Part shown: positions 1-64,000 of the stretch, one piece after another | Position numbering within the stretch: the first letter of the stretch is position 1 | Layout of the letters: each line of letters begins with the position of its first letter | Assembly (NCBI GenBank): GCA_030220185.1 | Contig: JASPKZ010004202.1 | Location: 872,001-936,000 of the forward strand | Length of the DNA stretch: 64,000 nt | Source: Diploptera punctata | Taxonomy: Eukaryota; Arthropoda; Insecta; Blattodea; Blaberidae | Reading direction: 5' to 3' | Position numbers and translations under genes: made by a program | The notes under the pieces: model-generated | Databases searched by the model: none | What the model was told of the DNA's origin: nothing | What the model saw: only the letters and a program-made list of their open reading frames with translations

Positions 1-410
1 ATATTTACTATAAAACTAGTTTGCATGCCGTAAAAGAAAAACAATGTTTTTTTAAATGTATAGTACATAGATTTGGAAAAGTACTGCTAACCTTGCCGCT
101 CCACCCCACCTAAACAAACAAATACCGTTATTATGAGTTTGGCAACATCTACCCTCTGTAGGTAGAGGGACACTGGCGTAGCCCATAAGGTCTGTAGTAA
201 CTTCCTGGGTTGAATTACAGTGTAACACCCATAAAGTTACTCTTATGTAATAGGCGTGGAACTGACGCCTATTTTAGTATTCATAATTGGAAAGCAATCA
301 AAATCAATGCAATACTTTCCTCTTTGATGCAGGAAATTCCTTCCTATGACGAAGTTACTTAACGTTATGCAAGATGCAGGGCTAGTTCCTCTTAAAGTGT
401 TTTCCTCATA

Positions 411-668
411 CATAACAGTAACTCACCAGCACTATCGAACCCGTAGGTTCATGGCCGTGCGGACATAAGCTCCCTATCCTGAGCTAATGCTTTACAATCA
501 TGTTCTGTATAATATACTTTTCTCAAATCACCTACTGAACGTTATTTCTTTGATTTCCCTGCAAGAAGTTTCCATGCCTCTCTTTCATCCCCCATTCGTG
601 CCACATGTCCTGTCCATCGCAGTCTACGAGACTTGACACTTATATCTGGTTTCCCATAAAGATAATGT
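411..668 (-). mobile_element. LINE-P 3' end, 5'-truncated
   Basis: Read on the minus strand, 542-663 encodes the C-terminal reverse-transcriptase tail with SRRLRWTGHVARMG, the same peptide as in the longer copies at 3232-4014 and 51233-51700. It is followed by the family 3' end with a CGGCCATGAACCTACGGGTT-type sequence. Most of the element is missing. Confidence 0.8.
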
Positions 669-688
669 ATCCCCCACTTAAAGGTTTG

Positions 689-880
689 CGTCCACCGCTG
701 TGGTCTCGGGGTAGCGTGCTGTCTTGTCACGCAGCGGGCCCGGGTTCGATCCCCGGTCGGGACAGTTTTTCTGGGTGAGGTTTTCATCGGGGTTTTTCCT
801 CACCTGTAAGACAAATGTCAGGAAAACTTTAAGGCCCAAACGGTCCCCAAAATCACATGGCCATCGTAATCATCATCATT
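689..880 (+). mobile_element. SINE-1 copy (tRNA-related head)
   Basis: Starts with a tRNA-like region carrying a B-box-like GGTTCGATCC near 744-753, then a body with GGTGAGG, CCTCACCTGTAAG and ATGTCAGGAAAACTTTAAGG. Related copies are at 4371-4690 (-), 49948-50262 (+), 53768-54089 (+) and 54104-54375 (+), with a scrap at 17846-17878. This copy lacks the distal part ending in ATGGATGGA. Confidence 0.8.
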
Positions 881-892
881 CATATTCATCTT

Positions 893-1070
893 AGGTTAAG
901 CTTAGGATTAGGGACTCTCCTGGCGCACCACTATCATCATCACCCGTCATATCATCGCGACAACGTAACCCCACCTTCCAGGCGCCCCAACCTCTGAAGT
1001 GGGTTACAAGTACGGCATGCCAGGAGAGAAACCAGGAATGTCGAAAGACAAACCTGGGGCATTTAAAAAA
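893..1070 (+). mobile_element. SINE-X body fragment
   Basis: Matches, in the opposite orientation, the bodies at 18770-19065, 24815-24980 and 61700-61970, with a shared CTCCTGGCGCACCA region and a GATAACGTAACTCC-like box. The tRNA-like head seen in the 61.9 kb copy is absent. Confidence 0.6.
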
Positions 1071-1074
1071 AATC

Positions 1075-1870
1075 TTATAGGTTTGCCGTCTTCAGTTTCC
1101 ATTTATCTCTATCATTCAAATCTCCCTCTTCCAAATTCCTATCATCCGTTATAGTTCTGACGTAGGTTTGCATTTCCATCTTGGTCTGCTACGTTTATTT
1201 CTTCCAGGAGGTGACCATTGGTATATATTTTTTGACCATCTTTCATTTTCCATTCTTTTCTACACGACCATACCATTTAAGCGTTTGATTTTCAATCCTC
1301 TTAACAACAGATGTGGTGACATTCATTTCTCTCCAAAGGAATTCATTTCTTATTTTATCCTGTCTTGTTTTTTGGAGGCTTCTTCTAAGATAATCAAATT
1401 CAACTGTTCTAATTGTATTCTTTTGTAATTCCTACAAAGACCAAGTTTCAGTTCCATATGACAAAATATTCTGCTCTTATAATTTTTCATTTTAGTTTGC
1501 TTTGTAATATTTTTGTTCCAAATTATTCCATGTAATGTCTTAGCTGCATTTTTTGCCATTGCAATTTTAGTCTGTACATCTCTCTCACAGGTACATAAAC
1601 TTGTAATTATTGATCCAAAATACTTAAAAAAATCACTTTTTTTTTATTTCCTTGTTTAAAGTATGAGGTCATCCACATCCTTTCCCAAACACATATATTC
1701 TGATTTCTGTAAATTTATATCCAGTCCCCGTTTTTTTATATTCTTCCATTAGTTTATTTATCATATATTTCATATCATCTTCATCCCCTGCAAAAATTAT
1801 TTGATCATCTGCAAACAACAATGAATGCAGTACTTTTCCCCCTATAGGAATACCCATTTCAGAACATTTT
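1075..1870 (-). mobile_element. LINE-Q reverse transcriptase fragment (broken)
   Basis: On the minus strand the catalytic box LLFADDQIIFAGDEDD is at about 1776-1825, with the FADD aspartates at 1801-1815. It is followed by KYMINKLMEEYKK and, after frameshifts, by NKNITKQTKMK. The paralogue at 16714-17515 (-) is less broken and gives the same order. It is a degenerate non-LTR retrotransposon and cannot encode a working enzyme. Confidence 0.85.
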
Positions 1871-1989
1871 TTTTATCAATACTAATAAAATTCATTGTTA
1901 AAACCGTTGAGGTGGAGAGTCATAAAATAAAATAAGTTAAAATATACCATCTTAGGTAAGATCCGTCGTCCTCAACTTATAAAATATGT

Positions 1990-2052
1990 AATCTTTATGC
2001 CTGTAGGCCTATCAGAACATCCGTTCCATCTTCAGCAGATCCCTCTTCGCTA
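1990..2052 (-). ncRNA. Hammerhead-like motif, family J (GATA variant)
   Basis: Minus-strand order: CTGAAGA (2029-2035), one T, a 5-bp stem II GGAAC/GTTCT, GATA (2010-2013), palindrome GGCC (2006-2009), then TA (2004-2005). Short stem I pairing CTG/CAG flanks it. The plan equals that of the intact copies elsewhere, but GAAA is changed to GATA, which should weaken or abolish cleavage. Confidence 0.45.
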
Positions 2053-2099
2053 CAACATCCAGTATGATGGTTGATGCTGCTGGTCCTAATGTGGTGCTG

Positions 2100-2235
2100 T
2101 CATGACATGTTTTTATATAGGTTAAGAGCCTGGTCTAAATAAATGTTAAAAACAATTGGTGACAAACTGCATCCCTGCTTACGGTCTTTATTCACTGTGA
2201 ATTCCTCTATTAAATTATTCGGTATTTTTACTTTA
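2100..2235 (-). mobile_element. LINE-Q RT palm fragment
   Basis: Minus strand encodes KDRKQGCSLSPIVFNIYLD, the conserved RQGCSLSP box that lies upstream of the FADD box in non-LTR reverse transcriptases. It is probably the displaced upstream piece of the LINE-Q copy at 1075-1870. The upstream part of this open frame (2236-2345) has no recognisable homology. Confidence 0.75.
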
Positions 2236-2264
2236 GCTTTTGTATTACTAGAGTTCTTATTAAA

Positions 2265-2655
2265 ACCTATCTGACTACTGGAGACGTGCTGCAAGAATAT
2301 CAGAAATTCATATATAAAAGAAAAAAATGCAGGTACAATATTCAATATTAGATTTTATAATGAAGAAACAATTAAATTGATACGGACACATTAGAAGGAT
2401 GGAAGAAGGAAGACTACCTAAGATAATCATGGATTGGGTACCACAGGGAAGGAAAAAGAAGGGTAGACCAAATATTACGTGGATTCAGGGAATCAATGAA
2501 ACTAAGAGGGAATGGGAAATAGAAGAAGATATATGGATGAACAGACAAGAATGGAAAAATGTGTTGAAACAAATGTGTAGTTAACTGTGAACATGGGTAC
2601 CGGAAAAATGTACATTCATTGTAAAAGCCGGAATAATAATAAAAAATTAAAACCT
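2265..2655 (+). mobile_element. LINE-Q 3' end, plus strand
   Basis: Encodes HIRRMEEGRLPKIIMDW then KKKGRPNITWIQGINET, a typical post-RT LINE tail, ending in an AATAATAAT-rich 3' end. A longer copy of the same part lies at 29849-30240. It stands tail to tail against the minus-strand LINE-Q fragments just upstream. Confidence 0.8.
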
Positions 2656-3008
2656 ATCTACTAAGACCTTCTACAACCCCCAGAAGTCTGTAAAAGTTAT
2701 TCAGAAACACTCTGTATAAGGACAAGATGAGTAAAAAAGTTATCAGTTACATATGTGTGCCTCCCACCTGTAGGAGAGCGCGCTGGAGGGGAACAGGCTA
2801 TAATATCTTAGAGCGTTCTACAATATTGTTTAGTCAGAAATCGTCTTTCGTGTTTGAAACTTGTGGTGTGCTTCTCCAGTGCGCATGCTTGTTACAGTCT
2901 CACGAGTTGTGTAAAAAATAAATACTCATTTCTGCAAACTTATCAACTTTTAGAGAGTGAGTACCACACTTTTTATTATTAACCAGCGAAGTGGCAAAAC
3001 ACTAATTT
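2656..3008. other. No recognised feature
   Basis: Contains only a short open frame (2727-2921) with no recognisable protein signature. Nothing else supported. Confidence 0.5.
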
Positions 3009-3223
3009 ATCCTGTCTTCTTCTTCTTCTTCTTCTTCTTCTTATTTATATTTGTAGGATTTTCATCCTGTTTATTTCCCAAATCACTCCTCGGAGGAAGA
3101 AGTATTGGATGTGCATTCACTGTCTATCCATCTCTTCGCTGGTCTTCCTCTTGTTCTTCTCCCGTCCATTGGTCTACCTTCTTTAGCTTTTTTGCAAGTC
3201 AGTTGTCTTGTATTCTTTCTATA
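3009..3223 (-). mobile_element. LINE-R 3' half, with (AAG)n tail
   Basis: The (TTC)n run at 3018-3042 is the 3' microsatellite tail of LINE-R read on the minus strand. The rest matches 10880-11078 in reverse complement. The copy is split from its upstream half (4023-4370) by the LINE-P insertion at 3232-4014. Confidence 0.8.
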
Positions 3224-3231
3224 TTACCTTT

Positions 3232-4014
3232 GGGCCAACACGCACACACTATTGAGTGACACTAAGAAATTAGGACTGGAAGTAAATATCAATAAAACTA
3301 AATATATGGTCACACGTAGAAATTCAGTATATAATGGAAATGGACAGCTAATGACAAATGAGGGAAATTTTGAGGAAGTGGCTGAATTCAAATACCTAGG
3401 AACAATAATCACAAACAGGAATGAGATGCACAAAGAAATTAAACATAGGCTCAATTCTGGAAATGCGTGCTATTGTGCATTACAGAAACTCTTGATGTCC
3501 CAACTCCTTTCAAAAAACGTTAAGCTGAAAATATATAAAACTATTATTCTACCAGTTATATTATATGGGTGCGAAACATGGACTCTTACTTTAAGGGAGG
3601 AAAGGAGATTACGAGTATTTGAGAATAAAGTTCTTAGGAAAATTTTTGGACCAAAGAGAGATGAACAGACAGGTGAATGGAGAAGACTACATAACAATGA
3701 ACTACATGGTCTTTATAGGAAACCAGATATAATAAGAACAGTTAAGTCTCGTAGACTGCGATGGGCAGGACATGTTGCACATATGGGGAATGAAAGACTT
3801 GTATGGAAACTTCTTGTAGGAAAGCCAGAAGGAAAACGCCCAGTTGGTAGACCAAGAATGAGGTGGGAGAACAACATTAACTATGATTTGAGGGAAGTAG
3901 ATTATACAGGGAATGATTGGAAAGCATTAGCTCAGGATAGAGATGTATGGAGAGCTTATGTCCGCGCGGCCATGAACCTACGGGTTCGATAGTACCAGTG
4001 AGTAAGTAAGTAAG
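3232..4014 (+). mobile_element. LINE-P insertion with 8-bp target duplication
   Basis: 5'-truncated LINE-P. The open frame runs to 3992 and encodes KLGLEVNINKTKYMVT, FKYLGTIITN, YGCETWTL, SRRLRWAGHVAHMG and GRPRMRWENNINYD, i.e. the end of the RT and the C-terminal tail. The 3' end is an AGTA repeat. TTACCTTT is present on both sides (3224-3231 and 4015-4022), which marks a clean insertion into LINE-R. The ATG at 3105 of the long frame lies in antisense LINE-R sequence and is not a genuine start. Confidence 0.88.
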
Positions 4015-4022
4015 TTACCTTT

Positions 4023-4370
4023 CCAATATCTTCGTCTATCTATAATAAATTTTGTTACATCTTGCATATGACATTTGTCCCTTATTTCTGTGTTGTGTAT
4101 TTTATCAAATAATGTTTTCCCCTGAACAGTTCTTAAGATCTTCATTTTACATGTGCTTATTAGTTGTTTAGTTTTTGTTGTATCAGCCCTAGTTTCTGCT
4201 TCATATACGATTACAGGTCGAACTATCGTTTTGTATGTGCGGGTTTTGCTTTCTATTGACATATGTTTGTTGCGCCAAATTAAATCCTCCATATACCCTG
4301 ATATTTGTGCTGCTTTATCAGCTTGTTTCTTTACTTCTTTTATTACATTTTTAGTGTTTGTTATTCCATC
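4023..4370 (-). mobile_element. LINE-R upstream half
   Basis: Minus strand encodes VKKQADKAAQISGYMEDLIW, then SKTRTYKTIVRPVIVYEAET and FDKIHNTEIRDKCHMQD. The same order is found at 10544-11078 (+). It is the same element as 3009-3223. Its 5' side abuts a SINE-1 copy. Confidence 0.82.
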
Positions 4371-4690
4371 CATAGTAATTCTGCCCGAAGGCAGGTCCTT
4401 CACTGCAACCATAGCATTTTCATGTTATGCTTGCAGCTTTACTAGGGAATTGTGTAGGTGTGGTAGCTTCCCGTTGCTTTCTACACCGGTGAAGGATGAT
4501 GGTGATAATGATAATGATAAGGATGATGGCCATATGATTTCGGGGACCGTTTGGGCCTTAAAGTCTTCCTGACATTTGTCTTACAGGTGAGGAAAAACCC
4601 CGATAAAAACCTCACCCAGAAAAACTGCCCCGAACCCGGGCCCGCTGCGTGACAAGGCAGCACGCTACCTCGAGACCACAGCGGTGGACT
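4371..4690 (-). mobile_element. SINE-1, near full length
   Basis: Minus-strand copy carrying both the tRNA-like head (CGGGCCCGGGTTCGG near 4632-4646) and the distal part (GAAGCTACCACACCTACA, GCAGTGAAGGACCTGCC) down to ATGGATGGA at the LINE-R junction. Confidence 0.82.
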
Positions 4691-5190
4691 GTTTGTTATT
4701 AATACACCTAAATAATTAAATTCCAATACTTATTTTGTCGTCCACTTTCTAATTTTTCTTTCTCCTGTCACTTACTTAAATAGAACGGACCGCAGTGAAA
4801 ATTAATCATGCATGACTGTTATGATTAGATATATCACGTTTTGACTACTTAAGTCATTTCCACGCGTTCTTTTTCTTTTGTTTTATTAAAAATGTTAAAT
4901 TAATTAAAATCAAGTGACGTATCTAAAGGGTTAACTAGCTAAACCCGACGATCGCTGCTACGCCTAAACAAATGAATTTTTATTGTATGTTTTCTTGAAT
5001 AAGTAAAAAATAAAAATAATTATAAATTGATATAGTAAATATTTTTGATAGCCTGTAAAAGTTAAAAAAAAACAGTAAATGTTCCTTATTCGCGGGTTAA
5101 AAAATTGCGATACAGTTCCTGTATTCACGGCTAAAATTTATTTAACCGCAGATCCAGTCGGTATATTAGAAGAATTAGTGTCCTTTATTA
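4691..5190. other. AT-rich, no recognised feature
   Basis: No open frame, tRNA or repeat that I can place. Confidence 0.4.
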
Positions 5191-5249
5191 ACGCATTAAA
5201 TATATAAATTATTGTTGTATTGTTGCTTAGATCAGTTGGAACACAATTC

Positions 5250-5309
5250 ATAATTTGTTAACATGTCTGAAGAAGGTACAGTGTACCGAAACAGCTGTCA
5301 CTGAATTAT
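5250..5309 (+). ncRNA. Hammerhead ribozyme motif, family A (copy A1)
   Basis: Core CTGAAGA at 5267-5273, one extra A, stem II GGTAC/GTACC with an AGT loop (5275-5287), GAAA at 5288-5291, self-complementary CAGCTG at 5292-5297 as minimal stem III, and TC at 5298-5299 with predicted cleavage after 5299. Stem I is GT/AC, an internal loop, then ATAATTT (5250-5256) with GAATTAT (5303-5309). All invariant core bases are present. Seen directly; activity is inferred. Flanking sequence resembles the PLE 3' end at 45650-45910. Confidence 0.82.
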
Positions 5310-5388
5310 ATCTTAATAAATATGAAAATCAAATAAAACTGTAAAGTTCTATTTTTATTTAATTAAATTATCCCAAAAAATATTAAAG

Positions 5389-5615
5389 TGAAAATGTATA
5401 AAACTGTTATTCTCCCAGTTATATCTTATGGATGTAAAAATGGTCTCTTCCTCTAAGACTCTAAGAGAGGAGAAAAGATTAGAAGCATTTGATAATAAAG
5501 TTATTAGGAAAAATGTTGGACCAAAGAGAGATAACAGACAGGTGAATAGACAAGACTACATAACAGTGAGCTACATGATCTTTATTTGACGCTAGATAAA
5601 ATAAGAACAAGGGCC
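5389..5615 (+). mobile_element. LINE-P fragment, decayed
   Basis: Follows the LINE-P tail from KMYKTVILPVI through the REEKRLEAFDNKVIRK and NRQVNRQDYITVSYMIF regions, with frameshifts. It is more diverged than the copy at 3232-4014. Confidence 0.7.
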
Positions 5616-5639
5616 TCCTGAGGCCTGTTGTGGGATCAC

Positions 5640-6334
5640 TTCACTTCACAAATATATTTATTTTAGTTTTCATCTGATTGTTTTGAAATTTATATCACAT
5701 ACATAGTGTGCTTACAGAAGTGTTTCTGTGAAGTTTGGTGTTCATAAGTAGAATAGTTTCAGAATTATGATTGTTTTAACTATTTTTTTAATATTTCATA
5801 AAAAATGTTCCTTACGATGCATTTTTAAATATTCTCTCATGAAATTTGAGATTCAGAGTCTTCATGATTCCACTAAACACATTTGCTATTCAAAAAATAT
5901 TCATAAAGGGAGGTTACTGCTTATTTTTCATTTTTTGAAAAAAATCATCCCTCTTATTATTTTTTTCCATCTCAATTTAAAAGAACACGTGTCTTAGACT
6001 AGTAACTGCGTAGCAAATTTGAATTGACATATATTGGAGAGTCTAACCACAAAATTTCACTTTGATAGCATGAAAATTGCATCGTAAGGAGCATTTTAAG
6101 TTTTGGAAAACTTCAAAAAAATGGAAACCGAAAAAACGCATTTTAATTTTAAGTAGTGATGCTGACCACACGTGAAAGGGTATTTAAACTCTTACGTCAC
6201 GTGGTCAATTTTGCTCCTACAATAAAAATGTTCACATGAAAATAGTCCTAAAGAATCAGAGCCATCAAAGAGCAAATAAACAAAAAATGCATTTTTTACC
6301 ATTTTTTCAACATTTTTCACCGTCCGGTCCCCTT
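5640..6334. other. No recognised feature
   Basis: AT-rich. The 76-codon frame at 5767-5997 has no family signature. Confidence 0.4.
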
Positions 6335-6480
6335 AATTGAATCGTATGTCTTTTTGAAGTGTACATATAGTTGATGTACAGTGCCATTATATTTCCATTT
6401 TATTTTTCTAAAATCTGTCTTATACTAAAAATCTGATCTGTTGTAGATCTGTTTCAACTAAATCCACACTGAACCTATTA
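6335..6480 (-). mobile_element. LINE-P RT N-terminal fragment
   Basis: Reverse complement of the 9595-9760 segment that encodes the TTDQIFSIRQILEKKWEYNG and YVDFKK region. Similar scraps are at 21092-21265 and 27030-27190. Confidence 0.65.
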
Positions 6481-6859
6481 TGTCTGCTTACTAATACATT
6501 ATATTTGTATCAGCAGTGGTTGTCTATTATGTTATTTATTTTCAGACAAGAGTTTTAGCATTGGATCAGGTGGTGCGCACCTGCAGATTAAGTTAAACAG
6601 GAAAGAGACAGGATGGTTCCTCACATATTTACACAACTTGTTGAAAGTGATAATTCCTCTCGTGATTCGGCAGTTAACACGAGCAAAGCACGTGCGCAGT
6701 ATCATTCAATAACATTATGCAAATGTCACACTGTTTATTATAGAGTGCACTCACTACTTTAGTTCGCAGGTGCTTTGTTTTGTGGACGATGTCCTCTATC
6801 ACCTACTCTTTTCAACATCTACCTGGAAGACCTACGGGAGGCGTAAACATGGGAGGAAG

Positions 6860-7258
6860 AAGAATTAAGTGCAAAAGATTTGCTGTTTTATAAAACATTG
6901 GCAAGTTCCTGCATTACTTTATGGGAGCGAAACTTGTGTAATGACCAAAAAATTGCAAAGTATAATACAAAGCGCAGAAATGAACTTCCTTAGAAGAACA
7001 AAAGGCTGCACAAGATTGGATCGGATAAGGAATGAACATATAAGAACAGAGTTAAATATATATCCATTGGATGAAAAAATCAGAGAATATAGAGAGAAAT
7101 AGTTTACACATGTGGAAAGAATGAATGTAACAAGATTACCAAGAGCGGTATTCAACTACAAGCCAAGAGGTTCAAGGAATGTAGGAAGGCCAGTGAAAAG
7201 ATGGACAGAACAACTGTGAGGAGGAACAGGCAATTTTCCTAGCCCGTGAAGTGAAGAA
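6860..7258 (+). mobile_element. LINE-S 3' portion
   Basis: Encodes VPALLYGSETCVMTKKLQS, then NFLRRTKGCTRLDRIRNEHI, ERMNVTRLPRAVFNYKPRG and RNVGRPVKRWTEQL, ending in a GAAGAAGAAG-type tail. A second copy is at 30480-31335. In-frame stops show that it is dead. Confidence 0.8.
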
Positions 7259-7264
7259 GAAGAA

Positions 7265-7995
7265 GATTTGCTGATGATATGGCTTTGCTAGCAGAAGATG
7301 CAATGACACTGAGGAACATGCTGGTGGAGATAAATGACAAGTGCGACGATTATGGGATGAAGATAAATATAAATAAGACAAAGGCCATGATTATAGGAAG
7401 GAAACCAAGGAAGATAAACATGAGGATTAAAGATGAGGCCATTGAGCAAGTGGAGAGCTTCAAATACTTGGGTTGTACTATCAGTAGTAACATGAACTGT
7501 AAAGCAGAGGATAGCAATGGCAAAAGAAACTTTTAACAAGAAAGAAGCATTTTCTGCGGAGCTTTGGCAAAATAATTACGGAAGAAGCTAGTGAAGTGCT
7601 TTGTGTGGAGTGTAGCATTGTATGGTGCAGAGACTTTGACATTACGACGGAATGAGGAAAAGCAACTGAAAGCTTTTGAGAGGTGGATATGGAGAAGGAT
7701 GGAACGTATAAAATGGACAAAATAAAAGATAAAGATGTGCTAGACAGAGTGGGCGAAGGAAGAACAATGCTGGAACTCATAAAGAAGAGAAAAATAAATT
7801 GGATTGGCCACTGGCTAAAAAAACTGCCTGCTGACGGATGCTCTAGAAGGAATGTTCAGCGGAAAGGAAGTTAGAGGCAGAAAAAGACATCACATGATAG
7901 ACAATATTAAAATAAATGGTTTGTATGCGGATACAAAAATGAAAGCTGGGTTAAGGAAAGAGTGGAGAATGCTGAGTTTGCAGTGAACGACCTGC
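7265..7995 (+). mobile_element. LINE-T reverse transcriptase fragment
   Basis: FADDMALLAEDAMTLRNML carries the catalytic FADD box at about 7267-7278. It is followed by INKTKAMIIGRKPRK and VESFKYLGCTISSN, then frameshifted tail peptides (LIKKRKINWIGHWLKK). The reverse complement of the 3' part is found at 27205-27660 and at 39318-39376. Confidence 0.85.
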
Positions 7996-8318
7996 TCTTG
8001 GGCAGAACACTATGTATGTGTATGTTGCTTTGTGGTTAAATAGATATATTTTTCACGGATAAGTATTTAGCATATCAAGCGGCGTTGCCACGTTTTATTC
8101 ACTGCCACTAACATACTATATTATAATAATACTGCAAAAGACAGAAGTTGCAACGCTGTTAAGATAGTTATATCCGCGTGGGGTTGACATGCAAACGTCA
8201 TTTTATACGTCTATTATAGAAACTATTGGCAGAGAACTGTTTTCAGTTTTGAGTGATTGGAGCGGCGTCTTAGAAGCGTCTAACAACAACTCCCCCGGCT
8301 CTACCTGGCGGTAACAAT

Positions 8319-8478
8319 GCATTTTTTGCGCGATAGTGCGTTCTGTCGTACTTACAGCAATGGCGACCATGATTGAAAGTTCAACTACCTATATTTCGGG
8401 GTTGCCAACCTAAATAATTATACTGTAATATTACGTATTACAAACTCTTGCGGGAAGTAAAACCACTGCCCTTTATAT
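8319..8478 (+). repeat. Interspersed repeat K
   Basis: About 160 bp that reappears in reverse complement at 24378-24545, directly before Oatp exon 2. Shared anchors include CAATCATGGTCACC-like and GGTTGGCAACCCCGAAAT-like blocks. I cannot assign a class. Confidence 0.6.
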
Positions 8479-8479
8479 A

Positions 8480-8516
8480 TACTATATACTATACTATATA
8501 TATATATATATATATA
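8480..8516. repeat. (TA)n microsatellite
   Basis: ATACTATA and TATATA tract. Confidence 0.9.
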
Positions 8517-8596
8517 CAAAATATCCAAAAGGTAGTGTTAATATACATTAAACGAAACAAATAACTGCATTTTAAATGAACTGAACTTTATTTGAA

Positions 8597-8748
8597 ACAA
8601 TGGGCGGGGACTACTTCAGGGAACCCATGCCAAAGGCTCAAACAGGGAATGATTGGAAAGCAGTAGCTCAGGATAGGGATGTATGGGAAGCTTATGTCTG
8701 CGCGGCCATGAACCTACGGGTTCGATAGTGCCAGTGAGTAAGTAAGTA
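8597..8748 (+). mobile_element. Chimera: SINE-U piece joined to LINE-P 3' end
   Basis: 8600-8645 equals the 33040-33090 part of SINE-U (GGGACTACTTCAGGGAACCC). At CAGGGAATGATTGG it switches to the last 100 bp of LINE-P, with its AGTA-type tail. CAGGG is common to both partners at the joint. Confidence 0.7.
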
Positions 8749-8794
8749 AATACGTACTTGCCGACATTTTATGACTGATTGGTGTCACGGCCTG

Positions 8795-8950
8795 CTGTAA
8801 TTATTGTTCCTAGGTAATCAAATTCAGCCTCTTCTTCTAAATTTCCTTCCTTTGACATTAGCTGTCCATTTCCTTTATATGATATATTTATAAGTGTGAG
8901 CATGTATTTAGTTTACTTCCAGTCCCAATTTCTTAGAGTTACTCAATATG
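8795..8950 (-). mobile_element. LINE-P fragment
   Basis: Minus strand gives KKLGLEVN, NGQLMSKEGN and EEEAEFDYLGTIIT with an interruption. It corresponds to the region just after the YADD box. Confidence 0.7.
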
Positions 8951-9067
8951 GCGTGCATGTTGGCCTTTAGTATTTACTTACTAGTATCCCCCGCCCCCAA
9001 AATAAAACTTTGATTTAATTTCTAACAATCTAAAGCACTTGAATTGTACAATATTTTTTTTCAATGT

Positions 9068-9070
9068 AAA

Positions 9071-9107
<37 letters not shown>

Positions 9108-9186
9108 TATTACTATTATTATTATTATCATCATTATTATTATTTATTATCATTACTATTATTATTATTACTATTGTTATTGTTAC

Positions 9187-9255
<69 letters not shown>
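9068..9255. repeat. Long (ATT)n microsatellite
   Basis: Nearly 190 bp of ATT with occasional C. It creates spurious poly-Leu and poly-Ile open frames that are not genes. Confidence 0.97.
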
Positions 9256-9589
9256 GAACCGTGTCTTCTAGGGTCACTTGAACAGAGCAATTACACCTTC
9301 CAAACAATAGAACTTTACCAATACTTGACGCACACTCCTTAATGACAAAAGAGACACCGTTATCAATAATTGAATTAATAGAATTTTATCTCACAACTTG
9401 TGTCTTATCAACAAAGTATTTTAATGTTAGTACTAACAGCCTATATGTTATCAACGCGTTCACAGGAAAGATAACTGCGCAGTTAATGTCACATTTTAAA
9501 GTTCAGATTATATTAATTTCCAAATACACACAAAATAACTATCTAGACGAATATAGCATCATATATATTGATGACATTCTATGAGATCA

Positions 9590-10543
9590 TCAATGTGGAT
9601 TTAGAAGAAACAGGTCTACAACAGATCAGATTTTTAGTATAAGACAAATTTTAGAAAAGAAATGGGAATATAATGGTACTGTACATGAACTATATGTAGA
9701 CTTTAAAAAGCATATGATTCAATTAAGAGGGAGAAGTTATATAGTATCCTGCTGGAGTTCGGAATTCCTAAAAAGTTAGTTAGACTTATACGAATGTGTC
9801 TAAATGGCACAAGGAGTAGGGTGCGTGTAGGCAAACAGTTTTCGGATACTTTTGAAATTCATAATGGGTTGAAGCAAGGAGATGCACTATCTCCCCTACT
9901 ATTTAATTTTGTACTAGAGCATGCCATTAAATCTTTGGAGGATGAAGAAGGCCTACAACTCAATGTTATTAATAAGCTGTTAGTTTATGCTGATGATGTA
10001 GTACTATTGGGTGATAGCGAGGAGATACTAAACATAGAGAACATACTAAAGGACAACTCGCACACAATATTGAGTAACACTAAGAAATTAGGACTGGAAG
10101 TAAATATCAATAAAACTAAATATATGGTCACACATAGAAATACATTATATAATGGAAATGGACAGCTAATGACAAATGAGGGAAATTTTGAGGAAGTGGC
10201 TGAATTCAAATACCTAGAAACAATAATCACAAAATGGAATGAGATGCACAAAGAAATTAAACATAGGCTCAATTCTGGAAATGCGTGCTATTTTACATTA
10301 CAGGGACTCTTGTCGTCCCAACTCCTTTCAGAAAACATTAAACTGAAAATATGTAAAACTATATTATACCAGTTTTATTATATGGTTACGAAACATGGAC
10401 TCTTACTTTAAGGGAGGAGAAAAGATTACTAGTATTTGAGAATAAAGTTCTAAAGAAAATTATTGGACCAAAAGATATGACAGACAGGTGAATGGAGAAG
10501 ACTACTTAACAGTGACCTACATGATCTTAATAGGAAATCAGAC
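9590..10543 (+). mobile_element. LINE-P reverse transcriptase domain
   Basis: The best RT in the window. It has CGFRRNRSTTDQIFSIRQIL, then a frameshift, then an open frame from 9794 with GLKQGDALSPLLFNFVLEHA and the catalytic VYADDVVLLGDS (YADD at 9986-9997), followed by KKLGLEVNINKTKYMVT. These are the fingers and palm motifs of a non-LTR RT. It is interrupted by LINE-R at 10544 and resumes at 11079. Not functional. Confidence 0.9.
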
Positions 10544-11078
10544 TAAAAAATTAATAAAAGAAGTAAAGAAACAAGCTGATAAAGCAGCACAAATATCAGG
10601 ATATATGAAAGATTTAATTTGGCGCAACAAACATGCGTCAATAGAAAGCAAATTCCGCATATACAAAATGATAGTTCGAACAGTTATCATACATGGAGCA
10701 GAAACTAGGGCTAATACAACAAAAAACTAAACAAATAATAAGAACGTGTGAAATGAAGATCTTAAGAACTATTCGGAGGAAAACATTATTTGATAAAATA
10801 CACAGCACAGAAATTAGGAACAAATGTCATATGCAAGATATACCAAAATGTATTACAGGTAGACGAAAATATTGGAAAGGTCATATAGAAACAATGGAAT
10901 ACAATCAACTTGCAAAAAGAGCTAAAGAAGATAGACCAATGGACGGGAGAAGAACAAGAGGACGACCAGCCAAGAGATGGATAGACAGTTATGCACATCC
11001 AATACGTCTTCCTCCGAGGAGTGATTTTGGAAATAAACAGGATGAAAATCCTACAAATTACGAATAAGAAGAAGAAGA
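10544..11078 (+). mobile_element. LINE-R nested in LINE-P
   Basis: Starts with VKKQADKAAQISGYMKDLIW and ends with RGRPAKRWIDSYAHPIRLPP, then the (AAG)n tail at 11066-11077. The flanking LINE-P is continuous if this block is removed (IGNQ/IGLIRTVKSRRLR). This is the reverse of the P-in-R nesting at 3009-4370. Confidence 0.85.
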
Positions 11079-11470
11079 TATAGGCCTAATAAGAACAGTT
11101 AAGTCTCGTAGACTACGATGAGCAGGGCACGTGTCACGAATGGATAATGAAAGAAGGGCATGGGAGCTTCTTGTAGGAAAGCCAGAAGGAAAACGTCCAG
11201 TTGGAACATCAAGAATGAGGTGGGAGAATAATATTAACCATAATTTAAAAAAAGTAAAGTGATCTCACAACACGCCCGGAGGCCCTTGGGGTAGTAGGAG
11301 GTTAAGGCTCCCATTTTTCTAGACAATCGGCACTTTATGTCAGCCGGGTTGTCAACCCTGTGTGACTAACCATAATTAATGGAAGTGAATTATACAGGGG
11401 ATGATTGGAAAGCATTGGCTCTGGATAGGGGTGTATCCACGCGGCCATGAACGTACTGGTTCGATAGTTA
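11079..11470 (+). mobile_element. LINE-P 3' end (continuation)
   Basis: LIRTVKSRRLR and WELLVGKPEGKRPVG followed by the terminal region with GCGGCCATGAACGTA. It is itself interrupted at 11264-11375. Confidence 0.8.
11264..11375. mobile_element. Small insertion in LINE-P
   Basis: About 110 bp not present in other LINE-P copies. TAACCATAATT stands on both sides (left near 11237, right near 11367), which suggests a target duplication. The end sequence (GTGATCTCACAACA) recurs inverted near 5612-5640. Confidence 0.5.
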
Positions 11471-11944
11471 GGGCACGCCAGTGCTACATGGTCAGTAACG
11501 CGAAGATTTCGCAACGTGGCAGAATGTGATGCAGTCCAGTTATCGCTGAAACCAATTGATTCTGATGTGGAATGTAGTTGAACCTTATCTTGGGTTATCT
11601 CCTCCTTCCCACACGCTCATATATTATTTCATTGCTAGAATGTGTATGTTTAATAATAAAGGAGTTGCATCCGGTCTTCATTCTATTTTACAATTCTTGC
11701 TTCTCGCCTTGCGGCAGTCTTCAAGGTACCGTAAAACTTTGACATATTTTTCAAGGTACTAGTAATATACAATGAAAAATTAGAAAAGAAAAAGAAATAT
11801 TACAAGACTTAAATAACATGCATGATAAAATCACTTTCGTCGAAGAAATAGAAGTTAATAATAGTGGAATGCAGGCTTTCACGGCCGGTAATCATGGTAT
11901 TAAAATATTCCGGGCTATGTGGCCGTGGTCTATAACTGGCGTTT

Positions 11945-11992
11945 CTTCCAGACGTTTCTCCCTCAACTGCGGAGGGCATCTTCAGTGGCGAG
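11945..11992 (-). ncRNA. Hammerhead-like motif D1
   Basis: Minus-strand arm of the family-D foldback. Core CTGAAGA and GAAAC are intact and stem III is reduced to CG, so ACGT is palindromic if A15.1-U16.1 is counted. Confidence 0.6.
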
Positions 11993-12034
11993 CGCTTCCA
12001 GCTGTTGTTTCCCTGTCGTAGACTCGACTGCGAA

Positions 12035-12085
12035 TGCGCTCGCCACTGAAGATGCCCTCCGCAGTTGAGGGAGAAACGTCTGGAA
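12035..12085 (+). ncRNA. Hammerhead-like motif D2
   Basis: Plus-strand arm. CTGAAGA at 12046-12052; stem I begins CCA/TGG on either side. Same core as D1. Confidence 0.6.
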
Positions 12086-12210
12086 GAAACGCCAGTTATA
12101 GACCACGGCCACATAGCCCGGAATCTTTTAATACCAGAAGTTAATAATAGTATAAACTAGTTAGATTTGTCTATAACCAAAAATCTACACAACAATTTTG
12201 TCTTTAAGCT

Positions 12211-12520
12211 AATTTATGTCAAGAAGATCGAGATAAGTAGATTTCCGAGCAACACCGGGTAATCAGCACGGGGAATCTTAAAATAATTACGATATACATT
12301 TATAATTATTTTTCATTTTACTTATTCAACTAATCAATCGTAAGAAGTACATTAATTTTCGTATTTCAGATCATTTATGCCAGGAAGATCGGGATGAGTA
12401 GAATCCCAGGCAACGCCGGGTAATCAGCACGGGGTAACTAAAAAATATAAATTTATAATTATTTTTCCTTTCACTTATTCAACTAAACATAAAAGCACAT
12501 TAATTTTAATTTATTTGGGC
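12211..12520. repeat. Two-unit tandem repeat with CCGGGTAATCAGCACGGG
   Basis: Unit 1 from about 12211 and unit 2 from about 12368 share a GAAGATCGRGATRAGTAGA block, GCAACRCCGGGTAATCAGCA, and then TTTATAATTATTTTTC with CACTTATTCAACTAA. The CCGGGTAATCAGC sequence is reminiscent of Helitron 3' ends, but I see no confident terminus. Confidence 0.6.
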
Positions 12521-12529
12521 GTAGCAGCG

Positions 12530-14455
12530 CACGCCGGATATTGCATAGTTAGTTATAAAAGTTCCTTGCAGTACAGTTTTCAATATTTTGTCAGGATATT
12601 CGTTACACTCATTGTTTCTAAATTTGCATTGGATTTTTCTGTGCTGTTAATACTTTTGAGAAAAAAAAATTAGCTGATTTTTTTCATGTTGGCGGAAATC
12701 GAGATAAATATGAAAATATAAAAAATCATAACTCATGAGCATTTTGAGTATGATTAAAATCCAATGCAATTTTGGTTCTTTGTAATCTTACAGATAAGTG
12801 CTGAAAATTTCAGTTGAATAAGGCAAAAATTGCAGTGCAAGGAACTTTTTTTAAATGGGCATGCGCTTGAAAAATACACTTTGAGAAAAAAGTCTACAAA
12901 GTTTTTCATGCTTCTGACTGCTTTAATAACACACAGTTCCAATTTCTGTGTTGAAACAAATATTTCTTTTGGATATTTATGCCAAACTGTATGGTAGAGA
13001 CTCTCATTAATAGGGCAAGGCAATTAATGATTTTGCATCTTTTTCTTATGAAGGTTGAAACATTGCTTGCATATATGAAAATGTACGGCATTAAAAAACG
13101 GATTAAATAAAAGCAATTTGTTAGGGCATTTTTTGCATTTTCTTAACTTTTTTAGGGATATGTCATTTTTTGGCAATTTTTAGGTCATTTTGAGCATTTT
13201 TTACGCTTTTCCAGAAGGCTGTGACATTATTTGTATTTGATTTAAGATTTTTAATATAATTCAGTATTTTTCCTTGTCAATACAATTTCTTGGAATTAAG
13301 TAGTCGTTTTGCTAACTACTGCCCCTATTTTTCAAGGTATGTGCATAATGAACTTGCCCACTTCTAGGAATTTTATTCAATTTCTTAGAGCTTATGCTAG
13401 CTTCTACCCTTATTCTGATTGTTAACTGCAATTCAAAATTGTTGTAAAAGTGCACTGTGTAATTGAAATGGATTTTCTGCAACAAAAAGGTGCTGTAATA
13501 TGTATTTTTTATTACTTTTCTTTTAATATTTTGATGTTAAGTTAAATTTTATGTAATTCAGTAATCAAGTGAGTACTTAATCCAGTAAATAGTATTTTTT
13601 ATTGGTAATTCTTAGCTTTTTGTCATTTTTTTATTGGTCATTTTTTGTATTTTTAGGTCATAAATGCATTTTTATTTTGCATTTTTTACCAATTTATAGG
13701 TAATTAAAGCCTTGCCCTACTCATTACCATTTTGGGGTTTTCCTTTTGTACCTCTCTCCAATAATACATCTGATGCCAATCGTTGATATATTGATATTAT
13801 TTTTGTCACTAGTTCTGGGGGAGTTTAAAAATGGCCGTCAGGGCTTTAATAATGTCGAACTAGCGATAAGTTATATATTTACTTGGACAGGAAGCTTAGA
13901 GGAATTTCATTTGAGATAAAAACACAAAATGTGTGTTTTGGTCAATTTTCATTCAAAATTCACTCGTGGCTACCCTTAACCCTTAAATTCGTAATGTATC
14001 CTTTTGGATACATCAGTTGGTTCAATTAATTTATTATTTAAAATAAATCAGAAGAAAACGAACAAAAATAATCCACTTAAATGTGTGTCTAATTATACAA
14101 TATACCTAATAATAACAGTTACACAAGATACCATTTTCACTGCGGTCCGCCACATTCAAATAACTAACAGAAGAAATATCTGTTTTGCCAATTTAAGGGT
14201 TAAATAATTTCTCAACAATAACAACCACGAAAATTAAATTCCTTCGGAATTCGTTAAGAACTCAAATCTTATTAGATGAGTGTTGATGAAGAATGTGTTG
14301 AATCAAGTAGCGATATGCAATTACTCATGTAATGGGACTCGTGTCAGATAACATAGTTACAACACATACCTAACCTATGACTCAAGCATTTGTATTCATA
14401 CACACTCGTAATTATATTATAACAAAGTCTATTATTCTCCTAACATAATTATTTC
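12530..14455. other. AT-rich stretch without recognised features
   Basis: No exon, tRNA or placed repeat. 13110-13700 has repeated GGTCATTTTTTGCATTTTTAG-like phrases, perhaps an old diverged simple repeat. Confidence 0.45.
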
Positions 14456-14458
14456 GCG

Positions 14459-14610
14459 ATATATATATATATATATATATATTTTTGGCATTTGGCAATG
14501 AAGGCAAATATGATATAAAAAGAAAAATGAATGCTTGAGTCGGGATTTGAACCCGAGTCTCTAAACTCTGTACGTTTAGCGCTGTAACCAACTGAGCTAC
14601 TCAGCGGTTT
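14459..14610 (-). repeat. (TA)n plus tRNA-like sequence
   Basis: A TA run (14459-14482), then on the minus strand a tRNA-like sequence with A-box TAGCTCAGTTGG, a 6-bp anticodon stem CTAAAC/GTTTAG and B-box GGTTCAAATCC. Acceptor pairing is imperfect. A relative with a mirrored end sits next to the TA run at 36365-36545. Better read as a tRNA-derived repeat than a working tRNA gene. Confidence 0.6.
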
Positions 14611-14833
14611 AAAAAAGTCAGTACATTTTATTAATTAAATTTAAATTAAACCCTGTCTCATTTTGGTTTCAGTAATTTCATTGCATATTTTGCTTTATAT
14701 TTACATATTCGCACCTATTTCCATTAGCCTATGCTTCGACATAGAAAATTGACGGGTCGGAATGAGAGACAAAGAAAAAGGGATATATATTCCCGTACAC
14801 ATAATAATAGGCCAAATTTAAATAGTATAAATT

Positions 14834-15145
14834 CTTCTTCTTCTTCTTCTTTTCCAGGATTAGGTCATGTGACCTGTTCCGGTCTCAATCCATCGTTTCC
14901 TTGGCCGTCCAAAAGATATTTTCCCATGTGGTTTGTAGGTGTTGATCTTTTGGGTAATCTTGTATTGTCCATTCTGTGTAAATGTTCTTTCCATTGGTAT
15001 TTGAGCTCGTCTAGTTTATCAACTATTGAAAATATCTCCAGTTCATTTCTTATTGATTCATTGTGTAATCTATCCACGCGTGTACATCCTTTACAGATCT
15101 TAAAAATTTCATTTCAGTGGCTTCAATGTGTGAGATATCTTTTTT
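14834..15145 (-). mobile_element. LINE-V 3' end
   Basis: Minus strand encodes RVDRLHNESIRNELEIFSIV, then YQWKEHLHRMDNTRLPKR, ending in a GAAGAAGAAG tail (the TTC run at 14834-14850). Better copies are at 33530-33905 and 61040-61690. Confidence 0.75.
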
Positions 15146-15360
15146 TTTGTAAGTACCCAATAGTATAAATAGTATACAAATGTCAAATGATGCGTTGTTT
15201 TTTTTTTTTAATATGGCTTAGCCAAGCTATACCACATATGAATTTCCTATCGTTGGTATTTTCAAAATAAATAGAAAATTAATGCATAATGGCGTATTTG
15301 TGACAAACTTGACAATTTAATGAATTATGGTCGGATTTCGACCACTGGCATATATAATCA

Positions 15361-16106
15361 TAAGTAATGCCACGAGTGATTTCCAAATTATCGATAAATT
15401 CACGACTCACGAAGTGAGGAGTGAATTTTCTAGAGAATTTGGAAATCAAGAGTGGCATTTGTTAGGACTATTTAACGAATAAAATTAAGCTGTTTACTCA
15501 CAAATCATTATTTAACTATAGTTATTTTAAAATATTTATATATTTAATGTAAACGGCGATGTTTGAAAACAAATGAGAAGCAATAGGTACGCTTCATCTG
15601 CTTCTTTTGTTCATCACTGCAACCAGATCATACTATTTATTGCCAAAGCAACGCAATATTGTAAGAATGCTCTCTAGTGGAGAAAAAATGAAACACATCA
15701 AACTGTATATTAATTCATTTTTGATGTCGTATGATGTAAATATGACAATTATATTTTTCTGGATTGTTACCTGGGAAAAAATACATTTAAGAAAGTGCAA
15801 ACAGTGGTTTCTTTTTTTGGTGGTATAATCAATTGCTACAAATGTTTTTATATTAACTCCCACATGCGGCATGTGTTGACATTCATGCACTATATATACA
15901 ATCTGGTAGCAGTATTTCTCACAGGCTCAGTCACTGCAAAATAATGTTCAGACCTGTTCAGAATATTAAAAAGGGGGAGCTTTCTTTAATATGGTAATTA
16001 TAAAACTGATAAATATTTCGTGAAACACGACTCTGATTGGTTATAAAACAGAAATCATTGAAACGTGATTGGCCATTGACTCCCATTTGGGACATGAGTT
16101 AAATAG
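15361..16106 (+). mobile_element. Repeat W, flanked by ~95-bp direct repeats
   Basis: Begins TAAGTAATGCCACGAGTG and ends GAGTTAAATAGTC. The first 100 bp form a hairpin (ATGCCACGAGTGATTTCC against GGAAATCAAGAGTGGCAT). Copies lie at 31768-32425, 35828-36820, 40850-41840, 46540-47200 and 47200-47885. This copy sits between direct repeats at 15262-15360 and 16107-16200. No coding capacity; class unknown. Confidence 0.7.
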
Positions 16107-16713
16107 TCAAAATAAATAGAAAATTAATGCATAATGACGTATTTTGACAAACATAATTTAATGAATTATGTCGGATTTTGACCACTGGCATATATAATCA
16201 CTACAAGATCTATGGTCCGCACCACCCTCATGTTTGTTCCATTTGGCCCGCGGTATAAATACATTTGGGTGGCTCTGTTCTGTGAACTGTAGAACCGAAG
16301 AGATGATTATGATGCACATACAAACAGTTGAATAACTATACTATGTTGTAATCTCAAGTTTTATTACCTATAAATCGTATTGCAAGTTATTAGTGACTAA
16401 ATGAGACGTTATACAAGGAGAACTGTTAATAAGGAAGGATATACACAAGTGTGTGGGATAATGGTTTATGTAACGGCCAGTTAAAGGGATTTACGAGACA
16501 TCGCACAAACTCTCAAGGTTTCGTCTGTATATCTCCAACAGCTTATCATGATTGCGATAAAGGAAGATATCTTCTCTTTCGATAACCTTCCCTTAGGTAT
16601 TTCCCAACACAATTCGTACTTATTTTCAAGATATGTGAAATGAACTTTCAAAAGTACGCCTGAAGCCTCTGTAACGTGTAGGCATTATGAAAACTAACGA
16701 TGTTATTTTATTC

Positions 16714-17515
16714 TTCTTCTTCTTCTTCGCTTTCCCCCACTTATAGGTTTCCCGTCTTCAGTTTCCATTTATCTCTATCATTCCAATCTCCTACTTCCAA
16801 ATAACCTATCATCCATTATAGTTCTGACGTAGGTTTTCCATTTCCATCTGGTCTGCCACGTTTATTTCTTCCAGGGGGTGACCATTGGTATATATTTTTT
16901 GGCCATCTTTCATTTTCCATTCTTTGTACAAGGCCATACAATTTAAGTGTTTGATTTTCAATCCTCTTAACAACAGATGTGGTGACATTCATTTCTCTCC
17001 GAAGGAATTCATTTCTTATTTTATCCTGTCTTGTTTTTTGGAGGCTTCTTCTAAAATAATCAAATTCAACTGTTCTAATTTTGTTCTTTTGTAATTCCGT
17101 CAAAGACCAAGTTTCACTTCCATATGACAAAATATTCTGTATTATGCTCTTATAAATTTTCATTTTAGTTTCCTTTGTAATATTTTTATTCCAAATTATT
17201 CCATGTAATGTCTTAGTTGCATTTTTTACCATTGCAATTTTAGTCTGTACATCTCTCTCACAGGTACCAAAACTTGTAATTATTGACCCAAGATATTTAA
17301 AAAATGCACACTTTTTTATTTTCCCTGTTTCAAGTATGAGGTCATCCACATCCTTTCCCAAACACATATATTCTGTTTTCTGTAAATTTATATTCAGTCC
17401 CCATTTTTTATATTCTTCCACTAGTTTATTTATCATATATTTCATATCATCTTCATCCCCTGCAAAAATTATTTAATCATCTGCAAACAACAATGGATGC
17501 AGTACTTTTCCTCCT
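16714..17515 (-). mobile_element. LINE-Q RT and C-terminal tail
   Basis: Minus-strand frame of 209 codons with KYMINKLVEEYKKWGLNINL, TEYMCLGKDVDDLILE, FKYLGSIITSFG, YGSETWSLTELQKNKIRTVE and MENERWPKNIYQWSPPGRNK. It ends in a GAAGAAGAAG tail (16714-16729). The FADD box is broken at about 17473 by an in-frame stop. Confidence 0.85.
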
Positions 17516-18015
17516 AAAAAAACTAAAGATTGCGATTTTAAAATATCTATAGAGAAGACAAAAATAAATAATAGTTTTAAAAACTAAAACAACACGCTTT
17601 ATTAGAAAACTAAACTAAACAATTGAAAAATAATTTTAATTTCCAACACGCTTGGGATAAAATGAAAGGGGCCAACAAAAAAATAATCTCCAACACATCT
17701 AGAATAAAACTAGAGTTATCAACAAAAGAAATAATTTTACCGTTAAAAGCGTGGGTGCTCTCTATATCAATTAATAGATTTGATAATAAACAGATATTGG
17801 TACAAGTAAAGTCTCAAAGAAGAAAATGTAAAAATCATAAAACGGACCTCGAGACCACAGCGGTGGACAATTTGACAACTACGTAATGACTGTCACGTGT
17901 TTTTAGGGATTCTCCCTTCCACAGAGAAATAGTTTAGCGACACTAGCGCCAACACACTAGCCGGGCAGACCCAACTTGGCCAAGTAATATATTTAATGTT
18001 GGTATTGTTTTTCAG
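17516..18015. other. Region upstream of Oatp exon 1
   Basis: Holds a 30-bp SINE-1 scrap (17846-17878, minus) and a short frame at 17623-17886 without a family signature. The last 25 bases (GTTTTTCAG) are a good splice acceptor for the first recognised Oatp exon, so a 5' non-coding exon should lie further upstream. Confidence 0.5.
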
Positions 18016-18222
18016 CGTGCGAGCCGCACGGCGGGCGCCATGGCAGACACATGCGGCCTGGGTCCCTCTTCCGACCCGCGTGGCTACGCAAGTTCGGGAC
18101 GCCTCGCTACTTCCTAATAGTGTACAGTCTGCTGGGTACAGTACAAGCTATGGCTTTTGTTTACTTCGTGGCAACACTCACCACACTGGAGAAGCGATTC
18201 AAAATTCCCAGCAGAACTACAG
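18016..18222 (+). CDS. Oatp: Oatp exon 1 (start codon, TM1)
   Basis: Acceptor at 18014-18015, donor GT at 18223. An ATG at 18040 in a strong context (GCCATGG) gives MADTCGLGP, typical of the cytosolic N-terminus. Restoring one C in the CCC at 18064-18066 brings it into frame with LFRPAWLRKFGTPRYF, TM1 and LTTLEKRFKIPSRTTG. Without that correction, the ATG at 18051 starts MRPGSLFRPAW in the downstream frame and could be used. Ends in phase 1. Confidence 0.88.
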
Positions 18223-18535
18223 GTAAATGTATCCAAGTTACAGCTGTCTTCAACCAACACTCCACCACTACAGTTTCATAACTATAATTTATATAAAAAC
18301 TAACTAAAACTATTACTACTCGACCACGTTATCTTTTTAGCCGGTGAGGGGAAGCAAAGGCGCTAGTGGTGAAGTAAGGGAAAAGTGTCTCCTTCCACGG
18401 TTGGTACAAGTGAATGACTGGGCAAGTGGTATAATCAGTGGCAAAATATAGTGGTAGGCCTACTTGAAATAGGAGATTCGCTGGTTGAATGGAAGAGAAG
18501 GCCTTATGGCCTTAACTCTGCCACTAAAATAAAGC

Positions 18536-18567
<32 letters not shown>

Positions 18568-21500
18568 GAAAATGTTTTTGCATGGCTACTAGTTCCCTCC
18601 CCCACTCGGCAATATTCCCTCTGCCACGCGCCTTTGGTTTCACCAAGACGGCAACAGTTATCAGAACTGGACAGTAACTCACCGGCACTACCGAACCCGA
18701 CAGTTGCAGAAAGGAAAAGGAACAAATTCGGAAAAGGATTCCATTGTTAAAACTTGCGAAATCTAACAAGTCCACTCTACATTCCCATTTTTTGTCCAAT
18801 GCCAGAAATGGCATTGGCGGAATTGTAATACATTTCTTAGGTTGGAGCATCTGGAAGGCGGTGTTACGTCACCCCGATGATATGATGGGTGATAAATTAT
18901 AATGAAGCGCCAGGATATTCCTTAACCTAAATTCTAGACCATGGGCAACAATAGGAATAATTCCCTTTGAGTAAAAAATCCTGTGGGTCTGACAAGAAAT
19001 CGAACCCGGAACCTCATGAAGTGTATCACAAACGCCGAGTACCCATGAGGCTAGTCAACCCAAAAAAGTAGACTATATATAAGAATTGCGAATCACTCTA
19101 TATTGACTATCATAAGAATCACTCTGTATGTATGTGTTTGATTACTATCAGATATGAAGTGTGGAATAAAACCTTATTGGGTGGATGGCACAATTAAATA
19201 AACGTCTGTGTTTATGTTTTTGACAAATGCCACTCTTAGATCGTTCTTATGAAATTTAAAAGTTATAGCAGACACTCTTTTTAGGAAAAAAACAGAAGAA
19301 ACTCGTGACTTCCACAATTCTAACATAGTGTACTTATGCGTTGCTTCCAAGACGTAGATTTCGTATTTGCACGATGACGAAGCGAATTGGGTTTCATTTT
19401 TCTTTGCTGACACGGTCCACGTAATATCTAGCTTATCTTCATACCGAGATACTTCCTCTCTCTCTCCTCTCTCTCTCTATCCTCTCTCCTCTCTTCCTCT
19501 CATCTCATCTCTCTCCTCTCTCCTCTCCTCTCTCTCTCTCTCTCGAATCAATCTCTCTCTCTCTCTCCTCTGAACATGCCTAGTAGTTAATCGAAGTCTA
19601 ATCTCATTAACTTTTTCAGATTACTTCGAATTTTGTGATATTAAACTTCTACGTAATTTAATATCAATTGATTTTGGTAATTAATAAAAATAAAACGATT
19701 TGATTTTCATATTATTACATATTTATATTATTATATAATTCAGGGACAGCTGTTTCGGTACCTGTACCTTCTTCAGACATGTTAACAAATAATTTGTTAC
19801 AAAAACTATTAATATTTGTGATAAGGGTAAGAAGTTAGATCTTTTGGAGGCTGTAGAAATAATAAATTTAAAAGTAGTAAAAAAATGTTAAATTCTCAAC
19901 TTGATTTGAATGAATCCCCTTTGTTAAATTAAAAAATTTTAAATAAATATTGTTGTATTGTTGCTTAGATCGGTTGGAACACAATTCATAATTTGTTAAC
20001 ATGTCTGAAGAAGGTACAGTGTACCGAAACAGCTGTCACTGAATTATATAATAAATACAAAATAAAATAAAACTACGTTTTATTTTTATTTAATTAATAA
20101 CTGGTTAATTATCAACTGGTTTTAGCGCAAGACAATTTTGATATGGAATTCATGATAAAAAAGGTTGAAAAGCACATATGAATCATGGGGTCTCACAGTA
20201 AATTTACAAAAAACAGAATATCTGGCAATAAATAGCAATGAAAGAGAAAACTTAGTATTGGAAGATGGAATCCAAATAAAGCAAGTGAAACAAACTAAAT
20301 ATTGGGAATGATTATGGATAACATCGAAGGTATAGGCAAAGAGAACATAAAACATAGAATTGAATTGAGTAGCAAAATAATATCATCATTAAATTCCATA
20401 TGGTGGGATAAAGCATATTTGGAAAGACACAAAAAAATATATTGGTAAAACATTGGTGGAATCTGTTGCAATGTACGGAAGTGAGGTATGGACAATCAAT
20501 AAGTACTACAAGAATAGACTAATAGCTCTAGAAATGGATTATTTACGAAGAAGTGCCAGGAAAGTCTAAATTAGAACGTGTCACAAATAAGGAAATTAGA
20601 AAACAAATGGAAGCAGAAGAAAGCATAATTGAAAGAATTGAGGAAAAGGAATTAAAGTGGTTAGGACATGTTTTAAGAATGGAAGATGAGCGATGGCCGA
20701 AGCAACTATATGAATGGCATCCTAACAGAAAGAAGAAAGAGGAAGACCAAGTTAACATGGAAGGAAAACATGAAGACAGTAATGCAAGCTAGAGGGCTAA
20801 GCATCGAAGATGCCCAAGACCGTAGGATTTGGAGGTTTGGCACGGGAAGACGGCAGCAGCTGTAAAAACCCGAAGATAGATAGATAATTAATAAACATGG
20901 ATTTTCATCAAGTAAACACCAACTCAAGTGATTAATTAATTTGGTGTTTACTTGATGAAAATTCATTATGTTTAGTGATTAAATAAAATAAAACTATTAA
21001 AGTTTTATACGATTTTCATATTTATTTAATACAAATTCTTTACAGCTGTTTCAGTACTTTGTACCTTTTAGACATATTCGTATAAGTCTAACTTTTTAGG
21101 AATTCCGAACTCCAGCAGGATACTATATAACTTCTCCCTCTTAATTGAATCATATTCCTTTTTGAAGTCTACGTATAGTTGATGTACAGTACCATTATAT
21201 TCCCATTCTTTTCTAAAATCTGTCTTAAGCTAAAAATGTGATCTGTTGTACACCTATTTCGGTAAAACTGCACTTAAACTGGCGTGAAATATTTTCAAAG
21301 TTCTATAGACAACAGTGCGCATGCACCAGAGTTTATAGAGCCAGCGATAACCCACAATCGAACACATATCGATTATCATCTTCGATTACTATCCGTCGCT
21401 ATTAAATTTAAATGACCAATATTGCAATAAATCCCCAAATCTATGTTAAAAATATATTAATAATATTAAAATTAGCAGACGTTTATTAAAAATGGGTGTA

Positions 21501-24500
21501 CACTTACTTATCACTCCCTAACGCTGATCCAACCAGCGATAACCCAAAAACAGCGATAGAAAAATCATAGACTAAGTAATATACTCTGTGGAGAAAATAG
21601 CAGTTAGCATCACAATATTGTCTAACAGTGTCATAATATGTGATTTGCATATTTAAATAAATACTTCAAAATTGTCTAATAATGTTATAAAAATTGTTTG
21701 AAAAAGTTGAAAATATTAAACGATGTTAGTAAATACAGAAGAAGAGCTATAGTTTATAACAATATAACTGAAAAAATCAAGCGCTAGTAGAAGTGCAGTT
21801 GAGCCCCTATTTCTTCTAAATCCAATACCATTATATAGTACAATTTTTTATTTATCGAGTAACTTCTGATAGTACGATAAAGTATCAGAACAATATCAAT
21901 TTTTGCTGGAAAATGGCTATTGATCGGCAATTTTTTATTTACATTAGTAGCGAACTACAATAACCAAAAGAACACGAATTGTGTAATACGGAAACATTCC
22001 ATTTATCTGAGATCTGTTCTTGACGTCATAATTACAGGATAACAAAAGACAGCGAGCTGACAGATATAGTATCTTTCAATTTTTTGTACGGGTGTTTGTC
22101 ACTGAACTCCTCCTAAACAACTGAATCGATTTTGATGATTTTTTTTTGTATGTGCATGATTGGGTCCCTTGATGATTTAGATTCACAATTGGACCCTCTA
22201 AAACCATTAGGTGTAGGAGTTAATCTGAAGTGAAAATTTAAAAATCGCTCCAGCGGTCAGACTTTTTGATGTTTAACAACGAAACTCAATATATCTTATT
22301 AAAACAAACCGAGGTAGTATTATCCAAAAACAAGCGAAATCCGACAATTATAAATGGAGATTACCTAAAATCCGAAAACAAAAACTATCTAAACGACTGG
22401 ACCTATTTTGAAGAATGTTTTTGTGTGTCTGATTGGGTCCCTGGATGGTTTAGATTCACAATTGGACCCTCTAAAACCATTAGGTGTAGGAGTTCACCTG
22501 AAGTGAAAATTTAAAAATCTCTCTAGCGGTCAGACTTTTCGAGTTTCACAACGAAACTCAATGCTATTAAATAAAGCGAAGTAGATATTATCCAAAAATG
22601 TGCGAAACCCTACAATAACAAGTGGAGATCACCTGAAAATCCGAAATTAAAAACTGCCTAAACGACTGGACCGATTTTGATGAATTTTTCTGTGTGTTTG
22701 AGTGGGTCCCTGAATGGTTTAAATTCGCAATTGGACTCGGTAGGTGGGACTGCGATCGGGTTATGGGTATTCTTTAATGTCAGATGTGTAGTCATCTCCA
22801 TCGACATATTCCGCGCGACAACAACATGACGCACGCCTCTTGAGCCAAAACAGATGGCAGTGAGGAGTTTTCTTGCGAACTTATTTAATAATATGAAATT
22901 ACGTCTTAATCAGTGAATTTTATGTTAAAAAGTAACACGTTCTTATCGTCCGGCCATGACATGAGAATTGAATGTTCCGACAGGACAACGTGTGCCGGGT
23001 TCACTAGTTAATTAAGTATTATAAAGAGTTTTATGAGCCTTTGTTTGGCACAAGTACAATAAAGTACAATAAAACTTGAAGTAAAATAGTATATTACGAT
23101 GCGAGGTTGGGAACTGGTTTTTTTACAGAAGCGAGGAAAATATTTAAAAACTGAGCGTTTAGCGAATAGAGAAGTTTTAATTTCCGAGATTCTGTAAAAC
23201 ACTTCACAACGTACGTTGTACATTATTTTGCGCGATGGTGTTTTTCAAAATAATAAATAATAGTAAAATAATAACATCTTTGTTGGAAATATTGCATTCA
23301 TTATAAATAACTGACTAACGTTAACAGTGTGGCCAATGTATTGACTTAGGCTTTCACGGCCGGAGTTTACTATAATGATCTTGAAGATGATTTCCGGGCT
23401 GTAGACCGTGGTCTTGAGGCTTGAAGTTCCCCGAAGTTTCGCCAGAGACAAGTCTCTGGCGAAACGTCGCGGAACTTCAAGGGTCGAGACCACGGCCTAC
23501 AGCCCGGAAATCTTCTTCAAGATCATTATAGTGTGGGCAATGTTTATTAGTTGAAACTACAGGAGGCCTTGACACCCTTTGGTGAACAAAGTAGTGGCGG
23601 GCAAGCACGTATTATTTATTTTAGATTGTTTCAAATAAATTCAGTTAATTTTAAACATGCAGTATTTGTATCATATAATGTATATTAACACTACATTTTG
23701 GATATCTCGTGTACAGGGCTTCCAATATAAAACGGGACCGGCCTCACGGAGTTTCACCCGGCACGCAGTGCTGTCTCTTCCTCCCGCAATTCACCCTGCC
23801 TGCCACCCGTCCTTGGACTGTTTCTTACCTTATAGAAAATGTTGTCCTCCCGCAGTTTAACAGGCATTGTACCGAGTATAATATATTTTGTTGCTGTATG
23901 TGCAGAAGATACTGAAATCCCAACTTGTTGTGCTAATTTCGGTAATGATTTTTGTGGTGAACGTTCCAAATTTTCGCCAATTTTCGTCTAATTTTTCTTC
24001 GGTGAGAACCGTACGCCTTCGCGTTGTGTTCTTATTTGTACTGAACCAGTGGTCTCAATTGTAGTCACAAGATCGTGGATTGTCGATCTGGAAGGAGGTA
24101 TTGTCCAGGGAAGTTCGAATCAATTCCTCGCGGAACGCGACGAGCTGATTCGTATTTATAATAACATTTACACACATAAATGCGCTGCTCTAATGTCAGC
24201 TGACGTCTCATCTTTGTCGAACGATAGTAAACTGACTAGTTCAAGGACGAAGAGGCTGGCAGAGTGAAATGACGGGGACGAGAGAGAGAGCGCTGCCTGA
24301 CGGGTGAAACCCCGTGAGGCCGGTCCGGGTTTATATGGAAGCCCGGTATAAAACATTGTACGTAGTATACATAAAGGGCAATGGTTTTACTTCCCACACG
24401 TGGTTTGTAATATGCAATATTACAGTATAGTTATTTTATTACAATATAGATATTTAGGTTGGCAACCCCGAAATGTGGGAAACTGAACTTTCAATCATGG

Positions 24501-27500
24501 TCACCACTGCTGTAATACGACAAAACGGAGTATCGCCGCAAAAAGATAAATAACAGAATATAACATGTTGCCGGGATAGTGATCAGTGGCAACGAAATAA
24601 GCCAGATTTCTGTTATCGCTTGACACTGTCTTACTATGGAGGTAAAGGCAACAGGCCACTGTGGATCGCCTGGGGCGTAGCACTGTCCGGGTTGTCCTGC
24701 TTCATCCTGATGATGCCCACATCGTCTACGGACCCGGACAAAACGCACTCGCGCTAACCAAGAGTACCTGGACACACACATCTACAAACATGACCAACAA
24801 CACCGGTAAGTCTTTCCCTTTGTCCAATACCATCAGGTTGTCTCTTGTGACATTTCTAGCTTTCTGCCCTGGCACTGGTGGAACTGTAATTCACTTAGGT
24901 TGGGACACCTGGAAGAAGGAGTTGCATTATCCTGATGATATGATAGGTGGGAAAATGAAAATGGCGGGATTATAATCATTGTTCGTTGATGTTGCGTTGC
25001 GTTGAGAGGGCAAGCTACAAACGCACAATTTGAGTAGGTGTATCGTGGTCAATGTTCGTTGGCGTTTATGGCTGTTAGCTCACTCTGTTGTCAGTACCGA
25101 GAACTGCAAAAGCTGTTTGATGAACTTACGCTGATTTAATAGTGAGTGGAGAACATATTTTAATCGACTCACCTCATACATTTCAAACTTCTTTGATACC
25201 GACGGTTTCAGACAATATCATCTCCCTCTTCAGTCATGGCTTCATGATGAAATTCCGTGATTGTTGATTTCTTTAGTGACATCACCTCTTGTGCTGCCAT
25301 CTTTAGTTGGGAATCAACAATCACGGAATTTCATCAGTGGAAGCCATGCCTGAAGAAGGACATGATATTGTCTGAAACCGTCGGTATCAAGAAGTTTGAA
25401 AATGTATGAGGTGAGTCGATTAAAATATGTTCTCCACTCACTATTTATGGTATAACCTCATAATGTTTACTCTCCAATATTAATTTAAATATTACGCTGA
25501 TTTATTTGCATTTCTATGTACAGTATTTAAAGAAGGGAAATTATGTCGGCTAGAATATTATTTTATTGATACATTTTTATTAGTTACACTAATTTTATAT
25601 TTATTTGACTTTTAACTATAAATATTTTCGTAAACTTTGCAACCTGTGACTGAACTTTTTCAATTCCTCCATAAACTCCTGTCATTTATTCATAGGGTTC
25701 GGTTTTTCAAATTATTTCCCACCATTTACAATGGTTTTACATGTTTTGTAACGATTATTTCAATATATTTTTTCATGATATTGAACTGCATGAAGACGTG
25801 ACAGCCATATTGATTTTAACGAATATTCTGTGTTCCAGTGCAGCCAACATAGAGCCTGTACTAATTAACTTACACTAAATAAATTCAACGTGCTTTCCTT
25901 CACAGGTTAGAGTGCTTAAATTGCGTTAGGTTAGCTTTTAGGTGTTCGTTAAATATCGTGTATATGTTGGCTGCATCCCGTGATTCCATAGTATAAACCG
26001 ATCGTGTTTGTTGGCGCATGCGCATAGTGTGAAAAATTCGCATCACGTGTTGTAAAGTATTTAGCCAAAATTTATTAGTTTTTAAATTACGGGTGAGTCA
26101 ATGTTTTTGTAACGCATGCTACATTGTAATTCCAAACTTCCCCTCCTTCAATAATGTTGCTCAAAAATTCCCAGTCCACATTGCTTCTATGTCCGATAAC
26201 ACTGGTCAACATGATTTTTGTCTCATGAGTACCAATAGTTGTATTTAATGCAGTTTTGTATCGTGTTTTCAAATATGTATTCGGAATTCTGACATCACCC
26301 ACAGTTTTTTTATTTCAGTTTCAATTAATGGATTTAAATAATTATTTTTTAATAAACGTTTTTTCGTCCATTGTCCATTGTAAAAAAAACAAATGAGCTA
26401 ACTCAGGAGATTTCAGCTGTGGAAAAGCGATATCAAGGCAAATGGAATCCTGATATGCTGGCCGAATATTGTTGGACCATCAAGAGGGATGCTCCACAGG
26501 CGAAATATAGCAGAAAATCGTAATTTCTTACTTTCTAGGTGAGTCCGAATGTTCGAATATTGTGTAGTTAACAATGTAGAAAATATTAAAGTGTTTGAAA
26601 TTATAAATTTCTATCTCTCGGAAACCTTGTGTGATGGAGAAAACCCGATATCATATATGAATTCAGGAGAAAAAATACTATCAGAATCACATATTTTTCT
26701 TTCTAAGACAAAAAAAAAATTCCTTTTTTGTTGCTCAGTGTAAGCTGTGGTACCAATAACACAGCATTTTTCACAGATGGATATTTATTTTTTAAGCAGC
26801 TGTTAATGCTCTGGCAACCTGCAGGAGCGAGAGAATGGATCCAAAATGTGAAGATAACGAACTGGAGAATACTCCATGATGCCTCTTATACTCATCTTCC
26901 TGTCCCAGTTCGTGCTCGGGATAGGATCAACTATGTACTTCGCACTAGGACAGCCATACCTGGACGACAACGTCAAGAAGACTCAGACACCCATGCTACT
27001 AGGTATTTTTTTTCTTCTTCTTCTTCTTCACTTACAACATCTACCTCTTAATTGAATTGTGTACCTTTATGAAGTCTACATGCAGTTGATGCACAGTGCC
27101 AACATATTCCCATTTATTTTCTAAAATCTGTCTTATACTAAAAAATCTGATCTGTTGTAGACCTATTTCTTCTAAATCCACATTGATGATCTCCTATTAT
27201 GTCTTCAATTTACACACATAGTGTTCTGCCCAAGAGCAGGTCTTCCACTACAAACTCAGCATTCTCCACTCTTTCCTTAACTCAGCCTTCCTTTTTGTAT
27301 GCACATACAAACATTTATTTTAATATTGTCTATCACCTCATGTCTTTTCCTGCCTCTAACCTTCCTTCCATTGACCATTTTTCGAGGCATCCATCAGCAG
27401 CCAGTTTCTCATTAGTCAGTGGGCAACCTAATTTATTTTCCTGTTCTTTATGAGTTTGAGCATTGTTCTTCTTTCATCCACTCTGTCTAGCACATCTTTA

Positions 27501-30500
27501 TTTCTTTTAATATTTGTCTGTTCCATTTTATATGATCCATCTTTCTCCATATCCACATCTCAAAAGCTTCCAGTCGCATTTTCTCATTCCGTTGTAATGT
27601 CAAGTCTCTGCACCATACAATGCTAAACTCCACACAAAGATGTCTTCAATATAGGGAGTAAGAATTCAGTCACTTTTCAAATTTTACCTAATTTGTCATT
27701 AACTATTTTCATTATATACTGTATTTCTATGCGTGACCATATACATTTGGGTTTTACATGTCCAAATTAATTAGTTTACTATCTCAATTTAATGTATTTC
27801 AGGTTGGGTCCTGGCCTTCAGAACTCTCGGACCTGCCATTGGTCTAGGTTTAGGAGCTGCTTGTCTCAGTCTTTACATAGACCCTAGTTTGACACCCATC
27901 ATAACTAAGAGAGATCCCAGATGGCTTGGTGCCTGGTGGTTAGGTAAGTTAATGTACTTTCATATTTGAAGAGAAAAATTCTCGCCTAGACCGAGACTCG
28001 ACCCGGGACCCTTGGCTTTCCGGGCCAAGCGCTCTACCAACTGAACTACCGAGGCGAGTTACGATCTAGACGCAAATTTTTCTCTTATATACATTGTATT
28101 CGCTATCGCCAAATGCTTTTGAAACCATTGCTTCTATCTTTGCAAATGGCGGCTTCTTAGTTAAGAAGACATTTATTGGGAATTTAACATTACTTTATAA
28201 AGCTAGTAAGGCTTCTAATGATGTTTTTATTATTGATTTAACATTTCTCACTGAAAGATAAATTATATTATATGTTCTTTTAGTTTACCCTACACAATTA
28301 ATTTATTTAAAATTCTGCGTACCAAATATTAAACAAATTTTAAGCATATATTGCTAACTTATTTTCAAAGAAATGAGAACGAATTTAAAGAAACAATCCA
28401 AATTTTTACAATACCAGACAAAATAGTTCTTTTTTTTTTGCTACATTGAAGGAGTATTTAATCATGCCCCTCGTTGTGGCGACATTTTGAAGAAGTATTT
28501 AGGTCAGTTCTTCATTATTTTCCACGTTGTGGGCGCAATTTTGAAGAAGTAATTCTTTTCCCCATGTTATGACGATGTTTTGAAGCAGCTAACTCTCTTC
28601 ATTGCCCGATGTTGTAGTAACATTTTGAAGGAATAGTGTCCCAAAACAATAAATAAGAATTACTGGTTCAGGTTGGGTTTAATTTTTTTCGGTAGAGCTG
28701 GATTCTCTTCTCAAGGTCGAAATTGGTACACAGGATAGGAAAACACTTTAAAAATCACTAATAAATGATTTATGTAGAACTAGTTATAAAGTTATTCATT
28801 TTGTAGGTCCCCAGCAGATTAAGTAAATTTAAGTGGTATTATTCTTCACTGTCAATTAAAATTAAATTATTTTCTTTTCTTGAATCAACTGTTCTTCTGG
28901 TATTAAATTTCACATTTTATCAGGAGAGTTATTATAGCTTCTATCTTTGATGAAAGTTATATGCAGAATGGCTAGTGTAATTCTGTTATAATATTAAAGA
29001 ACATTATTACATCACATGATTTTATATTTAAATTCTATTGGTTAATGGTCCATTAAATACCAGGTTTAAATTTGATTGGTTAAATCAAAAAGTTAATTGT
29101 TTTTAACATCCAATCAGAATTTAGTATACTTTTATTTAAAAATATTAAGTTAAGCAGGTGTTCCTATTACAGTTATAACAGAAAGCTTTATATTTCAGAC
29201 AACAATGACTTAAGACACAATTTTAAAAGCATTATTTAGAAAGACTGTTATATAATACAATTTCTTTAATTGTTACTGAGACATTTTTTTATTCAACAAT
29301 AAACAACAATTAATTATTTAGATGTTTTTTTTTTCTTTATTTAAGTTATATTTAAATATAAAAATAATTTGAAAATATAAAATTATTAACTTTAACTTTC
29401 ATATTTATTATGGTATTAAAATACTGATATAACATGTACCTAAATTCTACACAACTGGTAGATCTAAACATAGTAGATATCTAGGACCAAAATTGTGCAA
29501 TGAATTAATTAGATCTAATCCAGAGCTAAGCAAACTGAACACACACAGATTTCAGAAAACAAATAAATAAATGAATTCAATTAAATCAATTAATTATTAT
29601 TTAACTACAGACCCACAGGGGCGAAGAGACCCAGAGAGACCCAGAAGACCTAAGAAGAGATGGAGGGATCAATTTCTATCCTGAAATGGAACAGGCCAAT
29701 GGCCTAATCCATGCCTGCAATTGATGACGATGATGAATTATTTATATATTTTACAATGGTGAAAAAGTAGTAACTTATTTTGGTTTATATTATTATTTCA
29801 TGTGGGCTTTAAATGCACAAATGAAAAAAAAAATTACTCGCCACTGAAATGGACTACTGGAGACGTGCTTCAAGAATATCCAGGAAGGATAAAATCAGAA
29901 ATTCATATATAAAAGAAAAAATTCAGGTACAATATTCAATATTAGATTTTATAAAGAAGAAACAATTAAATTGGTACGGACACATTAGAAGGATGGAAGA
30001 AGGAAGACTACCTAAGATAATCATGGATTGGGAACCACAGGTAAGAAAAAAGAAGGGTAGACCAAATATTACGTGGATTCAGGGAATCAATGAAACTAAA
30101 AGGGAATGGGAAAATAGAAGAAGATATATGGATGAACAGACAAGAATGGAAAAATGTGTTGAAACAAATGTGTAGTTAACTGTGAACATGGGTACCAGAA
30201 AAATGTATATTCATTGTAAAAGACGGAATAATAAAAAAAATTATTATTTCATAACATACTCTGTACATAAATTAAATCAGTTATGCCAAAAATATAATTT
30301 TAAAATATCAAAAGAAAAATAAAAATTATGGCGATCTTGAAGAAGATTTCCAGGCTGTAGGCCGTGGTCTTGAGGCTTGAAGTTCCCCTCAACTTCAAGC
30401 CTCAAAACCACGGCCTACAGCCCAGAAATCTTCTTCAAGATCATTGTAATAACTCCGGCCGTGAAAGCCTAAGTCAATGCAAAAACTATGGCATTTTGGG

Positions 30501-33500
30501 GAAAAGAACATATAAGATCAAAAATCATAATAGACAACAAACCTCTGGAACAAGTAACAAATTTTAATTATTTGGATTATAATTTTACTATAAACACAAA
30601 AACTGAAAGTGACGTAAATATGAAACTGTCAAGATTTCAAATGATATGCGGAACTATACATAAAACATTAAAGAACAAAACAAGAAGAGATACTAGATTC
30701 AAGTTTTATAAAACTTGGCAGTTCCTGCATTACTTTATGGGAGTGAAACTTGGGTAATGACCAAAAAATTACAAAGTAGAATACAAAGCGCAGAAATGAA
30801 CTTCCTTAGAAGAACAAAAGACTGCACAAGATTGGATCGGATAAAGAATGAAGATATAAGAACAGAGTTAAATATATATACAATGAATGATAAAATCAAT
30901 GAGGAAATTATGAAAAAATTGGATGTAGAACCCATTCTTCACCATATACAAACTACCAGAATAACTGGAAAGCCCATCTTCAACAAATGCCATCTCATAG
31001 AATTCCAAAAGCCATACTTTGCTACTGCCCCCAAGGCAAAAGATCACTGGGACGTCCAAAAAAGTGCTGGATGGAAAATTTCCTCTTTGAGACCGTAACA
31101 GGCCACACGGCCTAATACTTGCATGGATGATGATGATGATGATAAAATCAAAGAATATAGAGATAAATGGTTTAGACGTGTAGAAAGAATGAACGTAACA
31201 AGATTACCAAAAGCAGCATTTAACTACAAGCCAAGAGGTTCAAGGAATGTAGGAAGGCCAGTGAAAAGATGGACAGAACAACTGTGAGGCGGAATAGGCA
31301 ATTTGCCAGCCCGTGAAGTGAAGAAGAAGAAAATTACTTCCTAACGTATTTAATTGCTTTCTTCAGTTTGGTATTAATCTATTATATATTATTTTGTTTA
31401 TATCATTCTCTTTGCATTAATTCTTTGTGTGTTAGAGTTCTATGTTTTGAAATTTTCTCCTACATTTTTGTTTTTGTTTTATATTATTTCCTAATGTATT
31501 TAATAATCATCTTCAGTTAAATATTAATCTATTTTGCATTGTTTTGTCTATTTTATTCTCCTTTGTATGATTTTTAAATTTTTTTAAGCGCCACAATTTA
31601 TTTAAAATCTTGAAACTGGTTCCTAAATGTATACATTTAGTTTCCCCTCTACCCTTAAGCAAAACTTTACAATGTACATATTGTATATATATTATTTGTG
31701 TAACTGAAATGCACCCGAGCACCAGCACTTGTTAATACTGTCTACAACATTTATTTGTGAATAAAATTTATCATAAGTAATGCCACGAGTGATTACCAGT
31801 TTATCTAGAGAATTTGGAAATCAAGAGTGGGATTTGTTAGGACTATTTAACGAATAAAATTAAGCTCTTTACTCACAAATCATTATTTAAATATAGTTAT
31901 TTCAAAATATTTATATATTTAATGTAAACAGTGATGTTTGAAAACAAATGAGAAAAATTTTTTTTTATGTTTCGTCTGTTTATCACTGCAACCAGATCAT
32001 ATTTATTGCCAAATAGAATCGCAATATTGTAAGAATCCCACCCTAGTGGCAAAAAAAGAAACACATCATTACAGTTATTAATTAATTTCTGATGTTCTAT
32101 GATGAAAATATGTCAATTATAATTTTTCTGCAACGTTAATTCCTGGGGAATAATACGTTTAAGAAAGTGCAAACAGCGGTATCTTCTTTTTATGGTAAAA
32201 TCAACTGCTACGAATGTTTTTCTATTATATCTCGCAAGCAGAATCTGGTTACATTTGTGCACTATATATATATACAATCTGGGAGCCACTTCATGAAATA
32301 AAAGCAATAAAATGAAAGTGATAAAGTCGAGGAGAAAAACGACTGTGATTGGTTGTAAATCAAAATTCACTGAAATGTGATTGGTCATTGACTGCCATTT
32401 GAGGCATGAGTTAAATAGCCATTAGAAAAACTTGAGCACCCAATCTCAGTATTTCTTTAATATGAAATCCATGACGATAGAAGTTGCAGATAATAATTAA
32501 TTGTGCTTTGTTGTGTAAAGGTTGGATCATCTTGGGAACGTCAATGCTAGCATTCTCCTTCATGATAGCCATGTTTCCGAAACAACTACAGAAGAAAGAC
32601 TCAAACAGGAACTCTGGCGCTTCTGTGGAACAAACACCGCTGCCACATGAGGAACAACCACTCACCAAGGCCATGCTCTCTGACTTCATGCCAAATGATC
32701 CCATCCCCTCAACAAAACAAGAAAAAACTCTGAAAGAAACTTCAGAAAAAGTCGAAGGTAATAACTAATTACTTCAATATATTATTCTTTATTATTTGCT
32801 TGTCATGGTGGAGTGGCTTGCATGCTTAAATGATCCCGAGAGCTATGCCGGCGGTAGCATTGCTGCCAATAGGGTTACCCATGCCGGACTGGTCGAAGGT
32901 GATAAGCCAGACGAAAAATGTACCTTGGTCGAAAGAGTGACGATCTTTCACCGTAAAAATACAACCATCAAGAAATGTGGACATGGGTTCCATTGGGGTA
33001 AAATTTTCCGGAGGTCAAATAGTCCCCCATTCAGATCTCCGGGCAGGGACTACTTCAGGGAACCCATGCCAAAGGCTCAAACACAGGGATATGTTCCTAG
33101 GACATGTTCCGAGAATCAAACCCAGGATCTCATAAACAGAAGTCAGAAATGCTGACCACTAGCCCATGAGGCTGGATTAATTTTTTTATATTTTTTTATT
33201 TAACAGGTTTTTAAAACTCATAACTTCCTAAGAACTTTATTCTCAAATACTCATACTCTTTCCTCCTCCCTTAAAGTAAGAGTCCTTGTTTCACACCCAT
33301 ATAATATAACGGGTAGAATAATGGTTTTATATATTTTCAGTTTAAACGTTTTATTAGAGAAGTTGGGACATCAAGAGTCCCTGTAATGCATAATAGCATG
33401 CATTTCCAGAATTGAGCCTATGTTTGATTTCTTTGTACATTCTCATTCCTCTTTGTAATTATTGTTCCTAGGTATTTGTAATCAGCCACTACATCAAAAT

Positions 33501-36363
33501 TTCCCTCATTTGTAATTAACTGCCCTTCTTCTTCTTCTTCCTTCCAAGTATTAGACCAAGGCTGTTACGATCCTACAGAAAATTTTCCCTCCAGCGTTTC
33601 ATAGGACAGCCCAGTGACCTTCGTCCTATTGGTATATAATTATAAACAGCTTTGGGGATCCGATTTGAACTCATTCTTTCAAGATGGTGTTTCCAATTTA
33701 GTTGGTACTGTTTAATATATTCCACAACTGGCATAGTCTTCAATTCTTTTAAGATATCGGTGTTCCTTTTCCGATCCCATCTGGTGTAACCCGCTGTTCT
33801 GCGCATGAATCTCATTTCACAAGCCGTTATTCTGCTTTCATGTTGTCTTTTTAGTGTCCATGCTTCACTATCATAGGTCAACACTGGTCTAGCCAAAGTG
33901 TTATATAAACATAATCTGGTGTTTTTTGTGCAAGGGATGGTTTCATAATTTATATATTAAATTTGGGAATTTTTAACATTATGAGGTTCAATTAATAATA
34001 ATTAAATGAATCGTGATTTTTTCTTACCTCATACATCTATGTTTCTTTAAACACAGCACTGCAGTATCGGCGACACTTTGTCGTCATCGTCGCCGATACT
34101 GCAGTGCTGTGTTTAAAGAAACATAGATGTATGAGGTAAGAAAAAATCACGATTCATTTAATTATTATTATGGTTTCATTACTTGATTAATAATAAATTA
34201 ATTAGCTGTCCATTTCCATTATATAATGTATTTCTTTGTTGCAAAGATATATTTAGTGTTATTAATGTTTACTTCCAGTTCCAATTCCTTAGTGTTACTC
34301 AACAGAGTATCTCCTCGCCATCACCTAATAATACTGCATCATCAGCAGACGATATAATTATATAAAGTACTTGTATTCTAAAGTGGAATGTTATGTACAG
34401 ATTTTCCAACTGCATTGAAGAGGCTACTGAAGAACAAACTTCTCATGACCAACATTACGGCCAGTATATTCTACATTCTGGCAGCCTCAGCATACATGAC
34501 CTACATGATCAAGTACTTAGAAACACAATTTCAACAGTCTGCTTCTGGAGCTAACCTCATAGCAGGTAATTCATATATAATATTTAATTTTAGGAAGTGA
34601 TATTTTGAGGTTATTTTAATTATATTATAACACATAAGAAATATTAAAAATGGGGAAATAGAAAAATCTGCAGTTGCTGCTCATGTTTGGTCTGAAAAAC
34701 ATAATATAAATTCGGACACTAAATTATTAAAACAGTTAGAAAATAAAAAAGAGCTGACTATTTGGGAAAAAATCTATATTCAGGTCCCGCGCCGTAGCCG
34801 AGCGGTTAAGGTAGGAAGCCTTGGCGCAGAGCTACGGGACTTGCACTGGTTCAAGTCTCCATGGGGGAAGAAATTTTCTCATGGTATTTCGGTCAGTTAT
34901 GGGACCGGTGCCCACCCAGCATCGTGAGGTAATTGGTAGCTACAATAAGTAGCGGCTCCAGGTTGAGGAACCAGCTATAACGGCTGGGGGACTCAACATG
35001 CTAACCACATGTCACCCCTACACTGGCTGTTGATCATCTACCTCTGTGATTGACACATGTGGATGTGAAGGGCCAGCAGCCGGCTGGTAAAAGGGCAACC
35101 ACTGAAAAGTGGAAAGACCCTCAATCGGAATCTATATTCAGAAGAACAAAAACAGAGTTATGAATTTTGAAATACCGACAGAGCGTGACCTTGTTTGGAG
35201 GTTCTTCAGCCAACCACAGGATGGAGCTGACATCGACATCCAGGTTGTGCAACATAATGCAACATAAATCAAACCAGCCTGGACAAGCTGACAATAAAAC
35301 AGAATTGTTTTGAAACATGTCCAAGAACAAATCAACATTAATATTGAGGTAAGATGTTCAGACTAAAAATAATATAATTCATATATTCACATATTTGATA
35401 CAAGTATTGTGATAGATTTTAAAACTTAAAATAAAATTCTTTTTACCTTATGTCGTATCCTGTCTTCTAATTGAACTGGTTTTGTAACCTTAGTGGTTAC
35501 ATCTTCAGTAGTTACACGACCTGCCCGATGTTCAGTCATCCACAAGCACTGCTTTATACTCCATCTGTCATGGACTGATGAACATCCCAATCAAATCAAC
35601 TTCTCCAGGAATTTCAAAATTCATTAATTTTTCTTTCCTAGTTTTTTGAATGTGTATTTTTCCCCAAACAGTGAGTTACTTAGGTTTTTCTGTTTGTTTT
35701 ATTAAACTAGCCTTTCTTTTAATTTGATGTTTTTCTGACCAAGCATGAGTGGCTACTGCTCATTTTTAACATTCTTAAGACGTTCCTTCACTCTGTTTTC
35801 AAATTTATTTATATTTTCCTTTAAATTTTATCATAAGTAATGCCACAAGTGATTTCCAAATTATCGATAAATTCACGACTCACAAAGTGAGAAGTGAATT
35901 TATCTAGAGAATTTGGAAACCAAGAGTGACATTTGTTAGGGCTGTTTAACAAATAAAATAAGCTGTTTACTCACAAATCGTTATTTAAATATAGTTATTT
36001 TAAAATATTTATATATTAATGTAAACAGCGATGTTTGAAAACAAATGAGAAACGTTTCTTATGTTTCACTTGTTCATCACTGCAACCAGATCATATTATT
36101 AATTGCCAAAGGATTGCAATATTGTAAGAATGCACATCCTAGTGGAGAAAAAATGAAACACATCAAACTGTTTATAACCAACATTCTATGTCCTATGATG
36201 TAAATATGTCAATTATATTTTTCTGGAACGTAAATTCCTGGGAAATAATATGTTCAAGAAAGTACAAAACAATGGTTTCCTTTTTTTTTTTTTTTGTGGT
36301 ATAATCAATTGCTACAAATGTTTTTATATTATATCCTGCAAGCACTGTCTGGTTACATTCATG

Positions 36364-36402
<39 letters not shown>

Positions 36403-39400
36403 TATTATAAATATATTTTTGACATTTGGCAATGAAGGCAAATATGATATGAAAAGAAAAAAGAATGCTTGAGTCGGGATTTGAACTCGAGTCTCTAAAG
36501 TTTTAAAGTTCAAATCCCGACTCAAGCATTCTTTTTTCTTTTCATATCATATATATATACAATCTGGTAGTCACATGCATTCTACAATTCTTATATCTTA
36601 ATATATAAATTGTTATATTCAATGTATTTCTTAGAGAGTCAGTCACTGCAAAATAATGCTCTGACCTATTCAGAATGTTAAAAAGGAGCAGCTTGATTTT
36701 AAAGTGATAAAATTAAATTCATAAAATTGAGGTGAAAAACGAATGTGATTGGTTGCAAAATAAAATTCATTGAAATGTGACTGGTCATTCACTTCCATTT
36801 GGGGCGTGAGTTAAATAGTCAAAATAAAGAGAAAAAATTTAACTGAAGGTGGAAGTAAAATTATATTTTTGAGACCAGTATCATAAAAACATGCAACTGT
36901 ATGAGGTGAAATGTTAAAGCATTTTCTCCAACTCACTCATAAATGTAAATACCTCATAGTGTTACCTTCGTCTTTAATTTTGACTAAGGGCCGCATGCAA
37001 ATACATTAGTCTCTACTCAAATTACTTCCAATCACCGGTGAGCTGACTTTCCATGACCAAATGTAAAGATTGAATTAGCAACCCACTAACTGGTCATGCA
37101 TGAAAGTCGTCGTTTTCGTAATATTGGCAAGAAATTATCCAGAATTCTCAGCGATAAAACCACTTTCATTATTTTCATCTGCTGGAGGAACGCATTTACA
37201 CTTGCATCCCACAAATAATACCGTATACAACGACGTCTGCGTCACGCAATATTACGCCGATTCTCCTGTTCTTCCAGTTGAATTCTTTGGTAGACTCTAT
37301 TAAATTCCTCTTCTCCGCATATACCGAAAACATGATCAAAGTCTTCAAGGTCCAACATTTTGGATAAAGCAGCTAGGTACACAGCAAGGTTTCAAACTAC
37401 ATCGGTTACCATCGGGTAGCTGACAATTCATTTCTCTGCAAAGTCACCTCGCCAGGTAGCTTAGGAATTTCAACAATTATTATCGCATGAACAGATTTTT
37501 GAGTATGCAAAAACGTATTTGGATGCAACTTTCTCAGCAGAGTGCAGGCAGAGAACGACTTTTACGGTCTAATGCATACATAGATTCGTGCCTAAATGTT
37601 ACAGAAGTTGTATTTTGATATTTAATCAAGGACTATTTTCTGCTCGCTAAACATTGCATATGTGATATGATCAAAGGTCATGTGGGTTTTCTTTACTTCT
37701 ATATTATTCTTTTGTTGTGCCTAATATATAAATTTGATCTGTACGTTAGTGTTACTTCTTAAAAAATGAATTTTTAATGTTTACAGGAGTGGCTAGCATA
37801 CTTTCCTCAGTAGCTGGTTTTCTCATTTCTGGATATTTAATTTCAAAATACAAACCTAGGACAAGTTACGTTCTTGGCTGGAATGTCATCGTTGGATGTG
37901 TGTACATCACCGCTGAAATAATATTTATATTCCTTGGATGTAAACATCATGATCTGCAGGGCGTCCATTCATCAACAGGACAGTAAGTAACAAGTTATTC
38001 GTAAATAATGAGTCATTTTTTAACATCTTACCTCATATTTTATGTTTCTTCAAACACGAGAACTAGTTTTCGAGAGAAGGATATCTCTCATTTTCAACCG
38101 ACATTATGACTACCAGATTTTCGTTGGAATCTCCATCAATAATGTTGCCATCTGGTATTGATTTGATGAACTTTCTAAATTTGGAAATTCGGACAAAAGA
38201 ACATTTCAGAAATATTAAAAATTGTGAAATTGAAAAATCTGCAATTGCTGAACATAGTTTATTAGAACATCATAAAATTGGAAGAGAAGCTAAACTTTAA
38301 AAACAAGTAGAGAATCCTTTGGAATTGACAGTTTGGGAGAGAAAATATACATTCAGAAAAATAAAGATAGATCAATGAATTTTGATATCCCTAACAAAAT
38401 TACTTTGATTTCGAAGTTCATAAATTCAACCATAGATGGCAGCACTGAAGATGGCGGCAATAGAACAGTTGATGGCCAAAGAATTTCGTCAGTCAGAGTT
38501 ATGGTTGAAGATGAACATGACTGTGTTTGAAACCGTGGTATCATGGAAGCATGAATCCTATGAGGTGAGTTCTTTAAACAAAATGTTTTCCGATGAATTT
38601 TAAAGTTATTATTTATTGTTTTATTTTAGGAAGTTATATTTTGAGGTTCTTTTAATTAAATTACTTTGAGTCTGTTATATCTTACCTCAATATTAATGTT
38701 GATTTGTTCTTGAACATGTTTTGATTAGTTTTCTAATCATCCTCAGCATCTTGGCCAGACTGTTTGGTTTTATGTTGTAAACCCTGGATGTCGATGTCAG
38801 CTTCCTCCTGCAGTTGGCCAGAGAACCTCCAAACAAGGTCACGTTCTGTCGGTATTTCGAAATTCAAAACTCTGTTATTGTTTTTCTGAATATATACTTT
38901 TTCCCAAATAGTCAGCTCTTTTGTATTTTCTAATTGTTTTAATACTACATTATTAATTATTACATGTGTCAATCACAGAGGTAGACGATCATGTGGTCAG
39001 CACGTCGGGTCCCCCAGCCGTTATAGCTGCTTTTCTCAACCTGGAGCCGCTACTTATTGTAGCTACCCAAATACCTCATGATGCTGGGTGGGCACCGGTC
39101 CATTACTGGATGAAATACCATGAGAAAATTTCTTCCCCCGTGGCGACTCTAACCAGCACAAGTCCCATAGCTCTGCATCAAGGCTTCCTGCCTTAACCAG
39201 TCGGCTACGGCGCAGGGTGAATCCACAATTTTTAGGTTCACTAAACTGATTGGTGTCAAGAATATTGAGAAAAATGAAAAACCCAGGCAATGCCGGAACA
39301 AGATATATATATATTCATACATAGTGTTCTCCCGAGAGCAGGTCTTTCACTGCAAACTCAGCATTCTCCTTAAAGTTTAAAGATGCATATATTTGCAGGT

Positions 39401-42400
39401 TGCAACTAATCAATGAGTGTAACAGCGGATGTCACTGTGACAATCTCAAGTACATGCCGGTGTGTTCCAAAACAACAGGAATTACGTATTATTCTGCCTG
39501 CCATGCTGGATGTCGTAGTGTTTACAACAACTCCAAGGTAAGTACTTCTTCTATAGTGCCACAGTACAAATCAGGTATTCACTCTTCTCTATTTACACCA
39601 TCTCTTTCCAAGTTCCTGCTATCTGGTATACTTCTCCAATCTAAACTCCATGGTGCAACAGGCCTTGACCTACCAGCCAGCTGCTAGCCTCACATCTACA
39701 TGTGTTCATCACAGAGGTGGGCGTCCAACACTTCTATGTCCTATTGGTTTGTACTCTAATAACAGCTGAGGGATTCTATCTGTAGGCATTCTTTTAACAT
39801 GTTCATACCAGTTGTTTCTCATGTTGTCAATTCTATTTGTTAAATTTAAAAAAAATATTTAAGTCTTTTCTAATATCTTCATTTCTTTTTCTGTCCAAAA
39901 TTGTCACACCTGCTACTGAATGTAAGAACTTCATTTCTGCAGTTTCTATTTTTCTTCTGTCTGAACAGTTAAGAGTCAAATTCTCACTTGCATTTGTTAA
40001 GACATCAAGGCATTAGCCTTTTTATTAGTTATTAGTTGATTACCCAGGCTAAATTTGTTAATTGGTACCAATGTAATATTGAATTGAATTTGTTAATAGG
40101 TGCCAATGTAATATTGGGAATTTGTTTTTTTTTTTAATTTTCTGTATATCCCAGGATGGTAACTAATTTTCTTGAATTGTAGAAAGATTTCTCTGGTACA
40201 ATTTACAAACTGTCTGCTACACTTCCTCAGACATCAGCACGTCTGACTCGTAACTATAGCTCCTCAGTAGGGCTCGGAAGTTGAGGTAAAATCCTTTTTT
40301 CATTTTATGTCTGAAGACGAGGCCCAACTTAATATATATATACAATTTGGGTCATTGTAGGCCAGAAAATTGGGGTTTTATTAGTAATTTATCCTTTTTT
40401 GACATTTTTTTTGGCTTATTGATCTTTTTTAGCCTTTTTTTAGGTCTTAACAGCTTTTTTTTTTGCAACTTTACCTTGATTTTTTTTAAATATGTGTAGG
40501 TTTCTTTTAATTATTGATGGGTTGGATATTTTGACTCACCTCATATTTCTTGATTTTTTTTGCAGACTAGTTTTATCGTTTCTGTGTGACATTTTCAATG
40601 CATACCAACTGTTGTCCTTCCTGCAAGTTGATTTCTGCTCTCTCTGCTGGCTGACTGATGAACTTCTAAATCAAATTTTCTTCTCTTTCACCAGGAATTT
40701 CAAAATTCATGGTTTTCTTTTTTGCATGAATTTTGAAATTCCCGGTTAAAGAGAAAAAAAAAAATGATATGGAAGTTCATTGCTCAGCCAGCAGAGGGAG
40801 CAGAAATCAACTTGCAGGATTGAGAACACAGTTTTTTTTTAAATATTTATATATTTAATGTAAATGGTGATGTTTGAAAACAAATCAGAAATGTGAGGTT
40901 ACATTTATTCACTACAACTTGATCATATTATTTATTGCCAAATAGGAACACAATTTTGTAAGAATGCACCCTAATGGAAAAATAATGAAACCCCAGATCA
41001 AACTATATTTTAATCAACATTATAGGTTATTAATTTATTTTTTTAGTAAACAACTCTGTAAAATCAAGGAATCTGTTCATTATTTGCTCTATTCAATGTG
41101 TTTGTTGGAGAGTCAGCCACTGCAAAATAATGCTCTGACCTGTTCAGAATATTAAAAGGAGGAACTTTCATCACAAAAGCAGGAGCTGATAAAGAGAAAT
41201 CGATAAAGAGCGAGGTGAAACATACTGTCATTAGTTGTTGTAGCAAGAATTAAGAGACTCTAAGTACTAAAATATAATTATACGATTAATAGTAATAACT
41301 GGAAGGCGCACAAACTTCCACATGAGCCTATTGCCAATATAGGAACCTCAAACGAATGGTACCCCTCTAAGGTATAGTGAATAACATGTGAATTTGGAGT
41401 GGGGTAAATGACTTTATGGGAGGAGTCATCGCCCTTATAAAGCAAGGACATGTGACAAAACGCTCTCACATGCACTCACACTCATACGTTCTACAAGAAA
41501 CAAGTCCTACAGCAACCATCCGCGACCTTTAGTAAATTTTTAAATCTTTAGTATTTTAAAATCCAAAATAATTAATAACTCAGAATTTAAGTGATATTAA
41601 AAACATGTGGGCTTAAGTAAAATTATCAAATCCACTCCGAATTAGTGAGGTACAAAACATTGTAATTCTATAATTGTATATGCAAAATTATTCAATAAAC
41701 TGAAGTAATAAGTTTATAATATAAGCATCCCTGAGTTACCATATTCTACGCTGAGCAAACCGGCACATTGTAAAACAAAATTAATTGAAACATGATTGGT
41801 CATTGACTCCCATTTTGAGTTAAATAGTCATTTAAATTTAATTAGTTTCTATGTCTTTTTTCAGTTTTTAGGTCTTCGTTTAGGATATCTTTAAGTCCCT
41901 TTAAAGGTCTTTTATAGGTACTCAATTCTGAGCCCTACTCATCGGTGATCAAAATGTAGCGTTAATACATTCTTACCTTGACTGTAGATCTCCCATTACA
42001 CAGACTGGTGTTCGCCTTAGCTCCATTTTTTCACCAGCCAGCAAAAGTACCTTGTTCTGAAGTGGGTTTCACCACTTGAGTCACATCTGAAAGAGAGTAA
42101 TTAATTGTAGAATGCAGGCTTTCATGGCCTGTAGTCATAGTATTACAAGATTCCAGGTTATAAAGCCAAGATTCATAACTGGTTTAATATAATACATTTA
42201 GGAATTTTTAACATTATGAGGTTTTATTATACAGCAGGATTTTAATATCATAATGAATATAAAAGTTAAAGTTAATAATTTTGTATTTTAAAATTCTTTT
42301 AATATTTAAATATAACTTATATAAATGGATATCATCTAAATATTTCATTGTTGGTTATTGTTGAATAAAAATCTCTAAGTAACAATTAAAGAAATTGTAC

Positions 42401-45400
42401 TACTTAACTGTTTTTGTAAACAATGCTTTTAAAAATTGTTTTAAGTCATTGTTGTCAAAATTATAAATCCTTCTGTTATAACTGTAATAAGAACACCTGC
42501 TTAACTTCATATTCTTAAATAAAAGTAAACTAAACTCTGATTGGATGTTAAAACAATTAACTTTTTGATTTAACAAATCAAATTAAACCTTATGTATAAA
42601 GAACTATTAACCAATAGAATTTAAATATAACATCATGTGATGTAATAATGTTCTTAAAATTATAAAAGAATTACACTAGTCATTCTGCATACAACTTTCA
42701 ACAAAGAGAGAAGCAATAGAGCTCTCCTGATAAAATGTAATATTTAATACAAGAAGAATAATTGATTTAAGAAAGGAAAAGCATTTAATTTTAATTGACG
42801 GTGAAGAATAATACCACCTACATTTACTTAATATGCTGGGAAATTAAGAAGTGAATAAATTTGCAATTATTTCTACAAAAAACATTTTTTGGTAACTTTG
42901 AAGTGTTTTCCTATCCAGTGTACCAACTTCCAACCCTAAGAAGAGAATCCGGTTCTACCAAAACTTAACCCATCCTGAACCAGTAATACTTCCTTTGGGA
43001 CACAAATCCTTCTTCAAAATGTTACAACATCGGGCATGAAGAGAATTACTTCTTCAATTAATAAGAATCAAATGTATCGTGAATTCTTCTAACCTCATAC
43101 TTCTTTGTTTTTTTTAAACACAGCACCGCAGTATCAGCGACCATGATGGTGACGATGGTCGCTGATACTGTGGTGCTGTGTCAAATAAAAGAAAACATAG
43201 AAGTGTGAGGTAAGAAGAAATCACGATTCATTTGATTCTTTTCATAACTGGTGTTTTTCCCTCGACTATGAAGGTCATCTTCAGTAGAAAATTATTCTAG
43301 ATGGTGTTCCTGGACAGAAGCACAGCTGAATATGAGTAGTTCCAGCACTCTATCACTCTTACACAGTCAAGCTTCTGGCCGGGGAACACTGCCTAGGAGA
43401 ACTTGACACTGAAGATGTCCTCTGTAGTCGAGGGAGAAACACTAATTATGGAACATGGCCTTATAGCTCGGAATGTTCTAATACCAATGTAATTAATTGT
43501 TAAGAATTAAATGAATCATGATTTCTTCTTACCTCATACTTCTATGTTTTTTTATACACAGCACTGCAGTATCAGCGACCATTGTCACCACCTCAGCTGT
43601 TTTCATGACTGTCAATTTTTTCTTTTGCCTGTAATTATCCAAACTGCCATCTGGTGTTCTTTTGAAGGAATTATTTTCTAAACTGCCATCTGGTGTTCTT
43701 TTGAATGAATCATTTTTTAAACTGCCATCTGTTGTATTTTTGAAGAACTTTGTAATCAAGCTCAGTTCGTCTGGAATCTCGAAGTTCATGGTTCTAGTAT
43801 GGTTTTTTTGAATATATATTTTTTTCCCAAACTGTTAAATCCAAAGGTTTGGATAGACGCTTCAAAAGTTTTGCTTCTTTTTCAATTCTATGATGCTCTA
43901 ATAAACTATGTGCTGCTATAGCTGATTTTTCAATTTCTCCATTCTTTATGTTTCTGAATGGATTTAACAGTTTTGGGAAAAAATATATATTCAAAAAAAC
44001 CATACTAGAACCATGAACTTCGAGATTCCAGACGAACCGACCTTGATTACAAAGTTCTTCAAAAATACAACAGATGCCAGTTTAGAAAATGATTCCTTCA
44101 AAAGAACACCAGATGACAGTTTGGATAATTACAGGCAAAAGAAAAAATTGACAGTTGTGAAAACAGCTGAGGATGGTGACGATGGTTGCTGATACTGCAG
44201 TGCTGTGTTTAAAAAACATAGAAGTATGAGGTAAGAAGAAATCACGATTCATTTAATTCTTATGAATTAAACCTCATAATGTTAAAAATTCCCAAATTTA
44301 TTATATAAATATAATTAATTGTTGTTTAGAGCACACTTTATAACTTTGCAGGAGATTCAGTGACCAGAAGCAGGTGTCAACACTTCTAGAATTCAGTTTG
44401 CCATACTGGCTCAGGTAGTAGCATGCCTGCTTTATGTCTAGTAGACATGGGTCTGATACTCGTACCAGCAGGGTTCAACATTTTAATTGTTAAATTACTT
44501 GAATTATTTTAATTTGGTCAGCTGCAGTGGACAAGTGGTTATGCATCTTGCCTCTGGTCCCAAGGGTCGCGGGTTCAAACCCGGCTGGGGTCGATGGATT
44601 TTTTAGGACGGAAAAATCCAAGGAGCAAGTCCTCCGGGAGGGACATTAAGCTGTGGGTCCCGAGTCTGAAGATTTTCAGGCTCATAAAAAATCCTTACGC
44701 CTGAATGAAAAGGCCTCTAAGCAAAATTTACCAAATTTTCCCGTCCTAGTACTATGTTGGTTTCCAAGATGTCAGTATGAGGCGGAACGCTGACCACGGA
44801 CCACTCAAAATGACATCTATACGAAAACAAGTGTAACTAAATTAGTATGGTTCAAAATTCTTCCCTGTAGGGAGAGAGCACCTAAATCTCTGTAAAAGGG
44901 AAAACATGGACTTACAATACAATATTTTAATTTGCAAAATTTTCAATCTCAGGGCCATGAGAGGTGGTGGTGCACAATTTTTAATCACTAGATTGTGCAC
45001 CAGATTCCTGCATTAAATTACAAACCTCTCCACAGAACATATATTGAGAAGGTATCTGTTGATATTGATTTGTCAATTGGACATTAAGTCTAGCAACTGC
45101 CTTGGTTTCATCTTATTAAAAAGAACCTCATAATGTCACTTCCTATTGAAATTTATTAATAACTGACTCATAAATATGATAAATAAAAGTGGCAATAGGG
45201 GACTTCCTTACCTCATCCCTTGTTAGATCGTTATTTGTATAAATTAATATTTATAAAAAATTCTCAAGTTTTATTAAATTAAAAATTGATCACTAATGTA
45301 TAAATAAATGTTAATTAAATAAAAATAAAACACAGTTTTATTTGATTTTCATATTTATTATATAATTCAGTGACAGCTGTTTCCGTACACTGTACCTTCT

Positions 45401-48400
45401 TCAGACATGTTAACAAATTATGAATTGTGTTCCAACTGATCTAAGCAACAATACAACAATATTTATTTAAATTTTTTAATTTAACAAAGGGGATTCATTC
45501 AAATCAAGTTGAGAATTTAACAGTTTTTTACTACTTTTAAATTTATTAATTTCTACAGCCTCCAAAAGATCTAACTTCTTGCCCTTATCACAAATATGTA
45601 AAATTTCAATTTTTTTTTTTTAATTTTGAAATTTTACATATTTTGTGATAAGGTAAGAAGTTAGATCTTTTGGAGGCTGTAGAAATGAATAAATTTAAAA
45701 GTAGTAAAAAACTGTTAAATTCTCAACTTGACTTGAATGAATCCCCTTTGTTAAATTAAAAAATTTAAATAAATTATTGTTGTATTGTTGCTTAGATCAG
45801 TTGGAACACAATTCATAATTTGTTAACATGTCTGAAGAAGGTACAGTGTACCGAAACAGCTGTCACTGAATTATATAATAAATATGAAAATCAAATAAAA
45901 CTACGTTTTATTTTTATTTAATTAATAAATATGGATTTTCATCAAGTAAACACCAACTCAATTGATTATATAAATAAATGTATTTCAGGGTTTTTCAGAC
46001 TGCAGTTGTTTGTCAGTACCCCATGACCTGCTGGGTTCAGGAGATGGAGCGAGTAATGACATCAACTTTGAGAATTCTGTAAAAGCTGGGCCGTGTCTGC
46101 TAGACTGTGGTTACAACTTTATTCTCTTTCTAATTGTAGTCTGTGTTATGCACTGCCTTGGAAACTCAGGGAAGATTGGAAATATATTGGTAAATTACAG
46201 GTAAATAAATTAATTATATTATTTTTGGTCTGGACATCTTACCTCAATATTAATGTTGATTTGTTCTTGGACATGTTTCAAAACAATTCTGTTTTATCGT
46301 CAGCTTTCCCAGTTTTGAAACATGTCCAAGAACAAATCACAACTTAATATTGAGGTAAGATGTCCAGACCAAAAATAATATAATTAAAATAACCTCAAAA
46401 TATAACTTCCTAAAATTAAATATTAAATAAATTAATGCATTAATTTTACAAAGATATTTCTTCAAGGTGAACTGATGGGTTATACACATGCAACTTTGCC
46501 AGCTTTTTTTTTTGAGACTAGCTTTCTGTTTCAGCATATAGTCATAAGTAATGCCAAGAGTGATTTCCAATTTATCTAGAGAATTTGGAAATCAAGAGTG
46601 GCATTGGTTAGGACTATTTAACGATTAAAATAATTAAGCTGTTTACTTACAAATCATTATTTAAATACAGTTATTTTAAAATATTTATATATTTAATGTA
46701 AATGACAATGTTTCAAAACAAATGAGAAATATTTGTTGTTCATCACTGCAACTAGATCTTATTATTTATTGCCAAATAGGATTGCAATATTGTAAGAATG
46801 CACCCTAGTGGAAAAAAATAAAACACATCAAACTGTATATTATAACCAACATATTAGGTTATTAAATAATTTCTGTTGTCCTTACGATGTAAATATGTCA
46901 ATTATATTTTTTTGGAACGTGAATACCTGGGTAAATAATAGTTTAGGAAAGTGCGAAACAGTAGTTTCTTTTTATTGTGACATAATCAATTGCTACAATT
47001 TTTTTTCTATTATATCCTGCAAGCGGTAGAGGGTTACGTTCATACACTATATATACAATCTGTGAAGCCATATGCATTCCGGGATTCTACATCATAATAC
47101 ATAAATTGCTACATTCAACACATTTGTCGGAGAGTCAGTCACTGCAAAAATAATGCTCTAACCTGTTCAGAATATTAAAAAGGAGGAGTTTTCTTTATAT
47201 GTCTATTTAACTCATGCCACAAATGCTAGTCAATGACCAATCACGTTTTCAATGAATGTTGTTTTACAAACAATGACAGTCGTTTTTCACCTCGCTCTTT
47301 ATCGATTTCTCTTTATCAGCTCCTGCTTTTGTGATAAAGAAAAACTCCTCTTTTTTTATGTTCTGAACAGGTCAAAGCAATATTTTTCTCCAACAAATAC
47401 ATTGAACATTGCAAATAATGAAAAGATTCCTTGATCTTTTACTGAGTTGTTTACTAAAAAAAATAAATGAATAACCCGTAATGTGATTATGATATATAGT
47501 TTGATGTGCTTCATTATTTCTCCACTTGGGTGCACTCTTACAATATGCGATCTTATTTTGGCAATAATAATATGATCAAGCAGCAGTGGAATGAACATAA
47601 CCTCACATTCAAAGTTAACTATAGTTTCCGTGTTTGATAAAACATGAAATATGAGGTAAGATGTTAAAATGACTCATTAATTAATAACCTCACATTTCTG
47701 ATTTGTTTTCAAACACTCGCCGTTTACATTAAATATATAAATATTTTAAAATAACTATAGTTAAATAATGATTTGTGAGTAAACAGCTGAATTTTATTTC
47801 GTTAAATAGTCCTAACAAATGCCACTCTTGATTTCCAAATTCTCTAGATAAATTGGAAATTACTCGTGGCATTACTTATGATAAATTTAATTGTTACATA
47901 TGGAGGTGAAACACGACTGTGATTGGTTGTAAAACAAAATTCATTGTAACGTGATTGGTCATTGACTCCCACTTGGGGCATGAGTTAAATAATCAAAGTA
48001 AAACTTGTGTTTATTTTCAGATGTGTGGCTCCTGAAGACAAATCATTTGCTCAGGGACTTGCCTTGTTATGCCTGAGTCTTCTTGCTTTCATACCAGGTC
48101 CTATTCTCTTTGGAGCTATAATAGGTGAGCATAACAACAGATTAATTAAGACGTTTATTGCAATTTATATATTAAAATTGGGATTTTTAACATTATGAGG
48201 TTCAAATTCATAAGAATTAAATTAATCATGATTATTTCATACCTCATACTTCTATATTTCTTTAAATACAGCACTGCAGTATCAGCAATTTCTTATCACC
48301 ATCAATCGTGAAAACAGCTGATGATGGTGATAAGAAATTGCCGATACTGCAGTGCTGTATTTAAAGAAATATAGAAGTATGAAATAATCATGATTAATTT

Positions 48401-51400
48401 AATTCTTACGTTTATTGCAAAATTAGTATTTTCATAAAAATCTATTTTTCAGGTAGTTATATTATTCAAAATAAAATACTTTCCACCTGACCTCATATCT
48501 CGTCTTCTAATTCGACTGGTTTACATCGTCAGTAGTTATATGCATGTTCTGTCATCCAGGAGCACTGCTCCTTACTCCATCTGTTGGTGGGCCAATGAAA
48601 CTCCCAATATAATGAAGATCATGAGAATTTCAAAATTCATTCGTCTTTCTTAGTTTTTTGAATATGAATTTTTTTTCCTCCAAACAGTCGAGCGCCTTAG
48701 ATTTTCTATTTGTTATATCCTATATAATAACTTATTGTACTTGTGCAAAATTTTCGATTTTTTATTAAGCCATTTTCGAAAAAATTTGTTGCTTTTTCCG
48801 GATTTTCAAAGTGCATCAAAATATCATCTGTTAGTGGACCAATGAAATTCTCAATCAAATGAAGATCCTGAGAATTTCAAAATTCATTAATTTTTTATTC
48901 ATGTATTTTATGTTTTTCGGGCTAAATGACCATGGTCTGGTTTTATTAAAACTCGACGTTTCGTCTACTACTGCGGTAGACATCCACAGGAGATTCTGCG
49001 TGCTCTTTGACTTCTTAACTCTTCAAATGTCAGCTGCAGACTGATTGTGTGTTGGAAATCGTGTCCTTATTTATAGTTGAGTATTGTGTGGTGATGTTTT
49101 CTACACGGTTCGTTACTTTGGAGCTATTTTTCTGATTGGTTGTTACTGGCGTAAGTCATGGATTTTATTCTCGTGTTATATAATGCCGGAATCCAAATTT
49201 TATTAATCTTCATAGTTTCTTCTTTTTTGTTAAAGGAATTTTTGTGTTTGTAAATTTAAAAAAAAAAATAGCTCCAAAGTAACGGACCGTGTAGAAAACA
49301 TCACCACACAATACTCAACTATAAATAAGGACATGATTTCCAACAAACAACCAGTCTGCAGCCGACATTTGAAGAGTTAAGAAGTCAAAGAACACGCAGA
49401 ATCTCCTGTGGATGTCTACCGCAGTAGTAGACAAAACGTCGAGTTTTAATAAAACCAGACCACGGCCATTTAGCCCGAAAAACATAAAATACACAAATCA
49501 AAATACCTGCCGTGAAAGTCTACAATTTTTTCATTAATTTTTCTTTCTTAGTTTTTTGAATATGAATTTTTTTTCCCAAACAGTGAACTCGTATTTGTTT
49601 TATTAAACTAGCCTTTCTTTCAATTTGATATTTTTCTGACCAAGCATGAGCAGTTACTGCTGATTTTTCCAATTCCCTATGTTTGAGTGTTCCTTCACTC
49701 TGGTTTGCAAATTTATTCCTTTTCCCTATGTAAATTCTATCACAATCTTCACATTTAATCTGGTAAATTCCTTATTTTTCTTCCTCAATTGTCATTTTTA
49801 TTGGTTTTAATTCTCCTATTGATGCTGCATCAATTTATCGGTGCCAATCTCATGTCGAACTTCTTAAATTTTTTTTTAATTCCTGGTGCTTCAATGGATT
49901 TCTAAAATTTTGTTTTCTTTTTCTTTTTAGAAGTGTACTTTGGTTAAGTCCACCGCTGTGGTCCCGAGGTAACGTGCTGCCTTGTCACGCAGCGGGCCCA
50001 GGTTCGATCCCCGGTCGGGGCAGTTTTTCTGGCTGAGGTTTTTATAGGGGTTTTTCCTCACCTGTAAGACAAATGTCAGGAAAACTTTAAGGCCCAAACG
50101 ATCCCTGAAATCATATGGCCATCGTCATCATCCTTCACCGGTGTGGAAAGCAACGGGAAGCTACCACACCTACAATTCCCTAGTAAAGCTGCAAGCATAG
50201 CATGAAAATGCTATGATTGCAGTGAAGGAACTGCCTTTGGGCAGAATTACTGTGGATGGACTTTGGTTAAGACCTGGCAAAATACAATTATGTCATGTTT
50301 AGGATTTTAGCATCAATTTGTGCCCTTCTTGAATTTACCTTTTGGATTTTCAATATCTCAAATATGGAGAAAGATTTTTTTTTAAATTAATGAAGTGTAT
50401 TTTGGAATAATTTCAGATTCTACGTGGCCTGGTGTGGGATCAAACATGTGGAAAGAAGGAAACTGCTGGCTGTATCATACAGACAATTTTCAGATTATAC
50501 GTAAATCTCACAACAGCAGGTACGTATTAAGGTAGAATTTTTTATCACTCACCTCATATTGTTCCTCTTATTTGACTATAAACTAGTTTCGGAACATAGT
50601 TTCTGTCCATCCTCAGTACTGTCATGACCGTTGTTCTGTCGCCATGAAGAGGTATGTATGTTTTACCTTTGCGTTATCATAGCTCAGTGGGATAGGGGTA
50701 AAATTCAAACAAACTGACAAAAATTATCTCAAATGAACGATATACAAAGTGAGTCTAAATTCCCATTACAGAGTTTGAGTAGGTGTTCAACCCCAGTCTA
50801 GGTGTATATTTTTCATTCAAATATAATTTGTCTATCATTAAGATGTTTAAAAACGAATAATATTAACATAGGAATCGTGTCTGGAAAGTACCAATTTTCC
50901 ACATACACACAAAAAAATCACCACATATGCTTTTTCAGCGCCACTCACTAGGGTAGCCAACACGTCATTCCCAATTCAGCTGATGTTCCACGTCCACTGT
51001 GAGTTTGTTTACGTGCTGTTCAGTTGAGTTTGTGATCCACCCAGAGACATTTGTACCTGCACAGTACAGTCGTAATCCTTCACGACAGTACAAGGTGTAC
51101 ATACTTCATTGGTACTGTGTTGCTGTTATCCATGCAGACGTGATGTTATTGTACAGTGAATCTCGGTGCAATGGCAGTCTGATTGCTTGGTCTGCACATT
51201 CTCCCGCTAGACTTCTACCTGTGGGGTCACATACTTACTTACTTACTCACTGGCACTATCGAACCCGTAGGTTCATGGCCGTGCAGACATAAGCTCTTGA
51301 TATATCCCTATCCTGAGCTAATGCTTTCTAGTCATTCCCTGTATAATCTACTTCCCTCAAATTATAGTTAATGTTATTCTCCCACCTCATTCTTGGTCTA

Positions 51401-53571
51401 CCAACTGGGCGTTTTCCCTCTGGCTTCCCTACAAGAAGCTTCCATGCAAGTCTTTTATTCCACATACGTGCAACATGTCCTGTCCATCGCAGTCTACGAG
51501 ACTTAACTGTTCTTATTATATCTGGCTTCCTATAAAGACCATGTAGTTCATTGTTTTGTAGTCTTCTCCATTCACCTGTCTGTTCATCTTTCATCTCTCT
51601 TTGGTCCAAAAATTTTCCTAAGTACTTTATTCTCAAATACTTGTAATCTCCTTTCCTCCCTTAAAGTAAGAGTCCATGTTTAGCATCCATATAACTGGAA
51701 GTGGGATCACATGAAAACCTTAATTTACGAGACTCCTGTAGAATCCGAGGAAGACCTACTAGTACAAGTTATGATTGTGGCAGATGTTGAAGGACCAGGG
51801 ATTGGTGATCGTGTGTATGAGAACTTGGTACTGAGGTACCGCATCTGTATTGAACTCGGTGGTTATCACATTGAGCCCTTCTTGTAAGTGGTTCACAGGC
51901 GGCAGGAGTCGGAGAGAGCAACATGTGTTCTGGTATTTTGTGTGTAATGGAAAAACAGTATGTTTCCAGACATCGGACCTATATTAAATTTAATTGTCTT
52001 GGTCCCCTCTATAAGTCCTCAAACTTTATAAGAGGAATTTAGACTCACCCTGTTTATGCAAAACAATAAATCAGTCAGGGTAGGGAATTGCATGTAACAA
52101 AGAAAGTTTCAAGTGATCCAATGATTTTAAGTGGGTGAAAATCGCGTATACATAGATACAGGTCAAGCTAATATAAAGCGTGTAGTAACTGATGATAATC
52201 TTCTTCTTCTTCTCCGTCAGGCTCTACAACTTCCAGAGGAATGTCTTGGCCTTCTCAACTAGTTTACACCACTTCTTCCTATCTTGCGCAGTGGATTTCA
52301 AATAAAAAATCCCCATCTCTCTTAAATCTTCAATTACGTCATCTTCCCATCGATCTTTGGGTCTTGCTCTTGGTCTGTTCCCTGTGGCTTCCAATTTAAA
52401 ATATCATTCGGCAATCTTTTTTTGGCATTCTTAGTGTATGTCCAAACCATTGTAATCTTTTGGATTTGATGAAACTAACTATATTTTTTTATTATTCTTG
52501 AGGTATAATTTGTTATTCCTTCTTAACCTCCAAGTTCCATTTTCCTTTACTGGACCTAGCACTCTTCTAAGTATTTTCCTCTCAAACGTTAATAGTCTTA
52601 ATTTATCTGCTTCTTTTAGTACCCAGGTTTCAGCTCCATAACATATGATTGGTCTATTATTGCTGTATATAATTTGAATTTAACATTTTTTTATATTAAT
52701 TTGCTTTTGAATCTATCGAAATTAGCAAAATATGCTTTATTCCCTTGCGATATTCTTGTTTTGATCTCTTCTTCAACAGTATTATTATCGTATTCCGTAG
52801 ACTTTCACGGCCGGAGTTGCTATGATGATCTTGAAGAAGATTTTCGGGCTGTAGGCCGTGGTCGTGAGGCTTGTAGTTCCCCGACGTTTCGCCAGAGACT
52901 GTGTCTGACCAATCAGAAGACAGATATAACGTACAGTCAACTAGACCATCAAACAGCAATCTCATTGGAGCAATGGAAGTCCCTAACGCTGACCAATCAG
53001 AAGACAGATACAACTTACGAACACATCGCGGTGAACATATAAATAAGACAGACAGCGGACAGAATTGCCAGTCTCAAGACAACCCTTGAGGATGCTAGAC
53101 GCAGTCTCTGGCGAAACGTCGGGGGAACTACAAGCCTCACGACCACGGCCTACAGCCCGAAAATCTTCTTCAAGATCATCATAGTATTATTATCGTTTAG
53201 TATTGTGCCAGGTACTTAAAGGAGTTAATTTGATCAATACAGTACTATTTATAGTTAGTTCATTCTAATTTGTTTATTTCTCATACATCTTAAATATTTT
53301 GTTTATTTAGATTGATTACAAGCCCATATTTTATACTTTCATTTTTCAATTTGTCAAAGGTTTCCAGTAGGGAATTTTTTGTTCTTGCTTTATAATTACA
53401 TCATCAACTGATAATATTATTAATTTATATTCAGGATTAACAACAATAGGGATGCTGTTGGACGCTGTGGTGTGAGACTCGGAAGAAACGAAGAAACTGG
53501 ACTTGTACGGAGGAGACGATAAAAAGCCAAAAATTGAGAGCGAGAAGCAAACTTTTCAACAAATGAAGTGA
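18016..53571 (+). CDS. Oatp: Oatp gene: organic anion transporting polypeptide (SLCO family), 12 recognised exons
   Basis: Membrane transporter of the OATP/SLCO family, a sodium-independent carrier of amphipathic organic anions; in insects one relative imports ecdysone. Spliced exons give about 680 residues with up to 12 membrane segments. The family signature DPRWLGAWWLGWIILG spans exons 4 and 5. The large cysteine-rich loop with a Kazal-like domain (CNSGCHCDNLKYMPVC, then YYSACHAGC) is in exons 7-9. All exon joins except the exon 2 acceptor have GT-AG borders and matching phases. The frame needs seven 1-bp corrections (exon 1 at 18064-18066; exon 2 at 24620 and 24716; exon 3 at 26874; exon 11 at 50425, 50458 and 50487). 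An in-frame TGA lies at 53473. Exons 4-10 are clean. Either a gene with unpolished base errors or a recent pseudogene. Paralogue not assigned. Confidence 0.9.
18770..19065 (-). mobile_element. SINE-X copy in Oatp intron 1
   Basis: tRNA-like head on the minus strand near 19000-19060 (B-box-like GGTTCGATTTC) and a body shared with 61700-61970. Preceded by an (ATT)n run at 18538-18565 and a LINE-P end scrap near 18675-18705. Confidence 0.65.
19442..19571. repeat. CT-rich microsatellite
   Basis: TCTC and CCTCTC tract of about 130 bp. It produces a spurious Ser/Leu open frame. Confidence 0.95.
19735..19795 (-). ncRNA. Hammerhead motif A2
   Basis: Core CTGAAGA on the minus strand at 19770-19776, GAAA and CAGCTG intact. 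Stem II is shortened (GGTA/TACC) and the first stem I pair is altered (TC followed by C). Cleavage is probably weaker than A1. Confidence 0.65.
19988..20047 (+). ncRNA. Hammerhead ribozyme motif A3, sense in Oatp intron 1
   Basis: Core CTGAAGA at 20005-20011, with stem II GGTAC/GTACC, GAAA, CAGCTG and TC all matching A1. It is in sense orientation in the Oatp primary transcript. Confidence 0.8.
20110..20885 (+). mobile_element. LINE-Y RT tail
   Basis: Peptides TEYLAINSNERENLVLEDG, SVAMYGSEVWTINKYYKNRL and RIEEKELKWLGHVLRMEDER in two or three frames, ending in a GATAGATAGATA tail. Degenerate. Confidence 0.8.
20890..20985. repeat. Short perfect hairpin
   Basis: GATTTTCATCAAGTAAACACC and its complement face each other across about 25 bp. 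The left arm recurs at 45928-45958 just before Oatp exon 9. Confidence 0.75.
21000..21090 (-). mobile_element. Decayed family-A PLE end
   Basis: GAAACAGCTGTAAAG remains, but CTGAAGA has become CTAAAAG, so the ribozyme core is lost. Confidence 0.5.
21092..21265 (-). mobile_element. LINE-P RT fragment
   Basis: Reverse complement of 9600-9790 (YVDFKK, then LLEFGIPKKLVRLI). Confidence 0.7.
21266..21815 (+). mobile_element. MITE-1 copy
   Basis: About 550 bp between imperfect terminal inverted repeats built on AACTGCACTT and AAGTGCAGTT, with no coding capacity. Other copies are at 60362-60905 (-), 61985-62760 (+) and 62765-62960 (-, partial). Confidence 0.75.
22080..23007 (+). repeat. Helitron-like element with ~271-bp tandem units
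   Basis: GATTGGGTCCCT-type phrases recur at about 22160, 22432 and 22702, with CCTAAACRACTGRACCGATTTTGA in each unit. The block ends near GTGCCGGGTTCACTAG followed by T at 23008, a possible Helitron 3' end. A diverged reverse copy is at 55490-55790. Class call is inference; I did not find a 5' TC end or a rep/helicase gene. Confidence 0.5.
23340..23530. mobile_element. Hammerhead foldback, family E, 13-bp target duplication
   Basis: Two arms with GGCTTTCACGGCCGGAG-type outer ends meet at GTTTCGCCAGAGAC and GTCTCTGGCGAAAC. GTGTGGCCAATGT (23327-23339) and GTGTGGGCAATGT (23531-23543) flank it. The hammerhead 5' core is truncated at the joint; GAAACGTC remains on the right arm. Confidence 0.75.
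23714..24352. mobile_element. DNA transposon remnant with ~70-bp inverted ends
   Basis: Terminal inverted repeats containing GACCGGCCTCACGG and TTTCACCCG. The interior minus strand (23754-23969) encodes ERSPQKSLPKLAQQVGISVS, a helix-turn-helix typical of insect DDE transposase N-termini. Non-autonomous. Confidence 0.65.
24378..24545 (-). repeat. Repeat K, second copy
   Basis: Reverse complement of 8319-8478. It ends about 30 bp before the Oatp exon 2 coding homology. Confidence 0.6.
24574..24805 (+). CDS. Oatp: Oatp exon 2 (TM2-TM3), twice frameshifted
   Basis: Homology starts at GIVISGNEISQIS and continues LSYYGGKGNRPLWIAWG, GLSCFILMMP and HIVYGPGQNALALTKS, then an N-glycosylation-rich NMTNNT loop. 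One base is missing at TT 24620-24621 and one at CCC 24716-24718. Donor GT at 24806, phase 1. I find no AG acceptor at the expected 5' border, only CCGG. Repeat K ends 30 bp upstream, so the acceptor may have been damaged by insertion or by assembly error. Confidence 0.82.
24815..24980 (-). mobile_element. SINE-X body after exon 2
   Basis: Body of SINE-X starting 10 bp after the exon 2 donor (CTGGCACTGGTGGAACTGTA, GATGATATGATAGG). Confidence 0.6.
25190..25245 (-). ncRNA. Hammerhead-like motif B1
   Basis: CTGAAGA on the minus strand at 25227-25233, GAAA, CCGTCGG, TA. Stem II carries a G-G mismatch. Confidence 0.55.
25340..25400 (+). ncRNA. Hammerhead-like motif B2, sense in Oatp intron 2
   Basis: CTGAAGA 25350-25356, extra A, stem II GGACA/TGTCT with loop TGATAT, GAAA 25374-25377, CCGTCGG 25378-25384, then TA. 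Core intact; first stem I pair mismatched. Confidence 0.65.
26205..26740 (+). repeat. Repeat M, copy 1, with a conserved 40-odd codon frame
   Basis: Matches 56965-57510 over about 540 bp. A short frame at 26393-26523 encodes EISAVEKRYQGKWNPDMLAE, then YCWTIKRDAPQ and a stop after SRKS. Both copies keep the frame and stop. Likely a transposon-derived gene piece; function unknown. Confidence 0.6.
26800..27002 (+). CDS. Oatp: Oatp exon 3 (TM4)
   Basis: Acceptor TTTTAAGCAG to 26799, donor at 27003. Encodes ERMDPKCEDNELENTP, then, after a missing C at 26874-26875, MMPLILIFLSQFVLGIGSTM and FALGQPYLDDNVKK. The FLSQFVLGIGSTMYF block is strongly OATP-like. Phase 1 at both ends. Confidence 0.9.
27030..27190 (-). 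mobile_element. LINE-P RT scrap
   Basis: Reverse complement of the TTDQIFSIRQ to YVDFKK region. Confidence 0.65.
27205..27660 (-). mobile_element. LINE-T 3' end
   Basis: Reverse complement of 7590-7995, starting with the terminal CTGCTCTTGGGCAGAACAC block. Confidence 0.75.
27803..27943 (+). CDS. Oatp: Oatp exon 4 (TM5, signature start)
   Basis: Acceptor TATTTCAG, donor GTAAGT. Uninterrupted: GWVLAFRTLGPAIGLGLGAA, then YIDPSLTPII and DPRWLGAWWLG. Carries most of the OATP superfamily signature. Confidence 0.96.
27975..28075 (-). repeat. tRNA-like sequence, intron 4
   Basis: Same family as 59062-59136: A-box TAGTTCAGTTGG, a 6-bp anticodon stem with loop CCGGAAA, B-box with one base lost. The anticodon would be GGA (Ser), but the long variable arm of a Ser tRNA is missing, so it is a tRNA-derived repeat. 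Confidence 0.55.
28465..29420 (+). repeat. Repeat Z, copy 1
   Basis: 28465-28640 has four diverged short units built on ATTTTGAAGAAGTA. 28600-29420 is the reverse complement of 42250-43060 (intron 8). No coding potential. Confidence 0.7.
29590..29745 (+). mobile_element. LINE 3' end with (GAT)n tail
   Basis: GGCGAAGAGACCCAGAGAGA and the terminal AACAGGCCAATGGCCTAAT block, then GATGACGATGATG. Related to LINE-V ends. Confidence 0.6.
29849..30240 (+). mobile_element. LINE-Q 3' end
   Basis: MDYWRRASRISRKDKIRNSY, then HIRRMEEGRLPKIIMDWEPQ and GRPNITWIQGINETKREW. The most complete copy of this tail, with an AATAATAAAAAAAA end. Confidence 0.82.
30325..30478. mobile_element. Family-E foldback, minimal
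   Basis: GATCTTGAAGAAGATTTCC and its inverse, joined at GGCTTGAAGTTCCCC against CAACTTCAAGCC. The hammerhead core is deleted at the joint. Confidence 0.65.
30480..31335 (+). mobile_element. LINE-S copy, split by another LINE end
   Basis: KTWQFLHYFMGV, YGSETWVMTKKLQS and NFLRRTKDCTRLDRIKNEDI up to 30899, then resumes at 31152 with KEYRDKWFRRVERMNVTRL and RNVGRPVKRWTEQL. The block in between is a separate insertion. Confidence 0.82.
30900..31140 (+). mobile_element. LINE-V-type end inserted in LINE-S, 11-bp target duplication
   Basis: GATAAAATCAA occurs at 30889-30899 and 31141-31151. The insert is a 5'-truncated LINE end with a (GAT)n tail (ATGGATGATGATGATGAT). Confidence 0.8.
31325..31565. 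repeat. Two-unit tandem repeat
   Basis: CCTAAYGTATTTAATNNTCTTCAGTT then ATTAATCTATT in each of two copies, about 160 bp apart. Confidence 0.6.
31768..32425 (+). mobile_element. Repeat W in intron 4
   Basis: Starts ATCATAAGTAATGCCACG and ends GAGTTAAATAGCC. It lies less than 100 bp from the acceptor of exon 5. Confidence 0.7.
32521..32757 (+). CDS. Oatp: Oatp exon 5 (TM6 and central cytosolic loop)
   Basis: Acceptor GTGTAAAG, donor GTAATA. WIILGTSMLAFSFMIAMFPK completes the signature and TM6, followed by a hydrophilic loop rich in Lys, Glu, Ser and Pro. Uninterrupted. Confidence 0.94.
32830..33178 (-). mobile_element. SINE-U
   Basis: tRNA-like head on the minus strand near 33110-33175 (A-box TAGTGGTCAGCA, B-box GGTTTGATTC), then a body ending in AAGCATGCAAG. 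The segment at 8597-8648 is a piece of this family. Confidence 0.65.
33530..33905 (-). mobile_element. LINE-V tail
   Basis: 107-codon frame: MARPVLTYDSEAWTLKRQHE, CEMRFMRRTAGYTRWDRKRN and HHLERMSSNRIPKAVYNYIP, with a GAAGAAGAAG tail. Confidence 0.8.
33947..34169. mobile_element. Hammerhead-like foldback, family C, 10-bp target duplication
   Basis: ATGGTTTCAT at 33937-33946 and 34170-34179. The arms pair from TCTTACCTCATACATCTATG to the centre GGCGACACTTTGTCGTC. Each arm has GATACTGCAGTGCTG, where GAAA is replaced by GATA and the cleavage-site TH by TG. Confidence 0.75.
34401..34565 (+). CDS. Oatp: Oatp exon 6 (TM7)
   Basis: Acceptor TATGTACAG, donor GTAATT. DFPTALKRLLKNKLLMTNIT precedes TM7, then KYLETQFQQSASGANLIAG, a classic OATP motif. 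Uninterrupted. Confidence 0.96.
34625..34783 (+). mobile_element. Penelope-like element: GIY-YIG domain C-terminal part
   Basis: RNIKNGEIEKSAVAAHVWSE, KHNINSDTKLLKQLENKKEL and WEKIYIQ: the SAVAxHxW..H helix and the WE.IYIQ segment of the PLE endonuclease. Continues after a SINE at 35142. Confidence 0.8.
34784..35128 (+). mobile_element. SINE-L with 13-bp target duplication
   Basis: tRNA-Leu-like head (GCGCCGTAGCCGAGCGG; B-box GGTTCAAGTC), then a body with GCGGCTCCAGGTTGAGGAAC and CCAGCAGCCGGCTGG. AATCTATATTCAG occurs at 34771-34783 and 35129-35141, inside the PLE frame. Other copies: 38975-39220 (-) and 56044-56345 (+). Confidence 0.85.
35142..35360 (+). mobile_element. PLE C-terminus and family-G hammerhead remnant
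   Basis: KNKNRVMNFEIPTERDLVWR follows on from the split domain. The hammerhead relic reads CTGACAA (instead of CTGANGA), stem II AAAACA/TGTTTT, GAAA, CATG and TC near 35289-35323. Confidence 0.65.
35440..35825 (-). mobile_element. PLE 3' fragment with family-I hammerhead remnant
   Basis: Minus strand: GIY-YIG tail (SEKHQIKRKASLIKQTEKP) and, near 35468-35512, CTGAAGA, T, stem II GTAACC/GGTTAC, then AAAA instead of GAAA. Related copy at 48480-48895. Confidence 0.6.
35828..36820 (+). mobile_element. Repeat W interrupted by (TA)n and a mirrored tRNA-like piece
   Basis: W runs 35828-36365 and 36550-36820. Between them are a TA run (36367-36400) and AATGCTTGAGTCGGGATTTG facing its own complement across about 20 bp. 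Confidence 0.65.
36840..36985 (+). mobile_element. Decayed family-B PLE end
   Basis: CTGAAGG and GAGA replace CTGAAGA and GAAA. The CCAGTATC remnant and the GTATGAGGTGA terminus remain. Confidence 0.5.
37787..37982 (+). CDS. Oatp: Oatp exon 7 (TM8-TM9)
   Basis: Acceptor GTTTACAG, donor GTAAGT. VASILSSVAGFLISGYLISK and RTSYVLGWNVIVGCVYITAE, then the first Cys of the large loop (GCKHHDLQG). Ends in phase 2, matching exon 8. Confidence 0.96.
38035..38570. mobile_element. PLE inverted pair: family-H (-) and family-B (+) ends
   Basis: Left, minus strand: stem II GAGAGA/TCTCTC, GAAA, ACTAGT and TC near 38065-38090, with a degraded core (TTGAAAA). Right, plus strand: GIY-YIG tail EHFRNIKNCEIEKSAIAEHS and LEHHKIGREAKL, then TTGAAGA (38505-38511), GAAACC and GGTA. 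Confidence 0.65.
38690..38970 (-). mobile_element. PLE 3' fragment, family G
   Basis: Minus strand encodes ELTIWEKVYIQKNNNRVLNF and EIPTERDLVWRFSGQLQEEA, followed by CTGAGGA, T, perfect stem II GATTAG/CTAATC, AAAA in place of GAAA, CATG and TT. A one-base change from a canonical hammerhead. Confidence 0.7.
38975..39220 (-). mobile_element. SINE-L copy
   Basis: Reverse complement of 34784-35060, including AGCGGCTCCAGGTTGAG and the tRNA-Leu-like head near 39170-39215. Confidence 0.75.
39318..39376 (-). mobile_element. LINE-T terminal scrap
   Basis: GTGTTCTCCCGAGAGCAGG block, same as 27220-27270. It ends 22 bp before Oatp exon 8. Confidence 0.6.
39399..39537 (+). CDS. Oatp: Oatp exon 8 (Kazal-like domain)
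   Basis: Acceptor ATTTGCAG, donor GTAAGT. LINECNSGCHCDNLKYMPVC and TYYSACHAGCRSVYNNSK: the cysteine pattern of the conserved extracellular loop. Phase 0 exit. Confidence 0.97.
39560..39985 (-). mobile_element. LINE fragment (V-like)
   Basis: Minus strand contains KIETAEMKFLHSVAGVTILD, RKRNEDIRKDLNI and RVQTNRT in broken frames. Confidence 0.65.
40490..40835. mobile_element. PLE terminal fragments, inverted
   Basis: TGGGTTGGATATTTTGACTC, then TCACCTCATATTTC. Paired MNFEIPG-coding ends face each other around 40690-40760. Too decayed to find a hammerhead core. Confidence 0.45.
40850..41840 (+). mobile_element. Repeat W, split by a solo LTR
   Basis: W sequence 40850-41238 resumes at 41772 (AAACAAAATTAATTGAAAC, then CATTGACTCCCATTTTG). 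Confidence 0.7.
41239..41767 (+). mobile_element. Solo LTR, 529 bp, 4-bp target duplication
   Basis: Begins TG (TGTAGCAAGAATT) and ends CA (ACCGGCACA). TTGT is repeated at 41235-41238 and 41768-41771. It contains TATAAAG at 41436-41442 and AATAAA at 41694-41699, in the right order for U3-R-U5. No second LTR or internal genes nearby. 4-bp duplications fit Gypsy-type elements. Confidence 0.82.
42115..42165 (+). mobile_element. Family-D foldback end fragment
   Basis: TAGAATGCAGGCTTTCATGG and the following TAGTCATAGTATTA match the left terminus of 11866-12135. Confidence 0.5.
42250..43060 (-). repeat. Repeat Z, copy 2
   Basis: Reverse complement of 28600-29420 over about 800 bp. The flanks are hammerhead foldbacks. 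Confidence 0.7.
43070..43230. mobile_element. Family-C foldback
   Basis: Perfect-looking arms around GCGACCATGATGGTGACGATGG with GATACTGTGGTGCTG on the right arm. Confidence 0.7.
43240..43500. mobile_element. Family-D foldback
   Basis: Minus-strand core CTGAAGA (43278-43284) and plus-strand core CTGAAGA (43409-43415), with GAAA intact on the right arm. The right arm has CCTC/GAGG as stem II but GAAACACT in place of GAAACGTC. Confidence 0.65.
43505..44265. mobile_element. PLE inverted pair with GIY-YIG tails
   Basis: Minus-strand frames 43529-44003 encode FRNIKNGEIEKSAIAAHSLL, WEKNIYSKK and MNFEIPDELSLITKFFKNTT. The plus-strand arm (43965-44230) repeats MNFEIPDE with KTAEDGDDG. The minus arm has a run of near-identical 13-codon units (DGSLENNSFKRTP). 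Confidence 0.75.
44520..44830 (+). mobile_element. SINE-N (tRNA-headed)
   Basis: A-box-like TGGACAAGTGGTTATGC and B-box GGTTCAAACCC (44573-44583), followed by a unique body (AAGTCCTCCGGGAGGGACAT). Only this copy is seen here. Confidence 0.65.
45362..45421 (-). ncRNA. Hammerhead motif A4
   Basis: All core elements present, but the last base of stem II next to GAAA is G instead of C, opening the closing pair. Confidence 0.65.
45815..45874 (+). ncRNA. Hammerhead ribozyme motif A5, sense in Oatp intron 8
   Basis: Identical to A1 in every core and stem position: CTGAAGA 45832-45838, GAAA at 45853-45856, CAGCTG 45857-45862, TC 45863-45864. Confidence 0.82.
45989..46200 (+). CDS. Oatp: Oatp exon 9 (end of Kazal loop, TM10)
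   Basis: Acceptor TATTTCAG, donor GTAAAT. GFSDCSCLS closes the cysteine-rich loop. VKAGPCLLDCGYNFILFLIV is TM10, and NSGKIGNILVNYR is a conserved family motif. Exits in phase 2. Confidence 0.96.
46229..46380. mobile_element. Family-G foldback, 29 bp after Oatp exon 9
   Basis: GTCTGGACATCTTACCTCAA faces its complement, with TTGAAACATGTCCAAGAAC in both arms. The hammerhead 5' core is deleted at the joint. Confidence 0.65.
46540..47885. mobile_element. Two repeat W copies, inverted
   Basis: Plus copy 46540-47200, minus copy 47200-47885, meeting at the GAGTTAAATAG end. Both outer ends are TAAGTAATGCC. Confidence 0.7.
48021..48124 (+). CDS. Oatp: Oatp exon 10 (TM11)
   Basis: Acceptor TATTTTCAG, donor GTGAGC. 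CVAPEDKSFAQGLALLCLSL, then AFIPGPILFGAII. The donor lies 27 bp before the target duplication of a hammerhead foldback (48151). Confidence 0.96.
48164..48407. mobile_element. Family-C foldback, 13-bp target duplication
   Basis: ACGTTTATTGCAA at 48151-48163 and 48408-48420. The right arm has CTGATGA, T, a 6-bp stem II GGTGAT/ATTGCC, GATA, CTGCAG and TG, so only two core positions depart from a hammerhead. Confidence 0.8.
48480..48895 (-). mobile_element. PLE 3' fragment (left half)
   Basis: Minus-strand remnants of the GIY-YIG tail. Family-I ribozyme relic near 48500-48545. Continues at 49530 once the family-F foldback is removed. Confidence 0.6.
48896..49529. mobile_element. Hammerhead-like foldback, family F, 13-bp target duplication
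   Basis: TTCATTAATTTTT at 48883-48895 and 49530-49542. Arms of ~270 bp carry, outward, CTGTGGA, T, a perfect 6-bp stem II GTCTAC/GTAGAC, then GAAACGTC (left) or AAAACGTC (right). The core has CTGT instead of CTGA. Confidence 0.78.
49530..49930 (-). mobile_element. PLE GIY-YIG endonuclease fragment
   Basis: Minus strand 49735-49784 encodes GIYQIKCEDCDRIYIGK, the two diagnostic GIY and YIG strands of the PLE endonuclease with a CxxC pair between them. It is followed by SEKYQIERKASLIKQI and the terminal segment. This fixes the identity of the related fragments in this window. Confidence 0.85.
49948..50262 (+). mobile_element. SINE-1, near full length
   Basis: tRNA-like head with GGTTCGATCCCCGG, GGTGAGG-type body, and distal GGCAGAATTACTGTGGATGG end. 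It sits in Oatp intron 10. Confidence 0.82.
50417..50519 (+). CDS. Oatp: Oatp exon 11, three 1-bp indels
   Basis: Acceptor AATTTCAG, donor GTACGT. Read piecewise it gives DST, LVWDQTCGKK, GNCWLYHTDN and RLYVNLTTA, the expected run before TM12. An extra G near 50425, a missing G near 50458 and an extra T in 50487-50490 are needed to explain it. Confidence 0.85.
50555..50640 (-). ncRNA. Hammerhead ribozyme motif, family H
   Basis: Minus strand: CTGAGGA (50610-50616), T, stem II GGACA/TGTTCC with one bulge, GAAA (50587-50590), CTAG (50583-50586), TT (50581-50582). Core intact. It lies about 60 bp after the Oatp exon 11 donor, antisense to the gene. Confidence 0.72.
50746..52050 (+). pseudogene. 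DDE transposon with transposase remnant
   Basis: Terminal inverted repeats share GTGAGTCTAAATTCC and AGTTTGAG. The transposase C-terminus is visible on both sides of a LINE-P insertion: PLDFYLWGH near 51208-51232, then KTLIYETPVESEEDLLVQVM and RYRICIELGGYHIEPFL to a stop near 51884. This matches the widespread insect transposases with a PLDFFLWGH box. The N-terminal two-thirds are lost or scrambled. Confidence 0.75.
51233..51700 (-). mobile_element. LINE-P inserted in the DDE transposon, 12-bp target duplication
   Basis: Ends in the AGTA-type tail (ACTTACTTACTTACTC on the plus strand). GTGGGGTCACAT (51221-51232) and GTGGGATCACAT (51701-51712) flank it. The frame 51328-51636 encodes SRRLRWTGHVARMWNKRLAW. 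Confidence 0.85.
52200..53430 (-). mobile_element. LINE fragment interrupted by a hammerhead foldback
   Basis: Minus-strand LINE tail with a GAAGAAGAAG end at 52200-52214. It resumes after the insertion and runs to the acceptor of Oatp exon 12. Frames are broken. Confidence 0.6.
52792..53182. mobile_element. Hammerhead foldback, family E, 14-bp target duplication
   Basis: AGTATTATTATCGT at 52778-52791 and 53183-53196. Arms of ~115 bp flank a centre with two copies of CTGACCAATCAGAAGACAG. The right arm has TTGAGGA, T, 6-bp stem II GCTAGA/TCTGGC, GAAA, CG and TC near 53085-53122; only the first core base is changed. Confidence 0.8.
53435..53571 (+). CDS. Oatp: Oatp exon 12 (TM12 and C-terminus), in-frame TGA
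   Basis: Acceptor TATATTCAG. LTTIGMLLDAVV is TM12, then TGA at 53473-53475, after which the same frame stays open for 31 codons (KKLDLYGGDDKKPKIESEK) to TGA at 53569. The continued acidic and basic tail resembles OATP C-termini, so the first TGA may be a base error for Trp or a real truncation. Confidence 0.85.
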
Positions 53572-53767
53572 TACAAACTTTCTGTGATAATATAAAGACG
53601 TAGCTTAACTTAGATAAAATGTATTAATTTTTTACTCTATTATTTCTTGACTGAAATACATTACTGTAACGTAACAACATAAACAAATACATTATTCTGT
53701 TCATTAAGATTCGCTCTGTCACTTCGCACCAAAATTTACCAACTGCTGTTCCTCAAGATGTTTACAC

Positions 53768-54375
53768 GGCTGTGGTCCTCGAGCGTCGGTAACGTGCTGC
53801 CTTGTCACGCAGCGGGGCCCGGTTCGATCCCCGGTCACGGACAGTTATTCTGGGTGAGGTTATTTCCTCACTTGTAAGACAAATGTCAGGAAAACTTTAA
53901 GGCTCACCTGGTAAACCAAAAAATATGGCCATCATCCTCCTTATCATTATCATCATAATCCTTCAATGGTGTGGAAAGCAACAGGAAGCTACCACACCTA
54001 CAATTCCCTAGTAAAGCTACAAGCATAGCATGAAAATGCTATGATTGCAGTGAAGGACCTGCCTTTGGGCAGAATTACTATGGATGGATCCTCAAAATGT
54101 TCACTGCTATGGTCTCAAGGTAGCGTGCTGCCTTGTCACGCAGGTCCGGGTTCGATCCCTGCTCGGGGCAGTTTTTCTGGATGAGGTTTTTCCTCACCTG
54201 TAAACCAAACGGTCCCCGAAATCATATGGCCATCATCATCATCATTTTTCACCGGTGTGGAAAGCAATGGGAAGCTACCACACCTACAATTCTGTAGTAA
54301 AGATGCAAGCATAGCATGAAAATGCTATGATTGTAGTGAAGGACCTGCCTTCGGGCAGAATTACTACGGATGGAT
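53768..54375 (+). mobile_element. Two tandem SINE-1 copies
   Basis: Copy 1 at 53768-54089, copy 2 at 54104-54375. CCTCAAGATGTTTACA-like sequence stands before, between and after them (53752, 54090, 54376), so the second copy inserted at the duplicated target of the first. Confidence 0.8.
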
Positions 54376-54589
54376 CCTCAAGATATACACCTGGCATGTG
54401 CTGCTACGCCTAAATAAATGAAATATTAAAGATTTATTCCTTAATCCAACATCCAATATTCATTAACCTTTTACTGCTAGTTCATTGCAGGTTCCGTCCA
54501 GCAATTCTTCTCTTTAGGTTTTTTAGCATTGTATATTTTCAGTAGAAGAGGAGCTGGCCCATTGCTACAACCCCCAACCTGGAGGACCA

Positions 54590-55025
54590 GATAATTTGTA
54601 ATCAAGATTGTCTTATATTTCAAATTCTGTTACAAAGTATTTTATTATATGGGTTCAAAACCTGGACAGTAAGTAGAAAACAAGCCAACAAGCTGTTAGC
54701 AGTAGAAATGGATTTTTGGAGGCGATCGACAAGAATTTCAAGAAGGGATAAGGTCAGAAACAGCACAATAAGGGAAATTATGCAAGTTAAAAAAAAAACA
54801 TATTAGGAAAAATAGAAGAAAAACGTTTCAAATGATATGGACACCTCTAAAGAATGGAAGAAGAGAGAATACCAAAGAAGATCCTTAATTGGAAAGCTAA
54901 TGGAAGAAGTGGAAGAGGCAGACCTAGAGAATGTTGGATATGGAGTGAGGAGAAGTATGGGAGCTAGAGATTTGAGGGAAGAAGATGCTTTAGACAGGAA
55001 CCTCTGGTGACAAATCACTTTGGTT
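54590..55025 (+). mobile_element. LINE fragment (Y/Q-like tail)
   Basis: LYGFKTWTVSRKQANKL-like, RMEEERIPKKILNWK and GRSGRGRPRECWIW in broken frames. Confidence 0.65.
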
Positions 55026-55044
55026 TAAAGGAGAAACACTTAAT

Positions 55045-55480
55045 TGTGGAATATTCCTAATTTCTTCTTCTTCCTTCCAAGTATTAGGCCAAGGCCTGTT
55101 ACGATCCTATAGAAAATTTTCCCTTATGGGAAATTCTCGTATAAGACTTGAAAGCATAATAATAGTCCCTTCAATTGGTTGCTGGCCAAAGGAAGGCAAG
55201 ACCAGTGATGGGGCTGCCATCTTATAGCCTCTGGTCAGGCTTTTCTGGAGAAGAAAAGAAAATAAAGGAGAGAAGAAATGGAAAAAAGGAAGGACTCCCT
55301 AGCCCTCGGATGCCCTAATAGCGTTGGGGTCGAAAAAACAAGAGTTAACCAAAGAGGTTAGATAGTAAAGTTAAAAGAGTGCAAAACACAAGTAAGTGGA
55401 AGAAATGTTTTGCACAGCTTGGGCACCTTGTGGTCGCCATCCACATATCCCCTAGATGAGGACCCCTGAGAAAATTTAAG
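55045..55480. other. LINE-V terminal scrap and unclassified segment
   Basis: 55045-55135 is a LINE-V type end (GAAGAAGAA tail on minus). 55150-55480 is GC-richer, non-coding and not seen elsewhere in the window. Confidence 0.45.
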
Positions 55481-55489
55481 AATTAATCA

Positions 55490-55795
55490 TATATATATAT
55501 ATGCTATACACTGCGACAAACCAAATATGGCAGTTTTACATCAATTTTCAATTTCAAATTTCAGGTAATCCCACACTTCTAACAGCCAGATTCCGATGAT
55601 TTTTGGTCAATACCTACCTCGGTTTATTTTAATATGATATACAGAGTTTCGTTGTGAAACATCGAAAAATGTGACCGCTAGAGCGATTTTTTAATTTTCA
55701 CTTCAGGTGAGGAACCCAATCAGACCCTCACAAAAATTTTCAATCAAAATCAATTTGGTCGTTTAGGAGGAGTTCAGTGAAAAATACACATACTC
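55490..55795 (-). repeat. Helitron-like repeat, diverged
   Basis: Reverse complement of the 22080-22560 unit (GAACTCCTCCTAAACGACC and CTCTAGCGGTCAC blocks). Confidence 0.5.
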
Positions 55796-55929
55796 AAGAA
55801 TTATATATATATAAAGATAATATGCTTTTAATCATAAACAAAGTGGGAGGTAATGCTATGATGTATTTACAATTCATAAATGAGTTGGAGAAAATGCTTT
55901 AACACCTCACTTCATAAAGTATCGTCAAG

Positions 55930-56012
55930 ACACGCAACACAGTTGGAGCTTGACTGAAGATGGAAGTAAAATTATACTTTTGAAACCGGTATTGTAAAGA
56001 AACACAACTTTA
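55930..56012 (+). ncRNA. Hammerhead ribozyme motif, family B (copy B5)
   Basis: CTGAAGA 55954-55960, extra T, 7-bp stem II pairing 55962-55968 with 55975-55981 (two G-T pairs) around loop AAATTA, GAAA 55982-55985, CCGG 55986-55989, TA 55990-55991 with predicted cleavage after 55991. An outer stem I of AGTTG/CAACT is available. One of the cleanest copies. Confidence 0.8.
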
Positions 56013-56043
56013 CAAGGTGAGATTTTAAAGCATTTTCTGCAAC

Positions 56044-56345
56044 TCATTCATTGATAACTGTCCTGCGCCATAGCCGAATTGGTTAAGGCAGGAAGCCTTG
56101 GCGCAGAGCTACGGGATTTGCACTGGTTCGAGTCTCCATGGGATAAGAAATTTTCTCATCGTAAGGCATTTGTGTAGCTACAATAAGTAGCGGCTCCAGG
56201 TTGAGAAAACCAGCTATAGCAGCTGGGGACTCGGCATGCTGACCACATGTCATCCCTACACTGGCTGATTATCATCTACCTCTTTGATTGACATGTATGG
56301 ATGGGAGGCCAGCAGCCGGCTGGTAGGCCTTCTAGGCCTGTTGTG
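56044..56345 (+). mobile_element. SINE-L copy
   Basis: CTGCGCCATAGCCGAATTGG head with B-box GGTTCGAGTC, then the shared body to CCAGCAGCCGGCTGG. Confidence 0.78.
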
Positions 56346-56880
56346 CCAGGAGTTTTTTTATTCATTAATAACCTGTACTGTTTCACCAGTGAAGCTCGGT
56401 CACTTACCTGAAGTTTTACAAGGCAACAACCAGCGGAGATGTCAATTTTAGGAAAACCCTCTGTCTGGAGGATTGGAGTATGTAATAGGAAGTTCCAAGC
56501 AGATGGACGTCCCTATATGAGTAAGAGCAGAGTGAAGTGAGGTGGGGCATGGTGCTGATGGCAGACAGTCAGGGTTATCCAATCTATCATTTAAAGAGTT
56601 GTATTACATCCCTATTGTTTAAATGAGAGATTTGGTGATGGATTTTAGTGCCTTGCAGTTAAAAACAGCATTTTTTTTTTTGGACACGGCCTTGGTGCAT
56701 CATAAAGCTTCTGTGGCAGAAATATCAAGGTAGGTATCCGCGTGTAATGGTTGAGAGTTCCCTTGTAAGAAAAAAAGACTTAGCAGCTAAAATATTTAAT
56801 CAAAATTACAGTAGGAAGTAACATATGAGGCAATTTTCAATTAATAAATGAGTTCAATAAAATGTTTTTGCATCTCACCT
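56346..56880. other. No recognised feature
   Basis: No convincing exon, repeat or RNA. Confidence 0.4.
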
Positions 56881-56887
56881 CAAAGTT

Positions 56888-56955
56888 CTGTTTTTTCACA
56901 ATACCGGTTTCAAAGGCCCTTGCCTTCATCTTCAGACACTTCAACTGTTGAAAAT
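56888..56955 (-). ncRNA. Hammerhead ribozyme motif, family B (copy B4)
   Basis: Minus strand: CTGAAGA (56929-56935), T, 6-bp stem II GAAGGC/GCCTTT, GAAA (56908-56911), CCGG (56904-56907), TA (56902-56903). Core intact. Confidence 0.78.
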
Positions 56956-56964
56956 CTGCCATTA

Positions 56965-57535
56965 CACTGGTCAACATGATTTTTGTCTCATGAGTACCAA
57001 TAGTTGTACTTAATGCAGTTTTTTATTGTGTTTTCAAATATGTATTCGGAATTTCTCCATCACCCACAGTATTTTTTTATTTCAATTTCAATTAATGGAT
57101 TTAAATAATTATTTTTTTTAATAAACGTTTTTTCGTCCATTTGTCCATTGTATAATAAAACCAAATGAGCTAACTCAGGAGATTTCAGCTATGGAAAAGA
57201 GATACCAAGGCAAATGGGATCCTAACATGCCGGCCGATTATTGTTGGATCATCAAGAGGGATACTCCACAGGCAAAATATAGCAGAAAATCGTAATTTCT
57301 TACTTTCTAAGTGAGTCCGAATGTTTGAATATTGTGTAGTTACGAATGTAGAAAATATTAAAGTGTTTGAAATTATAAATTCCTGTCTCTCGGAAACCTT
57401 GCGTGATGGAGAAAAGCCAATATCATATTTGAATTCAGGAGAAAAAATACTATCAGAATCACATATTTTTCTTTCTGAGACAAAAAAAAAGTTTCTTTTT
57501 TGTTGCTCAGTGTTATCACCATTTTCTGAACTGCA
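56965..57535 (+). repeat. Repeat M, copy 2
   Basis: Same as 26205-26740. The frame gives EISAMEKRYQGKWDPNMPAD, YCWIIKRDTPQ and the same SRKS stop. Confidence 0.6.
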
Positions 57536-57618
57536 ATATGTTGCCGATTTGATGAACTTTGAGATTAAATTTTGCTCGTCAGGAACTTCAAAATTCATCA
57601 ATCTATATTTGTTCTGAA
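57536..57618 (-). mobile_element. PLE tail, split by mariner (proximal part)
   Basis: Minus strand NKYRLMNFEVPDEQNLISKF and IKSATYCSSENG, continuing WEK-like sequence from 59246 across the mariner. Confidence 0.7.
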
Positions 57619-57734
57619 TGTATGAGGGAGAATCAAATATAAACAGGCCTTTTGTTCCAAAACTTTCATTCATGAAGATTAATTGAAATTAATATTTTTC
57701 TTACTTTCCTACATATTCACCCATCTTTGCTATG

Positions 57735-58780
57735 CATTAGTTCCAACGGACAGGCAGTTTTTTAATGCCAGTTTCAAAGAAAGTACGAGTATGGGTGCGC
57801 AGCCAGTTGCGCACGAAGTCTTTCACCTCCTCGTTGGTTATGAAACGATGTCCTCCAAGAGCTTCTTTGAGTGGACCAAAACATGAAGAAGTCATATGGT
57901 GAGAGATCCGGGCTGTAGTTGGATGTGGAAGGGCAGTCCAGTGAATTTTGGCCAATTTTTCGCTGTGTTGCTGCGTGCGGTGTGTGGTGTCTGGCATTGT
58001 CCTGCAGAATCAACACATTTCTGATTGGACTGCTGCGCCGTTTTGGACCGGAAGGCAACTCGAACTTGACTGAGAAGGTCACAGTAGTAGGCAGCATTAA
58101 TGGTCTATCGTCGTTGTCCTTGAAGGACACCTTTTGAATCCCAGAACACTGTAGCCAAAAACTTTCCCCCCAGACAGTCGTGACTTGGCTTTCATCGGCG
58201 GTTTGCTCTCCACTCTTCCTCCACTCCAGACTGGCCCTCTTTGATTTGGGTGTGTAATGATGCACCCATGTGTCATCACAAGTGATGATTCTGTCCAGAA
58301 AAGCATCACCTTCCTCTTCGTAGCACATGAGGAGCGTGCGAGACATTTGAACTCGCACTGCTCTCTGTTCTGCAGTGAGCAACCGCGGAACCCAACGAGC
58401 TGACACTTTTCTCATTATCAGCTCCCCTCGAATGATTGATTGCACACTCCCATAGCTAATGAGAAGTTCTTGACAAATGTCAAGCACTGTGATGTGGCGA
58501 TCCCCTTCAATGATGTCTTGAACAGCTTGGATGTTTTCTGGATTGATGCTGATGCGTGGGCGGCGAGGGTGGGCCAAGTTTTCAAACACGTTCACATCTT
58601 TCATTAAAACTCGCGGCACCAATATTTTACTCTAGACCATGAAACGGTTCTTTCCCCAAACTGTGGGAGTAACCGACGGCGAATTTCAGCTGCACTGACA
58701 TTTTCATTGATGAGAAACTTGATGATTACTCGTTGCGCAACAGCAGGATGCACCTCTCTCTCAGACATCTCCACAACAAC
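57735..58780 (-). pseudogene. Mariner transposase, frameshifted
   Basis: Catalyses cut-and-paste transposition when intact. The N-terminus (58606-58780) has EVHPAVAQRVIIKFLINENV and WSRVKYWCREF, a paired-type helix-turn-helix. A frameshift near 58610 separates it from FENLAHPRRPRI and the catalytic region: ITCDDTWVHHYTPKSKRASL, ILQDNARHHTPHA and YSPDLSPYDFFMF. These fit the D, D, D34D pattern of mariner. A further break near 57775 precedes KKLPVRWNXC-like sequence. Degenerate copy; antisense to no known gene. Confidence 0.85.
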
Positions 58781-58923
58781 TGAGGAACAAAACAAAACGA
58801 GTTCCCAAGGCCGGGGTCCCCCTTCCAGAGACCCCACTGCACCTGCTTGTAAAAGCCTCTAACTCATATCGCAATCACGCGTGCAATCTACGCGTGTCAC
58901 AGTAAACAAAGGCCTTATATGTG

Positions 58924-59160
58924 AAGGAGAAAATTTTCGCCTAGAACCGGGACTCGAACCCGGGACCCTTGGCTTTCCGGGCCAAGTGCTCTACCAACTG
59001 AGCTACCGAGGCGAGTTACGATCTAGACGCAAATTTTTCTCTTAATTTGCATCTAGATCGTAACTCGCCTCGATAGCTCAGTTGGTAGAGCACTTGGCCC
59101 GGAAAGCCAAGGGTCCCGGGTTCGAGTCCCGGTCTAGGCGAAAATTTTTCTCTTCAAATA
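58924..59160. repeat. Palindromic pair of tRNA-like sequences
   Basis: Minus-strand copy 58940-59016 and plus-strand copy 59062-59136, back to back across GACGCAAATTTTTCTCTTAA. The plus copy has TAGCTCAGTTGG, GGTTCGAGTCC and a 5-bp T stem. The acceptor stem has one mismatch. The anticodon stem is 6 bp with loop CCGGAAA. It is a tRNA-derived repeat; a working tRNA-Ser is unlikely. Confidence 0.65.
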
Positions 59161-59246
59161 TAATTTATCCTTCTATGAGAAGTGTTAAATTAATAATAAA
59201 ATCGTCAAACAAAGGCCTGTTTATATTTGATTCTCCCTCGTATATC

Positions 59247-59530
59247 TTTTCCCACATTGTTAGTTCGAAGAAGGGTTCTCTAAATATTTTAAAAGTTTAG
59301 TTTCTCTTCCAATTTTGTAATTCTCTAGCAAACTATAAGCTGCAAGTGCCGATTTTTTTATTTCAGCATTTTTAATATTCTTTTGTACAAGTTTTTAATT
59401 CTTTTTACATTTCATAGTTAAATATGGGAAATAACATTATGAGGTTCTTAATTTGTAAATTAATGAGTCATTTTTTAACATCTTACCTCATATTTTATGT
59501 TTTTTCAAACACGGGAACTAGTTTTTACAT
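59247..59530 (-). mobile_element. PLE GIY-YIG tail (distal part) and family-H end
   Basis: Minus strand: KNIKNAEIKKSALAAYSLLE, NYKIGRETKLLKY. 59455-59530 holds a family-H terminus (ACTAGTTCCC, GAGGTAAGATG). Confidence 0.65.
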
Positions 59531-59977
59531 TTCCCTGTATTTACTTTCTTGCAGTCATTGCAACTAATTTTATAAATGCCACTAAATTAAAATATATAAA
59601 AACATTTTCACAAACTAACAAACCAAGACCAAAACATAAATTCAAAGTTTCCAACCTCCAAAATTATCTTCCTATGAAACTAGTGGAATATAAAATGTGA
59701 CTGTATTTATACCAAAGACATCACTCACCTTCGACAAATCACAACTTTTAAAATGTTCCAGGTTTCACAGAGAATATCTGCTATCACCAACTGCTGTCTT
59801 AAACTGTTCATATATCAGTCACTTCCTAACAAAATGGCTTCACGCTTAGAGATTTAAAACTTAAAACTTGATAATTTCACCTGAAGATATTTTAGTTAAC
59901 CAATACCAGAAAATTGATAAATCTTACAGAAATTGTTTAGAAAAATGCAAGTTTTTAGAAGTACTGTGCACATGTTA

Positions 59978-60168
59978 TCAAGTATTTATGACATCAATGT
60001 CTGGTAAATGCACTTTGATGATGTCACTGGTGCGAAGTATGGCTTCTGGTAACACTCCGATGGGGGTTTTTAACTGCTGCACGTAAAAATGTGCAACGTC
60101 GACATCAGAGCCACGGAATTCAGCCGTCACACACGTGTTGTCGAACATGCGGATCTCGCAGGCCTTCC
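59978..60168 (-). CDS. Gemin7: Gemin7 exon 2 (Sm-like fold, C-terminus)
   Basis: Minus strand, acceptor CAG at 60171-60169, stop TGA at 59980-59978. Encodes KACEIRMFDNTCVTAEFRGS, DVDVAHFYVQQLKTPIGVLP and EAILRTSDIIKVHLP. FYVxQLxTPIGVxxEAxLRxSDII is the diagnostic Gemin7 motif. Intact. Confidence 0.93.
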
Positions 60169-63100
60169 CTGAAATAAAATGAAGAGACCTAAATCAGGAA
60201 TTTGTTTTTTTTTTACATCGTTCTGTTCTTGAACTTGCTTGTTCCAAGTACAAAGGCTGTATTTGGGCAGAAATGCACCGGAACAATTAGGCTTAACTAT
60301 AGATTAGTTCTCACTATGCTACACCATGTGATATTCATGACACTGTTGCACAATTAGTTTTTCATTTCGGCTCAACTGCACTTCTAATAGCACTTGATTT
60401 TTCAGTTTATTGTTGTAAACTATAGCTCTTCTTCTGTATTTACTAACATTATTTAATATTTTAAACTTTTTCAAACAATTTTTATAACATCATTAGACAA
60501 TTTTGAAGTATTCATTTAAATGTGGAAATCACAATATTATGACACTGTTAGAAAATATTGTGATGTTACCTGCTATTTTCTCCACAGAGTATATTAATTA
60601 GTCTATGATTTTTCTATCGCTATTTTGGGTTATCGCTGGTTGGATCAGCATAAGGGAGTGATAAGTAAATGTACACCCATTTTTAATAAAATGTTTGGTA
60701 ATTTTAATATTATTAACATATTTTTTAACATAGGTTTGGGGATTTATTGCAAATATTGTTCATTTAAATTTCATAGCGACGGATAGTAATTGAGGATGTA
60801 ATCGATATGTGGGTTATCACTGGCTCTATAAACTCTGGCGCATGCACACTGTTGTTCTATAGGACTTTGAAAAATATTTCATGCTAGTTTAAGTGCAGTT
60901 TTTCCTTCATTTCTACTAACATTTCCTACTATTTTAACATTTTCTAACAATTTTTTAAATATTTTTTTACAGCTTTTAAATATTTATTTATTTTCTCTAA
61001 TGCCACCAGGTTGTCTTTCATGAATGACATTTCTGGTTTTCATCATCATCATTGTCCTTTCAAGTATTAGGCCCAGTGGCCCGTTACGGTCTCCTGCCAT
61101 CTCTGAAAAGGTCAACCCACAGATCTTCTGCCTCGAGGAATGTAGTGAAGAATTTGTTTTGGTATTCTGTGACGATCCATGTGCTGAATATGGGCTAGCC
61201 AATTGATTCTATATTCTTGGAGGTATTCAGATATAGGTACGATGTTTAACTCTCTGGCTATTGTTGAATTTCTTTGGTGGTCTAGAAGGCTATAACCTGC
61301 AGTTCGTCGCAGAAATTTCATCTCTGTGGCTGTAATATGACTGTCATCATGAGTTCTGATGGTCCAAGGTTCACTGCCATAACAGATTATGGGTCTAACG
61401 AGAACTTTATAGATTTTCATTCTTGTGTGTCTCTGCACTTTTGATGGTTTAAAAACTTGGTTGATAATTCTTAAAGCTTTATTATAGTTTTGTATTTTAA
61501 AGGATATATCACATTCCTCATTATAAGTTAGATTATATCCTAAGTATTTAAATGAATTAACTTGCTCTAGTATTGAATTCTGAATACAAATTTTACTTCT
61601 TACTGGGAATTTCCCTTGAAAGGCCATAACTTTAGATTTTGTTGTTGATATTTCGATGTTAAATCGTTGGGCTATTATATTAAGATGATGAGTGGAATAT
61701 TGTAATTCTGGTCTTCTCTCCTGGCATTGGTGGAATTGTAACCCATTTCTTAGGTTGGGGCACCTGGAACGAGGAGTTACGTTATCCCGATGATACGACG
61801 ACGGATGATAATGAAGCACCAGGAGAGTTCTGAACCTAGACTCAACCTAAATTCCAGATCATGGAATAATTCCCTTTAAGGAAAAATTCATATGGTTTGA
61901 TCAGGAATTGAACCTGGGACCTCATGAACTGGAGTCAGGAACATTGACCACTAGCCCATGAGGCTGGTCTGTTTAAACATTTATCGGAAAAACTGCACTT
62001 AAACTAGCGTAAAATATTTACAAAGTCTTATACAACAACAGTGTACATGCGCCAGAGTTTATAGAGCAAGCTATAACCCACAATCAAACCACATATCGAT
62101 TATCATCCTCGATTACTATCCGTCGCTATGAAATTTAATTACCAATATTTGCAATAAATCCCCAAATCTATGTAATAAAAAATATATTAATAATATTAAA
62201 ATTACCAAACGTTTATTAAAAATGGGTGTACACTTACTTATCACTCCCTAACGCTGATTCCAACCAGCGATAAAAAAAATCATAAAGTAAATAATATACT
62301 CTGTGGAGAAAATAGCAGTTAGTATCACAATATTGTCTAACAGTGTCATAATATTGTGATTTGCATATTTCTACATCAGTTAGGAAAAACCGGGTAAGTC
62401 AACTTTTGGTCAAAAATGAGTTAATAGCTTTTGGTCCGATGCACGTTCAGTAAAAACGGGTAAGTCGTCAAGCGAATAGTGACGGTGTTATTAAGCATTG
62501 AATTTTCGATGTATGCACTCTTTGATGTAAGTCATTGAACTAGTTTTTGCTCTCCTGTAAAAAATTACTTTGAAGACTTACCTGGTTTTTCCTAACTGAT
62601 GCATATTTAAATAAATACTTCAAAATTGTCTAATAATGTTATAAAAATTGTTTGAAAAAGTTTAAAATATTAAATAATGTTAGTAAATCCAGAAGAAGAA
62701 CTATAGTTTACAACAATATTACTGAAAAATCAAGCGCTAGTAGAAGTGCAGTTGAGCCGATATATTTTTTTAACATAGATTTGGGGATTTATTGCAAATA
62801 TTGGTCATTTAAATTTCATAGTGACGGATAGTAATCGAGGAAGATAATCGATATGTGGTTCGATTGTGGGTTATATCTGGCTCTATAAACTGGCACATGC
62901 GCACTGTTGTTGTATACGACTTTGAAAATATTTCACGTTAGTTTAAGTGCAGTTTTTCTTTCAACCTATTAAGATGTATTAAAATTAACATAAACGGCCT
63001 ATATTTTCAGGTTAGATTGTTAGTTTATATTACGTCAATACACGACTTAAAACCAAAATTATTTGAAAAATAAACTCCTGTACTATTCTTAACTTGACAA

Positions 63101-63478
63101 TGTGGATATTGTACAAGATTTACGTAATTAAAAATAGAATGTAATAAAATGATTTGCATAATTTTTAATTATAGTATGTGTAGAAGAGTCCATATATCAA
63201 TCTTATCTAGAAAGGTAAATCTTGAGATACAGCACAGAATACCTCTGGAGATTTTTAAATTATAATTCTGTCAAAAAACAACGTATGTAGTCACTATGTT
63301 GCCAAGTTATGAATTAATAAAGCCCTATGTTCCCTGTCTACCTACCTACTACACCGGTAACAGCTCTTAGAAATCTTTCTCGCAAAAATGCTCTAGCTTC
63401 TTGATTTTCCTCCGAAGAGAAATCAGGTGACAAATTTAATTCCTCTTCTGAACTATCGCTTTGTTGATTTACCATCAT
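59978..63478 (-). CDS. Gemin7: Gemin7 gene (SMN complex subunit), two coding exons
   Basis: Gem-associated protein 7, a small Sm-fold subunit of the SMN complex that works with Gemin6 in assembling Sm cores on snRNAs in the cytoplasm. The spliced product is 104 residues, a little shorter than vertebrate Gemin7. Exon 1 (63478-63355) ends in phase 1 with a GT donor; exon 2 (60168-59978) starts with a CAG acceptor; the Gly codon is split between them. The N-terminal NQEARAFLRERFLRAV helix and the C-terminal DVAHFYVQQLKTPIG strand region are both typical. The 3.2-kb intron is full of MITE-1 copies and a LINE-V. No frame defects. Confidence 0.93.
60362..60905 (-). mobile_element. MITE-1 in the Gemin7 intron
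   Basis: GGCTCAACTGCACTT at 60369 and AAGTGCAGTTTTTCC at 60891. Interior matches 21266-21815 in reverse. Confidence 0.75.
61040..61690 (-). mobile_element. LINE-V RT tail, best copy
   Basis: Long frame to 61112: HLNIIAQRFNIEISTTKSKV, VNSFKYLGYNLTYNEECDIS, YGSEPWTIRTHDDSHITATE, FLRRTAGYSLLDHQRNS and HYIPRGRRSVG, then a (GAT)n-type tail. It lacks the catalytic ADD box. Confidence 0.82.
61700..61970 (-). mobile_element. SINE-X, full head
   Basis: Minus strand A-box TAGTGGTCAATG and B-box GGTTCAATTCC (about 61905-61960), body to CTCCTGGCATTGG. Confidence 0.72.
61985..62760 (+). mobile_element. MITE-1 with nested MITE-2
   Basis: MITE-1 ends AAAACTGCACTT (61989) and AAGTGCAGTTGAGCC (to 62758). 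MITE-2 is inserted inside. Confidence 0.78.
62373..62605. mobile_element. MITE-2, 8-bp target duplication
   Basis: Ends carry ATCAGTTAGGAAAAACC and its complement. GCATATTT stands at both sides (62363 and 62601). An 8-bp duplication fits hAT-type elements. The MITE-1 sequence is continuous without it. Confidence 0.75.
62765..62960 (-). mobile_element. MITE-1 partial copy
   Basis: TTAACATAGATTTGGGGATT to AAGTGCAGTTTTTC. It lies back to back with the previous copy. Confidence 0.7.
63355..63478 (-). CDS. Gemin7: Gemin7 exon 1
   Basis: Two adjacent ATG codons (63478 and 63475). Encodes SDSSEEELNLSPDF, an acidic N-terminus, then NQEARAFLRERFLRAVT. Donor GTGTAG at 63354. The reading frame joins exon 2 through a split Gly. 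Confidence 0.92.
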
Positions 63479-63969
63479 GCTGAATTATTAATTTCAAGCG
63501 CTAAAACCTAAAATTTTATGACACTTCTGCTATTATTACCAATTTGGAAACCATATTGAAAAATCAGTACTGCCAACATCAAAAACTGAAGGAGGAAACA
63601 AAAGAAAGAAAACCAGAAACTTTAAAAGCACATTGTGTTCAAAACTTTTACTAAAGAATTTTAATACAAACACCACTTAACTCATTGTGTTAGTACGATA
63701 AAAATGATTAAATCCAGTGATTTATTATTAAATCGGTGATTTGACTTTACTCAATTTAATTTACTTTCAAAATTTAACAGATTTCCTGTTTTAGGAGTAG
63801 AACAATATTGCCCTAAATGACTGCCAAAACCTTTAATTACATGGTTTTACAGAATATAATTTTACATTATTTCAAGATAATCATATTGACACCTTTGTTA
63901 GTAATTGAGTATTGCAGCCAACATTTGAAGTTAGAAATCTGCCAAGGACAATAAATTCCCGCCCCTATA
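63479..63969. other. Upstream of Gemin7; no further exon recognised
   Basis: AT-rich, should contain the Gemin7 5' untranslated region and promoter. No TATA box at a convincing distance. Confidence 0.4.
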
Positions 63970-64000
63970 ATGATGATGACGATAATGATAATGATGATGA
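63970..64000. repeat. (GAT)n run at window edge
   Basis: GATGATGACGATAATGATAA tract. It could be the tail of another LINE lying beyond the window. Confidence 0.8.

What the first reader, a model, noticed from the sequence alone, without database searches (positions are those of the whole stretch)
2004..56935. At least ten hammerhead-like families share a self-complementary, minimal stem III
Seen directly: CTGANGA, one spare base, a 5-7 bp stem II, GAAA, then a tiny palindrome and TH. Counting the A and T that close it, the stem III is a perfect palindrome in every family although the sequence differs: ACAGCTGT, ACCGGT, ACATGT, ACTAGT, AGGCCT, ACGT, ACTGCAGT. Preservation of pairing without preservation of sequence argues for selection on dimeric ribozymes. 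Hammerheads in Penelope-like elements are known; so many divergent families within 64 kb, with near-random exchange of the palindrome, is what is worth attention.
Basis: partly seen in the sequence, partly recalled or inferred. Interest (0 to 1): 0.92.

Follow-up and report, generated by a model that had tools for sequence, protein, structure and literature searches.

The report
Retrotransposon ends carrying palindromic hammerhead RNAs
This stretch of a large animal genome is littered with the ends of Penelope-type jumping elements, each carrying a small RNA shaped like a self-cutting hammerhead ribozyme, often with a self-complementary tip; that is a known association, but one big lineage has lost a catalytic letter while keeping much of the shape, and the way the copies sit in the DNA records how these elements insert.

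Summary
Rfam finds no hammerhead in the window even at E<=10, but exact-core motifs number 14 against 0-3 in shuffles and a model trained outside the window gives 7 hits below E 1e-5. All three stems covary. Most families carry an extra U after CUGANGA. Stem III is palindromic in 84 of 100 listed places, not in every family.

Three patterns match 89,383 places in this 3.1 Gb genome. Family A is the end of a Penelope-like element. In head-to-head pairs one arm usually ends at a short site, the other at a 'tail' site (family A 26 of 28 resolved, family B 10 of 12; never tail-tail), inside target duplications of about 11-13 bp. Best reading: both target strands prime reverse transcription.

Hammerheads in Penelope elements and palindromic stem III are in print. 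Apparently new: the scale, and a lineage (13,758 pattern places) with U for catalytic A14 in 98 of 100 listed and G at site 17 in 82. Cleavage is untested.

The parts
5267..5299 (+). family A hammerhead core, stem III ACAGCTGT, site 17 = C
20005..20037 (+). family A hammerhead core
19745..19776 (-). family A hammerhead core (shortened stem II)
45832..45864 (+). family A hammerhead core, right arm of head-to-head pair (tail end)
45372..45404 (-). family A hammerhead core, left arm of the pair (short end; one stem II mismatch)
45299..45981 (.). head-to-head family A insertion with 13-nt target duplication TATAAATAAATGT at 45299-45311 and 45969-45981
46270..46303 (-). family B hammerhead core, ACATGT
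   Evidence: 44.9 bits, E 1.6e-9
46202..46436 (.). head-to-head family B insertion, 13-nt target duplication TAAATAAATTAAT; right arm truncated inside its hammerhead
35288..35321 (+). family B copy with G8 to A change
38713..38746 (-). family B lineage copy with exchanged stem II (GATTAG/CTAATC) and G12 to A
50581..50616 (-). family C hammerhead core, ACTAGT
55954..55991 (+). family D hammerhead core, ACCGGT
56902..56935 (-). family D hammerhead core, ACCGGT
36843..36880 (+). decayed family D copy
12046..12080 (+). family E hammerhead core, ACGT
   Evidence: weak, E about 1
11951..11985 (-). family E hammerhead core, ACGT
   Evidence: weak, E about 1
11850..12151 (.). head-to-head family E insertion, 16-nt target duplication AGAAGTTAATAATAGT; left arm carries the tail
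48955..48989 (-). family E copy (A6 to T), ACGT
   Evidence: weak, E 1.5
48883..49542 (.). head-to-head family E insertion, 13-nt target duplication TTCATTAATTTTT
53086..53120 (+). family E copy (C3 to T), ACGT
   Evidence: weak, E 3.1
25350..25386 (+). family F hammerhead-like core, odd-length ACCGTCGGT
25197..25233 (-). family F hammerhead-like core
25126..25504 (.). head-to-head family F insertion, 13-nt target duplication TTACGCTGATTTA; right arm carries the tail
38505..38540 (+). family F copy (C3 to T), ACCGTGGT
35474..35508 (-). family G copy (G12 to C), ACCAGT
44167..44202 (+). family H: hammerhead-like fold with GAUA in place of GAAA, ACTGCAGT, site 17 = G
48151..48420 (.). head-to-head family H insertion (one exact core at 48318), 13-nt target duplication ACGTTTATTGCAA
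33937..34179 (.). head-to-head family H ends (arms 100% complementary over 82 nt, cores truncated), 10-nt repeat ATGGTTTCAT at the flanks
2004..2035 (-). family I: GAUA in place of GAAA, AGGCCT, site 17 = A (T14 and A17 extend it to TAGGCCTA)

Best explanation
These are the ends (pseudo-LTR segments) of several Penelope-like retroelement families. Each end carries a type I-like hammerhead RNA with three helices, in most families one extra U between A9 and stem II (A in family A), and a minimal, usually palindromic stem III. Many copies are insertions of two 5'-truncated cDNAs head-to-head: both strands of a target cut with a stagger of about 11-13 bp prime reverse transcription, one at a short start site and the other at a 'tail' site about 40 nt further into the element RNA, on templates of the same source; the two cDNA ends are then joined, often at short inverted matches. 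Shown by sequence: motif, covariation, Penelope origin of family A, head-to-head pairs, one short plus one tail end, target duplications, same-source arms in family B. Inferred: priming on both strands, the joining step, the Penelope origin of families B-I, and any cleavage. Cleavage, if present, probably needs a dimer or the element protein and is not required for spread, since the family H pattern, nearly always with U14, occurs at 13,758 places.
For: Motif above shuffles; external model finds window copies. Stem II and inner stem III: 96.1% of cells paired against 67.6% shuffled and 29-41% when slid (20 of 100 listed places, picked for diversity). Stem I: 29 of 36 pair cells in 12 representatives, picked from 19 window copies, against 16.9 shuffled. 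Extra U: 60,638 places with T after CTGANGA against 1,882 with A, C or G (reversed controls 61 and 210). Penelope origin: family A hammerhead lies downstream of an RT frame (RVT_1, E 2.7e-9) and a frame with VYIGQT; 86 homologues, by my count 74 with PF26215 and 10 with PF01541. Ends, family A: 35 head-to-head pairs, 28 resolved: 26 short plus tail, 2 short-short, 0 tail-tail; duplication score >=10 in 18 of 26 against 0.7% of 997 swapped partners. Ends, family B lineage: 12 of the 14 loci: 10 short plus tail, 2 with no tail recognised, 0 tail-tail; duplications in 9 of 10 against 1 of 90 swapped. Orientation: of 100 listed places, neighbours within 1 kb are 18 head-to-head, 3 same-strand, 1 converging; family A mixed-strand loci are 22 '-+', 1 '--+', 1 '+-'. 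Same source: N7 agrees in 48 of 50 listed family B pairs (of 1,962) against 24.5 expected. An Anolis Penelope protein extends both target strands in vitro and starts at two internal sites (PMC11167929).
Against: Rfam hammerhead models miss all copies. Monomer folding is no better than shuffles in 5 of 6 tested. In family A the two arms of a pair differ almost as much as arms of different pairs (6.4% against 7.0%, 26 pairs), so same-source origin is not shown there. Pfam did not score the family A GIY-YIG fragment. Many copies are not two-armed: 46 of 72 family A loci hold a lone exact motif; some have a truncated partner, but for example L031, L046, L050, L051, L052, L057 and L058 show one arm only. 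An earlier, cruder end rule called only 20 of 35 pairs short plus tail, 14 with an unclear end. No target duplication was found at the 43 kb pair, the 43.1 kb and 43.6-44.2 kb family H pairs, nor with score 8 or more in 4 of 26 family A pairs.
Confidence: 0.7

Rival explanations
1. Self-priming: one cDNA or antisense template folds back on itself and is copied, giving the head-to-head palindrome (proposed for rotifer Penelope elements in PMC3846280, passages).
For: Junctions are often palindromic (centres such as CTTTCCCAGCTGGGAAAG) and truncation points of the two arms are correlated (r 0.60; median difference 19.5 nt against 82 shuffled).
Against: Copying back one cDNA should give equal outer ends, but 26 of 28 (family A) and 10 of 12 (family B) pairs have one short and one tail end. 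In 10 of 26 family A pairs the short-end arm is the longer one (13 the tail arm, 3 equal, some pairs mapped poorly), and a short-start cDNA contains no tail to copy. In 39 of 50 listed tight family B pairs a rough script leaves a loop of at most 2 nt or an overlap, too small for an intrastrand hairpin.
Confidence: 0.15
2. Palindromic DNA transposons (MITEs) whose terminal inverted repeats contain a hammerhead look-alike.
For: Inverted repeats with short spacers; AT-rich ends.
Against: The two ends usually differ by a fixed tail, spacer length varies widely, family A runs upstream into a Penelope RT frame, and the duplications are mostly 11-13 bp of varied sequence.
Confidence: 0.03
3. Active dimeric ribozymes are the point: the palindrome is kept by selection for cleavage between two hammerheads (the first reader's reading; the class described by Lunse et al. 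2017, title seen only).
For: Palindromes and intact cores in families A-E; dimer activity reported for related hammerheads (PMC7761336, PMC7229834 passages).
Against: Family H: stem II paired, ACTGCAGT intact, but U14 in 98 and G17 in 82 of 100 listed places; hammerhead mutants insert normally in vitro (PMC11167929); same-strand neighbours, needed for a dimer in cis, are few (3 of 22 within 1 kb).
Confidence: 0.35
4. Chance resemblance or low-complexity bias.
For: No Rfam hit.
Against: Reversed-pattern controls 61 against 60,638 places and 0 against 13,758; covariation in three stems.
Confidence: 0.01

Closest known systems
Minimal type I hammerheads of Penelope-like elements (Cervera and de la Pena 2014; Lunse, Weinberg and Breaker 2017)
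   Same: Minimal hammerheads in Penelope pseudo-LTRs with little or no stem III, which may self-cleave through dimers (passages in PMC7761336; both original papers not held).
   Different: Whether the extra U after A9 and the U14 lineage are described there could not be checked.
Palindromic stem III hammerheads of Aedes and others (Perreault et al. 2011, PMC3088659)
   Same: Palindromic stem III/loop III read as allowing dimers (Figure S8 legend).
   Different: That survey rejected hits with core mutations or mispairs at 10.1-11.1; here most families carry an extra U exactly there, and family H lacks A14.
Inverted pseudo-LTRs and tail of Adineta Penelope elements (PMC3846280)
   Same: Head-to-head pseudo-LTRs, tail optionally on one of them, 8-10 bp target duplications (passages).
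   Different: Here the one-short-one-tail pattern is counted (36 of 40 pairs in two families, 0 tail-tail) and arms are tested for common source; the authors favoured self-priming on an antisense template.
Anolis Poseidon PAc in vitro system (PMC11167929)
   Same: Both target strands cut and extended; two internal start sites that bound the tail; hammerhead not needed for insertion.
   Different: They saw no difference in start site between strands; the genome copies here mostly show one of each per insertion.
Metazoan retrozymes (PMC7229834)
   Same: Type I hammerheads in very high copy number (126,247 motifs in axolotl; passages).
   Different: Retrozymes are tandem repeats of 150-450 bp; here same-strand neighbours are few, opposed neighbours are head-to-head, and family A is attached to a Penelope reading frame.

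Membership tests
Hammerhead ribozyme | Core C3 U4 G5 A6 N7 G8 A9 ... G12 A13 A14, A15.1-U16.1, H17 | tested here: met
   Families A-E in the window; for the 60,638 genome places the core was part of the pattern. Not met in H (U14 in 98 of 100, G17 in 82 of 100), I (one copy) or several decayed copies.
Hammerhead ribozyme | Three helices around the core | tested here: met
   Stem I (12 of 19 window copies), stem II, stem III.
Hammerhead ribozyme | Stem II starts directly after A9 (10.1-11.1 pair) | tested here: not met
   Extra base, T in 60,638 of 62,520 places of one class, A in family A; without it the first pair forms in 3 of 56 and only the fourth beats shuffles.
Hammerhead ribozyme | Match to Rfam hammerhead models | tested here: not met
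   No hit at gathering score or E<=10.
Hammerhead ribozyme | Self-cleavage after H17 | not testable with these tools
   Needs in vitro transcription.
Penelope-like element | Penelope-type reverse transcriptase reading frame | tested here: met
   Family A, locus L046: RVT_1 E 2.7e-9; 86 homologues, 74 with PF26215 and 10 with PF01541. Not tested for families B-I.
Penelope-like element | GIY-YIG endonuclease | tested here: inconclusive
   Frame with CGTCDNVYIGQTGR upstream of family A hammerhead, no Pfam hit for the 112-aa fragment; 10 of 86 RT homologues carry PF01541. The genome search for the family did not complete.
Penelope-like element | Pseudo-LTR with optional tail on one inverted copy and target duplication | tested here: met
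Metazoan retrozyme | Short tandem repeats with hammerheads | tested here: not met
   3 of 22 neighbours within 1 kb and 3 of 72 family A loci have same-strand neighbours; arrays seen in L025 and L056.

The most novel reading that the evidence does not exclude
In these elements the hammerhead is kept mainly as an RNA-RNA contact, not as a cutter: the palindromic stem III acts like a retroviral dimer-initiation site that pairs two element RNAs, so that a dimeric enzyme can start one cDNA on each target strand, one at the short and one at the tail site. Family H would be the natural separation-of-function case: a catalytic letter lost, stem II paired and an intact palindrome at 13,758 places. (Probability set at 0.10 rather than 0.12 on checking, because the palindrome was fixed in the family H pattern and so was not itself tested.)
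Probability: 0.1. Interest if true: 0.85.

Novelty: new variant of a known kind. Interest (0 to 1): 0.6.

Why it matters
How Penelope-like elements make head-to-head insertions, and why they carry hammerheads, are open questions (PMC11167929 says additional steps are yet to be validated; PMC7761336 calls the ribozymes' role a mystery). A genome with tens of thousands of footprints, recognisable end sites, scorable template markers, and a large lineage lacking the catalytic adenine makes both questions testable by counting and by simple in vitro assays.

Tried and rejected
Rejected: chance (shuffle and reversed-pattern controls); MITE with look-alike repeats; single-cDNA snap-back as the general mechanism; two unrelated template RNAs per insertion in family B (markers agree in 48 of 50). 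My first idea, taken from L025, that tandem 50-mers are joined exactly at the cleavage site was dropped: the join lies in a TCA shared by both sides (by eye), so ordinary microhomology explains it. A marker test in family A was inconclusive because the main variable site is a CpG. Rough scripts: one search's first end rule gave 20 short-tail, 8 tail-unclear, 4 short-unclear, 2 unclear, 1 short-short of 35, because matches drifted into AT-rich flanks; one search rescored them. One search mapped several long pairs poorly (overlaps of -764 to 766). The arm-length code allows one mismatch and overcounts some overlaps. One search, looser still, gave 39 short-tail, 5 short-short and 2 tail-tail pairs (the latter 1.2-1.5 kb apart) and many spurious fragments; I rely. 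In one search the script labels L078, L080, L081 and L082 short-short because it knows only the family B tail; L080 and L081 are other families, L078 and L082 are counted as family B with no tail recognised. The window duplications were sought in flanks I chose, without a null. No protein structure was predicted. One viral-contig scan found nothing. The host was not identified; the named homologues are, from recall, beetles.


Full report
OBSERVATION. The window holds 19 matches to CTGANGA-N(10-22)-GAAA against 2.6 expected. With stem II and a palindrome or hairpin after GAAA required, 14 exact-core starts remain (one, 31516-, does not look real) against 0-3 per shuffle, mean 0.7 (20 shuffles); with one mismatch 34 against a mean of 9.6. 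Rfam reports none, neither at gathering scores nor at E<=10. A model built from 20 of the 100 motif places listed on contigs C1-C2 finds 34 window matches at E<=5, 18 below 0.06 and 7 below 1e-5. Nine families can be told apart; five have both an intact core and an even palindrome.

STRUCTURE. On those 20 sequences, picked for diversity, 96.1% of cells form standard pairs (shuffled 67.6%; slid 29-41%), covariation score 0.799 against 0.242. In 56 unique motifs from the 100 listed places, stem II pairs 2-5 beat shuffles if one base after CTGANGA is left out; with it included the first pair forms in 3 of 56 and only the fourth beats shuffles (39 of 56 against 28.2). In this class that base is T in 60,638 places and A, C or G in 1,882 (reversed controls 61 and 210); family A has A. 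The inner two bases of stem III are self-complementary in 84 of 100 places and 41 of 56 unique motifs; 13 of 16 exceptions are TG or CA. Stem I next to the core pairs in 29 of 36 cells over 12 representatives of 19 window copies, against 16.9. Against this, lone RNAs fold no better than shuffles in 5 of 6 cases (family D z -2.0).

SCALE. The window lies in a 3.12 Gb assembly. Exact 33-mer of family A: 14,987 places (control 0); CTGANGAT...GAAACNNGTH: 60,638 (control 61); family H pattern: 13,758 (control 0). The patterns differ in fixed letters and should hardly overlap; the sum is 89,383, and mutated copies are missed.

WHAT THEY BELONG TO. Long family A copies run upstream into a reverse transcriptase frame with YRYVDD and a frame with VYIGQT. 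Pfam scores the first as RVT_1 (E 2.7e-9) and not the second. The RT frame has 86 homologues, by my count 74 with PF26215 and 10 with GIY-YIG (PF01541). The order frame end, hammerhead, short end, tail with ATGGATTTTCATCAAG fits a Penelope pseudo-LTR; the tail would then hold the start of the next reading frame (inference). For families B-I the frame was not traced; their link to Penelope rests on the same end structure.

ARRANGEMENT. The 100 listed family A places form 72 loci: 22 '-+' (head-to-head), 1 '--+', 1 '+-', 1 '--', 1 '---', 46 lone exact motifs. I fetched 60 of the 72. Allowing errors, these and the window hold 35 head-to-head pairs; 28 had both ends resolved: 26 short plus tail, 2 short-short, none tail-tail; duplication score >=10 in 18 of 26 against 0.7% of 997 swapped partners, lengths mostly 11-12. 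A first, cruder rule had called 20 of the 35 short plus tail and left 14 with an unclear end. Fourteen further loci were chosen because they listed as close '-+' pairs: 12 are family B lineage, of which 10 are short plus tail and 2 show no recognised tail; duplications in 9 of 10 against 1 of 90 swapped. In the window, exact repeats of 13-16 nt flank pairs of families A, B, E (two), F and H, and one of 10 nt flanks another H pair; the 43 kb pair and the 43.1 and 43.6-44.2 kb H pairs show none, the 19 kb pair a weak 10 nt (no null run). Some copies have one arm only.

HOW IT WORKS. One short and one tail start inside one target duplication is most simply explained by two separate starts of reverse transcription, one on each target strand. 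An Anolis Penelope protein does extend both strands and starts at two internal sites that bound the tail (PMC11167929, section 3 read whole). The older proposal was self-priming on an antisense template (PMC3846280, passages). Against copying back one cDNA: unequal ends, 10 of 26 pairs in which the short-end arm is the longer (13 tail arm, 3 equal), and, in 39 of 50 tight family B pairs by a rough script, no room for a hairpin loop. The family B pair pattern (gap 10-40) occurs 1,962 times; of 50 listed, the free core base N7 agrees between arms in 48 (28 A-A, 20 C-C, 2 C/T) against 24.5 by chance, so the arms share a source: one RNA, or two from one locus or period. In family A this is not shown. 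Arm lengths are correlated, which fits one template or trimming to inverted matches.

THE HAMMERHEAD'S ROLE. Over 54 unique stems, stem II positions are paired in 37-52 of 54, and pairs 3 and 4 covary clearly, pair 6 weakly, pairs 1, 2 and 5 not beyond shuffles. The palindrome was fixed in the pattern. Window and locus copies also keep complementary ACAG/CTGT flanks for stem I (by eye). By the standard consensus (PMC3088659 methods passage: A14 and H17 required) it should not cleave. Its 13,758 places indicate that a consensus core is not needed for spread; that hammerhead mutants still insert in vitro agrees. Within the family B lineage stem II is exchanged (1-2 of 6 letters kept per strand) while the 34 nt after the cleavage site stay 97-100% identical, except in one interrupted arm (53-56%). 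So pairing, not sequence, is kept; what for is unproven.

PRIOR ART. Palindromic stem III as a sign of possible dimers: PMC3088659 (passages, section 8 read whole). Minimal hammerheads in Penelope elements: PMC7761336, PMC6155905 (passages). Cervera 2014 and Lunse 2017 are not held; I saw their titles in reference lists. Other papers seen as passages: PMC7229834, PMC10085705, PMC12910113. Searches (listings capped, library partial) showed no paper that I recognised as describing the U14 lineage or the counted end pattern.

VERDICT. A known association at very large scale, with an extra U and a lineage without the catalytic adenine as apparent variants, and with insertion footprints that favour two-strand priming. 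On checking, confidence in the best explanation went from 0.72 to 0.70 because family B is 10 of 12, not 10 of 10.

Noticed in passing
window 58927-59152: Two tRNA-like sequences (58938-59012 minus, 59067-59140 plus) lie head-to-head with an 8-nt spacer (91% complementary arms of 109 nt): possibly a tRNA-derived element in the same arrangement.
   Followed up: no
downstream of hammerheads in families B, C, D, F and H, e.g. 46303-, 50616-, 55954, 25350, 44167: A 5' splice-site-like GAGGTRAG or close variant (AAGGTGAG at 55954) follows the predicted cleavage site by some 20-45 nt in several families (by eye).
   Followed up: no
L069-L079 and window 38746-: Stem II exchanged as a whole helix while 34 nt of flank stay nearly identical.
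   Followed up: partly
L025 around 1983-2254: Tandem array of about 50-nt units, each one hammerhead, next to a head-to-head partner; joins lie in a shared TCA.
   Followed up: partly
L027 1228-2098: A family A copy whose upstream part (about 217 nt) is inverted and abuts the forward part at the same reference position, like twin priming.
   Followed up: no
window 3057-3992, 9707-10411, 16816-17472, 61112-61846, 57774-58631: Frames that look like LINE reverse transcriptases (RVT_1 above its cut-off only for 9707-10411, below it for 16816-17472; 3057-3992 not scanned; 61112-61846 no hit) and a frame that looks mariner-like by eye but has no Pfam hit.
   Followed up: partly
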